64,000 nucleotides of DNA from an uncultured Prevotellaceae bacterium (GTDB lineage: Bacteria > Bacteroidota > Bacteroidia > Bacteroidales > Bacteroidaceae), in NCBI GenBank assembly GCA_902801155.1, contig CADCHG010000001.1, positions 1-64,000 on the forward strand. Reading direction: 5' to 3'. How positions within the stretch are numbered: the stretch's first letter is position 1; the number at the start of each line of letters is the position of its first letter. Shown one piece after another: positions 1 to 64,000 of this stretch. The notes beneath the pieces are model-generated. The model made no database searches, was not told the origin of the DNA, and saw nothing but the letters and a program-made list of their open reading frames with translations. The translations under genes and the position numbers were made by a program.

Positions 1-24
1 TTGAAAGAGCTCTGAAGGAGCGAT

Positions 25-188
25 ACCTAATAGGGCAGTCCGTTAGGGCTGTCATATTTGTCGATATAGGGGGTATGAGGTCTGAAGGACCGACACCTAT
101 AGTCTTAGTCTTCAGGTGTCGCACTTACAGCGCTCCTTTTAATCACGCATCTATAGAATAACAGCCCTTACGGACTGCCCTATTAGGT
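25..188. repeat. Inverted-repeat intergenic element
   Basis: Arms at 25-52 and 161-188 are reverse complements over 28 bp with a single mismatch. Between and beside them the motif CTGAAGGANCGANACCT recurs (near 11-28 and 91-107), and its inverse AGGTGTCGNNCTTNCAG occurs near 115-130 and 185-201. No open frame crosses the element. It resembles an extragenic palindromic repeat; what it does is unknown. The first 620 bases hold only this element, a second palindrome at 261-514 and AT-rich sequence, with no gene seen. Confidence 0.7.
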
Positions 189-260
189 GTCGGGCTTTCA
201 GCCCTCGCAGTCTTGAAGTCGTCGAACTCACGTTATTTAGGTTTAGCCTTAAACGCAAGC

Positions 261-514
261 AAAAACCTTAACACCTTAACACCTTAACACCTTACCAATA
301 CAATATATACGCACTATCACGTTCTACAAACTTGGAATGAACACATTCCTCTCAAGGCAATTATTTCTATCTTCAATATCATCTTAATAATATATCAGGA
401 TATAAAAATATATAAGTATCGCGCATACGCATGTTATATTATATATTCGTCTCAACCTTAATCTTAAATTCTTCACCTTACCCACGTTAAGGCGTTAAGG
501 TGTTAAGGTTTTAT
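261..514. repeat. Palindrome with octamer-repeat arms
   Basis: The left arm (about 261-295) is a tandem run of the octamer CCTTAACA. The right arm (about 486-514) is its reverse complement, GTTAAGGY repeated three times. They enclose a roughly 190-bp AT-rich core with no plausible gene. This is the first of several loci in the window where two facing arms are built from matching short tandem repeats. Confidence 0.65.
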
Positions 515-620
515 TACAAACCAAATTCCTTGTACCAGTCTTTTCTACAACATCTGGGACAAACCGCCCTGATATCTGGGACAACTATTGCAAGTGTCAA
601 GAAAAAGCTGTTCCTTTGCT

Positions 621-1520
621 CTACTTATCACTCAAAACCGACTTGATGACATCGTTATTGGCACGCGATACCGGCAACTGCTTCTCAACACCGAACAACT
701 GCAACTGATAGCCAGGATTACGAGCCGTCATAGATACCACGAAATTGATATTGACAAGAAAAGCCCTGTGACATTGTACGATATAGCAGAACTCAGAAAG
801 TGTTTCCTTTATCTGCTTCAACGTGATGCGAAGAGTTATGTGCCTGGTCTCATTCTCCGAGATATAGCATATATCAGCATAGTTCGCCATCGACTCCACA
901 TAGAGAATACTTGAAGGGGCTACCTCCAGTCGGGCACCCTGTCCCTGACCTTCAATCACCACCGTCACCGGTTTCTCCTCAACTTCTTCATGTTTGTCAT
1001 CTCTCTGGAAAATTTCCTCCTGACGTTTCTCCAACAGAGAATTGATAGCCTTCACATCGTCAAGCTCACGACGAAGCTGGTCGTTCCTGAATTCATAGAA
1101 AGCCCACAAGAACATAAACACAGTCACAATCCCGACATTCACACACATAAGCCACACGTTATATAGTGTGAAATGCCCGTCTTCATAGAAGAACATATCC
1201 CATCGCCTTTGACAAAACCAACCATCGTACATAAGCAGCAAAAGCGCGAGAATTGGAGTATTAACAATATAGGCAACCGACTCGCGAACAAGGAAGTACT
1301 TTAGCGAACCGTTACGCTTTTCATAATCTCCAAGAGCAGCCTTTGTCAGCAGCAAGGAAAACAAGACGGCAAGGAAAGATATCAAGGAGCATATAAGAAT
1401 ATACCCCATACGACCTTCATTTAGCCTGCCTATGCCGAAAGGTTGTACGAGTGCCAGAAAAAACAACACCCCGATACCACACTTGAAAGCACGCTTGAGT
1501 ATATATATGTAATCGTTCAT
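621..1520 (-). CDS. Membrane-anchored LytTR transcriptional regulator
   Basis: A 299-residue protein with about four hydrophobic segments in residues 14-145, a short charged coiled-coil-like linker (about 150-185, RRELDDVKAINSLLEKRQEE), and a C-terminal LytTR DNA-binding domain (about 195-295). The LytTR signature is visible as ILYVESMANYADI followed by QCHRAFLVNINFV. LytTR domains bind DNA through beta strands; membrane versions without a receiver domain are common in Bacteroidota and are thought to sense envelope or quorum-like signals. No partner histidine kinase is adjacent. The start ATG at 1518-1520 abuts a heptamer repeat tract (1526-1686) that occupies the place where its promoter would be expected. 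Ligand and targets cannot be told from sequence. Confidence 0.85.
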   Translation of the reverse strand: MNDYIYILKRAFKCGIGVLFFLALVQPFGIGRLNEGRMGYILICSLISFLAVLFSLLLTKAALGDYEKRNGSLKYFLVRESVAYIVNTPILALLLLMYDGWFCQRRWDMFFYEDGHFTLYNVWLMCVNVGIVTVFMFLWAFYEFRNDQLRRELDDVKAINSLLEKRQEEIFQRDDKHEEVEEKPVTVVIEGQGQGARLEVAPSSILYVESMANYADICYISENETRHITLRITLKQIKETLSEFCYIVQCHRAFLVNINFVVSMTARNPGYQLQLFGVEKQLPVSRANNDVIKSVLSDK

Positions 1521-1525
1521 TTTGG

Positions 1526-1686
1526 GAAACTCTAAACTCTAAACTCTAAACACTAAACACTAAACTCTAAACACTAAACCCTAAACACTAAACCCTAAAC
1601 ACTAAACCCTAAACACTAAACTCTAAACACTAAACTCTAATCACTAAACTCTAAACACTAAACTCTAAACTCTAAACCCTAAACTT
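1526..1686. repeat. Telomere-like CTAAACN heptamer tandem array
   Basis: About 22 consecutive 7-bp units of the form CTAAACN, where N is mostly A, T or C, run from just upstream of the LytTR start codon to a T-tract at 1685. The alternation of CACTAAAC, CTCTAAAC and CCCTAAAC is visible by eye. Unlike the other repeat loci, no facing inverted arm was found nearby. The array and the promoter of the next gene fill the gap from 1521 to 1900. Confidence 0.9.
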
Positions 1687-1819
1687 TTTTATGCAGCTGC
1701 AAAGGTACTTATTTTTTGTCAATCAAACAACATTTTCACATACCATTCGTCACAAAAACATGCATTTCGTCCCATCCGCAAACTATAAGTCCCCAATAAC
1801 TTACCGTTTATCCCCAACT

Positions 1820-1851
1820 ATTGTTCTGTTCACAAACATCATATAACTTTG
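1820..1851 (+). promoter_or_regulatory. Bacteroidota-type promoter of the 72-residue ORF
   Basis: ATTG at 1820-1823 and TAACTTTG at 1844-1851, separated by 20 bp, match the TTTG-N19/20-TAnnTTTG primary-sigma promoter. It points at the small ORF at 1901, which is the main reason for keeping that ORF. Confidence 0.7.
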
Positions 1852-1900
1852 CAGCAAAAATAACAGAATTTCGATTTTCAAACTTTTACTTTTCTATAAT

Positions 1901-2119
1901 ATGGATACAACAATCTTAGCGGTAGCGATAGCTTTAACAATAAGTCATATCGTTTACACAGAGTACGCAAATTCTGATGACCAACTCGCAGAATACCAAA
2001 CATTCTATGAAGCGCAAGCCTCCATAACTGCCAAGAACACATTGAAAGACGGCACCTTCATCAACGAATACACAGGAAAAGACAAAACATCCCTCAGCGA
2101 AATCATTTTCTCTGAATAA
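1901..2119 (+). CDS. Small hypothetical protein, hydrophobic N-terminus
   Basis: A 72-residue ORF beginning MDTTILAVAIALTISHIVY, so a short hydrophobic segment or weak signal sequence, followed by a polar, acidic tail (SDDQLAEYQTFYEAQASITAKN). I do not recognise the family. Support comes from a well-formed promoter 50 bp upstream and an ATG in an AT-rich leader, usual for this phylum where Shine-Dalgarno sequences are weak. An antisense ORF of 66 codons overlaps it (1934-2134) but lacks a visible promoter. It could be a small membrane-associated protein, or an unconserved ORF. Confidence 0.45.
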   Translation: MDTTILAVAIALTISHIVYTEYANSDDQLAEYQTFYEAQASITAKNTLKDGTFINEYTGKDKTSLSEIIFSE

Positions 2120-2164
2120 TATATCCATTCTCACCTCTCTCCTGTTATATCATATTACTTAGTT

Positions 2165-2310
2165 CGTTGTCCGTTCATCCTTCGTTCATCCTTCGTTCAT
2201 CCTTCGCTATGCCTTCGCTCTACCTTCGCTCATCCTATAGTTCTTTTTCGGTTTCAGAGCGAAGGATTAGCGTTGTCATAGCGAAGGCATAACGGCAGAT
2301 AATAGAAGGA
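2165..2310. repeat. Palindrome with tandem GTTCATCCTTC arms
   Basis: From about 2170 an 11-bp unit GTTCATCCTTC is repeated three times and drifts into GCTATGCCTTC and GCTCTACCTTC. After a loop near 2239-2255 the inverse units GCGAAGGAT and TAGCGAAGGCAT follow. It is an imperfect palindrome built of short tandem units, with no coding potential. With the promoter at 2325-2356 it fills the gap from 2120 to 2447. Confidence 0.65.
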
Positions 2311-2324
2311 CAAACGAAACGACT

Positions 2325-2356
2325 ATTGCATATATCAGGAATTTTTCATAATTTTG
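2325..2356 (+). promoter_or_regulatory. Promoter of the sigma/anti-sigma/receptor operon
   Basis: ATTG at 2325-2328 and TAATTTTG at 2349-2356 are separated by 20 bp, a good primary-sigma match. The leader that follows (about 2378-2435) contains a possible GTTG..GTCTT / AAGAC..CAAC hairpin and could also carry a promoter read by the ECF factor itself; that second part is inference. Confidence 0.6.
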
Positions 2357-2447
2357 CAACAAATTACGAAAAAAATCGGGCATAGGGGTATTGGTTTCCC
2401 CCTGGTTGTGTGTCTTACATATAAAGACCCAACAAAACGAGTTGAAA

Positions 2448-2894
2448 ATGGATTATAACAAACAAGGGTTCGAAAGAATCTACAAAGACAATTACAGGCA
2501 GATGTATCGCTTCGCCTTCTCTATTCTTGAGGATGCAGAGGAAGCGAGGGATGCGGTAAGTCAGGTCTTTACGCAGATGTGGAACAGTCAACCAAGAAAC
2601 CAAAGCCTGAACATAATGCGACAGAAACGCTTGCGTCAGCAAATGGAGCTGGAAGTCGCTATGCAGAAGGCTCAGCAAGAGAACGAAGAACGTGAGGAAC
2701 TTATGGAAGAACTCCAGAGAGTTATCAATGATAACCTCACAGAGCAAGACCGACGGGTACTGTCACTTCACTATGATGAAGAAATGACCTACGAGGAAAC
2801 TGCAAAGGCGTTAGGAATAAGTTCATCAGCAGTAAACAAGCATATAACCCGTTCGCTTGGGAAGATACGTTCAATCCTTAAAATTGCCCGATAA
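2448..2894 (+). CDS. ECF-type RNA polymerase sigma factor, apparently shortened
   Basis: The start is the ATG at 2448 (MDYNKQGFERIYKDNY); an upstream TTG-type extension would translate leader sequence. Region 2 is visible as RQMYRFAFSILEDAEEARDAVSQVFTQMW (about residues 15-43), and region 4 with its helix-turn-helix as YEETAKALGISSSAVNKHITRSLGKIR near the C-terminus. At 148 residues it is shorter than usual for the family (about 165-190). The text jumps from MWNSQP to RNQSLNIMRQ, where a stretch ending in something like AYLLRTVRN is normally seen, so about 15-20 residues around region 2.4 look missing. It overlaps the next gene by one base, so it should be co-translated with its anti-sigma factor. 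Confidence 0.85.
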   Translation: MDYNKQGFERIYKDNYRQMYRFAFSILEDAEEARDAVSQVFTQMWNSQPRNQSLNIMRQKRLRQQMELEVAMQKAQQENEEREELMEELQRVINDNLTEQDRRVLSLHYDEEMTYEETAKALGISSSAVNKHITRSLGKIRSILKIAR

Positions 2895-3430
2895 TGAAAA
2901 CAGAAGATATAGACCGTAAGATAGGAATGCCCGACATAGATATGGAATGGGCAAAATTCGAGAAGGAGGTTATTGATGCTTCCGAGGAAAAGAGTAAAAT
3001 GGAGAGTAGAAAGTGGAAAGTAAATAGCAATTGGTCGCGAGCAGCCATGTTCATAGGAATCATCATGAGCGTTAGCCTCATCGCCCTCGCTTCTATCTAC
3101 TTCTACCCTACTCCAAAACAGGAAACTGAAAATAAAAAGGATGTTGCAGAACAGATTGCTGCTGTTCAACATACGGAAGAGATCAAGACCGACACGCTGA
3201 CTATTAACCGCGAGGTGTTCAAGTTTGACAATATCGAAATGAAGACCATAGCCAAGGAGGTTGGCGATTACTATGGCAAGCAGATAATCTTTGAGAATGA
3301 GGAAGCTAAGCACGTGCGCCTCTACATTCAGATTGAGAAGACAAAGAGCATAGAGGAAGTTGTGGAGTTTATGAATAACTTCAAAAAGGTTCATCTGACG
3401 ATAGAGGGTAATAGTATCCACATAAGATAG
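2894..3430 (+). CDS. FecR-like anti-sigma factor, C-terminal portion type
   Basis: A 178-residue protein with a short cytoplasmic part (about 1-50), one transmembrane helix (about 52-74, AAMFIGIIMSVSLIALASIYF) and a periplasmic domain ending FKFDNIEMKTIAKEVGDYYG...LTIEGNSIHIR. That end resembles the DUF4974/STN-like tail of Bacteroidota FecR proteins. It should hold the ECF factor at the membrane and receive a signal from the outer-membrane protein encoded next. The FecR core domain itself is very short or absent. The cytoplasmic part contains a low-complexity stretch (SKMESRKWKVNSNW) whose DNA (about 2993-3032) resembles the AG-rich simple repeats between genes, so it may be a repeat insertion. 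Confidence 0.75.
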   Translation: MKTEDIDRKIGMPDIDMEWAKFEKEVIDASEEKSKMESRKWKVNSNWSRAAMFIGIIMSVSLIALASIYFYPTPKQETENKKDVAEQIAAVQHTEEIKTDTLTINREVFKFDNIEMKTIAKEVGDYYGKQIIFENEEAKHVRLYIQIEKTKSIEEVVEFMNNFKKVHLTIEGNSIHIR

Positions 3431-3437
3431 CGGCTTT

Positions 3438-6050
3438 ATGAAAAAGATACTATTATTCATCATTTACCTTGTCATAGGATTCACAACGGCTTCCGCCCAA
3501 AAGGTGACACTCACTTTTGAGGACGTATCACTATCAGAAGCACTCAAAAGAATTGACAAGGTACAGGATGCCAAGCGCATCAATTTTATATTTGACGAAC
3601 TCGAAGACTTCCGCGTGACGAAAAAGATTCATAACCAGTCGGTTGAGGATGCCGTCCGTTCGGTTTGTGGTTACTACCCTATGAGCATAGCCGTACAGGA
3701 TAGCGATATATTCGTGGAATGCGTACAGAAGGCTTCTATTAGATATGTAGGGCATATCGTTGATACAAAGGGACAGCCTCTCGCCTTTGCCAACGTTTCG
3801 CTTCTCAATCCTACAGATTCTGCTTTCATCACAGGTGGTGTGAGTAATGAGAACGGCTCATTCACGGTACCTTGCGACGCACATACGGTTCTTGCAAGAA
3901 TATCGTATATGGGCTTCCGCACGATATACCGCCTATGCACAAAGCCTGAAATAGGAAAAGTGGTGATGAGAGCAGATAGCAAGGTGCTCGAAGAACTTAC
4001 GGTTACAGGCGCACGTATTATAAACAAGGTGGATCGTCAGTATATCATCCCAACGGAGAATATGGTGAAGGGAAGTAGCAACGGCTATGACCTTCTGCAA
4101 CGTATGTCGCTAAAAGGTATAATGGTGGATCCTGTCAACCAGACTATCAAGTCAAACAGAGGTGGTAGCGTTCAGGTTCGTGTAAACGACATAAAGGCTA
4201 ACAGTCAGGATATTATGGCAATACGCCCCGATGAGGTGGTTCGCGTGGAGTATGTAGATATGCCAGGAGTACGCTATGGCGACTGGACTCTGGATGCCGT
4301 GATCAACTATGTTGTGAAACGCAGATATGCTGGATATGTAGGTGGAGTCAAGTCATTACAAGCCTTTACATCTGGATTCAACAACACCAATTCGTATTTC
4401 AAGTACAACTATAAGCTTTCAGAATTTAGTATCAGTCATTACTTAGGCTGGCGCGATGTTTACAAGAGATATCACGAAAGCAAAGAGGAATATATATTCC
4501 CAGACGGAGAAACCCATAAAATGAACTATGATGGTGTATATTCTCCATTCATGTACGCCCAAAACATTATGCAGGCAGCATATAACCTTGCCAAGCCTGA
4601 TATATACACGTTCAACGCAAGTTTCTATCTCTATGCATATAATTCTCCAAAGCGAGGGATACATTCTATTGTAAGCGAAACAGGAAAAGACAACATGTAT
4701 GAGTACGAAAATAGAAAGATGAAGGAATATAAGCCTTCACTCGACCTCTATTATTTCGTTAATCTGCCAAAGAAGCAGACTCTTGCAATAAATGCAGTAG
4801 GTACAATCATCACGACAAGAAACGAATACGGTATGAGCGAGTACATATTGCCTCAAAACTACGTTTGCGAGGACAGGAAAGCCCCAGAACTAAGTTCTCT
4901 GGGCGAACCTGTAGCCGATTACTACTATTCTACAAACGGAAAGAAGCACTCTCTCATTACCGAGGCTATCTATACGAAGGAAACGGAGAAAGTAAACATA
5001 TCGGTTGGAGGTGAATATACCATTGGCTTCACGGACAACAAATACGTAGGCAGCACCAACGCCCATGCCTTGATTCACAATAACAACGAATATCTGTTTG
5101 CTCAGATTCAAGGAAATATTCCTTTCGGAAAGAAGGAACAGACGATAGGCTATCAATTAGGCATAGGTGCAAACCGTTCATCTATTCATCAGGGTGATTT
5201 CGGTTACGACAACTGGATGATACGTCCGCAACTGACGGTTTCAATTCCTGTCAGCAAAAATGCGAACATAAAATTACAGTCACGCATAACTCCAAACGAA
5301 CCATCACTTGCAAATGTGACCGATGTAAGGCAATATGACAATTCGCTTTTTATCAAATCAGGCAACAAGGAACTTAAACCATCACACACATGGTATAACG
5401 AGGTAAGTTTAGGCGGAGAGGTGAAGAACGTGGAATATACGTTAGAAGCTTCATGGTCGAACAATCCGAATGCTCTCATGAATACATACACCCCAGAAAA
5501 GGAAGCAAACGGAAACTGGGTAATCGTAAGCCGTCCAGAGAATCATAAGCGATTCAGTAAAGGCAACATATACGGCGATATGACATGGAAAATATTTCCT
5601 GACAAATGGCATGTGTCATTCTGGACATCATACGACCACTATGAAAGTATCGGCAATACATACCGTCACTTCTACAATACGACTCAGGTCGGTTTCTATT
5701 CATGGGCTCAATTTGGCAACTTTAGCATGGATGCTCGTTTTAGCACACAACCGCGTTATTTAACAAGCGAACTCATCCAAGGTTTAGAAAAAAGCGGCGA
5801 CGTAAGCATCTCTTACAAATGGAAGGATTTGAAGTTATCCTTAGGATGTATGTTGGTCGGCTCTCCAATGGGCTTTGACTACGATTATACCATAAACAAC
5901 AAATGGTATAAGACAGACGCGCATCTCTACTATATTGAAAATGGTAATATGCTTCATCTTAGCGCCTCATGGAATTTCAGCCACGGACGCAAATACAAGG
6001 CTGCTGACCGAATACTTAATAACAAGGATAATGATTCGGGAGTAAGATAA
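3438..6050 (+). CDS. TonB-dependent-receptor-like outer membrane protein with STN and carboxypeptidase-like domains
   Basis: An 870-residue protein with a signal peptide (about 1-20, cleavage after TASAQ), an STN-type domain (about 22-100), a carboxypeptidase-regulatory-like beta-sandwich (about 105-180, GHIVDTKGQPLAFANVSLL), a plug-like segment (about 190-290) and a large aromatic-rich beta barrel to the C-terminus. The STN domain is the part that usually contacts a FecR anti-sigma factor. The gene starts 7 bp after that factor, forming a classic signalling trio. The barrel fits the outer-membrane beta-barrel-3 family rather than SusC, and no SusD partner follows. It lacks an obvious C-terminal Phe. 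The transported or sensed molecule is unknown. Confidence 0.85.
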   Translation: MKKILLFIIYLVIGFTTASAQKVTLTFEDVSLSEALKRIDKVQDAKRINFIFDELEDFRVTKKIHNQSVEDAVRSVCGYYPMSIAVQDSDIFVECVQKASIRYVGHIVDTKGQPLAFANVSLLNPTDSAFITGGVSNENGSFTVPCDAHTVLARISYMGFRTIYRLCTKPEIGKVVMRADSKVLEELTVTGARIINKVDRQYIIPTENMVKGSSNGYDLLQRMSLKGIMVDPVNQTIKSNRGGSVQVRVNDIKANSQDIMAIRPDEVVRVEYVDMPGVRYGDWTLDAVINYVVKRRYAGYVGGVKSLQAFTSGFNNTNSYFKYNYKLSEFSISHYLGWRDVYKRYHESKEEYIFPDGETHKMNYDGVYSPFMYAQNIMQAAYNLAKPDIYTFNASFYLYAYNSPKRGIHSIVSETGKDNMYEYENRKMKEYKPSLDLYYFVNLPKKQTLAINAVGTIITTRNEYGMSEYILPQNYVCEDRKAPELSSLGEPVADYYYSTNGKKHSLITEAIYTKETEKVNISVGGEYTIGFTDNKYVGSTNAHALIHNNNEYLFAQIQGNIPFGKKEQTIGYQLGIGANRSSIHQGDFGYDNWMIRPQLTVSIPVSKNANIKLQSRITPNEPSLANVTDVRQYDNSLFIKSGNKELKPSHTWYNEVSLGGEVKNVEYTLEASWSNNPNALMNTYTPEKEANGNWVIVSRPENHKRFSKGNIYGDMTWKIFPDKWHVSFWTSYDHYESIGNTYRHFYNTTQVGFYSWAQFGNFSMDARFSTQPRYLTSELIQGLEKSGDVSISYKWKDLKLSLGCMLVGSPMGFDYDYTINNKWYKTDAHLYYIENGNMLHLSASWNFSHGRKYKAADRILNNKDNDSGVR

Positions 6051-6061
6051 AGAAGGCATTA

Positions 6062-6107
6062 GCGTGACTATCGCGTGACCAAATGACATGTCACAACATA
6101 GTCACGT
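6062..6107 (+). terminator. Nested palindrome after the receptor gene
   Basis: CGTGACTAT (6063-6071) pairs with ATAGTCACG (6098-6106). Inside it GTGAC (6075-6079) pairs with GTCAC (6090-6094). It starts about 12 bases after the receptor stop codon and probably ends that operon, although the tract after it (TTATAT) is only weakly U-rich. Confidence 0.55.
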
Positions 6108-6113
6108 TATATA

Positions 6114-6145
6114 TTTGGATATATCACAAGAATGATATATCTTTG
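6114..6145 (+). promoter_or_regulatory. Promoter of the PPOX-like gene
   Basis: TTTG at 6114-6117, a 20-bp spacer and TATCTTTG at 6138-6145 match the phylum consensus exactly. The start codon follows 53 bp downstream. Confidence 0.8.
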
Positions 6146-6198
6146 CATTCAGATAATTATTTAGGCTATAAACGCCCAAAACTCTAAACACAAAGACT

Positions 6199-6633
6199 AT
6201 GACAAAAGAACAGATTTTTGAATTAATCAACGGGATGCAGAATCCTGTGATGTATGTGGCTACAAGTGAGAACGGACAGTCTCATGTGCGTGGCATCCTC
6301 TTATATAGTGCTGACGAAAACGGCATAGTATTCCATACGGGTAAGTTCAAGGCTCTCCACAAGCAGCTTCAGGAAAATCCAAAGGCAGAGGTTTGTTTCG
6401 CTACCGGTAAGTATCAGGTACGTGTTGAGGGTGAGTTCAAACTTGTTGACGATATTGAATTCAAAAAGGAGATTATCAACCATCCTTCACGCAAGTTCCT
6501 TCAGGGCTGGATAGCAGAGCAAGGATTGGATGCTGTTCTTGACTTCATTCAAGTATATAGAATGGAACATGGCAAGGCTCACACATGGAGCTTTGAGGAT
6601 AACTTTAAGCCAAAGGAATACGTGGAACTGTAA
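6199..6633 (+). CDS. Pyridoxamine 5'-phosphate oxidase-like flavoprotein
   Basis: A 144-residue single-domain split-barrel protein. The core reads PVMYVATSENGQSHVRGILLYSADENGIVFHTGKFKALHKQLQENPKAEVCFA, the flavin-binding layout of the PPOX/general-stress-26 family. A C-terminal helix and a last strand (KAHTWSFEDNF) complete the fold. Members bind FMN or F420-like cofactors and act as small cytoplasmic oxidoreductases; the substrate cannot be told here. It is monocistronic, has its own promoter, and is followed by a palindromic repeat. Confidence 0.85.
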   Translation: MTKEQIFELINGMQNPVMYVATSENGQSHVRGILLYSADENGIVFHTGKFKALHKQLQENPKAEVCFATGKYQVRVEGEFKLVDDIEFKKEIINHPSRKFLQGWIAEQGLDAVLDFIQVYRMEHGKAHTWSFEDNFKPKEYVEL

Positions 6634-6795
6634 AATTACAAATTACGAATCACAAATTACCTTTTATAAGTATTTATAACAATGCAACCAAGATATGTAA
6701 CAAAGAACATGCTTTAGCTTGATGAGCTTTAGCGAAAACTTGCTTTAGCTTGGTGAGCCTTAGCGAACAATCGGTAATTTGCAATTCGTAATTAT
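6633..6795. repeat. Palindrome around a double GCTTTAGCTTGATGAG core
   Basis: The left arm (6633-6662), made of ACAAATTAC-type units, faces a right arm (6773-6795) of complementary GGTAATTTG and AATTCGTAATTA units. Inside are two direct copies of a core beginning GCTTTAGCTTGRTGAG and ending TTAGCGAA (6711-6736 and 6742-6767). The same core recurs at 22276-22303 and 34743-34768. Confidence 0.75.
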
Positions 6796-6802
6796 AAAAA
6801 AA

Positions 6803-7090
6803 ATGTGTACATCAGAATACATAAATTTCGTGTGCTCCCAGCTTAGGGGAGTTGGCGATATTATAATGAAAAAGCAGATGTCAGATGACTGGTGCATCTA
6901 CATAAACGGCAAGCCTATAATACTCGCTTTTGACAATCTATCATACGTCAGGATGACTCCTGCCATTGATGATATGATGACATCAGCATGGACAGGTTAT
7001 CCCTACGATGGAGCAAAAGAGCACTATGTGCTTGACATTGAGCATCGCGATAAGGCTATGAAAGTGGTACACGCACTACTTGCCTCATAA
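6803..7090 (+). CDS. TfoX/Sxy N-terminal-domain-like protein
   Basis: A 95-residue protein taken from the ATG at 6803 (MCTSEYINFVCSQLRG); an upstream TTG lies inside the palindromic repeat. The pattern of a helix, a methionine-rich strand (DIIMKKQMSDDWCIYINGKPIILAFDNLSYVRMT), then AGYPYDGAKEHYVLDIEHRDKAMKVVHALL-like text with a substituted start, fits the TfoX N-terminal fold. In proteobacteria that fold belongs to competence regulators, but free-standing versions are widespread with no known role. It converges on the nitroreductase gene with a 27-bp gap. Confidence 0.65.
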   Translation: MCTSEYINFVCSQLRGVGDIIMKKQMSDDWCIYINGKPIILAFDNLSYVRMTPAIDDMMTSAWTGYPYDGAKEHYVLDIEHRDKAMKVVHALLAS

Positions 7091-7117
7091 ACGATGCCTG
7101 ACAACCTACAGATATTA

Positions 7118-7741
7118 TCAATAGAAGCGAACAATCTCATCAAAAGGCCTATGCTGTGGCTGCTGTGGCTCTTCTGCCCTATATCCAAGCGAGATAACCG
7201 CCATAATGGTTTCCTCATTCGGTATGCTGAAAAGAGTACGCAGTTCATTGGCATCCCTCATTCCCATGATCAATGTGTCAAATCCCATTGCGCGGGCTTT
7301 CAACACGAGATAAGCATTACTCAGGCCATTGTCGTAAGCGCCCCACCCGTCTCCAACTTCATTGGTCTGCTCTCCCTGGAAGAATCCGGACTTTGAACGC
7401 TCGAATGTTGATACAATCAGCACAGGCGCACCTGCTACCTTCTCCTTATTAGGACCTATCAGCTCTGCAACGGCTTTTACCTGCTCAGGACTGATAGCCA
7501 CATAATACTTTGTTGGCTGCTGGTTTGCCCAAGAAGGTGCTTCCTGAGCGGCTGTAAGCAACTCTTTCACCTGTTCCTTTGTTATGGTTTTGCTTGCATC
7601 ATAACTACGGACACTACGGCGAGTCTTGATAACCTCATCAAATGACGGAGTACTCTCGCTTGTCTTTGGTTCTGACTGAGAACAAGAGAAAAACATCGTC
7701 ACAAGTGAAGCAACGAAAAACATTCTAACGATTTTTTTCAT
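7118..7741 (-). CDS. Nitroreductase-family lipoprotein
   Basis: It begins MKKIVRMFFVASLVTMFFSCSQSE with a lipobox (TMFFSC), so it should be exported and lipidated; an ATG three codons upstream is also possible. The nitroreductase fold is recognisable from FDEVIKTRRSVRSYDASKTITKEQVKELLTAA (FMN phosphate-binding Arg-Ser), PSWANQQPTKYYV and the C-terminal GYRAEEP. Such enzymes use FMN and NAD(P)H; an extracytoplasmic one would need another electron source, so the physiological reaction is unclear. It lies 54 bp after the GH43 gene in the same orientation and may be co-transcribed with it. Confidence 0.85.
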   Translation of the reverse strand: MKKIVRMFFVASLVTMFFSCSQSEPKTSESTPSFDEVIKTRRSVRSYDASKTITKEQVKELLTAAQEAPSWANQQPTKYYVAISPEQVKAVAELIGPNKEKVAGAPVLIVSTFERSKSGFFQGEQTNEVGDGWGAYDNGLSNAYLVLKARAMGFDTLIMGMRDANELRTLFSIPNEETIMAVISLGYRAEEPQQPQHRPFDEIVRFY

Positions 7742-7795
7742 ACAATTCATTCAATTTAGTTATTAGTTATCGGAAATAGTCATCTGTTATTTTCC

Positions 7796-9169
7796 TTAAC
7801 GTCCAATTTTCCACCAGTCAAAGTCGAAAAGCTGTTCATCTCCTCCACGGAAGAGGATATAGACATCGTGTTGGGTGGTAGGTGATGGATGTTGGGTGAT
7901 AGGAGAAGTTATAATGTTCTTGCTGCCATCCACCTCTATACGGGCAAAAGGCTTACCGCTGATTGAATTTGCATAAAACTCGATGACACCGGGATTCTTC
8001 ACATTCAGCACCTCTACCGTGATCTCCTTTGGAGCCTCTGAACCCAAATCCACATTACGGACCTTTGTCCAGTCGCCGTTATGTATTGATGTTACATAAT
8101 GCCTTGCACCCGCCATACGGTCAAGCTTAACGCCCCAGCTCTGTGACATAGTTTCAGCCTCAACAGTCTTGTAGGGATCAAGACTACCGACAGGCTTCAC
8201 ACCCTCTTTAGTGAATGGAATGAAAGGTATTGAACCATCAGCATTGAACTTGAACTCCTCAATAGCAGTAGAGCGTTTGAATCCTCCACCATTAGGCAGG
8301 GCACCATTGTGGTAGAACATATAGTCATGTCCCTTGAAATGGATATTTCCGCCATGAATAGTGAAACTGTTCTCTGCCTCGTTCATTATACGTCCCTTGA
8401 AAGTCCAAGGACCATGAACGGTAGGAGCGGTAGAATAAGCCATATACTCAGGTACGCCACCTGCAGGATATACAGCATAGTAGATGCCGTTTCGCTTTGT
8501 CACCCAAGGCCCTTCCTCATACTGAGTCATTTCACGCTCCTTACCAATAGACCAGTCCATTTTTGACTGCAAGGTGCCAAAACTCTTAGGATCTGTGTAT
8601 CCGGGAACTTCCTTATAGCCATTCTTAAACGAAATCATGTCATCGTTAAGTTCTCCGTACCAGAATCCCTTATTTCCCCAAAAGAGATACGGCTTACCGT
8701 CATCATCGATAAATACTGTAGGATCAATAAATCCAAAGCCTGTAGCCAAAGGTCCCCCTATGGCATCACGCCATGGACCTGTAGGACTATCGGCTACAGC
8801 AACACATAAAGCATCTTTTCCGTCATCGGTGTTGCAACATAGATACCAGTACCATTTGCCTTTGTGCTCAACAGCCTGAGCCGCCCAGGCACGATCACCT
8901 TGCTTTGCCCATTTGAATGTAGCGGTATTGACTTGAGCACCAAGATACTGCCAGTTCACCATATCCTCAGAGGAAAACACGAGCCAATCCTTCATTAGGA
9001 AGTATGTGGCATCATCCTCGTCATGGTCAACAAAAAGATATACCTTGTCACCATGAACATATGGCGCAGGATCAGGAGTATATATAGCACTAATGACAGG
9101 ATTCTGCGCTTCACAGATTACTGCCATCATCATTGCAAACAGAATTGTAAATATTGATTTTTTCATCAA
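7796..9169 (-). CDS. Secreted glycoside hydrolase family 43 with CBM6-like C-terminus
   Basis: A 457-residue exported enzyme (signal peptide about 1-21, ending CEAQ). The five-bladed GH43 fold shows likely catalytic acids in YTPDPAPYVHGDKVYLF (Asp base, about 30), FGFIDPTVFIDDDGKPYLFWG (Asp pKa modulator) and YEEGPWVTKRNG (Glu acid). GH43 enzymes are arabinofuranosidases or xylosidases acting on plant polysaccharides, consistent with the arabinose operon elsewhere in the window. A carbohydrate-binding beta-sandwich follows from about residue 330 (VEAETMSQSWGVKL). Near the C-terminus the text SPITQHPSPTTQH is encoded by a CACCYAACA-type simple repeat (about 7870-7910), apparently inserted into the last domain. 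The substrate is not determined. Confidence 0.88.
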   Translation of the reverse strand: MMKKSIFTILFAMMMAVICEAQNPVISAIYTPDPAPYVHGDKVYLFVDHDEDDATYFLMKDWLVFSSEDMVNWQYLGAQVNTATFKWAKQGDRAWAAQAVEHKGKWYWYLCCNTDDGKDALCVAVADSPTGPWRDAIGGPLATGFGFIDPTVFIDDDGKPYLFWGNKGFWYGELNDDMISFKNGYKEVPGYTDPKSFGTLQSKMDWSIGKEREMTQYEEGPWVTKRNGIYYAVYPAGGVPEYMAYSTAPTVHGPWTFKGRIMNEAENSFTIHGGNIHFKGHDYMFYHNGALPNGGGFKRSTAIEEFKFNADGSIPFIPFTKEGVKPVGSLDPYKTVEAETMSQSWGVKLDRMAGARHYVTSIHNGDWTKVRNVDLGSEAPKEITVEVLNVKNPGVIEFYANSISGKPFARIEVDGSKNIITSPITQHPSPTTQHDVYILFRGGDEQLFDFDWWKIGR

Positions 9170-9386
9170 ATATTAATAGCACTTGCTTTTTCTACTGGCT
9201 TTTTGACGAACTATAAAATGAATGGTTTAACGAAAAATCAATAACATAGCAAAAAAAATCCATTTCGTAGTATTTAAAAATGCTTTTATCTGTTAACAAA
9301 TGTTATATACTATGTTCGGCTCATATCAATCAGACCTAAAACCTTAAACTCCAACCCATGCTTTTTACCTCATCACCTATGCACAT

Positions 9387-9575
9387 AAAAAAAGTCCTCG
9401 GCCGAAAACGAGGACTATCTCCGGTTCTATCGCCTTCACAGGCTAAGAAACCTAGTAATAACTAAATGAATTGCGAGAATTTCAATCTTCACAGACTAAA
9501 TAAACTCTATAATCGTTTAAATGATTTTTTCGGTATATATATTATAACATTTGCATTGAAAAACTAAAGTTTTTA
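9387..9575 (-). ncRNA. Candidate small RNA with two tandem GUGA-loop hairpins
   Basis: A near-perfect promoter (9582-9613) reads left into a gene-free stretch that ends in an intrinsic terminator: CGAGGACT/AGTCCTCG stem at 9393-9416 followed by seven U. Between them two similar hairpins lie in tandem, 9475-9507 and 9423-9452. Each is capped by a GUGA tetraloop within the shared sequence TTAGYCTGTGAAGRY. The predicted transcript is about 185-190 nt with no credible ORF. It could be a free-standing sRNA, a 6S-like RNA, or a terminated leader of the GH43 gene 220 bp further on. The rest of the 9170-10000 gap is AT-rich sequence plus the promoter at 9887. Confidence 0.6.
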
Positions 9576-9581
9576 CGAGTG

Positions 9582-9613
9582 CAAAGATAGTTATATTTAT
9601 TGATATCGCCAAA
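9582..9613 (-). promoter_or_regulatory. Strong promoter of the candidate small RNA
   Basis: On the minus strand, TTTG (9610-9613), exactly 20 bp, then TATCTTTG (9582-9589). This is a full consensus match with no coding gene immediately downstream. Confidence 0.75.
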
Positions 9614-9886
9614 AAATATCCGTCATTACTGCCTAAATTATAAATAAATTAACATTTCAGAATACAAAATTCGTCATTATACAAAAATTTTCAGAAAAAA
9701 AAGGTAAAAAATCACCGTAATACAGATTTTAGCCCCAATTATACACTCAAACATCACATTATATGATTTTACGGTATTTGTAAAAGTTATTTTCTATGAA
9801 GATCAGTTCAAATAACTGTCAACCATATTCTTTTTCTTTGAATTACGATGAATTTATATACAAAAATACAATTTCTATCGAAATAG

Positions 9887-9918
9887 TTTGGAGGAGAAAG
9901 AAAAAAAATGTATATTTG
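9887..9918 (+). promoter_or_regulatory. Promoter of the deaminase/flavocytochrome pair
   Basis: TTTG at 9887-9890, 20 bp, TATATTTG at 9911-9918. It lies about 80 bp upstream of the deaminase start and cuts through a spurious 65-codon ORF. Confidence 0.8.
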
Positions 9919-10000
9919 CAACATAAATCTATTATAGATAGACGATCAAAACTGACTTATTTCCAACAACAAACAATCAGAAAACAACAATAATGACATT

Positions 10001-10465
10001 ATGACACATAGCAAATACATGCAAATAGCAATAGATGAAGCCAGAGATGGTATCAGGAACGGACATGGAGGTCCGTTTGGTACTGCCATCGTAAAGGACG
10101 GAGTCTTAATAAGTTCAGGACACAACAAAGTTCTCCTGAATAATGACCCTACATGTCACGGAGAAGTTGATGCCATCCGCAAGGCATGTAAGAAGCTTGG
10201 TACGCACGACCTGAGCGGATGCGAACTTTACACTACGGGAGAACCATGCCATATGTGCCTGTGCGCCTGTATGTGGGCAAACATCGATAAGATATACTAC
10301 GGATGTACGATAGAAGACAACGGACTCATTGGATTCCGCGATGATAAGTTCGACAAGATTTTCGGCGGTCGTGACAAGCTTGATGGCTTTATGACAGAGA
10401 TTGACCGTGAAGCATGCCAGCAACTGTTCGAAGAATACAAGAATCTACATCATAATCTATATTAA
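10001..10465 (+). CDS. Guanine deaminase-like nucleoside deaminase
   Basis: A 154-residue cytidine-deaminase-fold enzyme. The zinc site is clear: HGEVDAI (His ligand and catalytic Glu, about residues 48-54) and EPCHMCLCA (two Cys ligands, about 80-88). The length, the GGPFGTAIVKDGVLISSGHN start and the C-terminal helix match the small guanine deaminases such as Bacillus GuaD better than tRNA adenosine deaminase or CMP deaminase. The expected reaction is guanine to xanthine plus ammonia in the cytoplasm, but related enzymes act on other bases. It is followed after 46 bp by a reductase gene, probably in the same transcript. Confidence 0.8.
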   Translation: MTHSKYMQIAIDEARDGIRNGHGGPFGTAIVKDGVLISSGHNKVLLNNDPTCHGEVDAIRKACKKLGTHDLSGCELYTTGEPCHMCLCACMWANIDKIYYGCTIEDNGLIGFRDDKFDKIFGGRDKLDGFMTEIDREACQQLFEEYKNLHHNLY

Positions 10466-10511
10466 ATTATGGTGGAAAACACGAATCCTCCACCTTATAA
10501 AACTATACGCA

Positions 10512-13016
10512 ATGAAAAAACTCACAATACTATCCCTAATGCTATTGACATTCATGGTAATGGGATGTAATAACCAACCAAAAGACAAGACTCTAACAGA
10601 TGGAACGTTTCACTCTGTAGGACTGAATCTTACAGGAACAATCAATGTTGATGTTACAATAGAGGAGCAACGCATCACGGAAGTACATGTTCTTGAAGAA
10701 CTTAAGACTTATGCCAGTCAGATAAAACAGCTATGTGAAAGCATCATAGAGAACCAATCGCCAGAAGTTGACGGAGTATCAGGTGCAACATATCTTTCTG
10801 ACGGCATAAAAGACGCTGTACGCGATGCTTTAGCACAGTCAAGAGGCGAGAAAACTGTTCTTGACAATACCGAGGTTTTGAGCTTTACCCCCGGAACATA
10901 CTCCGTGGAAACCGACGGATTCCTTAGCAAGATCAAGGCTGATGTAACTTTCAGCAAGAATGCTATCGACACCATAATAATAAAGGAATCGAATGAGACG
11001 CCTCATGTTGGCCAAAATGCAATTCCACCGACCATACGCAATATGCTAAAAGCCAATGGAACAGGAGTAGATGGAGTAACAGGTGCCACATTTACAGTAA
11101 CAGCCCTGAGAAAGCTTGTAAACGATGCTGCAGAGAAAGCAAAAGTAACCAATCGTAATAAATTCTATAACAATAAATTAACCATGACAGCGCAAAACAG
11201 GATAGAGGATACGTGGGATGTAGTAATTGTCGGTGGCGGAGGTGCAGGCCTTTTCGCTGCGGCACAAGCTGCAGAAGATGGTAATACAGTTCTCGTAATA
11301 GAGAGAAATTCAGAACTTGGCGGTAATACTCTGATTGCAGGTGGAATGTACCAGGCTGTTGACCACCACCTAGTATGGGACATCAATCATCCAGAAGCCA
11401 CTTCGGCTATCGGCTTTGACGGTAAAAGGGTTGACAAGGTTAAGGCTACCATAGGAAGTATAGACCAATTAAAAACAATTCTCTCATGGAATGAGAAACC
11501 TTTTGACGAGAACTACTATCTCACACATGAGTTCGTAGCAGGTGATGTGATAGAATTATCAAAGCATGGCGTTCATCAGGAATTTCTTCCTATCCTCCGC
11601 AACCTGAAGAAAGAGATACGAGCATATCTTGCCTATGCAGAACCCAAAATAAAGAAAGGCATGAAAGAGAATGAGCTTTTGCTTTTCTCTACTACGAACC
11701 TGCATATCTTCCAGACATATTATGGAGGTCTTCGTCTGAGCAACGACAAGAAGGAATGGGTATATAGTGACTACAATCTTGTAAATCAATTTATTAAAGA
11801 AGGTGAGAAACTCAAGCCATGGCTTATGAGCATGGGAGTGGAGTTTATGAACACACAGACAACCCTTCCTGGTGCCATCTGGTATCGTTGCAACAGGATG
11901 ACCGGCTGCAACACAGATACCGCAGGGGATGGCAAGAAGACATTCTTTGCTAAGAATTGGGGAGCATACGTAATGGCACCTCTCACACACATGCTTCAAG
12001 CCAACAAACATAATAAGGTGATTAAATCAACCACAGCCAAGCACCTTATCATGGAGAATGGAAGGGTAACAGGAGTAAAAGGCATAATGGATGACGGCAC
12101 GACTGTGGTAGCTCATGCACGAAAAGGTGTGATTATTGCATCTGGAGGCTATGCTGCTAATATAAAGAAGGTAATAGAGACCAATAAATACTGGCCAGCG
12201 AAATATCTTTCATACAACATGGGCACAACAAACCGTTCTTCTCTTCTGGGTGAAGGTCTGTCAATGGCAACAGAAATCGGTGCCGACGAGTGCGGTGAGG
12301 GATGGACACAACTTCTGCCTTTGGCTTTCTCTGCCGACGGACTAATAGCAAAGGGAAGCGTAGAGACCGCCGTATTCATAAGTCCAAAGACAGGAAAGCG
12401 TTTTGTTGACGAATGTTCTGAACGTGACGTACTTTCACTCGCTGCATTCGAAAACGGCATAACATACAAAGGCATCAAAGGTACATTCTTCTGTATCAGG
12501 GCAGATGTGAAGACCGATGAAGCAGGACTTGACATCATCACATCCGACATTCCGGGAAAGGAATGGACACGAACTGGCAAGGAACTTTCAAGCCTTTTCA
12601 AGGAATTAGGAATGAAGACCGATGCAAAGGTTGTGCTTGAGACAATCCGCGAATATGACATGGCAGGAATGGAGAACCGTCAGCCAAAGGATTTCAGAAA
12701 ACAGCATCAGGTTGGACTTATCGGTACTGCGAAACGCAAGGCTGATGGAAGCTATGACAAAAGCACATACGATATTAATAATGCAAGACTTCGCATTCGT
12801 CTTCTCGCTCCATCTCTTCACCACACCATGGGCGGACTTAGGATAGACACAAGCCGCAGGGTACTCGACAAGCACGGCAAGCCAATCCCTGGCCTCTATG
12901 CTGCAGGTGAGGTTACAGGTGGATTCTTCGGTGGCAATCGTCTTGGAGGTAATGCTCTCACAGAGGTTATGGTATCAGGCAGAATAGCAGCAAAAGCCAT
13001 CAGCGGAAAGCAATAA
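10512..13016 (+). CDS. Lipoprotein flavocytochrome-c-type reductase with two FMN-binding domains
   Basis: The start ATG at 10512 gives a lipoprotein signal (MKKLTILSLMLLTFMVMGCNNQ). Two FMN-bind domains follow, each with the covalent-flavin motif: VDGVSGATYLSDG (about residues 88-100) and VDGVTGATFTVTA (about 180-192). From about 235 the FAD domain begins with DVVIVGGGGAGLFAAAQAAEDG and ends in the family's GLYAAGEVTGGFFGGNRLGGNAL. GKRFVDECSERD carries the acid/Arg pair typical of fumarate reductases. No heme CxxCH is present. Such proteins reduce fumarate, urocanate or other enoates outside the membrane as electron acceptors. Total length is 834 residues. The specific acceptor cannot be assigned from sequence. 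Confidence 0.85.
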   Translation: MKKLTILSLMLLTFMVMGCNNQPKDKTLTDGTFHSVGLNLTGTINVDVTIEEQRITEVHVLEELKTYASQIKQLCESIIENQSPEVDGVSGATYLSDGIKDAVRDALAQSRGEKTVLDNTEVLSFTPGTYSVETDGFLSKIKADVTFSKNAIDTIIIKESNETPHVGQNAIPPTIRNMLKANGTGVDGVTGATFTVTALRKLVNDAAEKAKVTNRNKFYNNKLTMTAQNRIEDTWDVVIVGGGGAGLFAAAQAAEDGNTVLVIERNSELGGNTLIAGGMYQAVDHHLVWDINHPEATSAIGFDGKRVDKVKATIGSIDQLKTILSWNEKPFDENYYLTHEFVAGDVIELSKHGVHQEFLPILRNLKKEIRAYLAYAEPKIKKGMKENELLLFSTTNLHIFQTYYGGLRLSNDKKEWVYSDYNLVNQFIKEGEKLKPWLMSMGVEFMNTQTTLPGAIWYRCNRMTGCNTDTAGDGKKTFFAKNWGAYVMAPLTHMLQANKHNKVIKSTTAKHLIMENGRVTGVKGIMDDGTTVVAHARKGVIIASGGYAANIKKVIETNKYWPAKYLSYNMGTTNRSSLLGEGLSMATEIGADECGEGWTQLLPLAFSADGLIAKGSVETAVFISPKTGKRFVDECSERDVLSLAAFENGITYKGIKGTFFCIRADVKTDEAGLDIITSDIPGKEWTRTGKELSSLFKELGMKTDAKVVLETIREYDMAGMENRQPKDFRKQHQVGLIGTAKRKADGSYDKSTYDINNARLRIRLLAPSLHHTMGGLRIDTSRRVLDKHGKPIPGLYAAGEVTGGFFGGNRLGGNALTEVMVSGRIAAKAISGKQ

Positions 13017-13056
13017 GGATTTGCATTCCTATAGCAGAGCTAACATTTTCAACAAG

Positions 13057-13096
13057 AAGTCGACCTGACGATATTTTGCAGTCAGGCCGACTTTTC
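13057..13096 (+). terminator. Intrinsic terminator after the reductase
   Basis: GTCGACCTGAC (13059-13069) pairs with GTCAGGCCGAC (13081-13091) with one mismatch and is followed by TTTT. It ends the deaminase/reductase transcript and lies before the GH2 promoter region. Confidence 0.75.
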
Positions 13097-13252
13097 TTCT
13101 CACTTTCATTTTACCGACCTCTCACTCGCTTGCAAGTCCCAAACGCCATTCAGGAACAGACAAATACGACATCATTCTTTCTCTTTCCGACTTTTATTTG
13201 CTAAATATGTTAATTTGTTTTGAAAGTATATATGTTCTTAAGTAATTATCGC

Positions 13253-13260
13253 TATCTTTG
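13253..13260 (+). promoter_or_regulatory. -7 element of the GH2 gene
   Basis: TATCTTTG sits 22 bp before the GH2 start codon. No good TTTG lies at the usual distance upstream, so this promoter may be weak or activator-dependent. Confidence 0.5.
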
Positions 13261-13282
13261 CAATACTAATTGACAAAATCAT

Positions 13283-15505
13283 ATGAATATCCTAAAACTT
13301 TCAACCTCGCTGCTCATGGCAGCGATGATGCTTACGACCGCAAAAGCCGTAGCTGCTAAGACTGAAACAATTGAACGAAAAAAACTTCTCAACACGCAAT
13401 GGCAGTTCGTTGAGAACGACAGTGATTTCACCAAGGCGAAACCTGTAATCCTACCTCACGACTGGAGCATACACCATCGTTTCGATGCAAATGTACCGGC
13501 TGGCGGTGGTGGTGGCTATCTGCCTACAGGTAAGGGCTGGTACAAGCGCACCCTCACTCTCGGAAAGGAATACGAGGGCAAGAAGATACGCCTATACTTC
13601 GAAGGCGTGTATATGAACTCACAAGTATATATTAATGGTAAGAAAGCCGGTGGATGGCCTTATGGCTATTCTTCTTTCTGGGTAGATGCCACACCTTACG
13701 TACAGACAGGAAACAACGAGATTATCGTGAGTGTGGATAACTCCAAGCAACCTAACTGCCGTTGGTATTCCGGCTCAGGTATCTACCGTAACGTATGGCT
13801 CGTTACTACCGACAAGACATACATCGACGACTGGAGCATAGCAGTAAGCACACCTGACACTCATCATGTCAACCTTACGGCTACCGTAATACTGCCCGAC
13901 GGCTCCACACGTCCGTACCAGCAGACCATCGAGGTGGAGAATCCTCGTCTCTGGTCTCCAGAAGATCCATATCTCTATCACACGGAACTGACAATACCAG
14001 AGGGTGACCGTATTACAGTAACATACGGCATACGTACCATCGAGTATAGTGCAGAGAAGGGACTCTTCCTTAATGGCAAGTCAATAAATCTCAATGGTGC
14101 TTGCGTACACCACGACAACGGCATCCTCGGTGCTGCTGCTTTCGACGATGCTGAATACCGCAAGGCACGACTTATGAAGGAGGCAGGCTTCAATGCCGTG
14201 CGCACATCCCACAATCCTCCTTCTGAGGCTTTCCTCAGAGCATGTGACGAAATTGGACTTCTCGTCATCGACGAGGCTTTCGACGGATGGCGTGAGAAGA
14301 AGAACACCAATGACTACGACTACTCTACCCTCTTCGACCAGTGGTGGAAGAAAGACATCGACGCAATGGTTCTGCGCGACCGTCTTCACCCAAGTATCTT
14401 CTGCTGGAGTACCGGCAACGAGGTTATCGAGCGTAAGAAGATTGAGATTATAAAGACTGCTCATCAGCTTGCTTCACGCATCCATGAGATTGATCCTCAG
14501 AACCGTCCCGTAACCTCTGCCCTCGCAGCATGGGATCGCGACTGGGATATCTATGACCCATTGGCAGCTGAGCACGATATCGTTGGCTATAACTATATGA
14601 TTTTCAAGGCAGAGAGCGACCACGAGCGTGTACCTAACCGCGTGATGATGCAGACAGAGAGCTATCCTCGTGACGCTTGGCGCAACTATCAGACAGTACA
14701 GAAACACGATTATATCCTCGGTGACTTCGTATGGACAGGTCTCGACTACATCGGTGAGTCTGGTATTGGTCGCTATTACTATGAGGGCGACGTGCCAGGC
14801 GAGTCATGGGAACGCCCACTCTACCCTTGGCACGCAGCATATTGCGGAGACGTTGACCTTACAGGTGAGCGCAAGCCTATCAGCTACTATCGCTCTATGC
14901 TCTGGAACGGTGGTCAGACTCATCTCGCTGTACGCGAACCTGACGGCTATATTGGTAAGGTGAAAACCTCCATGTGGAGCACATGGCCTACACAGCATAG
15001 CTGGACATGGCCTAATTGGGAAGGAAAGCCTATCGAGGTTGAGGTTTACAGCCGTCAGCCAAAGGTAAGCCTTTACCTCAACGACCAGCTCATCGGCGAG
15101 CAGGAGACTAAGGAGATGAAAGCCACCTTCAAACTGACATATCAGCCAGGCACACTTCGTGCAGAGGCAGGCAACGAGCGTTCAGAGATTCAGACAGCAG
15201 GAGCTGCCAAGACCATCCGTCTGAAAGCTGAGAACTACAAGGATCTGTCATTCATCACAGCAGAGATTATCGACGCACAGGGTCGTGTGGTTCCTGCATC
15301 AGATACAGAGCTCACCTTCGCCGCTACAGGTGTCACATTCCTTGCAGCAGGCAACGCTGACATAAAGGACGATGATCCATATTTCGATACAAAGCATCGC
15401 ACATGGCATGGCCGTTGCCTCGCTGTTGTAAGCAAGAATGGCAAGAAAGGCACTCTCTCCGTATCAGCCAAGGGACTCCCAACCGCAAAGATTGCGATTA
15501 AGTAG
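13283..15505 (+). CDS. Secreted glycoside hydrolase family 2 (beta-galactosidase-like)
   Basis: A 740-residue exported enzyme (signal peptide about 1-25, ending AVAA). Domains in order: jelly-roll sugar-binding domain (about 35-175, LPHDWSIHHRF...RWYSGSGIYRNVWL), a short Ig-like strand region (about 180-260), a TIM barrel (about 265-530), then DUF4982-like and Ig-like C-terminal domains. The acid/base Glu is in CWSTGNEV and the nucleophile Glu in MMQTESYP. The barrel begins with NGACVHHDNG, the family's conserved entry. The central Ig-like region is shorter than usual. The activity could be beta-galactosidase, glucuronidase or mannosidase; the first is most likely. Upstream and downstream terminators make it monocistronic. 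Confidence 0.87.
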   Translation: MNILKLSTSLLMAAMMLTTAKAVAAKTETIERKKLLNTQWQFVENDSDFTKAKPVILPHDWSIHHRFDANVPAGGGGGYLPTGKGWYKRTLTLGKEYEGKKIRLYFEGVYMNSQVYINGKKAGGWPYGYSSFWVDATPYVQTGNNEIIVSVDNSKQPNCRWYSGSGIYRNVWLVTTDKTYIDDWSIAVSTPDTHHVNLTATVILPDGSTRPYQQTIEVENPRLWSPEDPYLYHTELTIPEGDRITVTYGIRTIEYSAEKGLFLNGKSINLNGACVHHDNGILGAAAFDDAEYRKARLMKEAGFNAVRTSHNPPSEAFLRACDEIGLLVIDEAFDGWREKKNTNDYDYSTLFDQWWKKDIDAMVLRDRLHPSIFCWSTGNEVIERKKIEIIKTAHQLASRIHEIDPQNRPVTSALAAWDRDWDIYDPLAAEHDIVGYNYMIFKAESDHERVPNRVMMQTESYPRDAWRNYQTVQKHDYILGDFVWTGLDYIGESGIGRYYYEGDVPGESWERPLYPWHAAYCGDVDLTGERKPISYYRSMLWNGGQTHLAVREPDGYIGKVKTSMWSTWPTQHSWTWPNWEGKPIEVEVYSRQPKVSLYLNDQLIGEQETKEMKATFKLTYQPGTLRAEAGNERSEIQTAGAAKTIRLKAENYKDLSFITAEIIDAQGRVVPASDTELTFAATGVTFLAAGNADIKDDDPYFDTKHRTWHGRCLAVVSKNGKKGTLSVSAKGLPTAKIAIK

Positions 15506-15530
15506 AAACTTCAATAGCCTAATAAAAAAG

Positions 15531-15563
15531 AAATGACGTGATATATTTTGTATCACGTCATTT
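15531..15563. terminator. Bidirectional terminator between GH2 and the leu operon
   Basis: AAATGACGTGATA (15531-15543) and TATCACGTCATTT (15551-15563) form a 13-bp perfect stem with a 7-nt loop. A and T flanks on both sides let it serve the converging GH2 and cimA transcripts. Confidence 0.85.
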
Positions 15564-15569
15564 ATTATT

Positions 15570-17096
15570 TCAATTATTCTCTATCTGATTCAGCATCTTG
15601 AACGTTGCCTTGATGGCTGCTTCCGTCTGGTCGGCATCGAGGGCACGAGTGCGGATGACCTTTCCGTCAAGAAGTTTCCATGTGATGACCGTCTGAACAA
15701 GGGCATCTGTACGACCGCCCGGTGGAATGGTGACGGCATAGTTGAGCAAATCAGGCAACTTACGGTCAAGGTTATCGCGATAGATGCGGCGGAGAGCCTT
15801 TACGAAGGCATCATACTGACCATCACCCGTAGCATCACCATAGAACTCCTGTCCGTTGATGCTCACCTTGATTGACGCAAGCGGCTTTATGCCATACGAG
15901 AGGCTGACCATGTAGCCGAGAAGCTTCACATTCTCGTCAGGAGTATCGTGTTTCAGAACATCGGAAACGATGAAAGGAAGGTCTTCAGGAGTAACGACAG
16001 ACTTACGGTCGCCAAGTTCGGTGATACGCTGCGTTATCCTCTTCACCTGCTCAGGAGTAAGCTCAAGACCGAGTTCCTGAAGGTTCATCTCGATATTTGC
16101 CTTGCCCGATGCCTTGCCAAGCGCATACTCACGCTTTCTGCCGAAACGCTCAGGCACAAGTTCGTTGCAATAAAGCTTGTCCTTGTTGTCGCCGTCAGCA
16201 TGAACACCTGCTACCTGAGTAAAGACATTCTCACCAACGATTGGCTGATTAGGTGCTACGACAACACCCGAATAGCCTTCCACCACGCGACTGATATCAT
16301 TAAGCACGTCTTCCTTTATTGATGTCTCAACACCAAGATGATCGTGAAGAATTGCCTGAACGGATGCAAGAGGAGCATTACCACAACGCTCTCCAAGTCC
16401 GTTGACCGTGACATGAACGCCAGAAGCGCCTTCGGAAACCGCAGCCATAGTGTTGCTTACGGCAAGGTCATAGTCATTATGTCCGTGGAACTCGAAACGG
16501 AGGTCTGGGAATCGGCTTGTCATCTCACGGAAGAAAGCCCCTGTTTGCATCGGGGTAAGCACACCGAGAGTATCGGGCAGCATGAAACGCATGATTCCGC
16601 AGTCCTTGAGCGAATCTATCATGTGATAGACATACTCAGGACCGTCCTTCATGCCATTGCTCCAATCCTCAAGGTAGATGTTCACCTTGAGTCCCTGCTC
16701 ATGCGCATAGTTGATAGCCTCCTTGATATCTGCAATATGCTCGTCAGGAGTACGCTTGAGCTGCTTTGTGCAATGCTTCTCAGAACCTTTGGTAAGGAGA
16801 TTTATGACAGAGCCGCCGCATTCCGTGATCCAATCGACCGAACGACCGCCATCACAGAATCCGAGCACCTCTACCCTATCCAGCATACCCGCACCCTTCG
16901 CATAGCGACAAACCATCTTAACGGCTTCCTTCTCGCCCTCGCTGACACGTGCAGAGGCAATCTCTATACGGTCAACATTGACATCACGCAACAGCATACG
17001 CGCTATCACGAGTTTCTCATGCGGAAGGAATGAAACGCCGTTGGTCTGTTCTCCATCGCGAAGGGTGGAGTCCATTATTTCTATTTTTTGTTGCAT
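15570..17096 (-). CDS. cimA: Citramalate synthase-like alpha-isopropylmalate synthase homologue
   Basis: A 508-residue DRE-TIM metallolyase. It has the N-terminal DSTLRDGEQTNGVSF motif, the metal/substrate site HGHNDYDLAVSN, the flexible region GLGERCGNAPL and a C-terminal LeuA regulatory-type domain (about 380-500). It differs clearly from the true leuA 3 kb upstream in the same operon. In Bacteroidota such a second copy is usually regarded as (R)-citramalate synthase, condensing pyruvate and acetyl-CoA to feed isoleucine synthesis; a role as a second isopropylmalate or homocitrate synthase is possible. LeuC and LeuD can act on citramalate as well, which would explain the shared operon. leuB, which commonly accompanies these genes, does not follow. 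Confidence 0.8.
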   Translation of the reverse strand: MQQKIEIMDSTLRDGEQTNGVSFLPHEKLVIARMLLRDVNVDRIEIASARVSEGEKEAVKMVCRYAKGAGMLDRVEVLGFCDGGRSVDWITECGGSVINLLTKGSEKHCTKQLKRTPDEHIADIKEAINYAHEQGLKVNIYLEDWSNGMKDGPEYVYHMIDSLKDCGIMRFMLPDTLGVLTPMQTGAFFREMTSRFPDLRFEFHGHNDYDLAVSNTMAAVSEGASGVHVTVNGLGERCGNAPLASVQAILHDHLGVETSIKEDVLNDISRVVEGYSGVVVAPNQPIVGENVFTQVAGVHADGDNKDKLYCNELVPERFGRKREYALGKASGKANIEMNLQELGLELTPEQVKRITQRITELGDRKSVVTPEDLPFIVSDVLKHDTPDENVKLLGYMVSLSYGIKPLASIKVSINGQEFYGDATGDGQYDAFVKALRRIYRDNLDRKLPDLLNYAVTIPPGGRTDALVQTVITWKLLDGKVIRTRALDADQTEAAIKATFKMLNQIENN

Positions 17097-17099
17097 AAG

Positions 17100-17276
17100 T
17101 TAATCATACCGGCCCCTCACCTGCCCTATGGGCATCCTCTCCCCAAGGGGCGAGGAGGAAGTTACATTTGTTCGCTAAAAACGTGATTGGAAATACATAC
17201 TTCCCCCTCGCCCCTTGGGGAGAGGGTGTCACGTAGTGACGGGTGAGGGGCCGTTGGGGTCGTTAGGGCCGTTGGG
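17100..17276. repeat. Intra-operon GC-rich cassette between leuD and cimA
   Basis: The gap holds two facing hairpin-rich halves. CGGCCCCTCACC (17110-17121) with CTCTCCCCAAGGGGCGAG at about 17139-17156 matches CTCGCCCCTTGGGGAGAG (17207-17224) and GGTGAGGGGCCG (17242-17253). There are direct GTTGGGGTCGTTAGGGCC units at the end. It is a variant of the cassettes found in other operon gaps here. Confidence 0.7.
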
Positions 17277-17888
17277 TCACTTCTCCTCAAACGCCTCGAT
17301 CTTATCCTTGTTAGCAAGGAGGAAGTCGATGTCGTCATAGGCATTCATCAGACAGTACTTCTTGTATGAGTTGATCTCGAAGTGCTCTGACTTGCCTGTT
17401 GTAAGATTGGTTACTGTCTGGTTTGGAACGTCAACCTTTACCTCTGCCTGTGGATTAGCAGCTATTGTAGCGAAGAGTTCGAGCTGGAACTCACGGCTAA
17501 CGATTACAGGAAGCACGAAGCAGTTGAGGAGGTTGTTGCGGTGGATATCAGCGAATGAGTTTGAGATAACCACACGAACGCCATAGCCGGCAATAGCCCA
17601 TGCAGCATGCTCGCGTGAAGAACCAGAACCCCAGTTCTGACCACCAACGATGATTTCGTGAATACCCTTCTTAGGAGCCTCAGAGAACTCAGGCTTGTTC
17701 ATCACGAAGTCTGCTATTGGCTGATTGTTAGCATCATAGCGAAGGTCGTGCATGAAAGCATCGCCATAGAACTTAGGATCACGTGTTGTGAACGCAAGAT
17801 AACGTGCAGGGATGATGTTATCTGTATTGTTGTTGTCAATCTCGATTGGAATACAAGTTGACTGGATTATATCGAATTTTTCTTTCAT
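17277..17888 (-). CDS. leuD: 3-isopropylmalate dehydratase small subunit
   Basis: A 203-residue protein starting at the ATG 17886-17888 (MKEKFDIIQSTCIPIEIDNNN); an upstream in-frame TTG would translate repeat sequence. The swivelling-domain signature is GGQNWGSGSSREHAAWAIAGYGVRVVISNSFADI. With LeuC it isomerises 2-isopropylmalate to 3-isopropylmalate, and probably citramalate to methylmalate. It follows leuC after a 166-bp repeat cassette and precedes cimA. Confidence 0.95.
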   Translation of the reverse strand: MKEKFDIIQSTCIPIEIDNNNTDNIIPARYLAFTTRDPKFYGDAFMHDLRYDANNQPIADFVMNKPEFSEAPKKGIHEIIVGGQNWGSGSSREHAAWAIAGYGVRVVISNSFADIHRNNLLNCFVLPVIVSREFQLELFATIAANPQAEVKVDVPNQTVTNLTTGKSEHFEINSYKKYCLMNAYDDIDFLLANKDKIEAFEEK

Positions 17889-18054
17889 AAGCCTAACCAA
17901 GCCTTCCCAAAGGGAAGGATGTTTGATTGTATTAATCCCTATGTGGGAGTCTTATCTATTTGAATTATTTTTTTTGATTGAAAATACTATCTACTCCCCC
18001 TTGAGGGGGTAAGGGGGGAGGAGCCCTCCCTTTGGGAGGGACTGGGTGGGCTTC
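17889..18054. repeat. Intra-operon cassette between leuC and leuD
   Basis: The right end, adjoining the leuC stop codon, reads GGGAGGGACTGGGTGGGCTTC and is preceded by CTCCCCCTTGAGGGGGTAAG. The left end, adjoining the leuD start codon, reads GCCTAACCAAGCCTTCCC then AAAGGGAAGGATG. The element fills the gap exactly from stop to start. Three short hairpins (CCTCCC/GGGAGG, CCCCCT/AGGGGG, CCTTCCC/GGGAAGG) are evident. Confidence 0.85.
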
Positions 18055-19446
18055 TTAGATCTTCCTTGGATCAGTAATAACGCCTGTGATAGCAGATGCT
18101 GCAACTACGAGTGGAGATGCGAGGACGGTGCGTGCACCAGGTCCCTGACGACCAACGAAGTTACGGTTACTTGTAGAGATTGAGAGCTTGCCTGCTGGCA
18201 CCTTATCCGGGTTCATTGCCAGACATGAAGAGCATGAAGGGAGACGAAGCTCGAAACCTGCCTCTTCAAGAATTTTGTCGATACCCTCGTCGATGATCTG
18301 CTGACGAACGAGCCAAGAACCAGGAACAAGCCATGCTACAACGCTGTCAGCCTTCTTCTTGCCCTTTACAACAGAAGCGAATGCACGGAAGTCCTCAATA
18401 CGGCCATTGGTACAAGCACCGAGGAAACAATAGTCAACTGGTGTGCCCTCAAGTTTCTGTCCTGGCTTGAACTGCATATAGTCAAGCATGTCGAGGAACT
18501 GAGTCTTGTCAGCCTCTGCAATCTGGTCGAGTGTTGGGATGCACTCGTCGATAGCGATACCGGCACCCGGGTTTGTTCCGTATGTGATACGTGGCACGAT
18601 GTCCTCGGCACGATATGTCACCTCCTTGTCGAACTTGGCATCAGCATCGCTGTAGAGCTTCTTCCACTCCTCAACAGCCTTATCCCAGTCAGCACCCTTT
18701 GGAGCGTACTCACGACCCTTGAGATATGCAAATGTTGTCTCGTCAGGAGCGATAAGACCTGCACGTGAACCCATCTCGATAGAGAGGTTAGAAAGAGTCA
18801 AACGACCTTCCATTGACATATTGCGGATAGCACTACCAGCATACTCAACAGCATAGCCAGTAGCACCTGATGTTGTCATCTGAGCCATGATATAGAGAGC
18901 AACGTCCTTGGCGGTGGTTCCCTTTGGAAGCTCACCCTCAACGTTGATGCGCATTGTCTTTGGCTTTGACTGAAGGATACACTGGGAAGCCAATACCTGA
19001 GCTACCTCAGAAGTACCGATACCCATAGCGATAGCACCTACTGCACCGTGGGTAGATGTGTGAGAGTCACCACACACGATTGTCATGCCTGGGAGAGAGA
19101 GAGCCTTCTCAGGTCCAACAACGTGGATGATACCGTTATCCTTTGTACCCATTGCGAAGTGCTTGATGCCAAACTCCTCGCAGTTAGCCTTGAGTGTTTC
19201 AACCTGCTTACGGCCTACTGGGTCATTGATTACCTCCTGCTGATCAGAAGGAGTATTGTGGTCAGGCATAGCGACTACGTGGTCAGGACGGAAAGCCTTG
19301 ATACCCTTGTCGCGAAGTGTGTCGAATGCCTGTGGTGATGTCACCTCATGTGCATAGAGACGATCGATATACAACTGTGTAGGACCGTCCTCCACGTTCT
19401 GTACTACGTGTGCGTCCCAGATCTTGTCAAATAATGTTTTTGCCAT
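18055..19446 (-). CDS. leuC: 3-isopropylmalate dehydratase large subunit
   Basis: A 463-residue aconitase-family protein. The Fe-S cluster ligands are visible in [16 protein letters not shown] and [18 protein letters not shown]. Other family landmarks are [25 protein letters not shown] and [22 protein letters not shown]. It works with LeuD in the second step of leucine synthesis. The gene follows leuA after 8 bp. Its stop codon is immediately followed by a repeat cassette. Confidence 0.96.
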
Positions 19447-19454
19447 TTTCTTGT

Positions 19455-20954
19455 TTATCTGAATTTATTTATTGCGTCAATATAAGCCTCCACAGAAGCT
19501 GTTACGATATCCGTATTGGCTGCGAAGCCATAGTATATGTGTCCGTCGAACTCCACGCTCTGGTGTACCTTTGCGAGATCGTCAGAACCCTTAGAGATAG
19601 CCTGAATGGTGAAGTCCTTCAATGTCATCTCACGCTTGATGATTGTCTTGAGAGCCTTGATGGCTGCATCAACAGGACCATTGCCCGATGCTGCTGCCTC
19701 GAAATGCTCGTTGGCAATCTGAAGACCGATGCTTGCAACCGCACGTGTGCCCTTACCTGCTGTAACCTGAAGGTAGTCGAGCTTCACATTGTTCATCTCA
19801 TTACGCTCAGCACCTGCCAGTACGAGGATATCATCATCTGTAACCTCCTTCTTCTTGTCGGCAAGTACGAGGAAGTCTGCATAAATCTTGTCGAGCTTCT
19901 CACCCTCAACATCCACACCGTTGATATGCAGACGATGCTTCAAGGCTGCACGACCAGAGCGAGCTGTCAATACGATGCTTGCCTCATCGATACCTACATC
20001 CTTTGGATCCATGATCTCGTATGTAGAGGCATTCTTCAGCACACCATCCTGATGAATACCAGAAGAATGTGCGAAGGCATTCTTACCAACGATAGCCTTA
20101 TTCGGCTGAACTGGCATATTCATCAACGAGCTTACCATACGGCTTGTTGGATATATCTTCGTTGTGTTGATGTTAGTGTCAATGCCGAGGTCTGGGTGTG
20201 TCTTGAAGATCATTGCAATCTCCTCAAGTGAAGTGTTTCCGGCACGCTCACCGATACCGTTGATAGTCACCTCTACCTGACGCGCACCACCAAGCACACC
20301 TGCCACGGTATTGGCTGTTGCCATACCAAGGTCGTTGTGACAATGGGTTGAGAGGATTGACTTACCTGCTGCGAAAGCATCAACGTGCTCATAGAGGTAC
20401 TTTATCTTCTCATGATACTCGTTTGGCACACGGAAACCAGTAGTATCTGGTATGTTGCAGACAGTAGCACCTGCCTTTGTAACTGCATCAATCACACGTG
20501 CAAGATACTCGTTGTCAGTACGACCAGCATCCTCTGCATAGAACTCCACGTCCTCTACATAGCGCTTTGCATACTTCACGGCACGAACGGCACGCTCGAT
20601 AATCTCCTCTGGAGTGCTGTTGAACTTATACTTGATATGTGAAGGGCTTGTACCGATACCTGTGTGGATACGGCCACGCTTAGCAAACTTAAGTGCCTCG
20701 GCAGCTACATCGATATCCTTCTCCACGGCACGTGTAAGTGCGCAGATGGTAGGCCATGTCACAGCCTTACTGATTTCTACAACTGAATTGAAGTCGCCCG
20801 GTGATGACACAGGAAAACCAGCCTCGATCACATCAACGCCGAGGGCTTCGAGCTGCTTTGCCACCTGAATCTTCTCAACGGTATTCAACTGACATCCTGG
20901 TACCTGTTCGCCATCGCGCAACGTGGTATCAAAAATATATAATCTTTCACTCAT
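19455..20954 (-). CDS. leuA: 2-isopropylmalate synthase
   Basis: A 499-residue enzyme that condenses 2-oxoisovalerate with acetyl-CoA, the committed step to leucine. Visible are [17 protein letters not shown] (N-terminal catalytic motif), [17 protein letters not shown] (metal ligands), [17 protein letters not shown] and a C-terminal regulatory domain (about 390-499) that binds leucine for feedback inhibition in the family. It is the first gene of the operon leuA-leuC-leuD-cimA. A leader-peptide attenuator (21003-21152) lies between its promoter and start codon, so expression should respond to charged leucine or isoleucine tRNA. Confidence 0.96.
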
Positions 20955-21002
20955 ATTTATATTAATTTTTAACTATTTCTAAATTACTTACGTTATCTCA
21001 AA

Positions 21003-21095
21003 GAAAAAAGCCTTCTTCACATCCCGAGCAGGAAGTGAAAAAGGCTCGTAATATTTTCCGCATCATAATTACCAGCACACCTTATCACTTCCCGC
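21003..21095 (-). promoter_or_regulatory. Leucine-operon attenuator (antiterminator/terminator pair)
   Basis: Terminator: AGCCTTTTTCAC pairs with GTGAAGAAGGCT (plus-strand 21009-21020 with 21035-21046), then a U-run at 21003-21008. The competing antiterminator is GCGGGAAGTGA (plus-strand 21085-21095), which can pair with TCACTTCCTGC at the 5' side of the terminator, one G-U pair included. It overlaps the 3' end of the leader-peptide gene. A ribosome stalled early on the leader would leave the antiterminator free. Confidence 0.85.
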
Positions 21096-21152
21096 CTCTT
21101 TTCGAAGGAGGATGTTAATAATAAGGGCTGATAGTGTGATGTTATTTGTCAT
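21069..21152 (-). CDS. Leucine/isoleucine leader peptide
   Basis: A 27-codon ORF in the leuA leader: MTNNITL, then SALIINILLRKEAGS, then a short tail ending CW and a TAA stop. Eight of residues 5-16 are Ile or Leu, including Leu-Ile-Ile and Ile-Leu-Leu clusters, as expected of a ribosome-mediated attenuation leader. Its last third encodes the antiterminator segment (GCGGGAAGTGA). It is too short for ordinary gene calling. The product itself is presumably without function. A closely analogous leader with Tyr/Phe lies before pheA, sharing the EAGS ending. Confidence 0.85.
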   Translation of the reverse strand: MTNNITLSALIINILLRKEAGSDKVCW

Positions 21153-21339
21153 ATTCCTTTATTTCTTTAATTCTGTTTAGTGATTAGAGATTAGTGTTTA
21201 GAGAGTGGTATCCACCAACACCCAACACCTAACACCCATCACCAAAAAAATTTGCGAGTGCAACGTGCAAAGCACCTCGCACGATGCAAATAGTGCATGT
21301 CAGCCCACAAGGCCGGCGCACGTTTTAAATTTGCGATTG

Positions 21340-21371
21340 CAAAATTAATACTTTTTCCTGACAAAAACAAA
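21340..21371 (-). promoter_or_regulatory. Promoter of the leu operon
   Basis: Minus strand TTTG (21368-21371), 20 bp, TAATTTTG (21340-21347). Transcription should start near 21333, leaving about 180 nt before the leader peptide. That stretch contains a GC-rich hairpin (about 21254-21282, TGCGAG...CTCGCA) followed by a U-run, and low-complexity CACCYAACA repeats near 21215-21240. Whether that hairpin also terminates transcription is unclear. Confidence 0.8.
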
Positions 21372-21609
21372 TAATTTGTAATAAATTTTACCTTTTCTAC
21401 TATAATTTCCTTATAAAAATGACGAATATCATCAAAAAAAGTAATAAATCGCAGTTATTTGCATCAGATATTATAAATGTTTCTTATTACCCACCATGCA
21501 AAATACAATATGATATACAAAGATTAATGGGATTTACGGACATCTCTACACCAAATTGTATTCAATCTATTGAAATACAGTATATTGTGGCGGTGTAGAG
21601 TTTTTAATA

Positions 21610-21684
21610 ACTTTACATCAACTCTACATCTTTACACCTTGTCATAAACAAAGATGATGTAAAGGGTGTATAGTTGGTGTAAAG
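21610..21684. repeat. Imperfect palindrome of TTTACACC/GGTGTAAA units
   Basis: ACTTTACATCAACTCTACATC then TTTACACC on the left faces GATGTAAAGGGTGTATAGTT then GGTGTAAAGT on the right. Both arms are runs of a 6-10-bp unit containing TGTAAAG or its complement. Further single units (GTGTAGAG, CTATACATC) flank it to about 21760. Together with the next three elements it fills the gene-free stretch 21372-22435. Confidence 0.55.
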
Positions 21685-21780
21685 TAAAAACGAACTATAC
21701 ATCATTATAACTTTCTATAAACCATCCATTTATATAGAATTAGGTGTAGAGTGTAGAGTTAAATGCTGAATTATGATAGA

Positions 21781-22056
21781 TTTTTTAGAATTAAACGCCA
21801 AACACATACACACTCGGAAAAACAGCTTCTAACTGTACTGATGGTCAAGAAGTTAAAAGCGTGTATGTGTTTGTCTAACATATACACAACACATACACAA
21901 CACGTACACAAGTTGTCACGATCTTTGTGTATATGGTGTGTACGACTTGTGTATATGTTCACCAAACACGTACACGCCCATAAACTATCTGATTAACAAC
22001 TTGTTACCCTTTCATTTTTGCCCCCGTGTATGTGTTTGGCGTTTAATCCTAAAAAA
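21781..22056. repeat. MITE-like nested palindrome with 28-31-bp outer arms
   Basis: The outer arms (about 21781-21813 and 22026-22056) both contain AACGCCAAACACATACAC or its complement, with only one or two mismatches. Inside, tandem CACATACACAA units (about 21882-21912) face TTGTGTATATGGTGTGTAC units (about 21930-21958). The element is about 275 bp. No transposase ORF is present; reading frames across it are repeat translations. No target-site duplication is obvious. Confidence 0.7.
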
Positions 22057-22084
22057 AAGTTCACTTGTTGTCAGTTTATGCCAT

Positions 22085-22190
22085 TACAGTAAGTCCGTTA
22101 TAATACCGTTATAGGTCCGTTGTAAGTCCGTTCCTTAGAATGGGAGAAAAATGGGACTTACATAGGACTTACATAGGATTTGCAAGGGAG
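22085..22190. repeat. Palindrome of AAGTCCGTTATA units
   Basis: Units of AAGTCCGTT, TACCGTTATAGGTCCGTT and GTAAGTCCGTT on the left (about 22089-22133) face GGGACTTACATAGGACTTACATAGGA units on the right (about 22154-22182). Complementarity is centred on AAGTCC/GGACTT and is imperfect. Confidence 0.5.
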
Positions 22191-22203
22191 GTGTATAGGA
22201 ACA

Positions 22204-22341
22204 GGAAATTAATGCGACATTAACGTGATATTAATGCGACTTATATGTTTTCGCTTTGCGAACCTACATGAATTATTCGCTGAAGCTCATCAAGCTAAAG
22301 CAAGTTCTCATCAATAACACATTAATATCGCATTAATTTTC
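22204..22341. repeat. Palindrome around a GCTTTAGCTTGATGAG core
   Basis: The left arm (22204-22240), made of ATTAATGCGACATTAACGTG-type units, faces ACACATTAATATCGCATTAA on the right (22317-22337). The enclosed core, on the minus strand, contains GCTTTAGCTTGATGAG followed by TTCAGCGAA (22276-22303). It is a 28-bp near-copy of the cores at 6711-6767 and 34743-34768, although the arms are unrelated in sequence. Confidence 0.7.
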
Positions 22342-22435
22342 AGATTTAATTTTCTCCAAATTTACTTTCGTTTCGTTACTTCCATAGTACAAAAAGAAAT
22401 CGCAGACTTGGTTAAGCCTGCGATTTCATAAGTTT

Positions 22436-22879
22436 TTATTTCTTCAAAGGTATCTTGTCGATACGTGTCTGATGGCGACCGCCCTCGAATGGAGTCTTGA
22501 GATACTCGTTCATGATTACCTCAGCCTCACGGTTGCTGATGAAGCGACCTGGCATTACGAGACAGTTGGCATTGTTGTGCTGACGGATGAGATGTGCTAC
22601 CTCTACATTCCAGCAGAGACCTGCACGTACACCCTGATGCTTGTTAAGGGTCATAGAGATACCCTCGCCAGAACCGCACATTGCAATACCGCAGTCAACC
22701 TCGCCCTTCTCAATACCCTCGGCAAGAGCATGGCCGAAGTCAGGATAGTCAACAGAAGCATCGCTCCATGTGCCATAGTCCTTTACCTCATAGCCATTCT
22801 TCTCGAGATACTGGAGAACGAACTGCTTGAGTGGGAAGCCAGCATGATCGGTGGCTACGCCAATTATTTTCTTTTCCAT
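22436..22879 (-). CDS. rpiB: Ribose-5-phosphate isomerase B
   Basis: A 147-residue protein taken from the ATG at 22877-22879 (MEKKIIGVATDHAGFPLKQF); a longer frame would translate repeat cassette sequence. Hallmarks are DHAG, the catalytic Cys in GIAMCGSGEGISMTLNKHQGVRAGLC and the phosphate-binding HNNANCLVMPGRFI. It interconverts ribose-5- and ribulose-5-phosphate. It is last in the pentose operon, 210 bp after tkt, the gap being a repeat cassette, so it should complete the non-oxidative pentose phosphate branch that takes arabinose carbon onward. Confidence 0.94.
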   Translation of the reverse strand: MEKKIIGVATDHAGFPLKQFVLQYLEKNGYEVKDYGTWSDASVDYPDFGHALAEGIEKGEVDCGIAMCGSGEGISMTLNKHQGVRAGLCWNVEVAHLIRQHNNANCLVMPGRFISNREAEVIMNEYLKTPFEGGRHQTRIDKIPLKK

Positions 22880-23089
22880 AAAATGCCTAACCAAGCCTTC
22901 CCAAAGGGAAGGATGTTTGATAGTAATAATAGCTATCACCCTACCCTTCGAGAAGACTTGGTGTTTAAATTGTTATTTTATTATCAATAATTCAAGACCA
23001 CTCTTCCATTGCCCTCAAGTAGTAACTACTCCCCCTGGAGGGGGTGAGGGGGGTGGAACCCTCCCCTTGGGAGGGACTGGGTGGGCTTC
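22880..23089. repeat. Intra-operon cassette between tkt and rpiB
   Basis: The left end at the rpiB start is GCCTAACCAAGCCTTCCC with its AAAGGGAAGGATG continuation (about 22885-22917). The right end at the tkt stop is CTCCCCCTGGAGGGGGTGAG, then GGAGGGACTGGGTGGGCTTC (about 23030-23089). The middle is AT-rich spacer. It has the same layout as the cassette between leuC and leuD. Confidence 0.85.
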
Positions 23090-25117
23090 TTAAAGCATAG
23101 ACTTAACCTGCTTGTAAACGTTCTCAGCTGTGTAGCCGAGCTTCTCGTCGAGCACCTTGTAAGGAGCAGAGAAACCGAATGTCTCGAGACCCCATACCTT
23201 AGATGCTGGATCAGCACCGATGAGGAAGCCCTGGAGGTTTACTGGAAGACCTGCGGTCATACCGAATACCTTAGCACCTGTTGGAACAACGCTCTGCTGG
23301 TACTCAGCGCTCTGTGTGCGGAAGAGGCCCTCAGAAGGTACAGAAACGATACGAACCTTAACGCCATCCTTGCGGAGGAGCTCAGCACCAGAAACGAGTG
23401 TAGAAACCTCAGAACCAGTAGCTACCATTACTACATCTGGATTAGCATCAGAACCAGCAACTACATAGCCACCCTTACGAGCCTGCTCATAGTCGTTACC
23501 CTCTGGGAGATTGTTGATGTTCTGACGAGAGAAGATGAGGGCTGTTGGGCTCTCTGTGTTCTCCATTGCCATTGCCCATGCAACTGTTGTCTCCTTAGCA
23601 TCAGCAGGACGAAGAACGAGTGTAGAGTTCTTGCCGTCGTGACGCTTGAGCTTCTCCATGAGACGAATCTGTGCCTCGTGCTCAACAGGCTCGTGAGTAG
23701 GTCCATCCTCACCTACACGGAATGCGTCGTGAGTCCAGATGAACTTAACAGGGAGCTGCATGAGAGCTGCCATACGAACTACAGGGAGCATATACTGGCT
23801 GAATACGAAGAATGTACCGCAAGCTGGGATAACACCACCGTGGAGAGCCATACCTACACAGCAACATGCCATTGTGAACTCGGCAACACCTGCCTGGAAG
23901 AATGCACCAGAGAAGTCGCCTGCCTTGAGAGCGTGAGTCTTCTTGAGGAAGCCGTCAGTCTTATCTGAGTTAGAGAGGTCGGCAGAAGCACAGATCATAT
24001 TTGGAACCTGCTCAGCGAGAACAGAGAGACAAGCAGCAGAAGCAGAACGAGTAGCATCGTTGTCCTTCTGTACGCACTTGCTCCAGTCAATCTTTGGAGC
24101 CTTGCCTGAGAACCATTCAGCCTGCTGTGCAGCCTTCTCTGGGTTAGCAGCAGCCCAAGCCTTCTCCTCTGCGTAACGCTCAGCAGCGATCTTCTCGAGT
24201 TCCTTAGCGCGGTTAGCGTAGAGTTCCTTAACATCCTCGAAGATCTGGAATGGATTCTCTGGATCACCACCGAGGTTCTTAACTGTGTTGATGAATGCGT
24301 CACCACCGAGAGGAGCACCGTGAGTCTTGCAGTTAGCCTCGTAAGAAGTACCGTCAGCCTTGAGGGCACCCTTACCCATGATACACTTACCGATGATGAG
24401 AGTTGGCTTGCCCTTAACAGCCTGAGCCTTCTCGATAGCAGCACGAATCTGAGCTGCGTCGTTACCGTTGATCTCGATAACCTCCCAGTTCTGAGCGCGA
24501 TACTTAGCAGCAGTATCCTCGTTCATAACCTCCTTAGTCTCTGTAGAGAGCTGGATGTCATTGCAGTCATAGAACATGATGAGGTTGTCAAGACCGAGGT
24601 TACCAGCGATACGAGCAGCACCCTGAGAAACCTCCTCCTGAACGCCACCGTCAGAGATGTATGCGTAGATAGTCTCCTTTGCGAATGTTGGGTTGCCTGT
24701 GTGCTCAGCAAGGAACTTAGCAGCGATAGCAGCACCAACAGCATAAGCGTGACCCTGACCGAGAGGACCTGATGTATTCTCGATACCACGAGCTACCTCA
24801 TACTCTGGGTGACCTGTTGTAGCAGAACCCCACTGACGGAGCTGTGCGAGCTCGTCGAGAGAGAACTTGCCAGTAAGGCAGAGCTGAGAATAGAGCATTG
24901 GAGCCATGTGACCTGGATCGAGGAAGAAACGGTCGCGACCTACCCAACTTGGGTTCTTTGGGTCATACTGGAGATACTCTGAATAAAGTACATTGATAAA
25001 GTCAGCACCGCCCATAGCACCACCTGGGTGACCAGACTTAGCCTTTTCAACTGCAGCAGCAGCGAGGATACGAATGTTATCCGCTGCGTGATTCAAAACT
25101 TTAATGTCGTTTGCCAT
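23090..25117 (-). CDS. tkt: Transketolase
   Basis: A 675-residue full-length transketolase. The thiamine diphosphate motif GDGxx(22-30)N appears as ISDGGVQEEVSQGAARIAGNLG...YDCNDIQL. Other landmarks are SGHPGGAMGGADF, GPLGQGHAYAVGAAIA, the phosphate-binding Arg/His in WTHDAFRVGEDGPTHEPVE and DLSNSDKT. It transfers two-carbon units between sugar phosphates. Its place behind araB indicates it processes xylulose-5-phosphate from arabinose. The upstream gap to araB carries a palindrome; the downstream gap to rpiB is a repeat cassette. Confidence 0.96.
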   Translation of the reverse strand: MANDIKVLNHAADNIRILAAAAVEKAKSGHPGGAMGGADFINVLYSEYLQYDPKNPSWVGRDRFFLDPGHMAPMLYSQLCLTGKFSLDELAQLRQWGSATTGHPEYEVARGIENTSGPLGQGHAYAVGAAIAAKFLAEHTGNPTFAKETIYAYISDGGVQEEVSQGAARIAGNLGLDNLIMFYDCNDIQLSTETKEVMNEDTAAKYRAQNWEVIEINGNDAAQIRAAIEKAQAVKGKPTLIIGKCIMGKGALKADGTSYEANCKTHGAPLGGDAFINTVKNLGGDPENPFQIFEDVKELYANRAKELEKIAAERYAEEKAWAAANPEKAAQQAEWFSGKAPKIDWSKCVQKDNDATRSASAACLSVLAEQVPNMICASADLSNSDKTDGFLKKTHALKAGDFSGAFFQAGVAEFTMACCCVGMALHGGVIPACGTFFVFSQYMLPVVRMAALMQLPVKFIWTHDAFRVGEDGPTHEPVEHEAQIRLMEKLKRHDGKNSTLVLRPADAKETTVAWAMAMENTESPTALIFSRQNINNLPEGNDYEQARKGGYVVAGSDANPDVVMVATGSEVSTLVSGAELLRKDGVKVRIVSVPSEGLFRTQSAEYQQSVVPTGAKVFGMTAGLPVNLQGFLIGADPASKVWGLETFGFSAPYKVLDEKLGYTAENVYKQVKSML

Positions 25118-25159
25118 TTTTGTTATTAAATATTAAATTAGATGTAAAGTACCTATTTG

Positions 25160-25277
25160 TTAAGTGAAAAATGAAAAGTGAAAAATGAAAAATACAAGTT
25201 TGTACTTTCGGGTATAGACATTACCTGAAAAATGTAATTTGTATTTTATAATTTTTCATTATTCATTTTTCATTTAA
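25160..25277. repeat. Palindrome of GAAAAATGAAAAGT units between araB and tkt
   Basis: The left arm (25160-25197) is a run of AAGTGAAAAATG units ending ATACAA. The right arm (25239-25277) starts TTGTATTTTATAATTTTTCA and continues with ATTCATTTTTCATTTAA. They are complementary over about 38 bp with small gaps. It is an AT-rich member of the palindrome class whose arms are simple repeats. Confidence 0.65.
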
Positions 25278-25283
25278 GAGGGT

Positions 25284-26915
25284 CTAAAGCTTATGCACCT
25301 CCGTAGCCTTCTGCTCGATAGCGAGGTCAGCCTTATAGTTCTCGATATACTTGTTGAAGCCCTCTACATCCTCGGCAGTAGGAGCAATCTCAACACCAGT
25401 ATTACCAGCGAAGACTACCTCCTCAAGCCAGTCGGCAAGGTTGAGCTTCTTAGGATTGCGTACAGCGTATGCAGCAAGAAGGGCAATACCCCATGCACCA
25501 CCCTCACCAGCAGTCTCCATTACAGAGATTGGAGAGTTGAGGGCAGCAGCAAGAACACGCTGACCAACACCCTTTGTCTTGAACAGGCCGCCATGACCAG
25601 TGATACGGTCAACCTTCACGTTCTCCTCCTTGAAGAGAATGTCATTACCAAGCTTCAGTACAGCTACTGATGCATAGAGGTGAGCACGCATGAAGTTAGC
25701 GAGGTTGAACTTATCATTAGCAGAGCGGATGAACATTGGACGGCCTTCTGCAAGACCTGTTACAGGCTCACCAGAGATATAGTTGTAAGAAACAAGACCG
25801 CCACAATCAGCACTACCCGTGAGAGCGTTGTTGTAGAGCTTGCCATAAACCTCATCCATATTCACAGGAACACCGAGCAACTGCTGATACTCCTTGAAGA
25901 GACCTACCCAAGCGTTGAGGTCAGAAGTACAGTTGTTGCAGTGAACCATAGCAACGAGGCTACCGTCAGGTGTGGTTACCATGTCAATCATCTCAGATGG
26001 CTTGCTGAGATCCTTCTCAAGAACAATCATTGAGAAAGATGATGTACCGGCAGAAACATTACCTGTGCGCTGCTTAACAGCGTTTGTAGCAACCATACCA
26101 GTACCTGCATCACCCTCTGGAGGACATACAGGACAACCGCCCTTCAAGTGACCAGAGATATCGAGACGACGAGCACCATGATCAGAGAGAACGCCAGCAT
26201 CCTCACCTGCGAGGATACACTTAGGAAGAATGTCCTCAAGCTTCCAAGGATAGCCCTTTGGAGCAACGAGTTCATTGAACTTACGAACCATCTCAGCGTT
26301 ATAGTTCTTTGTCTCAGGATCAACAGGAATCATACCTGAAGCATCACCGATACCAAGAACCTTCTTACCAGTAAGACGCCAGTGGATATAACCAGCGAGG
26401 GTTGTGAGGTAAGTGATGTCCTTAACGTGCTCCTCACCATTCAGGATAGCCTGATAAAGGTGAGAGATAGACCAACGGAGAGGAATGTTGTAGTTGAAGA
26501 GCTTTGAAAGCTCAGCAGCAGCAGCACCTGTGTTAGTGTTACGCCATGTGCGGAAGCTTGCGAGAATTTTCTCTGCCTCAGAAGGATCACCGTAACGGCT
26601 TGCGGTACCAGTAGGACCGAATGCCATATAACCGTGCATCATTGCAGAGATACCGATAGATGCGAGGTGCTCGATCTCACAGTCGAACTCAGCACGCACA
26701 TTTCTGCGGAGGTCTGCATAACAGTCCTCAAGACCGAACCAGATTGCCTCTGTGCTATATGTCCAAAGACCGTCCTCGAGCTGATTCTCCCACTCGTGAC
26801 TTCCCTGTGCTATTGGCTTGTTCTCCTCATCGATGAGAACTGCCTTGATTCGGGTTGAGCCAAACTCGATACCGAGAATGGCCTTACCAGAAGTAATGGT
26901 TTCTTTTGCTGTCAT
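25284..26915 (-). CDS. araB: FGGY-family carbohydrate kinase, probable L-ribulokinase
   Basis: A 543-residue kinase with the actin-like two-domain fold. The N-terminal ATP/substrate region reads AILGIEFGSTRIKAVLIDEENKPIAQGSHEW, and the C-terminal domain has VDRITGHGGLFKTKGVGQRVLAAAL and TAGEGGAWGIALLAAY. It should phosphorylate L-ribulose using ATP. The assignment over xylulokinase comes from its position in araD-araA-araB order under an AraR-type regulator; the kinase itself is of a type often annotated as xylulokinase in this phylum. A repeat cassette separates it from araA. Confidence 0.85.
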   Translation of the reverse strand: MTAKETITSGKAILGIEFGSTRIKAVLIDEENKPIAQGSHEWENQLEDGLWTYSTEAIWFGLEDCYADLRRNVRAEFDCEIEHLASIGISAMMHGYMAFGPTGTASRYGDPSEAEKILASFRTWRNTNTGAAAAELSKLFNYNIPLRWSISHLYQAILNGEEHVKDITYLTTLAGYIHWRLTGKKVLGIGDASGMIPVDPETKNYNAEMVRKFNELVAPKGYPWKLEDILPKCILAGEDAGVLSDHGARRLDISGHLKGGCPVCPPEGDAGTGMVATNAVKQRTGNVSAGTSSFSMIVLEKDLSKPSEMIDMVTTPDGSLVAMVHCNNCTSDLNAWVGLFKEYQQLLGVPVNMDEVYGKLYNNALTGSADCGGLVSYNYISGEPVTGLAEGRPMFIRSANDKFNLANFMRAHLYASVAVLKLGNDILFKEENVKVDRITGHGGLFKTKGVGQRVLAAALNSPISVMETAGEGGAWGIALLAAYAVRNPKKLNLADWLEEVVFAGNTGVEIAPTAEDVEGFNKYIENYKADLAIEQKATEVHKL

Positions 26916-27060
26916 AATAAAAGCCTAACCAAGCCTTCCCAAAAGGAAGGATGTTTTATACACTCTGTCGCTTAAAAAGAAAGCTTAGTTATTTTATTTA
27001 ATTTATTAATGTTTATCTTACTATAAAGCATCCCTCCCTTTGGGAGGGCCTGGGTGGGCT
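26916..27060. repeat. Intra-operon cassette between araA and araB
   Basis: The left end at the araB start is AGCCTAACCAAGCCTTCCC followed by AAAAGGAAGGATG (about 26928-26954). The right end at the araA stop is CATCCCTCCCTTTGGGAGGG then CCTGGGTGGGCTT (about 27027-27062). It is shorter than the other copies because the CCCCC/GGGGG hairpin is missing. Confidence 0.85.
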
Positions 27061-28593
27061 TTACTTCAATGCTTTGTTCAGCATATAGTAAACTTCGTTG
27101 TTGCGAAGCTGCTGTTTGAACTCGCTGATTGTTGTATTCTTGTTGATACCGATGAACTCGATACCTGTCATCTCAGCGAAGTCCTCCCAGTATTCTGCTG
27201 TGATATCATAAGAGAATGCGCTGTGGTGAGTACCGCCAGCGAGAATCCATGCACCTGCACCAATCTCGAATGTTGGCTGTGGAACCCAGAGAGCAGAAGC
27301 AACAGGAAGCTTAGGCATAGCCTTTGGCTTGATGCACTCAACATCACTTGTGATGAGACGGAAACGGTTGCCGAGGTCAACGATAGTAGCCTTACAACCC
27401 GCACCTGTCTTTGAAGTGAACACGAGACGGGCTGTCTGCTGCTTACGAATACCGATACCGAGGAAGTGAACCTCAAGTGTTGGCTTATCAACAGCGATAA
27501 GAGGTGCGACCTCAAGCATGTGGCTCTGGAGTGATGATGTGCAGTCAGAAGCGAAGTTGAGAGTGTAGTCCTCAAGGAATGAGCATCCCTTTTCAAGACC
27601 CTGATTCATTACCCAGAGTGAACGATAGAGACATGCTGTCTTCCAGTCACCCTCAGCACCGAAACCATAGCCCTCAGCCATAAGACGCTGAGAAGCAAGA
27701 CCAGGAATCTGGTCGAAGCCTACGAAGTTAGGATCGTTGATATCAGCATCACCGAGGTCGTCGAAGTTTGTTGTGAATGCTGTTGCACCCTCATCCTCCA
27801 ATACACGACGGAGAGCGATTTCTGCCTTTGCTGCATTCTTTACCTTCTCCCAATATACGTCCTCACCAGACTCGTCAATCTTAATTGTATAAGCCTTCTT
27901 ATACTCCTCAACGAGAGCATCAGCCTCTGCATCGGTTACCTTCTTGAAGTAATCCATGAGAGATGATACTGGATAGTAGTCAACGTGATAGCCAAGACGC
28001 TGCTCGAACTCAACACGGTCACCATCAGTAACGGCTACGTTGTTCATGTTCATACCGAACATCAAGCAACGAACATTGTGAGCATCAGCTACAGCTGCAG
28101 CTACACGAGCCCATACGGCAATCTGTCTCTGAGCCTCTGCGCTCTTCCAATAACCAACAACAACCTTACGAGCAACACGCATACGAGTGCAGATATGTCC
28201 GAACTCGATATCACCATGTGCAGACTGGTTGAGGTTCATGAAGTCCATGTCGATAGAATCCCAAGGAAGCTCAGCATTATACTGAGTGTGGAAGTGAAGC
28301 AATGGCTTCTGAAGAGCCTGCAGGCCCTTGATCCACATCTTTGCAGGAGAGAAAGTGTGCATCCAAGTGATAACACCGACACACTTAGCATCGTTGTTAG
28401 CAGCCTTCATCACATCCTCAACCTCGTTAGAAGAGTTTGCTGTACCCTTGTAAACTACCTTGATTGGAATAATACCACTATTGTTAAGGCCCTCAACCAT
28501 TTCCTTTGAGTGACCATCTACTATCTTAACTGTCTCGCCTCCGTAAAGGAGCTGGGCACCTGTTACCCACCAGAGCTCTAAATTTTCAAACAT
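27061..28593 (-). CDS. araA: L-arabinose isomerase
   Basis: A 510-residue enzyme starting MFENLELWWVTGAQLLYGGE at 28593; six extra upstream codons would be repeat-derived. It converts L-arabinose to L-ribulose with Mn2+. Family landmarks are THFSPAKMWI-like text (WMHTFSPAKMWIKGLQ), HFHTQYNAELPWDSIDMDFMNLNQSAHGD, GYGFGAEGDWKTACL (metal Glu) and GGTHHSAFS (metal His). Its length matches the family. It sits in the AraR regulon between araD and araB. Confidence 0.96.
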   Translation of the reverse strand: MFENLELWWVTGAQLLYGGETVKIVDGHSKEMVEGLNNSGIIPIKVVYKGTANSSNEVEDVMKAANNDAKCVGVITWMHTFSPAKMWIKGLQALQKPLLHFHTQYNAELPWDSIDMDFMNLNQSAHGDIEFGHICTRMRVARKVVVGYWKSAEAQRQIAVWARVAAAVADAHNVRCLMFGMNMNNVAVTDGDRVEFEQRLGYHVDYYPVSSLMDYFKKVTDAEADALVEEYKKAYTIKIDESGEDVYWEKVKNAAKAEIALRRVLEDEGATAFTTNFDDLGDADINDPNFVGFDQIPGLASQRLMAEGYGFGAEGDWKTACLYRSLWVMNQGLEKGCSFLEDYTLNFASDCTSSLQSHMLEVAPLIAVDKPTLEVHFLGIGIRKQQTARLVFTSKTGAGCKATIVDLGNRFRLITSDVECIKPKAMPKLPVASALWVPQPTFEIGAGAWILAGGTHHSAFSYDITAEYWEDFAEMTGIEFIGINKNTTISEFKQQLRNNEVYYMLNKALK

Positions 28594-28813
28594 AAAAAAA
28601 AACCTAACCAAGCCTTCCCAAAGGGAAGGATGTTTTATAGTATAAATGTAAATGCCTTACAATCAAGAAGACTTGGTATTATGTTAATATTATTTGTTTC
28701 TATTCGTAATTACGAAAATCGTCCACAATTCTCCCTAAGCAGAATATACTAACTACTCCCCCTTGAGGGGGAAAGGGGGGAGGAACCCTCCCTTGGGGAG
28801 GGACTGGGTGGGC
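28594..28813. repeat. Intra-operon cassette between araD and araA
   Basis: The left end at the araA start is ACCTAACCAAGCCTTCCC with AAAGGGAAGGATG (about 28602-28632). The right end at the araD stop is CTCCCCCTTGAGGGGGAAAG, then CTTGGGGAGGGACTGGGTGG (about 28756-28813). It fills the whole 220-bp gap. Confidence 0.85.
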
Positions 28814-29518
28814 TTATTTTTTCTTCTGTCCGTAATACGCATTAGGACCGTGCTTACGGTTGTAATGCTTCTCTACGAGGAGAGGATTCATCTTTGTCAA
28901 AGGATTGATGCTGAAGCTTATGAAAGCCATCTTTGCACATTGCTCCATTACCTTTGCGTTATAAACGGCATTGTCAGGAGATGTACCCCAAGAGAAAGGA
29001 CCGTGGTTCTTAACGAGAACGGCTGGAGTGTGATCTGGGTTGATCTTACGAATATTGAGAATCTCGTCAACGATCACGTTACCTGTCTCAAGCTCGTATG
29101 CACCCTCAACCTCCTCCTTAGTCATATCGCGTGTGCAAGGGATAGCCTTGTAGAAGTAATCGGCATGAGTAGTACCGATGTTAGGGATATCCTGTCCTGC
29201 CTGTGCGAATGCAGTAGCGTATGTAGAGTGAGTGTGAACAACACCCTGAATGTTAGGGAATGCTCTATATAAAACAAGGTGGGTAGGAGTGTCGCTTGAA
29301 GGATTGAGGTTACCCTCAACAACCTTACCTGACTGAAGGTCAACAACAACCATATCCTCAGCCTTCATATCGTCATAGCTAACACCAGACGGCTTAATAA
29401 CAACAAGACCTTTCTCGCGGTCAATACCAGAGACGTTTCCCCATGTGAAGATAACAAGTCCCTGCTTAACCAAATCGAGATTAGCCTTGAACACTTTCTG
29501 TTTGAGTTCTTCCAGCAT
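28814..29518 (-). CDS. araD: L-ribulose-5-phosphate 4-epimerase
   Basis: A 234-residue class II aldolase/epimerase. Phosphate and metal sites are visible as [20 protein letters not shown], the zinc-binding [16 protein letters not shown] and the third His in [11 protein letters not shown]. It converts L-ribulose-5-phosphate to D-xylulose-5-phosphate, the last step before tkt. Length and motifs match the AraD/SgbE group. It follows araR after 61 bp. Confidence 0.95.
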
Positions 29519-29579
29519 AATAATCTGTTTTTATAGTTTATACGTAATTTTAACCGATTTATTGTATATGTTGTAAGCC

Positions 29580-30257
29580 TTACAGCTTAAATTTCACTTC
29601 TTTTTGGAAACGTGACTCACTAAAGCGATAGAGAGCAGCACCTCTCTTGCTTGACAGTTTGTCAACGTACTTGGTCTTCTGTATGCACTCCATCGTCTTG
29701 ATGCGCTTACGGAAGTTGCGTTTGTCTATCTCCTCACCGAGTATTGCCTCATAAACCTTCTGCAATTGAGTGAGCGTGAAATGCTCCGGAAGCAGATTAA
29801 AGCACAACGGCTCGGTAGAAAGATGTCTTCTGAGCTTTTCTATGGCCTCAGTTACCATGGTTTTATGATCGGAATACAGGTCAGGCAGTTCATCAACACT
29901 CACCCACTCTACTCCATATTCCTTTTGTTGCACCTCATTATAGTCGCTCACATTGATAAGCGAACAATAGGCTATTGAAATTACACGCTCACCCGGGTCA
30001 CGGTCAACAGCACCGTACGCTCCGACCTGAGTCATGTAGATATTGTCAAGACCTGTAAGACTACACAGGGTTCTTGTTGCAGCCTGTTCCAGACTTTCAT
30101 TTGCCTGAACGAATCCACCATAAAGTGACCATTCACCCTTGCCTGGATTCATCTTTCGTTTTCCGATAAGCAGTTTCAACTTGCCTTCTTCAAAACCGAA
30201 GACGATACAGTCAACAGAAATAAGTAACGGGGTCATGCCCTCATAGTAATTGCCCAT
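29580..30257 (-). CDS. araR: AraR-type transcriptional regulator with degenerate NUDIX domain
   Basis: A 225-residue protein with an N-terminal NUDIX fold (about 1-145) and a C-terminal winged helix (about 150-222, LTQLQKVYEAILGEEIDKRNFRKRIKTM). The NUDIX box reads GGFVQANESLEQAATRTLCSLTG, so the REx2EE catalytic glutamates are missing. That fits a sugar-sensing rather than hydrolytic role. In Bacteroides thetaiotaomicron a protein of this type (AraR) binds L-arabinose and represses arabinose genes. Position between transporter and araD supports the same role here. The operator was not identified with certainty; the palindrome at 30415-30452 is a candidate. Confidence 0.9.
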   Translation of the reverse strand: MGNYYEGMTPLLISVDCIVFGFEEGKLKLLIGKRKMNPGKGEWSLYGGFVQANESLEQAATRTLCSLTGLDNIYMTQVGAYGAVDRDPGERVISIAYCSLINVSDYNEVQQKEYGVEWVSVDELPDLYSDHKTMVTEAIEKLRRHLSTEPLCFNLLPEHFTLTQLQKVYEAILGEEIDKRNFRKRIKTMECIQKTKYVDKLSSKRGAALYRFSESRFQKEVKFKL

Positions 30258-30414
30258 AATAAAAAAGGAGAAAAAGCTAAGCCAATGTACTATTTACAAT
30301 TTACATCTGCACAACTTGATTAGTTTTGCGAACAATGTACGATTTGTGAACCTCAAAGGCTGCTGATGATTAAATTATTAAAGAAAAAAAGTGTGAGATA
30401 TATAAACTAAGGAA

Positions 30415-30452
30415 AGTCTTCACCATGCACATAAATGTACACAGTGAAGACT
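30415..30452 (-). terminator. 38-bp near-perfect palindrome after the arabinose transporter
   Basis: AGTCTTCAC (30415-30423) pairs with GTGAAGACT (30444-30452). The inner halves TGTACAT and ATGTGCA continue the pairing with a wobble. It starts about 10 bp past the transporter stop codon, so it could be a terminator or processing hairpin, but only TTTCC follows on the minus strand. An alternative reading is an operator upstream of araR. Confidence 0.5.
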
Positions 30453-30461
30453 TCTTCAGTT

Positions 30462-32447
30462 TTACCAGAGAATGATATAGAGGAATGTGATAATTGCAAT
30501 CACGCAGAAAGCACCAATATTGAATGCTCTGTCTGTCTCGAAGATTTTCAGGTCGATAGCTACGAGCTTAGGATCCTGGACTGAATCAAGGGCATTTGAA
30601 CGGAGATAGAATCCGATTGTTGCTGTGATAGCAGCAAAGAATATCATTGCACCTGCAACTCCATGAACAGCGAGAGTCTCGCTGAAGAAAGAAGCAGCGA
30701 ACAGAGCAATAGAAACTGCTGCTACAGCGAAGAGGATATTACTCCAGAAAAGCTGTGTCTTAACGGTATTCTCGTCAAGCTCATCTGCTGCAACTGACTT
30801 CTCGCTCTTGAGAGAGATACCTACGAAGAGGATAACGAGGCAGATGAATACATAACCAGAACGAACGAGGAATGGTACGTCAGGCAATGTGAACTTGAAG
30901 AGGATTGAGAATGCGAATGTACCGATAGCGCAGACAACAGCTGCTGTACCAGAAGCACGCTTCCAAAGAAGACCAAGACCGAAGATAACTACAACACCTG
31001 GATATACGAATGCTGAGTACTCCTGAATGAACTGGAATGCCTGGTCAATACCACCCATGAGTGGATATACAGCGAGAAGTGCAATGATAAGTGCACTTAC
31101 AGATGTCATACGACCTACGTTCACGAGCTTAGACTCGCTTGCATTCTTATTGATGAACTGCTTGTAGATATCCATTGTGAACAATGTTGATGTTGAGTTG
31201 AACATTGAAGCCAATGAAGAGATAACAGCAGCAGCAAGAGCAGCGAATGAAAGGCCCTTGATAAATGTAGGGGTAAAGTTACGGATAAGGAATGGATAAG
31301 CGTCATCAGAACGCTCAATGCCACCTGCAAGAGTCTGACGGAGGTTCTCGAGAGCCTCACCATCACCATTCATAATATAGAATGCGCAAACACCTGGGAT
31401 ACAAACGATGAATGGGATAAGGATCTTAAGGAATGCAGCGAAGATCATACCCTTCTTAGCCTCAGCGAGAGACTTAGCAGCAAGACCCTTCTGGATGATA
31501 TACTGGTTGAAGCCCCAGTAACCGAGGTTAGTCAACCAAAGAGCTCCGAAGATAAGTACGATACCAGGGTTTGTGAAGAATGGATCCTCCTTCTGAATAA
31601 CGTTGCCAGCAGCATCAGTTACACCATTTACCACAGGATAGAGGTCTGCCTGACGGGTAACAACAAGGTTGAAGTGCTTATCACCAGGCTGATTGACACA
31701 CCAGTCGAATATATTGCCCAATGCCTCGAATGCACCACAGCCCCAAACCTCAGCACCGATAACTGAAAGTGCTGCGTATGCAGTAATAAGACCACCACCA
31801 ACAAGGAATGTTACCTGCATAACGTCAGTCCATGCAACAGAAGCAAGACCACCGTAGATAGAATATACACCTGCAATCAAGAAGAGAACAAGGATGATAA
31901 CCATACGAACCTGGTCAATCTCCATACCAGCAAAATGAACAGTCATATCAGTTGGAAGACCAAGAATCTGCTGGATAGCAAGAGCACCGAGCCAAGCTAC
32001 AGAAGTAAGGTTTACAAATACATAAAGGAACAGCCAAAGCAAAGAGAATGCAAGACCTACACCCCAGTTGTAACGCTCACGAAGGAACTGTGGGATGGTG
32101 AAGATCTTCTTCTCAATCATCAAAGGAAGCAGGAACTTACCTACTACCAGCAATGTAGCAGCAGCCATGATCTCGTATGCAGCCTGTGCGATACCAGATG
32201 CGAAAGCAGAACCAGACATACCGATAAACTGCTCGGCTGAGATGTTGGCAGCAATAAGTGATGCACCTACTGCCCACCATGTAAGAGTGTTACCAGCAAG
32301 GAAGTAGTCTGTAGAAGACTTCTCCTCACCTTTCTTGTCGCGGCTAAGGAACAATCCAAGACCTACAAGAAGCACTATGTAAGCACCGAATACTACATAG
32401 TCAATGGTTTCAAAGCCATTGTTCTTTAAAGCTTCAATTACGCTCAT
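30462..32447 (-). CDS. Sodium/solute symporter, probable L-arabinose transporter
   Basis: A 661-residue SSS-family (SGLT-type) inner-membrane protein with about 14-15 helices. The first is FGAYIVLLVGLGLFLS, preceded by a short polar N-terminus. Family-specific text includes GNTLTWWAVGASLIAANISAEQFIGMSGSAFASGIAQAAYE and TSVAWLGALAIQQILGLP. These proteins use the sodium gradient to import sugars. The gene lies between galM and araR, matching the AraP position in B. thetaiotaomicron, so L-arabinose is the likely substrate. Confidence 0.92.
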   Translation of the reverse strand: MSVIEALKNNGFETIDYVVFGAYIVLLVGLGLFLSRDKKGEEKSSTDYFLAGNTLTWWAVGASLIAANISAEQFIGMSGSAFASGIAQAAYEIMAAATLLVVGKFLLPLMIEKKIFTIPQFLRERYNWGVGLAFSLLWLFLYVFVNLTSVAWLGALAIQQILGLPTDMTVHFAGMEIDQVRMVIILVLFLIAGVYSIYGGLASVAWTDVMQVTFLVGGGLITAYAALSVIGAEVWGCGAFEALGNIFDWCVNQPGDKHFNLVVTRQADLYPVVNGVTDAAGNVIQKEDPFFTNPGIVLIFGALWLTNLGYWGFNQYIIQKGLAAKSLAEAKKGMIFAAFLKILIPFIVCIPGVCAFYIMNGDGEALENLRQTLAGGIERSDDAYPFLIRNFTPTFIKGLSFAALAAAVISSLASMFNSTSTLFTMDIYKQFINKNASESKLVNVGRMTSVSALIIALLAVYPLMGGIDQAFQFIQEYSAFVYPGVVVIFGLGLLWKRASGTAAVVCAIGTFAFSILFKFTLPDVPFLVRSGYVFICLVILFVGISLKSEKSVAADELDENTVKTQLFWSNILFAVAAVSIALFAASFFSETLAVHGVAGAMIFFAAITATIGFYLRSNALDSVQDPKLVAIDLKIFETDRAFNIGAFCVIAIITFLYIILW

Positions 32448-32565
32448 TTTTGTTTGTCAGTTTTTTTATTTAGTTATAGTTTTAGTTTTTTTCCAAAGTC
32501 AAAAGTCAAGGGTTATCAGGCATAAAACCTTAAACCTTAGACCTTTGGCCTTAGTCCTAAGAGAA

Positions 32566-33750
32566 TTATTTCACAGAGAACTTATAAGCAGCATGGCTGT
32601 AGTACTTCTCACCTGGCTTGAGGACAGCCTGAACCCAGTTCTTCTTGTTTGGAGAATCAGGGAACTTCTGGCTCTCAAGACATACGCTTACATACTGTGG
32701 GTATTTACCACCCTTGTGAGCGATGTTTGGCTCATTGCCTATGCCCTGGAAGTTACCAGTATAGCACTGGACACCTGGCTCATTAGTGAACATCTCCATG
32801 AAGATACCTGTCTTTGGAGAGTAGAGAGAAGCACAAACCTGAGTATCGTCACCCTTACCGTCCTTATATGTATTCAGGCAGAAGTTGTGGTCGATACCGC
32901 CGTTAGCATTCTTGATCTGATCGAAGTCAACCTTACCTACAGCATCGCTGATAGCGTGAGGTGTGGTGAAGTCGAATGGAGTATCCTTAACTGGCTTGAT
33001 CTCACCTGTTGGGATGTAGAGAGAGTCAGAAGGAGTGAAGTTATCAGCATTGAGATAGAGAACCATATCAGTACCTACGCTATTGAAGTCACCATTGAGG
33101 TTGTAATAGTTGTGGTTTGTCTGATTGATGATAGTCTCCTTATCTGTTGTTGCCTCCCAAGTCATATCGAGAGTATTGTCTGATGTCACCTTATATATAG
33201 TAGTGGCTGTCACATTACCAGGATAGCCATTCTCACCGTCAGCTGCTGTGATTGTGAGCTTGAGGATAGAGTCACCAACCTGCTCTGCCTCATATACCTG
33301 ATGCATCCAACCTGTTGTGCCACCACCATGAAGGCTGTTAGGGCCGTCATTGAGGCGAAGCTGGTATTCCTCTCCGTTGAGTGAGAACTTTCCGTTCTTG
33401 ATTCGGTTTGCATAGCGGCCTACTGATGAACCGTAGTCACTTGGAGAGTTAAGGGTATCAGCATACTGATGGATGTTGTCGAAACCGAGAACTACGTCTG
33501 TTGGCTTGCCGTCCTTGTCTGGTACAACGAGCGAAACCACGCGACCACCGTAGTTTGTGATACACACCTCCATGCCATTGGCATTCTTGAGGGTATAGAG
33601 AGCCACCTTCTTTCCACCGATGATAGTGTCAAAATTAGCGGCATCGAGTCCTGACTGTGTCAACTGCGAAGGAGCTTCGCCTGACTTACATGCTGAGAAC
33701 ATAGCTACTGCTGCTCCAGCACAAAAAAGAATAGTTTTTAGGTTCTGCAT
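32566..33750 (-). CDS. galM: Aldose 1-epimerase (mutarotase) lipoprotein
   Basis: A 394-residue protein with a lipoprotein signal peptide (MQNLKTILFCAGAAVAMFSAC) that would anchor it outside the cytoplasm. The mutarotase fold is recognisable from ITNYGGRVVSLVVPDKDGKPTDVVLGFDN, GRYANRIKNGKF, LHGGGTTGWMH, the catalytic-His region TNHNYYNLNG and GGIDHNFCLN. It interconverts sugar anomers, probably arabinose before uptake. It is the first gene of the regulon, behind its own promoter; a simple-repeat stretch separates it from the transporter. Confidence 0.93.
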   Translation of the reverse strand: MQNLKTILFCAGAAVAMFSACKSGEAPSQLTQSGLDAANFDTIIGGKKVALYTLKNANGMEVCITNYGGRVVSLVVPDKDGKPTDVVLGFDNIHQYADTLNSPSDYGSSVGRYANRIKNGKFSLNGEEYQLRLNDGPNSLHGGGTTGWMHQVYEAEQVGDSILKLTITAADGENGYPGNVTATTIYKVTSDNTLDMTWEATTDKETIINQTNHNYYNLNGDFNSVGTDMVLYLNADNFTPSDSLYIPTGEIKPVKDTPFDFTTPHAISDAVGKVDFDQIKNANGGIDHNFCLNTYKDGKGDDTQVCASLYSPKTGIFMEMFTNEPGVQCYTGNFQGIGNEPNIAHKGGKYPQYVSVCLESQKFPDSPNKKNWVQAVLKPGEKYYSHAAYKFSVK

Positions 33751-33786
33751 TTTTAAAAATGTTTGTTGTTTAGTCTAAATTGGTTG

Positions 33787-33817
33787 TAAAGTTACAATAA
33801 ATTTCGCTTTTCCCAAA
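33787..33817 (-). promoter_or_regulatory. Promoter of the arabinose regulon (galM)
   Basis: Minus strand TTTG (33814-33817), 19 bp, TAACTTTA (33787-33794), one base off the usual TAnnTTTG. A repressor site would be expected nearby. The upstream stretch to 33941 holds AT-rich DNA and a small GCGT..ACGC hairpin followed by T7 (33850-33872) that may end converging transcription. Confidence 0.6.
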
Positions 33818-33941
33818 GAAAAGTGATGTTTTTTTGCCCCGAAAGTAGAAAAATGCGTCTGAAAACGCCTTTTTTTCTTTACATTTTGACATTTCCTTGT
33901 ATTTTTTAGTGTAAAAATACACATACACATAAAAACACAAC

Positions 33942-34721
33942 CTACATCTGGTTCAGTATTTTTGCGATTCCATCATCATCAACGCTATCCGTTATCATAT
34001 CCGCATAGCCTTTCACTTCGTCTGAGGCATTACCCATTGCAACTCCCACCCCGGCATGTTTTAGCATAGCGATATCATTTCCTCCATCTCCGAATGCCAT
34101 TGTCTCCGAGATGTCAATACCGTAGTATTTGCATATTTCATCAATACCCGTCGCCTTGTTAGTTCCCTTTGCTATACAGTCGGCAAAATAGGGATGCCAT
34201 CGGTTAGCATCACACTCCTTCATCACCTCCTTCATGATTCTTGGCTCTTCATCCTTACCGAAGAATGCCACCATCTGCATAACGTCCATATTGAGCGCCT
34301 CAGTTATCGGCGTTGACTTTGGAAGTGGAATATCGAGAAGCGTGAAAACCTCCCTGAACCTATCCATCGCAGCCTCAATATTGCAAACTATCGCCTTGTC
34401 ATTACTTGCAAATGTTATTGGCATTGGATGTTTCTCAGCATCTGCTATAACCCTCTTTATATCTTCCTTTGGCACAGGCCTATGACAGATGACCTTACCG
34501 TCAGCCGTAACACACGATGCCCCGTTTACCGACATTATACCGTCATACTCCAATCCCTTGAGATTCCTTATGAACGGCATCGGACGACCGGTGGCTATAA
34601 ACACCTTGACACCTTTCTCGCGAATCCTGTGAATGGCGTCAAAAGCCGACTGCGGAATAGCGTGGGTTTTAAATGAAACCAACGTTCCGTCTATATCAAA
34701 GAAAATCGCCTTAACTTTCAC
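33942..34721 (-). CDS. HAD-superfamily Cof-type sugar phosphatase
   Basis: A 259-residue cytoplasmic phosphatase, from a GTG at 34719-34721 (VKVKAIFFDIDGTLVSF). An upstream GTG at 34742 is in frame but lies in a repeat. Motif I is DIDGT, motif II TGR in FIATGRP, the C2 cap spans about 85-190, and motif IV is GDGGNDIAMLKHAG. Cof/YidA proteins dephosphorylate sugar phosphates and small cofactors; the substrate is not predictable. The unusual GTG start may result from a repeat element reaching the 5' end. Confidence 0.88.
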   Translation of the reverse strand: MKVKAIFFDIDGTLVSFKTHAIPQSAFDAIHRIREKGVKVFIATGRPMPFIRNLKGLEYDGIMSVNGASCVTADGKVICHRPVPKEDIKRVIADAEKHPMPITFASNDKAIVCNIEAAMDRFREVFTLLDIPLPKSTPITEALNMDVMQMVAFFGKDEEPRIMKEVMKECDANRWHPYFADCIAKGTNKATGIDEICKYYGIDISETMAFGDGGNDIAMLKHAGVGVAMGNASDEVKGYADMITDSVDDDGIAKILNQM

Positions 34722-34725
34722 TTTC

Positions 34726-34800
34726 CGACTTCCAATTATCACTTGCTTTAGCTTGATGAGTTTGCGAATAATTATCTATTTTCAATTATCAATTTTAGAG
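34726..34800. repeat. Short palindrome with GCTTTAGCTTGATGAG core
   Basis: The core TTGCTTTAGCTTGATGAG followed by TTTGCGAA (34743-34768) is flanked by AATTATCA-type units (34735-34741) and ATAATTATC/TTTTCAATTATCAATT (34767-34796). It sits exactly between two genes and overlaps the 3' end of the next one, whose last codons are repeat-like. Confidence 0.65.
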
Positions 34801-35339
34801 AACTTATACCCCATTCTCTTCAACTGAATTGCTGCGCCGATAGCAAACATTGCATCGCAGGCACGTGCAAAGGCATAGAATGCCATCTTTGACTGCGGTT
34901 CTATCTGCTCATGACGAATCACATCAACCGTTTCCTGTGCAAGACACTGCACAAGCGATACTATTTTTTTTGCCTCTTCCGAGTCAAGGGGAAGCATCAG
35001 GATATCATGAACGATATGGTCATCCATGTTGTCAAAGCCCTGATCTCCATAGAATGTCTCGTATGCTGTATTTGAATATGTTGCCCAATCTGTATCCCAG
35101 TAATAAGCTACCCCCATCCCAAGATACAAAGCCCACGCAACAGAAACTGTTGGGTAAGATGCAATCTGAGGCACAGCATCAGCCATATAGTTTGGTTCTA
35201 TACGATGCCAGAATTCCTTCAAATCATCACTCTCAAGTAGCTTACCATCAAGTGCTTTACGGTCAGTTGCAAGTTTCAGGAGAGTCTTTCTTAACTTCTC
35301 CTCAAACCTATTCAAATAATCTATTATTGCCTGTTCCAT
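34782..35339 (-). CDS. Conserved hypothetical cytoplasmic protein
   Basis: A 185-residue protein with no signal peptide or membrane helix. It has an N-terminal charged helix (about 1-30, FEEKLRKTLLKLATDRKALDGKLLESDDL) and an aromatic, acidic middle (ALYLGMGVAYYWDTDWATYSN). Family not recognised. The text looks like an ordered helical protein of the kind conserved in Bacteroidales with no known role. It precedes the Cof phosphatase on the same strand and ends in the repeat at 34726-34800. Upstream lies a 506-bp gap containing a candidate RNA on the other strand. Confidence 0.75.
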   Translation of the reverse strand: MEQAIIDYLNRFEEKLRKTLLKLATDRKALDGKLLESDDLKEFWHRIEPNYMADAVPQIASYPTVSVAWALYLGMGVAYYWDTDWATYSNTAYETFYGDQGFDNMDDHIVHDILMLPLDSEEAKKIVSLVQCLAQETVDVIRHEQIEPQSKMAFYAFARACDAMFAIGAAIQLKRMGYKFSKIDN

Positions 35340-35506
35340 TTTGTATTATCCTATTTTGAAATGCAAAAGTACGGAAAAAAAACAGAATAAGCAAATATAT
35401 TAGCCAAAAAGACACACCCTCTTTCCTTTATTTAACCTGTGTACGCACACAAAACCTTGATATACATCAATTTTATGGTAATATTCGCAAAAATTCCGCC
35501 AAATTG

Positions 35507-35538
35507 TTTGCGCACACAAGAAAATAGTCGTACCTTTG
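35507..35538 (+). promoter_or_regulatory. Strong promoter of a candidate ncRNA
   Basis: TTTG at 35507-35510, 20 bp, TACCTTTG at 35531-35538: a full consensus promoter on the plus strand. The next annotated genes on both sides are on the minus strand. Confidence 0.8.
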
Positions 35539-35544
35539 CATTGT

Positions 35545-35776
35545 CAAAAGGAAAAAAGAAGCTAAAAACTTCCGGAAACATTCCTCAGACGATATGAAAA
35601 AGATTGTTTAGGTTAGTAGAATAATAGATTTAGGTTTTAGTTATTAGGTTAAAGATTGTTTGACTCTTGGATAACAAAGAACAACCGCGAGGTTATTCTT
35701 TTACTTTTGAAAAGGATTTAGTTAAACATATTTTTAAATGCTCCACAAGTCGCGATGACCAGTGGAGTATTTTTTT
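35545..35776 (+). ncRNA. Candidate 230-nt non-coding RNA
   Basis: From a consensus promoter, the transcript would end at an intrinsic terminator, CTCCAC (35741-35746) with GTGGAG (35762-35767) then TATTTTTTT. No convincing ORF is present; one five-codon ORF (MKKIV) starts at 35594. Structure suggested by eye: hairpin GAAG-CTAAAAA-CTTC near 35570, hairpin AACAACC-GCGA-GGTTATT near 35681-35698, and a GCGA element inside the terminator stem. The sequence AGATTGTTT occurs twice. The family is not recognised; a 6S-like or regulatory sRNA is possible. The remaining gap (35340-35506) is AT-rich with nothing seen. Confidence 0.55.
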
Positions 35777-35801
35777 GCTTGTCATTAGCAAATAAAAAGA
35801 A

Positions 35802-35836
35802 ATCCCCACGCTACCATAACATTGGAGCGCGGGGAT
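35802..35836 (-). terminator. Terminator of the Cys-rich protein gene
   Basis: ATCCCCACGC (35802-35811) pairs with GCGCGGGGAT (35827-35836). On the minus strand it is followed by TTCTTTTTATTT. It begins about 10 bp past the stop codon. Confidence 0.8.
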
Positions 35837-35846
35837 AACTATATCC

Positions 35847-36197
35847 TTATTTCTTTTTCTTCTTGTTTTTGCCTTTATTCTTCTTTCTGTCTTTCACATC
35901 ACAACATTTTGGGCATGGAGTCTTTCCCCTATTCTCTGCCACGTCAAGGGGCACTCCTTTAACATGTCCTCTATGAACACATGTTTCAGGACATCTCTTT
36001 ACTGCATTCTTATCATGTTCATGACGACAGAATTTCATTTCCGAACAATATAATGACTGGTGATAACACTCATTGTATTTACAACCGTCTGAAACATACA
36101 CATACACTTCATCATCGTCCTCTTCATCTTCATCCTGAGCCATGACGTTTGTGTAAGTTGCAATACACATAGAGATTAATACTAAGAACTTTTTCAT
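35847..36197 (-). CDS. Secreted Cys-rich protein with Ada-like metal-binding pattern
   Basis: A 116-residue protein with a signal peptide (MKKFLVLISMCIATYTNVMAQ), then an acidic run (DEDEEDDDE), a Cys/His-rich central domain and a Lys-rich tail (KDRKKNKGKNKKKKK). The centre, YHQSLYCSEMKFCRHEH...LDVAENRGKTPCPKCC, follows the H..C...A..rG..PC..C pattern of Ada-type zinc modules found in small Bacteroidota proteins. It contains an additional insert with CPETC. Opposite charge clusters at the two ends are unusual. No function can be given; metal binding outside the cytoplasm is a reasonable guess. It has its own promoter and terminator. Confidence 0.75.
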   Translation of the reverse strand: MKKFLVLISMCIATYTNVMAQDEDEEDDDEVYVYVSDGCKYNECYHQSLYCSEMKFCRHEHDKNAVKRCPETCVHRGHVKGVPLDVAENRGKTPCPKCCDVKDRKKNKGKNKKKKK

Positions 36198-36261
36198 ACC
36201 GTCTATTATATTTTATGTTATTCCAATTAAATATTCCGAATAGTTATTCTAAATCCAATTG

Positions 36262-36293
36262 CAAAGTTAATCTTTTTTCCCCTTATTCACAAT
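36262..36293 (-). promoter_or_regulatory. Promoter of the Cys-rich protein gene
   Basis: Minus strand ATTG (36290-36293), 20 bp, TAACTTTG (36262-36269). Confidence 0.7.
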
Positions 36294-36342
36294 GTTTTTT
36301 GATTTTTTTTGAATTTCGTAAGAAATATTATAAAACAAAAAT

Positions 36343-36378
36343 ATGCCTATCAGAATCAATACTGGCTCTGATAGGCAT
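36343..36378 (-). terminator. Terminator of the barrel-protein pair
   Basis: ATGCCTATCAGA (36343-36354) and TCTGATAGGCAT (36367-36378) form a perfect 12-bp stem. On the minus strand ATTTTTGTTTT follows. It ends the operon of the two outer-membrane paralogues. Confidence 0.85.
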
Positions 36379-36398
36379 ACTCAATTTTCTACATTATC

Positions 36399-37184
36399 TT
36401 ATCTCTTACGAAGAGGCAAGCGATAGCCTATTGTAAGGTCGAAAGCCTGATTGCGAAGATAATAATCGCCATCCTTTGCACACTTCATGAGTGGAAGATG
36501 ATATGTAGCATTCACGTTGAAATTATTGAATTCGTAGGTGAGACCGAGAGGAACTGCAACATTGAATTTTTTTAAGACATCATCAATATCTTCATTGTCA
36601 CCTCCTTCACTCTCTGGTAATTCCCCGTTCTCATCAGGTTTTGCACAATAATAATAATGGTAGTACCGTTTTGCAAAACCCAATGAACCTTCTACACCGA
36701 TTCTAGCAGACAACCCAGATACTATGTTTTGCTTGAACTGAGCACCTAAAGAAATATAATCGAGAGTAATTTTTGTTGTGTTTGTTATAATACCATAAGT
36801 ACCACTCTCAGATACTAACTTCTTCAAATCTTCAAAACTTAAGTTTTCATATGGGTTATAGATACCGCCCTCTCTTATATAACTATTATCAAATCCTGAT
36901 GCGACAATAATTGGATGATTCTCTGTAGTTGCTCCCAAACGTCGATAATTAAGATCAGCTATTATAGCAGACTTGGTAGTTATTTGAAATTCAAAGCGGG
37001 CACCAGCCATAAAGTTTACTTTACCAGATGTACCATAAAAAAACTCTTGGCTATCCCCTGAAAAATCAGAATAGTTTACGCCAACGTATGGCACGAAATT
37101 GATAGAGCCCTTGCCATCTTGGGCATTGGCTACCTTTGAGCAGAGACAAGCAACTGCCACAAAGAGTAATGTTAGTTTCTTCAT
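36399..37184 (-). CDS. Outer-membrane beta-barrel protein, paralogue 2
   Basis: A 261-residue protein with signal peptide MKKLTLLFVAVACLCSKVANAQ, then GKGSINFVPYVGVNYSDFSG and alternating aromatic strands ending DLTIGYRLPLRKR. This is typical of the porin-like PF13568/OmpW-type barrels of Bacteroidota. Residues 1-90 are nearly identical to the preceding gene's product (37222-37992), while the middle loops diverge. The acidic insert ESEGGDNEDIDDV sits in a predicted loop. The pair looks like a recent tandem duplication with a conserved N-terminal half. It probably shares a transcript with its paralogue (37-bp gap). Confidence 0.85.
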   Translation of the reverse strand: MKKLTLLFVAVACLCSKVANAQDGKGSINFVPYVGVNYSDFSGDSQEFFYGTSGKVNFMAGARFEFQITTKSAIIADLNYRRLGATTENHPIIVASGFDNSYIREGGIYNPYENLSFEDLKKLVSESGTYGIITNTTKITLDYISLGAQFKQNIVSGLSARIGVEGSLGFAKRYYHYYYCAKPDENGELPESEGGDNEDIDDVLKKFNVAVPLGLTYEFNNFNVNATYHLPLMKCAKDGDYYLRNQAFDLTIGYRLPLRKR

Positions 37185-37221
37185 TCTTATTTTTTTATGC
37201 TAATTCTATATACTGATAATC

Positions 37222-37992
37222 TTATCTCTTTCGCAATGGCAGACGATAACCAATTGTAAGGTCAAAAGCCTGATTGCGGATAGAATATCCATCCTGTTTT
37301 GCGCAATGTGTAATTGGCAGATGATATGTGGCATTAAAACTGAAGTCCTTATAGTCATAGGTAAGGCCAAGAGGGATTGCAGCAGTAAAGAAATCTTTAT
37401 CATGGAAAACATCATCAGCATCTGACGTATCATCGCCTTCTTCACTTTTTCCAGTCTCTTTATAATAATAAAAATTATAGTAATGATAGTGCCACTTTTT
37501 GGAAAGAGTTCCAGTACCTTCCAAACCAACCCTTGCAGATAATCCACTTATTATATTCTGTTTAAACTGTAATGCAAGAGAGATGCAATCAAGTGTTATT
37601 CTTGTACTTTCACACGCAACTCCTTGCTGTTCCTTGACATTTTCAAGAATTTCTTCTTTGTTATAGTATCCATGTGCCTCCCCTGCGGAATAATTATTAT
37701 TTACAAAAGTATACCAAAGAATATTTTTATCCGCAGTTGCACCCAGACGGCGATAATTAACATCTACAATAATCGCTGACTTATCAACAATCTGAAATTC
37801 AAAGCGGGCACCAGCCATAAAGTTTACTTTACCAGATGTACCATAAAAAAAATCTTGGCTATCCCTTGAGAAATCTGAATAGTTTACGCCAACGTATGGC
37901 ACGAAATTGATAGAGCCTTTACCGTCTTGGGCTTTGGCAACCTTTGAGCAGAGACACGCAACTGCCATAAGGAGTAATGATAGTTTTTTCAT
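37222..37992 (-). CDS. Outer-membrane beta-barrel protein, paralogue 1
   Basis: A 256-residue paralogue of the next gene, with signal peptide MKKLSLLLMAVACLCSKVAKAQ and the same barrel start and C-terminal DLTIGYRLPLRKR. The loop region differs (SEEGDDTSDADDVF), as does the middle strand set (YKDFSFNATYHLPITHC). Its promoter (38046-38076) and signal peptide closely resemble those of the unrelated TonB-C gene upstream. The function is unknown; such small barrels may be structural or antigenic. Confidence 0.85.
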   Translation of the reverse strand: MKKLSLLLMAVACLCSKVAKAQDGKGSINFVPYVGVNYSDFSRDSQDFFYGTSGKVNFMAGARFEFQIVDKSAIIVDVNYRRLGATADKNILWYTFVNNNYSAGEAHGYYNKEEILENVKEQQGVACESTRITLDCISLALQFKQNIISGLSARVGLEGTGTLSKKWHYHYYNFYYYKETGKSEEGDDTSDADDVFHDKDFFTAAIPLGLTYDYKDFSFNATYHLPITHCAKQDGYSIRNQAFDLTIGYRLPLRKR

Positions 37993-38045
37993 TCCTGCTA
38001 TGCTATAAAAATAGTATTACCAAATGTTATTAAATTTTACGAATG

Positions 38046-38076
38046 CAAAGGTAATAAAATTCCAAGGAAACACAAT
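38046..38076 (-). promoter_or_regulatory. Promoter of the barrel-protein pair
   Basis: Minus strand ATTG (38073-38076), 19 bp, TACCTTTG (38046-38053). The stretch from here to the start codon is nearly a copy of that before the TonB-C gene (38610-38670), including ATTCGTAAAATTTAATAACA-like sequence. Confidence 0.75.
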
Positions 38077-38597
38077 CAATTTTCATACTTTTTTTTATCA
38101 GAGAATATCGGTAAAACATATCTCGCTTTTACTACCTTACCCTTATGCTTACCAGGATTCCACTTCGGCATAGCATCTATAACACGTATTATTTCCTCTA
38201 TTACAGCCGGCTCTGCAGAATTATCATATCGTTTTCTTATTATTGAGCCGTCGGTATCTATAACGAGCTCAAATATCACCCTATCGCAACGTTTTGTATC
38301 TTCAGGAATATTAAAGTTTTTCTTCAGATATTCTTTCAATGCTGGAATTCCACCTGGATATGAAGGTAATTTTTCTACAAAGTCATATATTCCGTCCTCG
38401 GGAGGGAGTATTATCTCTCTTATTACTTCATCTGAGTTCACACTTTGCTCTGGAATACTTTCAGACTTAACACTATCATTCTTCACTTGAACTATGGTAT
38501 CGCTATCTGATATCACATACAAATTGTCATTACTTTTACCCTCAACCTTTAGGCTTAGACATACTACAGCCATGAGGAATAATGATATTTCTTTCAC
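38076..38597 (-). CDS. Exported TonB C-terminal domain protein
   Basis: A 173-residue protein beginning MKEISLFLMAVVCLSLKVEG (signal peptide). A variable linker is followed by a TonB_C-like domain (about 75-170, YPGGIPALKEYLKKNFNIPED...FELVIDTDGSIIRKRY...AMPKWNPGKHKGKVVKARYVLPI). True TonB has an N-terminal membrane anchor and a Pro-rich spacer; here only a cleavable signal is seen, so it is probably a free periplasmic TonB-like domain of unknown partner. The signal peptide resembles that of the neighbouring barrel genes, suggesting shared 5' ends. Confidence 0.8.
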   Translation of the reverse strand: MKEISLFLMAVVCLSLKVEGKSNDNLYVISDSDTIVQVKNDSVKSESIPEQSVNSDEVIREIILPPEDGIYDFVEKLPSYPGGIPALKEYLKKNFNIPEDTKRCDRVIFELVIDTDGSIIRKRYDNSAEPAVIEEIIRVIDAMPKWNPGKHKGKVVKARYVLPIFSDKKKYEN

Positions 38598-38650
38598 CCT
38601 ATAATTGTTTTATGAATAGTTTTACCTTATGTTACTAAATTTTACGAATG

Positions 38651-38681
38651 CAAAGGTAATAAAAATTCGAGATAACGCAAT
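38651..38681 (-). promoter_or_regulatory. Promoter of the TonB-C gene
   Basis: Minus strand ATTG (38678-38681), 19 bp, TACCTTTG (38651-38658), followed by sequence almost the same as the barrel-pair promoter region. Confidence 0.75.
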
Positions 38682-38760
38682 CGAAAGTCCGACTTTTTTA
38701 TGTTATTCCTATGTTTTTCGTGTTTTATATCTTTTCCGTCAGAAAGCAATTCCTCCTATG

Positions 38761-38840
38761 TTCCTCCTAACCAAACTCGGTGCAAACTCGATGAAAATCC
38801 GTTCCTTCACCGACTTTGCACCGACTTTGGTTAGGAGGAA
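38761..38840. repeat. Palindrome with 30-bp arms upstream of tyrA's end
   Basis: The left arm (38761-38790) contains CTAACCAAACTCGGTGCAAA; the right arm (38811-38840) contains TTTGCACCGACTTTGGTTAG. The arms match over 30 bp except for two C/G changes, both at the same place in an internal repeat (AAACTCG versus AAAGTCG). The loop is 20 nt. With flanking CCTCCT and AGCGAAGGAT units it occupies most of the gene-free 38598-38973 stretch; no terminator with a clear U-run was seen. Confidence 0.8.
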
Positions 38841-38973
38841 GAGCGAAGGATAAACGAAGGTTCTTCCTTTTTACTTCCTACTTAATATGAGGGTTATTCA
38901 TCCTCCTTGTAAAAGAATTTTACCCTTTAATATCACCATTAAATCTGAACGAGAAATCCAGAATCAACGAAAT

Positions 38974-39678
38974 TTACTTGATATGCTGACGAATCTTTGT
39001 CAGATAGCTCTTCATTCTGTCAGCATCCTTATGGTCGATGATATCGAGAAGTTCCTTCAACTCATCACGAATCTCAGAAACCTGATCGTGAGTGTAAGGG
39101 TTGAAAAGGATTTCCTGAAGCAGATAGTCATCCTCACTAAGCACGCCCTTCGCTATGCGCATGTGACGCTTGAAGGTGGTACCCGGGGCGTCCTGTGGCT
39201 TCATAACGGCAGCAAACACGAATGTTGACACGAAAGGAATACTGAGCGAGTATGCCACAGTACGGTCGTGATCATCAAATGTATATTCATAGATGTTAAG
39301 ACCGAGCTCAGAGAGCTGATTAAGGTTGGCGAAGGTAGGACCGAACATAGGGTGAGTAGATACATAGCGACGACCAGTACTCTCATAATACTCTTTAAGA
39401 TTGGTCTTTACGGAAGAAATATCACTCAGGATACAACTTTCAGGAAGGTATGGCAATATCTCCTGAAAGGCAGGAATCGTGTATTTTACTGTAGCTGCGT
39501 TAATAACAAGCTCTGGTGCGAACTCACGAATCTCTTCAAGTTCTGTGAATCGCTGACAATTGTATGTGTAGCGCAAACGCTGTGGGTTCTTCTCAAATAC
39601 GCCAACCTCATGCTCGAAGCTGAGAGTGTCGATGAAGAAGCTGCCCATCTTTCCGGCGCCAAGGATTAAGATTTTCAT
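38974..39678 (-). CDS. tyrA: Prephenate dehydrogenase, apparently with internal deletion
   Basis: A 234-residue protein starting MKILILGAGKMGSFFIDTL (Rossmann fold, GxGxxG) at 39678; upstream codons are repeat cassette. DISSVKTNLKEYY and the substrate site THPMFGPTFANL are present, as is the C-terminal helical domain (VFAAVMKPQDAPGTTFKRHMRIA). It oxidises prephenate for tyrosine synthesis. Between FANLNQLS and ELGLNIYEY about 20-25 residues that relatives carry (typically ending near GKVFFKDLYQSL) seem missing, which could harm the active site or be an allowed variant. It is last in the aromatic operon. Confidence 0.85.
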   Translation of the reverse strand: MKILILGAGKMGSFFIDTLSFEHEVGVFEKNPQRLRYTYNCQRFTELEEIREFAPELVINAATVKYTIPAFQEILPYLPESCILSDISSVKTNLKEYYESTGRRYVSTHPMFGPTFANLNQLSELGLNIYEYTFDDHDRTVAYSLSIPFVSTFVFAAVMKPQDAPGTTFKRHMRIAKGVLSEDDYLLQEILFNPYTHDQVSEIRDELKELLDIIDHKDADRMKSYLTKIRQHIK

Positions 39679-39813
39679 ATAGCCTAACCAAGCCTTCCCC
39701 AAGGGAAGGATGTTTTATAGTATTATAATTAATTATTGTATAACTCTATCACTAACCACTCCCCAAGGGGGTAAGGGGGAGAGGAGCCCTCCCTTGGGGA
39801 GGGCATGGGTGGG
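39679..39813. repeat. Intra-operon cassette between aroG/CM and tyrA
   Basis: The left end at the tyrA start is AGCCTAACCAAGCCTTCCCC then AAGGGAAGGATG (39680-39710). The right end at the preceding gene's stop is CTCCCCAAGGGGGTAAGGGG then CCCTTGGGGAGGGCATGGGT (about 39760-39813). The layout is as in the leu and ara operons. Confidence 0.85.
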
Positions 39814-40878
39814 TCATTTATTCACAATCTCCAACTGCTGACGTACAGATTCCTCGTGGATATGCTCGAAAATCTGCTTAACGAAATCAGCAGACATTCC
39901 GCAGAGGGCACCCTGAGCACCACGCTTGTCGAGAATCTCGTTGTAACGGCCTGTCTGGAGAACGGTGATGTTATGCTCCTTCTTAAACTGACCAATCTCA
40001 CGGCACACACGCATACGCTTAGAGAGCAAATCCATGAGAGAATTGTCAAGTTCGTCAATCTGCTTACGGAGCAACTTAATACCCTCAGTTGTAGAAACCT
40101 CATCACGAACGGTAAGGATAGAGAGGATATAGTCGAGTACATCTGGAGTTACCTGCTGCTTTGCATCACTCCAAGCCTTGTCTGGATCACAATGGCTCTC
40201 AACCATAAGACCATCAAAACCAAGGTCCATAGCCTGCTGACAAAGAGGAGCTACGAGTTCACGCTTACCACCCATGTGAGAAGGGTCACAGCAGATAGGA
40301 AGGTCAGGAATACGACGACGAAGCTCAATAGGAATCTGCCACATAGGGAGATTACGGTAAATGGTCTTGTCGTATGAAGAGAAACCACGATGAATCGCAC
40401 CAAGCTGCTTTACACCTGCAGCATTAAGACGCTCAAGAGCACCAATCCAGAGCTCAAGATCCGGGTTTACAGGATTCTTTACGAGTATAGGCTTGTCATA
40501 TCCCTGAAGGGCATCAGCAAGAGCCTGCATAGCAAATGGGTTGGCTGATGTACGTGCACCAATCCAAAGGATATCCATATCATATTTGTTGGCAAGCTCA
40601 ACGTGCTCAGGGGTAGCAACCTCAGTACCCATAAGCATACCCGTCTCTTTCTTTGCCTCAACCATCCACTTAAGAGCAGGCTCACCATGTCCCTCGAAGC
40701 CTCCCGGCTTTGTACGAGGCTTCCACACACCAGCGCGGAAGATGTGGCATCCCTTCTCAGCAAGCTGAGTTGCCGTTTTCATTACCTGTTCTTCTGTCTC
40801 TGCCGAGCATGGGCCTGCAATTACAAAAGGACGTTTCAAATCACTTGGAAGATTAAGTGGTGAAAGTTGTAGTTCCAT
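39814..40878 (-). CDS. Bifunctional DAHP synthase / chorismate mutase
   Basis: A 354-residue fusion. Residues about 1-255 form a KDO8P-synthase-like DAHP synthase (VIAGPCSAETEEQVM, the metal/phosphate region FRAGVWKPRTKPGGFEGHG, ICCDPSHMGGKRELV). Residues about 265-350 form an AroQ-type chorismate mutase (LLRKQIDELDNSLMDLLSKRMRVCREIGQFKKEH). The first part makes DAHP from PEP and erythrose-4-phosphate; the second makes prephenate from chorismate. Fusions in this order are typical of Bacteroidota. It sits between the aminotransferase and tyrA, so the operon covers entry, branch point and both ends of the Phe/Tyr route. Confidence 0.94.
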   Translation of the reverse strand: MELQLSPLNLPSDLKRPFVIAGPCSAETEEQVMKTATQLAEKGCHIFRAGVWKPRTKPGGFEGHGEPALKWMVEAKKETGMLMGTEVATPEHVELANKYDMDILWIGARTSANPFAMQALADALQGYDKPILVKNPVNPDLELWIGALERLNAAGVKQLGAIHRGFSSYDKTIYRNLPMWQIPIELRRRIPDLPICCDPSHMGGKRELVAPLCQQAMDLGFDGLMVESHCDPDKAWSDAKQQVTPDVLDYILSILTVRDEVSTTEGIKLLRKQIDELDNSLMDLLSKRMRVCREIGQFKKEHNITVLQTGRYNEILDKRGAQGALCGMSADFVKQIFEHIHEESVRQQLEIVNK

Positions 40879-40904
40879 ATCTTAATGTATTTTTATTTCT
40901 TTTC

Positions 40905-42065
40905 TTAAAAAATTTTCTTGATTCTCTCCAGAGCCTCCTGTATCTTCTCCTCCTTTGCACAAAGGGAGATGCGGATATAGCGCTCGCCATTGCTTCCGAA
41001 GATGAAACCTGGAGTGATGAAGACACGAGCCTCGTGGAGAACCTTCTCTGTGAGTTCCTCGCATGTCTTGTAATGCTCAGGAATACGTCCCCAGAGGAAC
41101 ATTCCTACCTGAGTATTGTCGTAGGTACATCCAAGTACATCCATTATCTTCTCTGCAACATCACGACGCTTGCGATAGAGAACCACATTAGCCTCATGAT
41201 GCCATTCCGGAGTATTGTTGTTGAGAGCCTCGGCAGCAGCCAACTGTATTCCGCGGAAGGTACCAGAGTCGATATTAGACTTTATCTTGAGCGCCCAAGA
41301 GATAATCTGTGGGTTTGATATACACATACCCACACGCCATCCCGGCATATTGTGGCTCTTAGACATAGAGTTGAACTCCACACAACAGTCCTTTGCCCCC
41401 GGAACCTGCATAATAGAGAGGTGTTCGTCAGAAAGGATGAATGAGTATGGGTTATCGTTCACCACTACAATATCATGACGCTTTGCGAAATCAACCAGTT
41501 TCTCGTAGGTCTCACGCATAGCACGACCGCCAGTAGGCATATTAGGATAGTTCGTCCACATAATCTTGACACCCTCAAGATTCATCTTCTCAAGTGCCTC
41601 GAAATCAGGCTGCCAACCATTATCCTCTCGAAGGTCATAGTTCACAATCTGCTGACCGAGAATCTTGCTAAGTGATGTATAAGTAGGATAGCCAGGATTT
41701 GGCACAAGCACCTTATCACCAGGGTTACAGAGAGCAAGAGTGATATGAAGAATACCCTCCTTTGAACCTATCAAAGGCAATACCTCTGTATCGGCATTCA
41801 CATCAACATCATACCACCTCTTATAGAAGTTTGCCATTGCCTTACGAAGCTCAGGCGTACCCATTGTTGGCTGATACCCATGAGCTGAAGGCTGTGATGC
41901 CACTTCCGCAAGCTTGTCAATTGTCTGCTGTGATGGTGGCATATCAGGTGAGCCGATAGCTAGACTGATAATGTCCTTGCCTTCTGCATTTAGCTTTGCA
42001 ACTTCCTTCAACTTCCTGCTGAAGTAATATTCCTGTACGAGATTTAATCTGTCTGCTGGTTTCAT
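40905..42065 (-). CDS. Class I/II PLP aminotransferase, aromatic pathway
   Basis: A 386-residue fold-type I aminotransferase. The PLP lysine lies in FNSMSKSHNMPGWRVGMCISNP, other landmarks are NPGYPTYTSL and TNYPNMPTGG (Asn/Pro of the PLP site), and the C-terminal FGSNGERYIRISLCAKEE carries the carboxylate-binding Arg. Its position between pheA and aroG/CM indicates transamination of phenylpyruvate/hydroxyphenylpyruvate or prephenate, although closely related proteins act on LL-diaminopimelate. The preceding gap to pheA is a repeat cassette, with a 26-bp gap to the next gene. Confidence 0.88.
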   Translation of the reverse strand: MKPADRLNLVQEYYFSRKLKEVAKLNAEGKDIISLAIGSPDMPPSQQTIDKLAEVASQPSAHGYQPTMGTPELRKAMANFYKRWYDVDVNADTEVLPLIGSKEGILHITLALCNPGDKVLVPNPGYPTYTSLSKILGQQIVNYDLREDNGWQPDFEALEKMNLEGVKIMWTNYPNMPTGGRAMRETYEKLVDFAKRHDIVVVNDNPYSFILSDEHLSIMQVPGAKDCCVEFNSMSKSHNMPGWRVGMCISNPQIISWALKIKSNIDSGTFRGIQLAAAEALNNNTPEWHHEANVVLYRKRRDVAEKIMDVLGCTYDNTQVGMFLWGRIPEHYKTCEELTEKVLHEARVFITPGFIFGSNGERYIRISLCAKEEKIQEALERIKKIF

Positions 42066-42219
42066 AAAGAAGACCCCCTATCCCCCCAAGGGGGAACTTT
42101 TTATAGTAATGATTGCTCACTACTAACCGCTGAGGCTTCACGGATATTTTTGATTTGTACTTTTTAATGTTTATCTGTCTATAAAACATCCCTCCCTTGG
42201 GGAGGGCCTGGGTGGGTCT
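42066..42219. repeat. Intra-operon cassette between pheA and the aminotransferase
   Basis: The right end at the pheA stop is CATCCCTCCCTTGGGGAGGG then CCTGGGTGGGTC (about 42188-42219). The left end, next to the aminotransferase start, is a different version (GACCCCCTATCCCCCCAAGG GGG), lacking the GCCTAACCAAGCCTT end. Confidence 0.75.
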
Positions 42220-43050
42220 TTACTTCCCCTTATACTCTCCCAATATCTTCAGTTCCTTGGTAAGAGGAATGATAGCGTCAATTGACTGACGATATCGGAT
42301 GAGATCTGTATAGGTTACATCCACATAGAACATATATTCCCATTCATGACCGATTACCGGAAGTGACTGAATCTTTGTGAGGTTAATGCCGTAGAAAGAG
42401 AGGATTGTGAGTACCTTACTAAGCGATCCTTCCTCGTGAGGCAAAGAGAAAACAAGACTTGCCTTGTCTGCCTCGTTTAGAGGACGAAGGAAATCGGCCT
42501 TCATCGGATTACTAACCACGAGGAAACGTGTATAGTTGTGCTTGTTATCCTCTATGGCATCCTCAAGAACCTTCATCCCATAGAAACGTGCTGCGTCTGA
42601 GTGACATATTGCGGCACATCCTTTTTTGTGAAGACGCTTGATTTTCTCTGCCGATCCTGCGGTATCCTCGTCTTCCACAGCCTTTATATGCGGATATTTG
42701 CTGAGGAAGTTACGACATTGCATCAGGGCAACCGGATGTGAATGAACCTCTTCTATGGTGTCCCAATCATCTTCTGGCAAGCAGTTGATAGAGTGCTGTA
42801 TGTGAAGCTTATGCTCACCCACAATAGTGGTGTTAGAGTCACGAAGCAGCTCATAGTTATGAAGGAGACTGCCGGCAATAGTATTCTCTATGGCAAGCAT
42901 ACCTATTGTCGTTGGGTCTTCCTTTATCTTCTCGAAGACCTCCTCGAAAGTCTGGCAGCATATCAGCTGTATCTGCTCGCCTTCGTAGAATTGATGAGCC
43001 GCAATGTCATGGAACGACCCGATAATACCCTGTATTGCTATTCTTTTCAT
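42220..43050 (-). CDS. pheA: Prephenate dehydratase
   Basis: A 276-residue enzyme with a catalytic domain (about 1-180: IQGIIGSFHDIAAHQFY, IENTIAGSLLHNYELL, NYTRFLVV with the essential TRF) and a C-terminal ACT domain (about 193-272, SLVFSLPHEEGSLSKVLTILSFYGINLTKIQSLP) that senses phenylalanine. It converts prephenate to phenylpyruvate. It is the first gene of the aromatic operon; its leader has a Tyr/Phe attenuator, so tRNA charging as well as feedback inhibition should control flux. Confidence 0.95.
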   Translation of the reverse strand: MKRIAIQGIIGSFHDIAAHQFYEGEQIQLICCQTFEEVFEKIKEDPTTIGMLAIENTIAGSLLHNYELLRDSNTTIVGEHKLHIQHSINCLPEDDWDTIEEVHSHPVALMQCRNFLSKYPHIKAVEDEDTAGSAEKIKRLHKKGCAAICHSDAARFYGMKVLEDAIEDNKHNYTRFLVVSNPMKADFLRPLNEADKASLVFSLPHEEGSLSKVLTILSFYGINLTKIQSLPVIGHEWEYMFYVDVTYTDLIRYRQSIDAIIPLTKELKILGEYKGK

Positions 43051-43144
43051 ATTTCTATTTTTTGTCTAAAGTCTAAGGTCTAAAGTCTTTCACCTTTGAC
43101 TTTTGCCTTTTGACTTTTGCCTTTTGTCTTTTGTCCTTACTAAC

Positions 43145-43245
43145 GAAAAATCCCGCATCATTTGTATGAAGCGGGACTTTACGTAAAACCTTACATTTGG
43201 TTTCGTTTGTCTTAAGTTGAAATTTACACGCAACTTCCCGCTTCA
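43145..43245 (-). promoter_or_regulatory. Phenylalanine/tyrosine attenuator
   Basis: Terminator stem: ATCCCGCATCAT (43150-43161) with ATGAAGCGGGAC (43166-43177), one mismatch, with a minus-strand U-run at 43146-43150. Competing antiterminator: minus-strand TGAAGCGGGAA (43235-43245), which pairs perfectly over ten bases with TCCCGCTTCA of the terminator (43167-43176). It overlaps the end of the leader peptide, so ribosome position should decide the outcome. The 3' flank of the terminator toward pheA is a CTTTTGAC/GTCTAAAG simple repeat. Confidence 0.88.
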
Positions 43246-43304
43246 CAGTTTCCTGCAAAGTAAAAGTAAAAGTAATAATAATAAGATGAGAAATTCTTAT
43301 TCAT
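43224..43304 (-). CDS. Tyrosine/phenylalanine leader peptide
   Basis: A 26-codon ORF, MNKNF then SSYYYYFYFYFAGNC then EAGSCV and stop. Nine consecutive Tyr/Phe codons (TAT TAT TAT TAC TTT TAC TTT TAC TTT) make it an unmistakable attenuation leader for aromatic amino acids. The EAGS codons (GAAGCGGGAAGT) are the antiterminator strand, and the leu leader also ends in EAGS with near-identical codons. A longer antisense-looking ORF over this stretch is not real. Confidence 0.92.
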   Translation of the reverse strand: MNKNFSSYYYYFYFYFAGNCEAGSCV

Positions 43305-43357
43305 ATTTCAACTATATTCTTGTTTACTATTTAATGCAATTATTACTAAATGCGGTG

Positions 43358-43389
43358 CAAAATTACTAAATTTATTCCGAACTCACAAA
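43358..43389 (-). promoter_or_regulatory. Promoter of the aromatic operon
   Basis: Minus strand TTTG (43386-43389), 20 bp, TAATTTTG (43358-43365). The leader peptide starts about 50 nt after the expected transcription start. Confidence 0.85.
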
Positions 43390-43481
43390 CATTTTCTCAC
43401 TTTTTTCTATAATTTAGCAGAAAAATGTAAGTATTTTGGCACATACCATAGAATTATGACATAAAATCACTATTTCTTGGT

Positions 43482-43513
43482 ATTGTGAGATTCAGCAAAA
43501 AGTCGTAACTTTG
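43482..43513 (+). promoter_or_regulatory. Promoter of a candidate small RNA
   Basis: ATTG (43482-43485), 20 bp, TAACTTTG (43506-43513) on the plus strand, diverging from the aromatic operon promoter. Confidence 0.7.
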
Positions 43514-43519
43514 CACCCA

Positions 43520-43641
43520 GATATCTGACATTACGCTCTATTAATCTATAGAAAACAGTCAGACGTCGCAGATTTTTGTTATAAGATAAAGTTCATAATG
43601 TTTTTGTATAATAATATGGCTGGCTGTGAAGTCAGCCTTTT
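43520..43641 (+). ncRNA. Candidate 120-nt small RNA
   Basis: From the promoter at 43482-43513 to a terminator-like stem GGCTGGC (43618-43624) / GTCAGCC (43631-43637) followed by TTTTATTATTT. No ORF of useful length lies inside. It runs tail-to-tail into the 43643 gene, so the hairpin could also, or only, serve that gene. Family not recognised. Confidence 0.45.
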
Positions 43642-43642
43642 A

Positions 43643-44527
43643 TTATTTAGTGCAGAGCACAAAATTGCCTTCTTCCTTGTTTATAGTCACCTCAGAATCC
43701 TCATTAATAGAAAACCTTATATCAGGAACTGGTTGAAGCTGCTGATTTTTCAGTTCATATAGCTTATCACCAATAAGAGCAAAGCCCTTTTTCTTGTCGT
43801 TTATTGTATAACTATACACCTCTGTTCCACCAGAGGACTTCCTTATTTCATGTTTGTCAGCAGGCTTTTTCACGTTACATACGAACAAAGTCTTTGCAAG
43901 AAAATCCTCAGAATTTTGTGTAAAATAAATATTGCCAGTTTCATCCATAGAGAAATCAGGACTTCCACTAACCAGTTGAACTAACTTGTTTTCCTTTTTA
44001 TAATAAACATACAAGTCATATTGTACTGATACAACATAATAATCCTCAAATTCATAAATCCTTGTTATCTGCCCTTCCATTTCCTGTGGAATACACGGAA
44101 CAGATTGCCTGAAAGAACAGATACCATCAACATAATGCTTTATATTCACCTTTTCATAAGACGAGTCTATCTCTGCTATAATAACATCTCGATTGTCTAT
44201 ATAGAAATTATCAATTTCAAACTCTGTTTGTAAAAACACAGAGGCTTTCGGCTCTTGAAAAAGATGTCTTTTCTTAATTGTATTGTTGTCGCAATAATAA
44301 AGCATATCCCCCAAAACCCTTACTTCTACTGACAATAGCGAATCCTTTTGATTGGTCTTTAAGTTCTGTAAATACACATTCTTCTCTTTACTCTCGCTAT
44401 CAGAGTATGTGTAATATACAAGACAAGGAGAATTGTAATACACAAATTCACCTTCAAAAGTTATTGTATTGGCAGCTGCTAATGGAATTGTAAATAACAT
44501 TAGCAATAAAGTAGTCATTATCTTCAT
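43643..44527 (-). CDS. Exported protein, possible beta-propeller, unknown function
   Basis: A 294-residue protein with signal peptide MKIMTTLLLMLFTIPLAAA. The mature part is a series of short strands with repeated YY/xVxxY patterns (FVYYNSPCLVYYTYSD, VLGDMLYYCDNN, YYVVSVQYDLYVYYKKENKLVQL, GNIYFTQNSEDF), about 45 residues apart, suggestive of propeller blades. I cannot place it in a family. It is transcribed from its own promoter, divergent from a gene for another exported orphan. Confidence 0.65.
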   Translation of the reverse strand: MKIMTTLLLMLFTIPLAAANTITFEGEFVYYNSPCLVYYTYSDSESKEKNVYLQNLKTNQKDSLLSVEVRVLGDMLYYCDNNTIKKRHLFQEPKASVFLQTEFEIDNFYIDNRDVIIAEIDSSYEKVNIKHYVDGICSFRQSVPCIPQEMEGQITRIYEFEDYYVVSVQYDLYVYYKKENKLVQLVSGSPDFSMDETGNIYFTQNSEDFLAKTLFVCNVKKPADKHEIRKSSGGTEVYSYTINDKKKGFALIGDKLYELKNQQLQPVPDIRFSINEDSEVTINKEEGNFVLCTK

Positions 44528-44561
44528 TTAACATCAACTATGATATAGTTCTTACAGATGG

Positions 44562-44593
44562 CAAAAGTAAACAATAAATCCCAAACTGCCAAA
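44562..44593 (-). promoter_or_regulatory. Promoter of the 43643-44527 gene
   Basis: Minus strand TTTG (44590-44593), 20 bp, TACTTTTG (44562-44569): a consensus promoter. A spurious 62-codon ORF runs across it. Confidence 0.8.
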
Positions 44594-44676
44594 GAAAATC
44601 ACAGGAAAAAATTCATATCAGAAGATGAAGATAGTTACTTAAATCATTTTACATACAAGATATTTCCCCGTTTTCA

Positions 44677-44708
44677 TTTGGTTGTATTAGATTATTTGTT
44701 TACTTTTG
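44677..44708 (+). promoter_or_regulatory. Promoter of the 44766 gene
   Basis: TTTG (44677-44680), 20 bp, TACTTTTG (44701-44708), diverging from the previous promoter with the same -7 sequence. Confidence 0.8.
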
Positions 44709-44765
44709 TCCTCGGAATTAACAAGATTCAAGAAATTAATCATTAATCTTCAAAGTTCATTAAGA

Positions 44766-45557
44766 ATGAAATACAGAATTAAATTATGTTTTGTTCTCTT
44801 GTTTGCTCTATTGTCTCAACACAAGTTACTTGCATTTAATGCAGAGAACATGTTGGGGAAATGGGGAGTTACGACCTTTGCATTCATACCCGAAGGAGGA
44901 GATTTTAATTCCGATAATATTTCTTACATTAATGCAAATGTGGGATGGGATTTTTATTTCAACGAAAATGGAAAAGGAAATGTTGTTATCCCTGCTCGTG
45001 GCCCCAAATATAAAAATATTGAATTCAAATGGAGTCTTTCAAATGACACTCTGAACATCGTTCATATAGATACGTTGGCACAATTTAGAATTGATAAGAC
45101 AAGAATAAAGAATGGTATTTTTGATTTATATTTAAGGTTGTTAAAACCAGGAGGTCAATATTTCAACAAGTCATATATTGCCAGTTCACTTATGGTCAAA
45201 GCCACCGATTTCTTATATGACCCCAATTTCAAATCCATGGAATTAGATTCTACTATATTGAAGAATATAGAAAAAATCAAGGAAAGAAAAGAAATCACAA
45301 AAATCGTCATAGGGTATAAGGGGAAGGATAATAAAATCTATTACTCTGATAATAATGTACAAAATACAAGAAGTATTTTTAGTATATTCGATGAAATCAT
45401 AAATGAAGAAAGAAAATATGCCTTTGTTCTCTTCGTTATGTATGACATTGAAAAGAAGTCATTTGTGAAACTTTCTCGAATGTCGTTTTATTATGACGAA
45501 TATTTACCAGAAAAGGTTGAATGTTCATCTTGCAAGGACTTCCCTCTTGATGAATAA
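44766..45557 (+). CDS. Exported protein with lipocalin-like N-terminal domain
   Basis: A 263-residue protein from the ATG at 44766 (MKYRIKLCFVLLFALLSQHKLLA, signal peptide). The next 100 residues (ENMLGKWGVTTFAFIPEGG...YFNENGKGNVVIPARGPKYKNIEFKWSLSNDTLNIVHID) look like the small lipocalin-like beta barrel common in Bacteroidota secreted proteins. The C-terminal 120 residues are Lys/Glu-rich and end in a CSSCKDF motif. Function unknown. A clear promoter and terminator surround it. Confidence 0.7.
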   Translation: MKYRIKLCFVLLFALLSQHKLLAFNAENMLGKWGVTTFAFIPEGGDFNSDNISYINANVGWDFYFNENGKGNVVIPARGPKYKNIEFKWSLSNDTLNIVHIDTLAQFRIDKTRIKNGIFDLYLRLLKPGGQYFNKSYIASSLMVKATDFLYDPNFKSMELDSTILKNIEKIKERKEITKIVIGYKGKDNKIYYSDNNVQNTRSIFSIFDEIINEERKYAFVLFVMYDIEKKSFVKLSRMSFYYDEYLPEKVECSSCKDFPLDE

Positions 45558-45595
45558 ATAGTTCCGTATTTTTCTTGATTCGACAACTCTATATT

Positions 45596-45636
45596 TCCCA
45601 CACCTCCATAAACATCCTTGGCGGTGTGGGATTTTT
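45596..45636 (+). terminator. Terminator of the 44766 gene
   Basis: TCCCACACC (45596-45604) and GGTGTGGGA (45623-45631) form a perfect 9-bp stem followed by TTTTTCTTTTC. Confidence 0.8.
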
Positions 45637-45709
45637 CTTTTCTCTCTTTCTAGATTTTTCACCCCAAGAACATTGGCTTTCCTTGCAAGAAACTCCGCTG
45701 TTTTCCGTT

Positions 45710-45825
45710 CTTCCTTCGAAGATACTCCATCGTTACTCCATCGTTACTCCATCGCAAGTCCATCGTTTCGATGGAGTATCTATGGAGAACTGATGGACTA
45801 TCGATGGAGTATCCGTGGACTTTCA
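45710..45825. repeat. Palindrome of ACTCCATCG / CGATGGAGT units
   Basis: Three to four tandem units of GTTACTCCATC (about 45724-45762) face CGATGGAGTATC and GATGGACTATCGATGGAGTA units (about 45767-45812). The pairing is imperfect but extends over about 50 bp. With the terminator at 45596 and AT-rich sequence it accounts for the gene-free 45558-46092 stretch. Confidence 0.65.
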
Positions 45826-46011
45826 AAGGGAATTTGACTTTGCTTTTTAATAATAATATGGCTTGCAGATATAATCCATAATTACAAATGCGATTTCGAT
45901 GCTTGACTTCTGAGAATATCATACGCTAAGGCTAACCAAGCCAAGCAAGTTCCGATGATGATCAGAAAAAATGTTTCTTTAAAAAGAAAATATGCTTTTT
46001 CTACGAAAAAA

Positions 46012-46043
46012 TTTGGACGAATGAAAACATTTTTGTATTTTTG
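46012..46043 (+). promoter_or_regulatory. Promoter of the 46093 gene
   Basis: TTTG (46012-46015), 20 bp, TATTTTTG (46036-46043). Confidence 0.8.
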
Positions 46044-46092
46044 CCACGGAATACAATCAACCATAAACAATAACAACTTAAACAGATACAAT

Positions 46093-46842
46093 ATGATGAA
46101 AAAATTTACTCTTGCAGCTGTGCTTCTATCTATGAGCCTCTTCGCTTCGGCTCAGTCAAAGTATGTAACAATAAGCTCTATCAATGGCACTAACGTAGAG
46201 CAGTATGACGGTCAGGTTGCAGATGTCAAGATGAACCGCTATATGTTTACCGGCTGGAATACCGTGAGTTTCCCATTCGACCTCTCTACGGATAAAATCA
46301 ACGAGTTCTTCGGCAACGACTGCCGTCTGGAGCTTCTTACAGGCATATCTGGTGACGGTAATGCTATGAAACTCTATTTCGAGGACGTGAAGTCGGAAGG
46401 CATCAAGGCTAATACTCCATACATTCTATACTTCTCAGGCGAGCCACAGGACGTGAGGATTATTGCGGAGTCAACAATTCAGGCAGGTCAGTCAAAGTTG
46501 ACATTCTCTGCCAATGGCTATACCATAAGCCTTAATGGTGCAGACAAGATCATGAGTGGCGATAACATCTATGGCATCTTCGCAAAAGACAATACAGATT
46601 CAAAGTTCGCGAAGATTGGCGAAACAACTGGATGCTATGCCACACGCTGCTACATTACCGTTGATGGTGACAAGGACGTGAATTTCATCCCTGTTCATAA
46701 CGAGAAGAGTACCACAGCTATCAGCAACGTCTCTGCTAATGACAAGGACAATGACAAGGTATATGATATCAATGGCGTACAGAAGAAGTCTGTCAGCAAA
46801 GGTATCAATATTGTGAATGGAAAGAAGTTCGCAGCAAAATAA
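46093..46842 (+). CDS. Exported protein with C-terminal YDINGVQ-GINIVNGKK tail
   Basis: A 249-residue protein taken from the ATG at 46093 (MMKKFTLAAVLLSMSLFASAQ, signal peptide); the 46 upstream codons cross the promoter. The body has strand-rich text (GWNTVSFPFDLSTDKINEFFGNDCRLELLTG, FEDVKSEGIKANTPYILYFSG) like the beta-sandwich modules of large Prevotella surface proteins. The C-terminal VYDINGVQKKSVSKGINIVNGKKFAAK-like tail resembles the terminal module of many Bacteroidota secreted proteins, possibly a sorting signal. Function unknown. Its last 38 bp overlap the convergent comEC-like gene. Confidence 0.75.
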   Translation: MMKKFTLAAVLLSMSLFASAQSKYVTISSINGTNVEQYDGQVADVKMNRYMFTGWNTVSFPFDLSTDKINEFFGNDCRLELLTGISGDGNAMKLYFEDVKSEGIKANTPYILYFSGEPQDVRIIAESTIQAGQSKLTFSANGYTISLNGADKIMSGDNIYGIFAKDNTDSKFAKIGETTGCYATRCYITVDGDKDVNFIPVHNEKSTTAISNVSANDKDNDKVYDINGVQKKSVSKGINIVNGKKFAAK

Positions 46843-48109
46843 ATGCGATTCTGCTTAGACAAAAGATAATCACATAGATTATAAGAAGTTGCCAGATGTT
46901 GATATCGACATCTGAAATGACTGAAAATGGGAGTGCGATGACATGCTCAAGGAATACGTTCTGAAAGTGTGCCACCGCACTTAGCATATATGCAAGAGCC
47001 TCACTTAGAAGAGCTAACGGCAAAAACAGAGATGCGAGGAAAACAAATGAGAGACCGACAATTAGCATTGCCGTAATAGACAGTACAAGACTGCTCAGCA
47101 ATCCATAACAAGGTAGTGAGTGGAAATAGTATGCCACTAATGGCATTACCATTATCTGGGCAGAAAATGAGAGTGCCAAACTGCCATATACCCATAGCAG
47201 AATCTTCCTCAGCATGGATGTAGAAGAATCTCCCGACCAGTTATAATCCGTCTTATAAACAAGTTGCATTAAATACGGCATATACACGCCTATTCCTAAT
47301 ACCGCGAGATACGACATCTGAAAACCCACATCGAAGAGTGACAAGGGACTTATCATAAGTGTCAAGAAAGCGGTAAGGGCAAGTACGGTTATAACGTCAT
47401 GCTTTCTAAAGAGCATTCTTGAAATTCCGTAGATTGAAAGCATAACGGCAGAACGAACAACTGACGGAGACATACCGACAAGTATGACGTATAGCCAGAT
47501 TATCAGCAATATAACAAAGGATATGATATTGCGATATAGCTGTTCTGAAGGCTGTAAACGAAGAAACATCTTTATAATCCTTCGCAAACGGGTATTGTTT
47601 TCTACAGGAAGCTTCTCCCACAGCAATTCAGGAACAACATATAGCCATAGCATTGTTCTCATCACTACCCACGAAAGAATGAAATAGATAATTGCGAGAT
47701 GCATTCCCGATAGTGCAAGAACATACGAGGCTCCTGTCTGAGAATACACGTATTTCAGTTGAGGACTTATACCGCTCTTATCTCCGAGTGCCATAGCATT
47801 TACCACAGCATTCTCATCTCCCGAAATACCGAAACTAACGAATCCATCGCTCAGTTGTCTTCTCAACGGTTCAAAAGACTCTACGAGGCCGTCAAGATGC
47901 AAGGGAACATCAGCAATAGTCATCCGAAGAACACCCACAACGAAGAACGCTAAGAAAAATGATATTGTACGAAGCCACTCCCTACTAAAGAATATGCCAG
48001 CTAATAATAGGGCTATAAGGAGTATGTATAGTGATGTAGCCGACAAATCCTCGGCAACAACACTACCAGCCAATAATCCTACTATGAAAGCAATAGATAG
48101 GGAACGCAT
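46805..48109 (-). CDS. ComEC/Rec2-family membrane protein, short form
   Basis: A 434-residue membrane protein with about ten helices. The competence core is present (LTLGD-like MALGDKSGISPQLKYVYSQTGASYVLALSGMHLAIIYFILSW, SPSVVRSAVMLSIYGIS). In DNA-uptake ComEC this core forms the inner-membrane channel. Here the N-terminal OB-fold region (DUF4131) is nearly gone, with only 35 residues between the second helix and the core, and there is no C-terminal metallo-hydrolase domain. Full-length Bacteroidota versions are some 650-700 residues. It may be a reduced but working form or a decaying gene. The 3' end overlaps the convergent neighbour by 38 bp. Confidence 0.8.
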   Translation of the reverse strand: MRSLSIAFIVGLLAGSVVAEDLSATSLYILLIALLLAGIFFSREWLRTISFFLAFFVVGVLRMTIADVPLHLDGLVESFEPLRRQLSDGFVSFGISGDENAVVNAMALGDKSGISPQLKYVYSQTGASYVLALSGMHLAIIYFILSWVVMRTMLWLYVVPELLWEKLPVENNTRLRRIIKMFLRLQPSEQLYRNIISFVILLIIWLYVILVGMSPSVVRSAVMLSIYGISRMLFRKHDVITVLALTAFLTLMISPLSLFDVGFQMSYLAVLGIGVYMPYLMQLVYKTDYNWSGDSSTSMLRKILLWVYGSLALSFSAQIMVMPLVAYYFHSLPCYGLLSSLVLSITAMLIVGLSFVFLASLFLPLALLSEALAYMLSAVAHFQNVFLEHVIALPFSVISDVDINIWQLLIIYVIIFCLSRIAFILLRTSFHSQY

Positions 48110-48150
48110 AGGGGAAATGAGTAAAGGGTAAAGGGTAAAGTGAAAGGTAA

Positions 48151-49734
48151 TTAGTAACCCGTAATTACCTCTGCAACCATATCTGCACAGCGTTCTCCAT
48201 CCACACCCGCAGAAACAATACCACCTGCATATCCAGCACCTTCACCACATGGGAAGAGACCACGAATTGTTACATGCTGAAGGGTTTCTGCATCGCGTGT
48301 GATTCTCACAGGTGCAGATGTGCGTGTCTCTGTAGCTATCAGACATGCCTCATTGGTAAGGAATCCATGACGCTGCTTGCCAAAATACAGAAAGCCTTGT
48401 TGTAATCTGCCAGCAACTTCCTTAGGCATCCAGAAATGAAGAGGTGAACTAACCAATCCCGGTGCATAACTTGACTTTGGAAGATCGTAGCTGAGCTTGC
48501 CTTTACAGAAATCAGCCATACGCTGGGCTGGTGCCGTTTGTTTCATATTTCCCTGCTGCCAACATATTTTTTCAAGTTTTTCCTGATAATGCATTACAAT
48601 GAGTGGGTCATTAGATTTTCCATTGGAAATATCTTCTGGACGTACCTCAACAACCATACCAGAGTTACTCCATTTGCCTCCACGATTGCTTGGGCTCATG
48701 CCATTAACGACAATCTGTTCCTGGCCAGTTGCAGCAGGAATGACAAAGCCACCAGGACACATACAGAAAGAATATACTCCCCTACCCTCAACCTGAGTAA
48801 CGAAAGAATATTCAGCAGCAGGTAGATACTTGCCACGTCCTTGTTTATTATGATACTGAATTTGGTCAATAAGCTGCGAAGGATGTTCAAGACGCACCCC
48901 CACAGCAATTCCCTTTGCCTCAATATGTATTCCTGCATGAGCGAGATAACGGTATACATCACGCGCAGAATGTCCTGTGGCAAGAATCACAGGACCTAGA
49001 TAAGTCTCATCAGCATCAGTTACGAGATTACGGCAAAGAACACCTTCCACTTTCTCTCCCTTTAAAAGAAATTCCGTCATCTTTGTCTGGAAATGCACCT
49101 CTCCACCCGATTTCTTTATCTGCTCTCGCATATTCTCTATGACAATAGGCAGTTTGTCTGTACCTATATGCGGATGTGCGTCTGCAAGAATGTTTGTAGA
49201 GGCACCAAACTGACAGAACACGTTGAGAATCTTCTCTATATTACCTCGTTTCTTACTTCGGGTATATAGTTTGCCATCACTATATGCACCTGCCCCTCCC
49301 TCTCCGAAACAGTAGTTAGACTCATCATTCACTTTCTGTTCGGATTTGATACGGGCAAGATCCTTCTTTCGTTCACGTACATCCTTTCCGCGCTCAATGA
49401 CAATAGGACGAAGGCCATGTTCTATAAGACGAAGGGCAGCAAAGAGACCTGCAGGTCCTTCACCCACAACAATAACCTGCTTGCCATTGCTGACATCGGG
49501 ATATTCAGTCAGGGTATAAGCAAGGTCGGAAGGCTCTTCGTTAACGTATGTACGCACGGTGAGGTTGACATAGACCTGACGCTGACGCGCATCAATGCTA
49601 CGACGGATAATACGAATAGCATTGATGGTACGTGCATCAATACCTTTCTCTTCGGATATATAATTGATGATAAGCGAAGAATCAGATGCTATCTGAGGCA
49701 ATACGCGAAGTTGAATGTCTTGAATCATGGGCAA
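48151..49734 (-). CDS. FAD-dependent oxidoreductase, uncharacterised conserved family
   Basis: A 527-residue flavoprotein with an N-terminal 85-residue alpha/beta domain (IQDIQLRVLPQIASDSSLIINYISEEKGID), then a Rossmann fold VIVVGEGPAGLFAALRLIEHGLRPIVIERG. Also visible are YCFGEGGAGAYSDGKLYTRSKKRG, the GHSARDVYRYLAHAG helix and a C-terminal GLFPCGEGAGYAGGIVSAGVDGERCADMV. It belongs to the NAD(P)/FAD-dependent group often named after its conserved text, with no known substrate. Start at 49734. The last few codons merge into a GTAATTAC/TTACCC simple repeat. Confidence 0.85.
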   Translation of the reverse strand: MPMIQDIQLRVLPQIASDSSLIINYISEEKGIDARTINAIRIIRRSIDARQRQVYVNLTVRTYVNEEPSDLAYTLTEYPDVSNGKQVIVVGEGPAGLFAALRLIEHGLRPIVIERGKDVRERKKDLARIKSEQKVNDESNYCFGEGGAGAYSDGKLYTRSKKRGNIEKILNVFCQFGASTNILADAHPHIGTDKLPIVIENMREQIKKSGGEVHFQTKMTEFLLKGEKVEGVLCRNLVTDADETYLGPVILATGHSARDVYRYLAHAGIHIEAKGIAVGVRLEHPSQLIDQIQYHNKQGRGKYLPAAEYSFVTQVEGRGVYSFCMCPGGFVIPAATGQEQIVVNGMSPSNRGGKWSNSGMVVEVRPEDISNGKSNDPLIVMHYQEKLEKICWQQGNMKQTAPAQRMADFCKGKLSYDLPKSSYAPGLVSSPLHFWMPKEVAGRLQQGFLYFGKQRHGFLTNEACLIATETRTSAPVRITRDAETLQHVTIRGLFPCGEGAGYAGGIVSAGVDGERCADMVAEVITGY

Positions 49735-49752
49735 ACAATTGTAAATGAAAAA

Positions 49753-49778
49753 AGGTCCTCACATTTCTGTAAGAACCT
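49753..49778 (-). terminator. Terminator of the tRNA-Asp pair
   Basis: AGGTCCTCAC (49753-49762) pairs with GTAAGAACCT (49769-49778), with two mismatched or wobble pairs. Minus strand T6 follows. Confidence 0.75.
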
Positions 49779-49781
49779 TTG

Positions 49782-49855
49782 CGGTGCGTACGAGGCTCGA
49801 ACTCGTGACCTCCAGCGTGACAGGCTGGCATTCTAACCAACTGAACTAACGCACC
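49782..49855 (-). tRNA. tRNA-Asp (GTC), second copy
   Basis: On the minus strand a 73-base cloverleaf plus G discriminator. Acceptor GGTGCGT/ACGCACC, anticodon stem CCAGC/GCTGG with loop CTGTCAC giving anticodon GTC, and T-arm ACGAG-TTCGAGC-CTCGT. The G at position 73 fits aspartate identity. CCA is not encoded. The sequence is the same as the copy 29 bp upstream. Confidence 0.95.
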
Positions 49856-49883
49856 AATTGAGCTTTTTGAAATATGATTTTGG

Positions 49884-49957
49884 CGGTGCGTACGAGGCTC
49901 GAACTCGTGACCTCCAGCGTGACAGGCTGGCATTCTAACCAACTGAACTAACGCACC
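49884..49957 (-). tRNA. tRNA-Asp (GTC), first copy
   Basis: Identical over the whole cloverleaf to the second copy. The anticodon loop CTGTCAC gives GTC. A consensus promoter lies 28 bp upstream, and both copies share a terminator. Confidence 0.95.
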
Positions 49958-49985
49958 AAAAATCGTTATTTCTTTTTAGCGAGTG

Positions 49986-50017
49986 CAAAGGTAGGCATTT
50001 TTTCTGAATTTGCCAAA
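49986..50017 (-). promoter_or_regulatory. Promoter of the tRNA-Asp pair
   Basis: Minus strand TTTG (50014-50017), 20 bp, TACCTTTG (49986-49993): perfect consensus. Confidence 0.85.
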
Positions 50018-50023
50018 TTTTTA

Positions 50024-50536
50024 CTATGCTTTTTTCAAAAAAAGTTGAAAAATAATAGAATCAGAAAAAGAATTTGCGTTTCTGAACCAGTTTTTGAGAA
50101 TTGATACGCGATTGAAGCCGTTTTTGTCAAAAATTCGACAACAATGCTCGTTATCTTTTGATATGAAAGCATAAATCTGATCCAAGAGACAGGTTTTGCC
50201 TGCATAATCGATCAATAACTTCGTCGCCTCGGTTGCATACCCCTGATTACGGAAAGTTTTTCCAATTATCAACCCAATCTCAGCACGACGATGACGGGCA
50301 TCATAATTGAAGATGTCTGCAAGTCCGATAACCTGCTGCTCGTTCTCATCATCACATACAACAAGGCGAACCTGCTGGTCGATAGTGAGGTCACAATGCT
50401 GATTAGCGATATAATCGCGCAATGCATAGTGCGAGAACGGCACATTCATGCAAGAGTAATCCCAATCATCGAGATTATTCTCTATGTCATATAACTGTTC
50501 CAGGTCTTCTGGTTCAAGGGCACGGAGTTTCAGCAT
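50024..50536 (-). CDS. GNAT-family N-acetyltransferase
   Basis: A 170-residue GNAT protein from the ATG at 50534-50536 (MLKLRALEPEDLEQLYDIENN), 4 bp after the upstream gene's stop. The acetyl-CoA motif A is AEIGLIIGKTFRNQGYATEATKLLIDYAGKT, followed by motif B NEHCCRIFDKNGFNRVS. It resembles SpeG/RimJ-like enzymes (FSHYALRDYIANQ), so a polyamine or protein N-terminus is possible. It is the last gene of the ileS-lspA-recR operon. Confidence 0.85.
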   Translation of the reverse strand: MLKLRALEPEDLEQLYDIENNLDDWDYSCMNVPFSHYALRDYIANQHCDLTIDQQVRLVVCDDENEQQVIGLADIFNYDARHRRAEIGLIIGKTFRNQGYATEATKLLIDYAGKTCLLDQIYAFISKDNEHCCRIFDKNGFNRVSILKNWFRNANSFSDSIIFQLFLKKA

Positions 50537-50540
50537 AGAG

Positions 50541-50780
50541 TTATTCTTTTGGTTCTTTCTTTTCCTTCTTACGGAAGATGAACGGGATACATACAAGCAG
50601 CATTATAGCCAAGTATCCCGCACCTATATAATTATAGTGAAAGTAAGCCACAGCATCAACAACCAGAGCTACCGCCCATAAAGATATGCGATAGAATGCA
50701 TTGTTGCGCAACCATTTCAAGCATGCATATATAGCTATTAGCGAAAGGGCAAGAGATAAAATCTGAATATAGAATGTCAT
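50541..50780 (-). CDS. Small two- to three-helix membrane protein
   Basis: A 79-residue hydrophobic protein. Helices at about 5-20 (IQILSLALSLIAIYACL), 31-45 (ISLWAVALVVDAVAY) and 53-70 (GAGYLAIMLLVCIPFIF), then a charged tail KKEKKEPKE. Family not recognised. It lies 12 bp after recR and 4 bp before the GNAT gene, so it is probably translated within the operon. Confidence 0.7.
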   Translation of the reverse strand: MTFYIQILSLALSLIAIYACLKWLRNNAFYRISLWAVALVVDAVAYFHYNYIGAGYLAIMLLVCIPFIFRKKEKKEPKE

Positions 50781-50792
50781 AAGGATAAGGAA

Positions 50793-51392
50793 TTATTCAA
50801 AGGGAACACGGTTTACTATTGAACGTCCAAGGGTAAGTTCATCTGTATATTCAAGCTCATCGCCGACACTTATTCCCCGGGCAATAACACTAAGCTTCAC
50901 ATCAAACTGCTGGAGTCGCTTGGAGATATAGAAATTGGTAGTGTCGCCTTCCATAGTACTTGCAAGAGCAAAAATCACCTCCTTCACATCTCCTTTTGAT
51001 ACACGCTCAACAAGTGAGTCTATTTCAATATCCGACGGACCTATTCCGTCCATTGGTGAAATAACACCGCCAAGTACATGATAGAGTCCATGAAACTGCT
51101 GAGTATTCTCAACTGCCATCACATCCTGTATATTCTCCACCACACACACAATACTCGGATCCCTGCGAGAATCAGAACAGATAGTGCAGACATCGGTATC
51201 CGAGATATTATGACAGACACGACAATGCTTTATCTCACGTTTCATCTGCGTAAGCGCACCTGTGAACTCGTCCATAAACTCATTATCCTGACGAAGCATG
51301 TGCAGGACAAGTCGGAGTGCAGTTTTCCTTCCCACCCCCGGAAGACGTGAGAACTGATTAACCGCATTATCGAGTAACCTTGATGGTAGCAT
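50793..51392 (-). CDS. recR: Recombination protein RecR
   Basis: A 199-residue protein with the N-terminal HhH region ([20 protein letters not shown]), the zinc finger [16 protein letters not shown] and the Toprim domain ([39 protein letters not shown]). It acts with RecO/RecF in loading RecA at gaps. It sits between the DUF4296 lipoprotein gene and the small membrane protein. Confidence 0.96.
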
Positions 51393-51406
51393 CTGTTCTT
51401 ATTGAT

Positions 51407-52357
51407 TTATTTAAGCCTTACCTGCGAACTCCCTATTAGTCTTTTGGGAGGCATATCAGATTCTTTACGTCCATGAAGAGGAGGAATTCGCGATCTGTCA
51501 TCTGTACGATCAAAGACTTCAACTGGTTTGATGCTACGAGCAGAGTCTATTTTTAACGAATCTTTTCCTGCTACAGGTTTAAGATTAGTCGTCTGTTCAG
51601 GAACTTCTTTTGAATGAGCAAGAATCATTCGGACATTCTCCACTGAAGCCAGATGGAAAGTTGTGGAAATCTGTTCGTTGTTATTTCTAAGCAAGACAAT
51701 ATATCCTTTCACAGTCTTTATGCCTAGACGCTTGTAATCGCTAAACGAAACCGTAAACCTTCCGTCGGAACTGGCATGACACGTATTGGTGACAACACTG
51801 TCATTGGAAAGAGTAACGGCAAGAACGGCAACCAGATTACGCGCCCCCTCTTGGAATATGAACTTACTATCAAACTGAAGCGTAAGCACATCCCCTGCCT
51901 TAAATGTCGAGTCACCAGAGATTGTAAACTGATTAAGGTTGTAAGGCATCTGCTGCATCAAGATAAAGTTACGTTCTGAGTTCCATATATTTACCGTATC
52001 TCCAGAAAGAGTAGCCTCATCAAGAGACACATCTCCTCCAAGTTCAATCACTTCATTACGAATACGCTCAGAAAGATTCTTGTATATAGTATGCAATTTA
52101 TCTGCATGACGACAGTAATAGTTATACGAAGAATCCCACTCAGCCTGCGTGATATCATATTTACGGTATATAGCCTCACGATTCGTAATCTCGTCATACA
52201 CATTATGACTACGACTTTCCTTATCCTCTATGTTCTGTGACAAATATATATCATACAAGATGTCCTCCATCTCACCCATTGACAGAATATCGGAAGAGTC
52301 GGAGGAACATGATGCCATGCCCACAATAAATATGAGTATGTATAGTATTTTCTTCAC
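51407..52357 (-). CDS. DUF4296 lipoprotein
   Basis: A 316-residue lipoprotein (MKKILYILIFIVGMASC, lipobox GMASC). The DUF4296 region (about 25-115, MGEMEDILYDIYLSQN...WDSSYNYYCRHADKLHTIYKNLSERI) is well conserved in Bacteroidota, where its role is unknown. The C-terminal 200 residues are beta-rich with a Pro/Arg-rich end. The gene overlaps lspA by 4 bp, an arrangement that fits the lipoprotein-processing enzyme next to it. Confidence 0.88.
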   Translation of the reverse strand: MKKILYILIFIVGMASCSSDSSDILSMGEMEDILYDIYLSQNIEDKESRSHNVYDEITNREAIYRKYDITQAEWDSSYNYYCRHADKLHTIYKNLSERIRNEVIELGGDVSLDEATLSGDTVNIWNSERNFILMQQMPYNLNQFTISGDSTFKAGDVLTLQFDSKFIFQEGARNLVAVLAVTLSNDSVVTNTCHASSDGRFTVSFSDYKRLGIKTVKGYIVLLRNNNEQISTTFHLASVENVRMILAHSKEVPEQTTNLKPVAGKDSLKIDSARSIKPVEVFDRTDDRSRIPPLHGRKESDMPPKRLIGSSQVRLK

Positions 52358-52971
52358 TTAAACAGAAGTTGTAACTCCGTTCTACAGAAAAGGAGTATTG
52401 ACACAACACTTACACTGATGCTCGCATCGGCAAAGTTGAACACAGGACTGAAGAACACGAAGCTCTCGCCCCCCCATACGGGGAACCAGTCGGGATAATT
52501 CGTCACAATGAGAGGGAAATAGAACATATCCACCACCCTACCCTCAAGAAAAGGAGCATAGCCTGTTCCCCAAGGAACGAAAAAGGATGTATAGTCCGAA
52601 GATGCCCCAGAAAAAATCATCCCATAGAACATACAATCAATCAGATTTCCTGCAGCTCCGGCAAGAACCATGGAAAGAAGTACGACGTACAACCACCTTG
52701 AGCCCTTCTGTATCTGTTTGTAAATATACCAGCCGATTCCGAATATTGCCACGAGGCGGAAGAGGCTAAGCATTATCTTTGGCATGATGGACATCCCCCA
52801 CGCCATTCCGTTGTTCTCTATATAGGAAATATAGAACCAGTCGGTTACACGTATGCTTTGATGAAGAGTCATTCCTGTCTTGACCGAGATTTTAATAACC
52901 TGGTCAATAATAAGGATGACAAGAAAGATCAATACGGAAACGACTGTCTGCTGTTTCTGTGTCTTTGTCAT
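52354..52971 (-). CDS. lspA: Lipoprotein signal peptidase
   Basis: A 205-residue inner-membrane aspartyl protease with four helices. Signature residues are NNGMAWG, the first catalytic Asp in AGAAGNLIDCMF, VVDMFYFPL and the second catalytic Asp in VFNFADASISVSVV. It cleaves prolipoprotein signal peptides after lipidation. It overlaps both neighbours by a few bases (dksA-like stop, DUF4296 start). The length is above the usual 160-170 because of an insert between helices 3 and 4 (about 120-165) common in Bacteroidota. Confidence 0.94.
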   Translation of the reverse strand: MTKTQKQQTVVSVLIFLVILIIDQVIKISVKTGMTLHQSIRVTDWFYISYIENNGMAWGMSIMPKIMLSLFRLVAIFGIGWYIYKQIQKGSRWLYVVLLSMVLAGAAGNLIDCMFYGMIFSGASSDYTSFFVPWGTGYAPFLEGRVVDMFYFPLIVTNYPDWFPVWGGESFVFFSPVFNFADASISVSVVSILLFCRTELQLLFK

Positions 52972-53354
52972 TATTTCTTTCGTGCGTTCTTTGACTCAAC
53001 GCTAAGTGTTGCATGAGGAACAATGCGGAGACGCTCCTTCGGAATCAACTCACCAGTGATACGGTCAATACCATATGTCTTGTTCTCTATGCGCAAAAGA
53101 GCAGCCTCAAGACCACGAATGAACTTCTCCTGACGAGCAGCGAACATCATCATCTCCTCCTTTGTCTGGGTAATACTGCCCTCCTCAAGGATCTTGTATG
53201 TAGGCGATGTATCAGCAACGTCATTGCCATCATCATTACGCAATACACTCATCATCTGTTTGTAGTCACGACGCGCTACTTCCAGCTTTTCTTCAATGAT
53301 CTGACGGAACTCCTCGAGATCCTCGTCACTATAGCGTTTTTTTATTTCTGCCAT
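52971..53354 (-). CDS. DksA/TraR-family protein without zinc-finger cysteines
   Basis: A 127-residue protein with a long coiled-coil hairpin (about 8-90) and the family's C-terminal YGIDRITGELIPKERLRIVPHATLSVE. DksA-type proteins enter the RNA polymerase secondary channel and modulate transcription with ppGpp. The usual CxxC...CxxC ligands are absent and no Cys remains in this domain, as in several Bacteroidota members that keep one or none. It is between ileS and lspA in the operon. Confidence 0.85.
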   Translation of the reverse strand: MAEIKKRYSDEDLEEFRQIIEEKLEVARRDYKQMMSVLRNDDGNDVADTSPTYKILEEGSITQTKEEMMMFAARQEKFIRGLEAALLRIENKTYGIDRITGELIPKERLRIVPHATLSVESKNARKK

Positions 53355-53412
53355 GTTGTTTTAGATTTATAGTTTTAGATTTAATATTGTATTAGGTTGA
53401 AGCAACCAAGGA

Positions 53413-56400
53413 TTAATCCTTGGTCACCTTCACAAATGCCTTAAAGTCATTGAACTCCTGTTCAGAACCGCCCTCTGCATCACCTATGGTAAGAGAGTTG
53501 GCAAGTACCTGTGCAGAGATATGGTCACCGAATACCTTTACAGCCTCGGCGAGCTGATCATTCTGCTGGAGTACCACACGGATTCTGTCCGTTATCTCGA
53601 AGCCCTGTTCCTTACGGAGAGCCTGCACACGCTTGATGATAAGACGTGCAATACCCTCGTTCTTGAGTTCAGGAGTTATCTCGATGTCAAGGGCAACTGT
53701 AATCTTACCCTCCTGAGCTATTGTCCATCCAGGTATGTCCTCTGAGATAATCTCAACATCAACAGCCTCAACGGTGACGTTCTGTCCCTCTGCAACGAGA
53801 TCGATTGTTCCATTTGCCTCAAGAGTTGCAATTTGCTCCTGACTCATTGCCATAACAGCAGCATTGACACTCTTCATGAGCTTACCGAACTTCTTACCCA
53901 TTGTGCGGAAGTTACACTTCACTTTCTTGACGAGCTGCATACCTGTACCGTCCTCAATGAATTGCAGTTCCTTCACGTTGGTTTCAGCAAGGATAACGCT
54001 TGCCATACGCTCGATACGAGACTTCATCTCAGCATCAGAAGCAGGAATTGAGATTGTCTGCAAAGCCTGAATTACAGGTATCTTCACCTTCTTACGAAGT
54101 GAGAGAACCATAGATGTAACCTGCATTGCAAGCTGCATTGCCTGCTCAAGTTCCTTGTCAATCTGATTCTCCTGAGCTTCTGGGAATTTAGCAAGATGAA
54201 CACTCTCCGACTTATCCTTACCTGTTACGGTATTAAGGTCAAGGAAGAGCTGATCGGCATAGAATGGAGCGACAGGTGCAATCAGACGTGCTATTGTGTC
54301 GATGCAAGTATAGAGTGTCTGGTAAGCCGAGAGCTTGTCCTGTGTCATACCACCACCCCAGAAACGCTTCTTGTTCAGACGGATGTACCAGTTAGAGAGC
54401 TTGTCAATGACGAAGTTCTGGATCAAGCGACCTGCAGGAGTAACGTCATAGTCAGAAAGATACTTGTCAACATCCTTAACGAGAGAGTTAAGTTCCGAAA
54501 GCAACCAACGGTCAAAATCAGGACGCTCTGCGAATGGAACATCAGCCTCCTCGTATGTGAAGCCGTCCACATTTGCATAGAGGGTGAAGAATGAGTAAGC
54601 CTGATAAAGCTTTACGAAGAATGCACTTGTAACATCCTTTACGCCCTCTGGGTCAAATGAGAGATTATCCCAAGGAGATGAGTTTGTAACCATATACCAA
54701 CGGACTGCATCTGTTCCGTATGTACCAATGCAATCGAATGGATTGATCACGTTACCCAGACGTTTTGACATCTTGATGCCGTTCTTATCAAGTACAAGAC
54801 CGTTGGATATTACGTTCTTGTATGCAACAGAATCAAATACCATTGTTGCTATTGCGTGGAGGGTAAAGAACCAACCGCGTGTCTGGTCAACACCCTCTGC
54901 GATGAAATCAGCAGGATATGCGTTGCGGGCATCAATAACATCCTTATTTTCGAATGGGTAGTGAATCTGTGCGTATGGCATAGCACCAGAATCGAACGAT
55001 ACATCAATAAGGTCGAGTTCACGGGTAAGAACGCTTCCGCTCTCACCTACGAGCTTGATATCGTCAACATATGGACGGTGGATGTCAATGCGGTCATAGT
55101 TCTCCTGACTCATATCACCAGGAACGAAGCCCTTATCCTTGAGTGGGTTGCTCTGCATAACACCAGCCTTAACAGCCTTCTCAATCTCATTATAGAGTTC
55201 TTCAAGTGAACCTATACAAATCTCTTCCTTGGTATCACGGTTACGCCAGATAGGAAGTGGAGTACCCCAGTAGCGTGAACGTGAGAGATTCCAGTCGTTA
55301 AGGTTCTCAAGCCACTTACCAAAACGACCTGTACCCGTTGATTCAGGATGCCAGTTAATTGTCTTATTCAACTCTGCCATACGCTCCTTCTTCGCAGTAG
55401 AACGGATGAACCAAGAGTCGAGAGGATAATAAAGCACTGGCTTATCGGTACGCCAGCAATGTGGATAGTTGTGTACGTGTTTCTCTATCTTAAACGCACT
55501 ACCCTCTTCCTTCATCTCAAGGCAGAGAATTACGTTGAGATCCATATCCTTTGATGCTGCCTTTTCGTCATACTTACCACCAACATTATATTTAGGGTCG
55601 TATGCATTCTTCACAAAAGCACCAGCATGCTTCCAATATGACTCATTAACACAAGCCTCAAGGAATTTAGGATCAATATCTTCCTTAACAAAGTACTTAC
55701 CAGTGAAGTCAACCATCGGACGGGTATCACCGGCCTTGTCTATAACGAAGAGTGATGGAATACCAGCATCCTTTGCCACCTTTGCGTCATCAGCACCGAA
55801 TGTAGGTGCAATGTGAACGATACCTGTACCATCCTCGGTAGTAACATAGTCACCAGGGATTACGCGGAATGCCTCTGCTTCCTTCACTACGATATTATCA
55901 CCCTCAAGAGCACATGGCTTAACCCATGGCATGAGCTGCTGATAATGAGTTCCTACGAGGTCGGAGCCCTTACCCTTCCAAAGAATCTCTATTGGTTGTT
56001 CATTACCTTCCTCATCCTTTGTTGGCTGGAAGTAAGCAGAAAGACGGCTTTCAGCAAGTACGTAGATAGCCTCCTCGTTTGTGTAAGGGTTATTGCCCTT
56101 GACAGCAACATAGTCAATCTTCGGACCTACACAGAGAGCTGTATTTGAAGGAAGTGTCCAAGGGGTTGTTGTCCATGCGAGGATATATGTTGGAAGTCCG
56201 GTCTTATTGAACTCCACATTGTCAAGCACCTTGAACTGTGCAGTAACTGTTGTATCCTTCACGTCACGATAGCAACCTGGCTGGTTAAGCTCGTGAGAGG
56301 AAAGTCCAGTACCTGCTGCTGGTGAATATGGCTGAATGGTATATCCCTTATAGAGCAGGTTCTTATTGTAGAGCTGCTTGAGGAGATACCAAAGTGATTC

Positions 56401-56874
56401 TATATACTTGTTGTCGTAAGTGATGTAAGGATGCTCAAGATCCACCCAGTAGCCCATCTTATTGGTGAGCTGTGTCCACTCGTCGGTGTACATCATCACG
56501 TTCTTACGACAAGCGTCATTATAGTCGTCAACGCTTATCTTCTTGCCAATATCCTCCTTTGTGATTCCAAGACTCTTCTCAACGGAAAGCTCAACAGGAA
56601 GACCATGAGTGTCCCAACCAGCCTTACGTTTAACCTGATAGCCCTTCATCGTCTTGTAGCGGAGGAATGTATCCTTGATGGTACGTCCCATCATGTGATG
56701 GATACCCGGATGTCCGTTTGCAGAAGGAGGTCCCTCAAAGAACACGAACTGAGGACATCCCTCACGCTCGCTGATACTCTTGTGGAACAAATCTTTCTTC
56801 TCCCACTCAGCAAGAACCTCATTGTTTGTCTCTACGAGATTCAAGCCTTTACGTTCCGTAAATTTCTTATTCAT
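53413..56874 (-). CDS. ileS: Isoleucine-tRNA ligase
   Basis: A 1153-residue class I synthetase starting MNKKFTERKGLNLVETNN at 56874; 28 upstream in-frame codons are leader. The HIGH equivalent is PSANGHPGIHHMMG, and KMSKS is KMSKRLGN. The editing CP1 domain spans about 200-430, with tRNA-binding WSRSRYWGTPLPIW and a long C-terminal region. No C-terminal zinc-ribbon Cys set was seen. The length and this feature suggest the eukaryote-like type 2 enzyme, often mupirocin-tolerant; that is inference. It leads the large operon to GNAT and has its own promoter region. Confidence 0.96.
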   Translation of the reverse strand: MNKKFTERKGLNLVETNNEVLAEWEKKDLFHKSISEREGCPQFVFFEGPPSANGHPGIHHMMGRTIKDTFLRYKTMKGYQVKRKAGWDTHGLPVELSVEKSLGITKEDIGKKISVDDYNDACRKNVMMYTDEWTQLTNKMGYWVDLEHPYITYDNKYIESLWYLLKQLYNKNLLYKGYTIQPYSPAAGTGLSSHELNQPGCYRDVKDTTVTAQFKVLDNVEFNKTGLPTYILAWTTTPWTLPSNTALCVGPKIDYVAVKGNNPYTNEEAIYVLAESRLSAYFQPTKDEEGNEQPIEILWKGKGSDLVGTHYQQLMPWVKPCALEGDNIVVKEAEAFRVIPGDYVTTEDGTGIVHIAPTFGADDAKVAKDAGIPSLFVIDKAGDTRPMVDFTGKYFVKEDIDPKFLEACVNESYWKHAGAFVKNAYDPKYNVGGKYDEKAASKDMDLNVILCLEMKEEGSAFKIEKHVHNYPHCWRTDKPVLYYPLDSWFIRSTAKKERMAELNKTINWHPESTGTGRFGKWLENLNDWNLSRSRYWGTPLPIWRNRDTKEEICIGSLEELYNEIEKAVKAGVMQSNPLKDKGFVPGDMSQENYDRIDIHRPYVDDIKLVGESGSVLTRELDLIDVSFDSGAMPYAQIHYPFENKDVIDARNAYPADFIAEGVDQTRGWFFTLHAIATMVFDSVAYKNVISNGLVLDKNGIKMSKRLGNVINPFDCIGTYGTDAVRWYMVTNSSPWDNLSFDPEGVKDVTSAFFVKLYQAYSFFTLYANVDGFTYEEADVPFAERPDFDRWLLSELNSLVKDVDKYLSDYDVTPAGRLIQNFVIDKLSNWYIRLNKKRFWGGGMTQDKLSAYQTLYTCIDTIARLIAPVAPFYADQLFLDLNTVTGKDKSESVHLAKFPEAQENQIDKELEQAMQLAMQVTSMVLSLRKKVKIPVIQALQTISIPASDAEMKSRIERMASVILAETNVKELQFIEDGTGMQLVKKVKCNFRTMGKKFGKLMKSVNAAVMAMSQEQIATLEANGTIDLVAEGQNVTVEAVDVEIISEDIPGWTIAQEGKITVALDIEITPELKNEGIARLIIKRVQALRKEQGFEITDRIRVVLQQNDQLAEAVKVFGDHISAQVLANSLTIGDAEGGSEQEFNDFKAFVKVTKD

Positions 56875-56993
56875 TGATCTATATATGATTTTTCTTACTT
56901 TAAAACTCTTATGCTTTAGGATAATGATGCAGTTCGTGTTTTTGCTGATCGCCAACACCTACCACCCATCACCTATTCGCTTATTTTAGGATG

Positions 56994-57001
56994 CAAAGAT
57001 A
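56994..57001 (-). promoter_or_regulatory. -7 element of the ileS operon
   Basis: Minus strand TATCTTTG (56994-57001); no good TTTG lies at the standard distance. Between it and the ileS start (56875-56993) lies a low-complexity CACCTACCACCCATCACC repeat (56949-56972) and no convincing leader peptide or T-box. Confidence 0.55.
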
Positions 57002-57136
57002 CATAAAATTCTTGTCATTTCATATACTTTTCAACTTTTTAACGTTTCACAAAGGCGATTTATGAGCAGTTCAACAAATAGCCTCATAAAAAGCCTATTC
57101 CCCACTTACCTTAAAATGGCAAAAATGTCCTAAAAC

Positions 57137-57174
57137 ACAAGAGCGGCGTGATGCCAACATCACGTCGCTCTTGT
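57137..57174 (-). terminator. Terminator of the HU-LysM gene
   Basis: ACAAGAGCGGCGTGATG (57137-57153) pairs with CATCACGTCGCTCTTGT (57158-57174), a 17-bp stem with one wobble. The minus strand then reads GTTTTAGG, so the U-run is short. Confidence 0.75.
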
Positions 57175-57181
57175 AAACAAT

Positions 57182-58567
57182 TTACTTCTTTGCCTTCGCA
57201 CTCTTTTTCTTTAGTGCAAGCTTAGGAATCTTGATGGTTTGTCCCTCCTTGAGTTCGGTGATTCCACCGTTAAAGGCTTCCACATAGCACTCCATGCCAG
57301 GACCCAGATATGTTTTCGAAATAGACTTTATCGTTTGACCGCTTCTGACTGTCACGGTATTGGCTACACCAACAATGCGATACGCACCTGTCCTTACACG
57401 TGGGTCGTTATCATATTTTGAAGTCGACTCAACCGTTGACTCTGCCTTCGGTTGTGGTTTTTCCTCTTTCTTTTGCTCGGCAACAGGCTTGCTTTCCTCA
57501 ACAGGTTTCTCCTCTGTCTTCTCAACTGTAGGTTCTTCTGTTACCTTAGCAGGAGCAGCAGGCTCAACGGTCTTTTTCTTTGTTGTATCCGGCTTCTCAA
57601 CAGCAGGAGCCGCAGGAGTCTCGACAGCCTGCTCTTTCTCTATTCCAAGAAGATTTGTTGAACGAGCATAATAACCGAATACGAAGAACAATGCAGCAAC
57701 AACCACGTTCACGATTATTGCGTAAATAAGTAACATCCTCTTGTTATCATCTGCATCTTCATAGAATTCAGAAATATAGTCGGGAGTTTCCTCTTGATTC
57801 TCTTCTTGCTCAGGCTCCTTTGTGGAGGCTGGAGAGGCTGAATTTTCTATAGTTTCTGAAGATTCTAAAGAGCCTAGTGTCTCTGGAGAATCGGGAGATT
57901 CCGATTCTTCAGGCTGAGCCACCTCTACAACAGACTCTTCCTCTGCAACTGGTTCTTCTGCAACTGGTTCTTCTGCAACTGGTTCTTCTGCGATTGGCTC
58001 TTCTGCGATTGGCTCCTCAGCAACAGGTTCAGGCTCAAGTTCCTGCTCTACCACAGGCTCTACTTCCACCTCCGGCTCTGCAACAGGTGCACCAACATCC
58101 TCTGGCTCTGGTTCTTTGGGGGCTACTGAAACCTCTGGAGCTTCAGAAACAACCTTCGCATCTTCCTTAACAGAAGCAGGGATGTCTGCCACCTCATCGG
58201 CAGCGGCATCACCATCCTCGATCTCCACTTCAGGCATATCCTCGAAGTCAACGCCATCAGCAAGAACAACGGTATCAAACTGTGCAAATGGTTTGTTCAC
58301 CAAGTCACGCAAAACGGCATCTGGAGTAAACGACACCTTGTCATGACCGGAGATAACCACACGTTCACCGGTATTTACGTTAATACTCTCACGCTCACGA
58401 ACAGCTGTAAGTTTGAAGGTTCCGAACCCCTTGACCTTGACAACACGGTCGCTCTTCAAACCTTCATGAATAGTCTCGATAACAGCATTTATGAATGCCT
58501 CCGCACTACGTGAATCCAACTGATGCTTCTGCACCAGTATCTCTGCCAAATCCTTAATTGTAAGCAT
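57182..58567 (-). CDS. Membrane-spanning HU-LysM fusion protein
   Basis: A 461-residue protein in four parts. Residues 1-95 form an HU-like DNA-binding domain (MLTIKDLAEILVQKHQLDSRSA, VVKVKGFGTFKLTAVRERESINVNTGE, VSFTPDAVLRDLV). About 100-270 is an acidic, Pro-rich linker with EEPVA repeats. About 276-301 is one transmembrane helix (MLLIYAIIVNVVVAALFFVF) with K/R on the cytoplasmic side. A Lys/Glu/Pro linker leads to a LysM-like domain (about 391-450, TVRSGQTIKSISKTYLGPGMECYVEAFN) ending in Lys-rich text. DNA binding inside and peptidoglycan binding outside would tie the nucleoid to the envelope. It starts one base after the single-domain hup gene, so it is co-translated. Confidence 0.85.
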   Translation of the reverse strand: MLTIKDLAEILVQKHQLDSRSAEAFINAVIETIHEGLKSDRVVKVKGFGTFKLTAVRERESINVNTGERVVISGHDKVSFTPDAVLRDLVNKPFAQFDTVVLADGVDFEDMPEVEIEDGDAAADEVADIPASVKEDAKVVSEAPEVSVAPKEPEPEDVGAPVAEPEVEVEPVVEQELEPEPVAEEPIAEEPIAEEPVAEEPVAEEPVAEEESVVEVAQPEESESPDSPETLGSLESSETIENSASPASTKEPEQEENQEETPDYISEFYEDADDNKRMLLIYAIIVNVVVAALFFVFGYYARSTNLLGIEKEQAVETPAAPAVEKPDTTKKKTVEPAAPAKVTEEPTVEKTEEKPVEESKPVAEQKKEEKPQPKAESTVESTSKYDNDPRVRTGAYRIVGVANTVTVRSGQTIKSISKTYLGPGMECYVEAFNGGITELKEGQTIKIPKLALKKKSAKAKK

Positions 58568-58568
58568 A

Positions 58569-58841
58569 TTACTTCAGCATTTCTTTTAATGATCCATAAG
58601 GTTTAAAATTCACAACAAGCTTCGGTGGAACGAGCATTTTCTGTCCCGTAGAAGGATTCTTTATAACACGTTCCATACGCTTACGAACCTCGAAAGTTCC
58701 GAGACCTGTCACATTGGCAGTCTCGCCCTCTACGAGTTCATCAGCAATCGAACTGAACGTCGTGCGCACAATTCTCTGGACATCATCAACCTTGTAGCCT
58801 GTCTGTTTGGCTATCTGTGATATAAATTCCTTATTCGTCAT
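58569..58841 (-). CDS. HU-family DNA-binding protein
   Basis: A 90-residue HU/IHF protein (MTNKEFISQIAKQTGYKVDDVQRIVRTTFSSI, GLGTFEVRKRMERVIKNPSTGQKMLVPP). It bends and compacts DNA as a dimer. The Pro of the intercalating arm is present (NPSTG). It is followed by the HU-LysM gene and may form heterodimers with its HU domain. Confidence 0.94.
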   Translation of the reverse strand: MTNKEFISQIAKQTGYKVDDVQRIVRTTFSSIADELVEGETANVTGLGTFEVRKRMERVIKNPSTGQKMLVPPKLVVNFKPYGSLKEMLK

Positions 58842-58899
58842 AACTTACAAATATTATATTTCGATTTAGGTTTATTAATACCAAATCAAGATTCACGAA

Positions 58900-60204
58900 T
58901 CAAACAACCTCTCCGTAGAGGTCAAATTCCTCTGCACCGGTTATTTTCACGTCGTAGAAGCATCCCTTGCGCAAACGACGGTTTGCAACAGGTATGAGAA
59001 CCTCCGGATCTACTTCCGGTGAACAGAACTCGGTACGACCTACATAATAGTCGCCCTCCCTTCTGTCAACGATAACCTTCATTGTCTTGCCAATCTTCTC
59101 AGCCTCTATCTCTGCGGAAATGCCTTGTTGCAGACGCATGAGTTTGCTAAGTCTTGCCTCCTTCACTTCCTTCGGAACATCATCCTCATAATGCTCTGCG
59201 CTGTATGTACCTTCCTCCTCAGAATAGGCAAAAGCACCCATTCTCTCGAAGCGAGCCCAACGAGTAAACTCCATGAGTTCCTTGAAATCCTCTTCCGTCT
59301 CACCTGGGAAACCCACCATGAGCGTTGTACGAAGATGTATGCCAGGCATAGCCTCACGCAGTTTCTCTATCAGGTGCATGGTTTCCTGCTTGGTAGTATT
59401 ACGACGCATACGGTCAAGCATTCTGTCGGAAATATGCTGAAGAGCAATATCGAGATATTTGCAGACATTATCATTACGACGCATCACGTCAAGCAGTTCC
59501 ATAGGGAACTGATTAGGATAGGCATAATGAAGTCTTATCCACTTCACACCTTTTATTTGCGCCATTTCATCGATAAGTTCGGCGATCTTACGCTTGCCGT
59601 ACAAATCAACGCCATAGTATGTAAGTTCCTGTGCAATGACCTGAAACTCCTTCACACCCTCGGCTACAAGCGCACGAACCTCATCAAGAATCTCCTCCTT
59701 CGGACGTGACACATGCTTGCCTGTAATGATCGGTATGGCACAATATGCACAATTACGGTCACATCCCTCACTTATCTTTATATAAGAATAATGTGAAGGT
59801 GTTGTGTCCTGCTTTACAGAAGCCTTCTCGTCAGCTTTCTGTGTCGGTGCAGGCAGGTCTTCAAGCAACTGCTTATAGTTGAACTTGCCGTAATACTTGT
59901 CCACCTGCGGGATTTCTGCCTCAAGTTCCTTTTGGTATCTCTGGGAAAGGCACCCCATGACGTACAATCCGGCAATCAGGCCTTCTTCACGAGCCTGAGC
60001 GAACTCAAGTATCGTGTCAATGCTTTCCTGCTTGGCATCCTCGATGAAACCGCAGGTATTTATCACAACATACTCACCCTCTACACGCTCCGCATCATGT
60101 TTACAAACAAATCCCTTACGCTGAAACAAACGCATAAGAGATTCGCTATCCACAAGATTCTTGGAACAACCAAGGGTTATGATGTCTATCTGGTTTTTCT
60201 TCAT
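58900..60204 (-). CDS. rimO: Ribosomal protein S12 methylthiotransferase
   Basis: A 434-residue radical-SAM enzyme. UPF0004 domain (ITLGCSKNLVDSESLM, VVINTCGFIEDAKQESIDTI), the radical-SAM cluster CDRNCAYCAIP at about residue 148, and a C-terminal TRAM domain. It adds a methylthio group to an Asp of S12. The GCSKNLVDSE text separates it from MiaB. It overlaps ftsY by 4 bp. Confidence 0.95.
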   Translation of the reverse strand: MKKNQIDIITLGCSKNLVDSESLMRLFQRKGFVCKHDAERVEGEYVVINTCGFIEDAKQESIDTILEFAQAREEGLIAGLYVMGCLSQRYQKELEAEIPQVDKYYGKFNYKQLLEDLPAPTQKADEKASVKQDTTPSHYSYIKISEGCDRNCAYCAIPIITGKHVSRPKEEILDEVRALVAEGVKEFQVIAQELTYYGVDLYGKRKIAELIDEMAQIKGVKWIRLHYAYPNQFPMELLDVMRRNDNVCKYLDIALQHISDRMLDRMRRNTTKQETMHLIEKLREAMPGIHLRTTLMVGFPGETEEDFKELMEFTRWARFERMGAFAYSEEEGTYSAEHYEDDVPKEVKEARLSKLMRLQQGISAEIEAEKIGKTMKVIVDRREGDYYVGRTEFCSPEVDPEVLIPVANRRLRKGCFYDVKITGAEEFDLYGEVV

Positions 60205-61154
60205 TCGCCGAATAGTGAATCAACAAACTGCCTCTTGTTAAACAGCTGAAGGTCAGTCATCTTCTCTCCAAGACCGATATACTTAACAGGCACCTTCAAC
60301 TGATCACTAATGCCTATCACCACGCCTCCCTTCGCAGTACCGTCGAGCTTGGTTATCGCCATACTTGAAATCTGAGTAACGGCAGCAAACTGCTTTGCCT
60401 GCTCAAAGGCATTCTGACCGGTGGAACCGTCAAGAACGAGCATTACCTCGTCAGGTGCGTCCGGCATGACCTTCTTCATCACGTCCTTGATTTTCTTCAG
60501 CTCGTTCATCAAACCGACCTTGTTGTGCAGACGTCCTGCAGTATCGATGATAACCACGTCAGCACCGTTTGCCTTGGCTGAGGAAATGGTGTCAAAGGCA
60601 ACAGAAGCAGGGTCAGAACCCATCTGCTGCTTGATAACAGGAAGACCTACACGCTCACCCCAGATGCAGATTTGCTCAACGGCAGCAGCACGAAATGTAT
60701 CGGCAGCACCGAGATACACCTTCTTTCCTGCCTGTTTGAACTGCCACGCAAGCTTACCGATTGTAGTGGTCTTACCCACTCCATTCACGCCAACTACGAG
60801 GATGACATACGGCTTATGGTCAGACGGGAGATCCCAATCTTCAAGGTCATTTGAATGGTTCTCGGCAAGAAGAGACGCGATCTCATCGCGCAGGATACCG
60901 TTAAGTTCCTTCGTTGAAACGTACTTGTCGCGTGCCACGCGCTTCTCGATACGCTCAATAATCTTGAGGGTAGTATCCACACCTACATCGCTTGTAATGA
61001 GCACCTCCTCAAGATCGTCAAGTACGTCGTCATCAACCTTACTCTTGCCAGCTACGACACGAGCAAGCTTGTCAAACATTCCCGTCTTGGTTTTCTCAAG
61101 ACCCTTGTCAAGCGTCTCTTTCTTTTCCTTGCTAAAAAAGCCGAAAAATCCCAT
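60201..61154 (-). CDS. ftsY: Signal recognition particle receptor FtsY
   Basis: A 317-residue GTPase with an N-terminal NG-domain helical part (about 20-95) and GTP motifs GVNGVGKTTTIGKLA, DTAGRLHNKVGLMNELKKI, TKLDGTAKGG. The acidic A domain is reduced to a short Lys-rich stretch, as in many Bacteroidota. It targets SRP-ribosome complexes to the membrane. A -7 element TAATTTTG lies at 61192-61199. Confidence 0.96.
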   Translation of the reverse strand: MGFFGFFSKEKKETLDKGLEKTKTGMFDKLARVVAGKSKVDDDVLDDLEEVLITSDVGVDTTLKIIERIEKRVARDKYVSTKELNGILRDEIASLLAENHSNDLEDWDLPSDHKPYVILVVGVNGVGKTTTIGKLAWQFKQAGKKVYLGAADTFRAAAVEQICIWGERVGLPVIKQQMGSDPASVAFDTISSAKANGADVVIIDTAGRLHNKVGLMNELKKIKDVMKKVMPDAPDEVMLVLDGSTGQNAFEQAKQFAAVTQISSMAITKLDGTAKGGVVIGISDQLKVPVKYIGLGEKMTDLQLFNKRQFVDSLFGE

Positions 61155-61191
61155 AATTTCGTTTTGTCCTTATAAAAATAAAACTTGCTTG

Positions 61192-61199
61192 CAAAATTA
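61192..61199 (-). promoter_or_regulatory. -7 element of the ftsY-rimO operon
   Basis: Minus strand TAATTTTG, 38 bp before the ftsY start; the -33 element is not clear in the A/T-rich DNA upstream. Confidence 0.55.
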
Positions 61200-61333
61200 A
61201 GAAAAAAAAATGACATTTTATTGATATAGAGACAAAAAATGCATAAAATAAGGTATTTTATAACAAAAATGAGCAATAAAAAGTATAAATTACCCAATTT
61301 CAAGGGTTAAAGTCAAAAAATTGCACATAAGAT

Positions 61334-61364
61334 TTTGAAATGTGCAGAAAAGTCTGTACCTTTG
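61334..61364 (+). promoter_or_regulatory. Promoter of the acyl-CoA ligase gene
   Basis: TTTG (61334-61337), 19 bp, TACCTTTG (61357-61364). Confidence 0.8.
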
Positions 61365-61412
61365 CACACCAAAAGGAAATTTGAGCAATTTCTATTGCGA
61401 AACACATTGAAT

Positions 61413-63068
61413 ATGGAAAATAGTTTTAACGCCTGTATAGAGGATAGCATTAAGAAGTATTGGAACTTCGATGCACTTACTGACTACAAAGGAGCTACAC
61501 TCCAATATCAGGATGTTGCCCGTAAGATAGAAAAACTACACATCCTGTTTGAAGAAAGCGGCATTCAGAGGGGTGACAAGATTGCCCTCTGCGGACGCAA
61601 TATGAGCAACTGGGCAGTAGCCTTCCTTGCCACACTCACCTACGGAGCTGTCGCAGTTCCTATCCTACACGAGTTCACAGCAGAACAGATTCATAACATC
61701 GTAAACCACTCTGAGGCAAAGCTCCTCTTCGTGGGCGATGTCGTCTCTACCCAGATTGATCCGGACAAGATGCCTGACCTTCACGGAATCGTCAACATAC
61801 CCGACTATTCCCTTATGGTCTCCCGCACCGACAAGCTCACATACGCAAGAGAGAACCTCAATCTGCTGTTCGGCCAGAAGTTCCCTAAGTTCTTCCGTAA
61901 GGAAATGGTGAACTACTACAAGGAGCAGAATCCCGATGAATTGGCACTTATCAACTACACATCAGGCACAACAGGCTTCTCAAAGGGTGTAATGATTCCT
62001 TACCGCGCCATGTGGAGCAACCTCATCTTTGCAAACGAGGCTCTCGACAAGTGTCTCCACCCTGGCGACAACACCATCAGCATCCTGCCAATGGCTCACA
62101 TGTACGGCATGGCGTTCGAGTTCATCAAGGAGTTTGCATCTGGTTGTCACATCTTCTTCCTCACACGCATCCCTTCACCAGCCGTTGTGGCTCAGGCATT
62201 TGCAGAAATCAAGCCTGTCGTCATCATCGCTGTGCCTCTGGTCATCGAGAAGATCATCAGGAAGAAAGTGCTGCCAAAGCTTGATACACCAGCCATGAAG
62301 ATACTTCTCAAGACTCCGTTAGTTTCACAAAAAGTTCGTGAAAAGATTCGTACAGAGGTCGAGAAGGCTTTCGGCGGCCGTTTCTACGAAATCATAATCG
62401 GCGGTGCAGCCTTCAATCAGGAGATTGAGCAATTCTTGCATTTCATCGGATTACCTTTCACCGTGGGATATGGTGCAACAGAGTGTGCCCCTATTATCTC
62501 ATACAACGACTGGAGCGACCACGTACCAGGCTCTTGTGGAAAGGCGGTAGTAAACATGGAGGTAAAGATTGACTCTGTCAACCCTCACAAGATTCCTGGC
62601 GAAATCCTCACTCGCGGCATGAACGTGATGCTCGGCTATTTCAAGAACGAGGAGGCAACCAAACAGGCTCTCGACGATGAAGGCTGGTACCATACTGGTG
62701 ACCTTGGTGTTATCGACTCAAGAGGCAATATCTTCATCAAGGGACGCTCAAAGAACATGCTTCTCGGAGCAAGCGGTCAGAACATCTTCCCTGAAGAGAT
62801 AGAGGACGCTCTCAACTCATTACCTCTGGTTACTGAAAGCCTCGTAGTACAGCGTGACGATAAGCTCGTAGGACTTGTATATCCTGACTTCGATGAAGCA
62901 AAGACTCAAAACCTCTCAATGGAGCAGATAAAGAAGACTATGGAGCAGAACCGCCAGACGCTTAACGAGACACAGCCAGCGTACTGCAAACTTGCTGCAA
63001 TCGAGATTCAGGAAGAGGAATTTGAGAAGACTCCGAAGAAGAGTATCAAGAGGTATCTTTACAAGTAA
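61413..63068 (+). CDS. AMP-dependent long-chain fatty acid CoA ligase
   Basis: A 551-residue adenylating enzyme from the ATG at 61413 (MENSFNACIEDSIKKYWNF); the 26 upstream codons span the promoter. The AMP-binding loop is LINYTSGTTGFSKGVM, and A5/A8 motifs are GYGATECAPIIS and DLGVIDSRGNIFIKGRSKNMLLGASGQNI. The C-terminal Lys for adenylation is in KTPKKSIKRYL. It activates fatty acids to acyl-CoA; the chain length is not certain. It is monocistronic, between a promoter and a bidirectional terminator. Confidence 0.93.
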   Translation: MENSFNACIEDSIKKYWNFDALTDYKGATLQYQDVARKIEKLHILFEESGIQRGDKIALCGRNMSNWAVAFLATLTYGAVAVPILHEFTAEQIHNIVNHSEAKLLFVGDVVSTQIDPDKMPDLHGIVNIPDYSLMVSRTDKLTYARENLNLLFGQKFPKFFRKEMVNYYKEQNPDELALINYTSGTTGFSKGVMIPYRAMWSNLIFANEALDKCLHPGDNTISILPMAHMYGMAFEFIKEFASGCHIFFLTRIPSPAVVAQAFAEIKPVVIIAVPLVIEKIIRKKVLPKLDTPAMKILLKTPLVSQKVREKIRTEVEKAFGGRFYEIIIGGAAFNQEIEQFLHFIGLPFTVGYGATECAPIISYNDWSDHVPGSCGKAVVNMEVKIDSVNPHKIPGEILTRGMNVMLGYFKNEEATKQALDDEGWYHTGDLGVIDSRGNIFIKGRSKNMLLGASGQNIFPEEIEDALNSLPLVTESLVVQRDDKLVGLVYPDFDEAKTQNLSMEQIKKTMEQNRQTLNETQPAYCKLAAIEIQEEEFEKTPKKSIKRYLYK

Positions 63069-63106
63069 AGAGTAAAGTAGATAGTGTAAAGTATAATGTA
63101 GATAGT

Positions 63107-63137
63107 AAAGGCTCACTCATATATTGGGTGAGCCTTT
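63107..63137. terminator. Bidirectional terminator
   Basis: AAAGGCTCAC (63107-63116) and GTGAGCCTTT (63128-63137) form a perfect 10-bp stem between converging genes. A GTAAAGTAGATA-type repeat precedes it (63068-63106). Confidence 0.85.
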
Positions 63138-63150
63138 TCTCATATCCAAT

Positions 63151-64000
63151 TCAAATCTTGAAATACTTCGCAATAGCAGCCTTCAAATCCTCTTGATAGC
63201 TTATTCTGCCCAGAATCGTGCCATCTGGAGAGACGAAGAAATAGCTCGGACCTGTTTCTGTTCCGTATCTCTGCTTAATGTCCTCTGCACCCTTTTTGTC
63301 ATTCCATTCATGCCAAGGATCTCTTCCGTATTTATTCGGGTCTTTACATTCTATATCCCAATAATACGGAGGATCACAATTCACCATAAGCATATCCACC
63401 TTGTCCGAATGGTTCTTGTAGAGATTATTGAGCACAGCATTTGGACGATGTTCCACACATGGCACACATGTTCTTGAATTGAATTCAAGCAAAAGAAACT
63501 TGCCATTACCATTGAATTCCGTCAGGTGATGCAGCTTACCCTGATGGTCATAAAGCACGAAATCATGCAACTTCTCGCCATTCTTTATAGGGCTGTATTT
63601 TGGCAACAGGCGTTTTTTTGCATCATAGATGTTTTGATCACGCTGTTCTTCATCCTTCGGAACTATTGCCAACAACTTAACTGCCTTTTCCCTTATTCCC
63701 TTATTTTTATTTTTACCTTCTAAAATCATGAGGGAAAGAGTACAGAGGTTGCTTGCAAAAACAGAACTATATTTTCTATCTTTCATAAATTCAATCATGT
63801 ACTCAACATATAAAGATTCTGCTTCTACTGTACTTCTGTCTCTTTTTTCTTGCAAATCCCAATATCTTGGGAGCTTCTCATCCAAATATGCGCGATATTC
63901 ATTTGCCTCGATTTGTTTTGGATTGTCACTCTTCACATACCAATGTGAAGGATGAACTCCAACACCTGTTATAGTAGCCTTTGAGCCAGGAGAAACATAG
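63151..64000 (-). CDS. TlpA-like thioredoxin-family protein (5' end outside the window)
   Basis: The frame stays open to the end of the window, so the start is beyond base 64000; a GTG at 63936 is internal. The visible 283 residues begin YVSPGSKATITGVGVHPSHWYVKSDNPKQIE, a DUF4369-like N-terminal segment. A helical middle follows, then a thioredoxin fold with active site LLLEFNSRTCVPCVEHRP and a cis-Pro region TGPSYFFVSPDGTILG. Such proteins are exported and handle disulfide or cytochrome maturation in Bacteroidota; the specific role is unknown. Confidence 0.85.
   Translation of the reverse strand, partial: YVSPGSKATITGVGVHPSHWYVKSDNPKQIEANEYRAYLDEKLPRYWDLQEKRDRSTVEAESLYVEYMIEFMKDRKYSSVFASNLCTLSLMILEGKNKNKGIREKAVKLLAIVPKDEEQRDQNIYDAKKRLLPKYSPIKNGEKLHDFVLYDHQGKLHHLTEFNGNGKFLLLEFNSRTCVPCVEHRPNAVLNNLYKNHSDKVDMLMVNCDPPYYWDIECKDPNKYGRDPWHEWNDKKGAEDIKQRYGTETGPSYFFVSPDGTILGRISYQEDLKAAIAKYFKI

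What the first reader, a model, noticed from the sequence alone, without database searches (positions are those of the whole stretch)
17889..42219. Repeat cassettes fill intra-operon gaps exactly from stop codon to start codon
At least six gaps (leuC-leuD, tkt-rpiB, araA-araB, araD-araA, aroG/CM-tyrA, pheA-aminotransferase, with a variant at leuD-cimA) carry the same layout. GGGAGGG(A/C)CTGGGTGGG(C)TT adjoins the upstream stop and GCCTAACCAAGCCTTCCC adjoins the downstream start, with hairpins CCTCCC/GGGAGG, CCCCCT/AGGGGG and CCTTCCC/GGGAAGG. Position and orientation relative to transcription are the same each time. They occur inside operons, not between them, so they may stabilise, process or couple mRNA, or be a mobile element with very tight targeting to intercistronic spaces.
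Basis: seen in the sequence. Interest (0 to 1): 0.8.

Follow-up and report, generated by a model that had tools for sequence, protein, structure and literature searches.

The report
Hairpin cassettes filling bacterial operon gaps
In this bacterial genome (likely a gut Prevotellaceae) and its close relatives, many spaces between neighbouring genes are filled almost exactly from stop codon to start codon by hairpin-ended DNA cassettes that often differ between relatives at the same spot; some relatives' cassettes with such ends carry a small gene related to DNA-cutting enzymes, so they are likely a family of mobile elements specialised for operon gaps.

Summary
Five of the six named gaps have both end motifs; the sixth (pheA-aminotransferase) has the stop-side end and a different start-side end. 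In the window plus 74 fetched stretches of this genome there are 99 T and 44 G ends, forming 47 paired cassettes: 38 between codirectional genes, 7 convergent, 1 divergent, 1 undetermined. The space left outside a codirectional cassette has a median of 9 bp, against 113 bp for element-free gaps. T and G are versions of one ~42-bp hairpin end; spacers are mostly unique; no target-site duplication was found. In relatives with 91-96% identical leuC DNA the leuC-leuD gap holds the same cassette, other hairpin cassettes or a repeat tract; the next gap is empty in one. Other genomes have a DUF559 nuclease-like ORF between such ends; cassettes with A/T-rich arms carry an IVP ORF. None of 22 Y1_Tnp loci has T or G ends beside the gene. 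Best reading: REPIN/MITE-like non-autonomous elements of a family whose full members carry DUF559. Mobilisation by DUF559 and RNA-level excision are inferred, not shown. Side finding: about an eighth of T ends read through into ORFs, many as signal-peptide-like starts.

The parts
17889..18054 (-). leuC-leuD gap: G end at the leuC stop, T end 2 bp before the leuD ATG, spacer between
   Evidence: predicted arm-arm pairing, z -3.4
22880..23089 (-). tkt-rpiB gap: G...T cassette; relative G064 has a DUF559-bearing cassette here
   Evidence: mainly local hairpins predicted, z -5.2
26916..27060 (-). araA-kinase (xylulokinase/araB-like) gap: G...T cassette; inner sequence ATAGTAAGATAAAC shared with DUF559-bearing elements
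   Evidence: z -6.7
28594..28813 (-). araD-araA gap: G...T cassette; relative G061 has an IVP-bearing cassette here
   Evidence: weak fold signal, z -1.8
39679..39813 (-). DAHP synthase/chorismate mutase-tyrA gap: G...T cassette
   Evidence: z -3.6
42066..42219 (-). pheA-aminotransferase gap: G end at the stop, a third end type (C-rich, ...CCCCCTTGGGGGG...) at the start side; no T end
   Evidence: z -3.8
17097..17276 (-). leuD-cimA gap: cassette with CCCCTCACC...GGTGAGGGG arms; the same arm family flanks DUF559 ORFs in relatives (L258, L259, L260, L262)
   Evidence: z -9.6
25118..25283 (-). kinase-tkt gap: cassette with A/T-rich repeated-word arms (AAATGAAAAATG...CATTTTTCATTT)
   Evidence: inverted-repeat score 52; z -5.1

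Best explanation
The gaps hold hairpin-ended cassettes of one dispersed repeat family that lies tight between the stop codon of one gene and the start codon of the next, and they are most likely non-autonomous relatives of elements that carry a DUF559 nuclease-like gene between the same ends. Shown: ~42-bp ends that are versions of one sequence, mostly unique spacers, different cassettes at the same gap in close relatives, no target duplication, DUF559 ORFs between T or G ends in other genomes. Inferred: DUF559, a Vsr-type nuclease family whose nearest solved relatives include a mobile-intron endonuclease, cuts DNA and lets a cassette be copied into tight stop-start junctions by repair. Also inferred: in mRNA the two arms pair, loop the cassette out and bring stop and start together, so the insertion is tolerated; the duplex would be cut as in 23S rRNA intervening sequences.
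For: Copies: 107 T-end matches at up to 3 mismatches, reversed-pattern control 1; 80 are exact. Sharp end module with information falling to near zero after ~42 bp and only an A-rich run outside (the first 18 positions were fixed by the search pattern). 38 codirectional cassettes leave a median of 9 bp, 108 element-free codirectional gaps a median of 113 bp, p = 1.9e-9. leuC-leuD: of 4 informative close relatives one shares the cassette, two have other hairpin cassettes, one a repeat tract; leuD-cimA is empty (TAATG overlap) in one. 91 of 184 close orthologous codirectional junction pairs have unrelated gap content while identity in the upstream gene stays flat to within ~9 nt of the stop (pairs overlap and the loci were partly chosen for T ends). 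Terminal inverted repeats: 13 of 35 codirectional gaps of 90-450 bp in relatives against 20 of 690 mismatched pairs. ORF flanks: 21 of 25 scored DUF559 loci against 4 of 142 control genes. DUF559 lies between facing T/G ends (up to 2 mismatches) in L130, found without a DUF559 search, and in L263, L265, L269, L281; L269 has exact T ends on both sides. A DUF559 ORF matches 3hrl (8e-19) and mobile-intron protein 3r3p (0.0018). An inner motif is shared by 6 of 47 ORF-less cassettes and 3 DUF559 elements.
Against: No movement was observed. The two DUF559 elements of this genome have other arm types, not T arms, and the two genomes where T arms flank DUF559 have few T ends (12 and 5); in L269 no ATG start was found for the DUF559 frame, and the left T end of L265 carries a small insert. 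By eye, T numbers do not track DUF559 numbers. A nuclease alone does not explain how a cassette reaches new, non-homologous junctions. Most paired ends are heterotypic (T with G, 30 of 47). In the window itself matched ends stand out less: 6 of 16 gaps against 26 of 293 mismatched pairs. Three-base direct repeats at one offset are above shuffles (8.8 against 3.6%, best of 25 offsets). Fold signal is weak for araD-araA (z -1.8), tkt-rpiB prefers local hairpins, and one ordinary control gap folds as well (z -4.2). Arm co-variation in T-T cassettes is only slight and confounded by lineage.
Confidence: 0.55

Rival explanations
1. Classical REPIN/BIME elements: inverted REP-like hairpins spread by a REP-associated tyrosine transposase (RAYT), with DUF559 a passenger.
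For: Architecture matches REPINs as described in PMC3116915 (passages): two inverted repeats, variable spacer, hairpin. REPs elsewhere also abut 3' ends, give stop codons and can lie in ORFs (PMC3733652 section 15). No target duplication of 4 bp or more. This genome has one Y1_Tnp gene.
Against: 22 Y1_Tnp matches from 15 genomes searched, 19 over the family cut-off: none has T or G ends beside the gene within the ~1.5 kb held on each side, some loci being shorter (one G end lies 1.3 kb away); 11 of 21 scored have other inverted repeats of their own. T ends are abundant in G065 (41) and G063 (26), where no Y1_Tnp was found; these assemblies may be incomplete.
Confidence: 0.15
2. Host-selected mRNA elements: the cassettes are kept because hairpins beside stop and start codons tune stability, processing or coupling, and they spread between strains by ordinary recombination in flanking genes.
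For: Orientation bias 23 to 3 in codirectional T-G cassettes and near-absence from divergent gaps (1 of 47); predicted arm pairing. REPs within 15 nt of a stop codon are reported to lower translation (PMC12306157, passages).
Against: The same gap is empty or differently filled in close relatives; in the window the ends sit beside genes of unrelated pathways; T ends even sit in signal-peptide-like coding starts; recombination does not explain the origin of new copies.
Confidence: 0.2
3. Nucleic-acid structure effects without any element: hairpins arise and are rewritten by template switching at replication, giving matched arms in freely drifting gaps.
For: Matched inverted arms of many unrelated sequences, including simple repeated words.
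Against: 80 exact copies of an 18-bp end in this genome and the same end in other species need copying, not local rewriting; ORFs with conserved domains lie between arms.
Confidence: 0.05

Closest known systems
REPINs / REP-BIME elements with RAYT
   Same: Short inverted hairpin units with variable spacer, high copy, extragenic, often beside stop codons, sometimes supplying a stop codon or lying in ORFs (PMC3116915 passages, PMC3733652 sections 15-16)
   Different: No RAYT beside T or G ends in 22 loci; both edges are usually tight (stop and start); DUF559 ORFs between the ends in other genomes; orthologous gaps swap cassette types
MITEs (for example BrickBuilt of Porphyromonas gingivalis)
   Same: Terminal inverted repeats, no transposase gene, intergenic, in Bacteroidales
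   Different: BrickBuilt lies 49-591 nt from the nearest genes and has ends like those of insertion sequences (PMC4596501, passages); here distances of 0-10 bp to both genes are common, and no parent transposon was searched for beyond Y1_Tnp
23S rRNA intervening sequences (IVS)
   Same: Terminal repeats forming a long stem; IVP/S23 ORF in the loop, as in the A/T-arm cassettes here (PMC4990558, passages)
   Different: Sits in mRNA gaps, not rRNA; T/G cassettes go with DUF559, not IVP; excision by RNase III untested here
Vsr-type homing endonucleases (3r3p, mobile intron protein)
   Same: DUF559 ORF is a sequence relative (E = 0.0018) and lies inside the element
   Different: No intron or intein seen; hairpin arms; many non-homologous sites instead of one homing site; activity untested

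Membership tests
REPIN/RAYT | Two inverted REP-like hairpin units separated by a spacer | tested here: met
   94 of 143 ends form 47 facing pairs; profile of ends
REPIN/RAYT | Associated RAYT gene bounded by the same repeats | tested here: not met
   0 of 22 Y1_Tnp loci from 15 genomes searched
REPIN/RAYT | GTAG or CGTC tag beside the palindrome | tested here: inconclusive
   T and G ends bear GCC(T/C)A(A/C)CC... instead; GGGGGAGTAG occurs inside the extended G end
MITE of a DDE transposon | Target-site duplication | tested here: not met
   102 elements: direct repeats of 4 bp or more in at most 3.9% at the best offsets; 3-bp repeats 8.8% at the best offset against 3.6% in shuffles
MITE of a DDE transposon | Parent transposon with the same ends in the genome | not tested
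   Only Y1_Tnp, DUF559 and IVP were searched
23S rRNA IVS | Located in rRNA | tested here: not met
   The window cassettes and those compared with them lie between protein genes; rRNA genes were not searched for these ends
23S rRNA IVS | Excised by RNase III | not testable with these tools
   No RNA data; pairing only predicted
DUF559 element family | DUF559 ORF between the same T or G ends | tested here: met
   L130, L263, L265, L269, L281 in other genomes, ends within 2 mismatches; not for this genome's own two DUF559 loci
DUF559 element family | Mobilised by DUF559 | not testable with these tools
   inference only

The most novel reading that the evidence does not exclude
A new class of bacterial mobile element: a Vsr-fold nuclease (DUF559), or in the sister A/T-arm class a four-helix IVP protein, spreads hairpin cassettes into stop-start junctions of operons. 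Each cassette loops out of the mRNA so that stop and start meet, junctions exchange cassettes continually, and one sub-lineage has become a portable start codon plus signal peptide for secreted enzymes.
Probability: 0.25. Interest if true: 0.9.

Novelty: new variant of a known kind. Interest (0 to 1): 0.7.

Why it matters
If right, the intercistronic spaces of a gut Prevotellaceae lineage are to a large part a habitat of hairpin elements with rapid turnover, and DUF559 and the IVP protein, both of unclear function, gain a testable role as parts of such elements. It would also give a natural series of operons that differ between relatives mainly in the intercistronic hairpin, useful for studying mRNA processing and translational coupling in Bacteroidota, and a case of a dispersed repeat supplying signal-peptide-like starts.

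Tried and rejected
RAYT mobilisation: this genome's one Y1_Tnp gene is flanked by other palindromes, and 0 of 22 loci have T/G ends beside the gene. Target duplication: none of 4 bp or more. 'Ends are gene-boundary marks, T always at starts': rejected, T also adjoins stops. Arms swapped around a conserved spacer: some convergent junctions keep a similar central terminator-like hairpin with different arms, but that stem recurs at other loci, so I draw nothing from it. Arm co-variation in 42 T-T pairs: slight (P 0.005-0.01 against shuffles), confounded by lineage, not used. Rfam: only two tRNAs in the window. Viral contigs: 0 exact T matches. Plasmids: no match for one cassette. Start-side divergence is unreliable because my gene caller picks different starts.

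Literature: ten searches; among the titles and abstract starts they listed I saw none that describes DUF559- or IVP-bearing intercistronic hairpin cassettes, and no paper held all three of DUF559, inverted repeat and intergenic. Only open-licence PMC papers are searched, so this is not proof of absence. That REPs lie beside stop codons is known. Seen of papers: PMC3733652 abstract, outline and sections 15-16; passages only of PMC3116915, PMC4990558, PMC4596501, PMC12306157, PMC12907096, PMC5771137, PMC8040213, PMC11270868.

Limits: genes were called by a home-made hexamer caller; fetched relatives' loci are enriched for T ends or for the searched gene; orthologous gaps of several relatives are counted apart; assemblies are largely MAGs. 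Of 66 DUF559 and 71 IVP matches, 30 loci each were fetched, and 25 and 29 were scored. Of 10 facing T/G intervals of 350-1000 bp, six hold DUF559 matches, five of them fetched because of DUF559 (L285 not counted above, its frame runs far beyond the ends); one holds leuD between two cassettes (L221), three no ORF of note. output was cut; I read part of its 44 groups. That 'RUG' in record titles means rumen is recalled.
Full report
CHECK. On the + strand the T end GCCTAACCAAGCCTTCCC occurs at five places and the G end GGGAGGGMCTGGGTGGG at six places in the window (0.01 and 0.04 expected in shuffles). The genes concerned are on the - strand, so in mRNA sense the G end comes first, beside the upstream stop, and the T end last, beside the downstream start. 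Five gaps (leuC-leuD, tkt-rpiB, araA-kinase, araD-araA, DAHP synthase/CM-tyrA) have both. The pheA-aminotransferase gap has a G end and a different C-rich end at the start side; leuD-cimA has another arm pair. Names were checked by profiles.

ANATOMY. T and G read inward are GCCTAACCAAGCCTTCCCAAAGGGAAGG and GCCCACCCAGTCCCTCCCAAAGGGAGGG: the same length with 6 differences in 28, so I take them as versions of one hairpin end (sequence). Aligning 98 T ends of this genome gives a ~42-bp module, ending near TTTTATAGTAT, after which information falls to near zero; outside it only A's are enriched. Positions 1-18 were fixed by the search pattern, so the argument rests on positions 19-42. The same profile was seen in 124 T ends of other genomes. 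Many spacers share an extended G end with a second hairpin; beyond that they look mostly unique.

CENSUS. The whole genome has 107 T matches at up to 3 mismatches and 44 G matches at up to 2. In the window plus fetched stretches I count 99 T and 44 G ends; 94 form 47 paired cassettes (30 T-G, 16 T-T, 1 G-G) and 49 are single, many facing an end of another type. Of 47, 38 are between codirectional genes, 7 convergent (three of them with one gene over 400 bp away), 1 divergent, 1 undetermined. Of 30 T-G cassettes, 23 have G at the stop and T at the start, 3 are reversed, 3 convergent, 1 undetermined (counted). The bases left over between genes and cassette have a median of 9 (n = 38, quartiles 4 and 45) against a median gap of 113 for 108 element-free codirectional gaps (p = 1.9e-9; p = 0.006 against gaps under 100 bp). 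In several cassettes the TAA inside GCCTAACC is itself the stop codon. No target-site duplication of 4 bp or more was found in 102 cassettes.

RELATIVES. Exact T ends occur in 10 of 299 genomes sampled from the genus, this one included, and in named MAGs, mostly Prevotellaceae/Bacteroidales from rumen or horse; one, with a single T end, is titled Lachnospiraceae. Counts at up to 1 mismatch run from 0 to 94 per genome in 16 genomes. At leuC-leuD, four of five close relatives were informative (in G064 leuD is missing from the contig): G060 has the same cassette as the window; G065 another hairpin pair; G069 a T-T cassette with an unrelated spacer; G061 a repeat tract. leuC DNA identity to the window is 96, 94, 96 and 91%. 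At leuD-cimA, G061 is empty with stop and start overlapping. More distant relatives have 2-72 bp between leuC and leuD, except L228, which has another palindromic cassette. Over the window region many gaps show wholesale replacement, while others (for example 13017-13282, 29519-29579) are ordinary and conserved. Of 184 close codirectional junction pairs, 91 had unrelated gap content, 40 similar, 40 intermediate, 13 were tight; identity in the upstream gene stays flat up to about 9 nt from the stop. These pairs are not independent.

WIDER FAMILY. Many alternative fillings also have ends that are inverted repeats of each other, of many sequences. In relatives' contigs 13 of 35 codirectional gaps of 90-450 bp have terminal inverted repeats at score 26 or more, against 20 of 690 mismatched left-right pairs; 5 of 8 convergent gaps against 16 of 143, 2 of 4 divergent gaps against 4 of 57. 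In the window it is 6 of 16, where the mismatched background is higher (26 of 293), probably because five share ends.

ORFS IN CASSETTES. Two replacements contained an ORF: a DUF559 ORF at tkt-rpiB in G064 and an IVP ORF at araD-araA in G061. Searching 19 genomes gave 66 DUF559 and 71 IVP matches. Inverted repeats of score 30 or more flank 21 of 25 scored DUF559 loci and 20 of 29 scored IVP loci, against 4 of 142 control genes, one of which is itself an IVP ORF. DUF559 goes with GC-rich arms, IVP with A/T-rich repeated words. L269 has exact T ends on both sides of DUF559, L265 T ends of which the left carries a small insert. Among facing T/G ends 350-1000 bp apart, L130, found by the T-end scan alone, holds a DUF559 ORF. 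This genome's two DUF559 elements have other arms; one (L282) has, by eye, the C-rich type seen at the start side of the pheA gap. ORF-less and ORF-bearing cassettes occupy the same junction in different relatives, and an inner motif next to the arm is shared by 6 of 47 ORF-less cassettes and three DUF559 elements. A DUF559 ORF matches 3hrl (endonuclease-like) and 3r3p (mobile intron protein); an IVP ORF matches 2rld, uncharacterised. A DUF559 protein of Caulobacter is described as Vsr-like (PMC12907096, passages).

RNA. The eight window cassettes have fold z-scores of -9.6, -3.4, -5.2, -5.1, -6.7, -1.8, -3.6 and -3.8 (60 shuffles each; order leuD-cimA, leuC-leuD, tkt-rpiB, kinase-tkt, araA-kinase, araD-araA, CM-tyrA, pheA-aminotransferase); four ordinary gaps -1.3, 0.7, -4.2 and -2.2. 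In leuC-leuD, araA-kinase, CM-tyrA, pheA-aminotransferase and leuD-cimA the 5' arm is predicted to pair with the 3' arm, which would place stop and start near the base of one stem; tkt-rpiB prefers local hairpins. The Coxiella IVS has the same plan, a terminal stem with an S23 ORF in the loop, and is excised by RNase III (PMC4990558, passages). That such excision happens here is inference.

CODING T ENDS. 12 of 99 T ends here and 19 of 130 in other genomes are read through from an upstream ATG into an ORF; only two phases occur, the third holds TAG. Many give signal-peptide-like starts such as MLKRLFLLVLLSNILPFGKAWLGCYAQ (judged by eye, no predictor run); five ORFs of this genome share that kind of start at the same 51-nt spacing. 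At least L195 and L055 are probably false, since a likelier ATG lies downstream.

MECHANISM AND NOVELTY. Shown: a dispersed hairpin-ended repeat, tight placement, turnover, DUF559 between such ends in other genomes. Inferred: nuclease-assisted copying into tight junctions, tolerance through RNA looping. Against it: nothing was seen to move, T numbers do not follow DUF559 numbers (by eye), and how new sites are reached is unexplained. In layout it works like a REPIN (PMC3116915, passages), but the RAYT criterion failed, so I do not file it there. I call it a new variant of a known kind.

Noticed in passing
L171, L178, L179, L180 (two), L148, L173 and others: T ends translated within signal-peptide-like or lipoprotein-like starts (SNILPFGKAWLG or TIKHPSLWEGLVRL); five ORFs of this genome share the same kind of start at the same 51-nt spacing.
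   Followed up: partly
L298, L305, L306, L310, L311, L315, L316: IVP (PF05635) ORFs flanked by inverted A/T-rich repeated words between codirectional genes: an IVS-like class of cassette in mRNA gaps.
   Followed up: partly
L039 and L318, L320, L321, L324, L329, L331: Y1_Tnp (RAYT-like) genes flanked by their own palindromes, for example GCCCTGAAAGGGC, with no T or G ends beside them.
   Followed up: partly
L195, L265, L114: Small inserts of about 35-40 nt inside the T-end hairpin, as if another short element uses it as a target.
   Followed up: no
L156, L166, L194, L198, L217: Single G ends behind a shared leader (TAACTTTGCAGTCAGAAACAAG-like in four), in four of the five cases near contig ends: probably a separate longer repeat that breaks the assembly.
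   Followed up: no
L139, L305, L316, L158: Cassettes, three of them at one convergent junction, that enclose a recurrent terminator-like hairpin GCCGCTCA(T/C)AGG...CCTATGAG(C/T)GGC.
   Followed up: no
window 49781-49957: Two tandem tRNA-Asp(gtc) genes.
   Followed up: no
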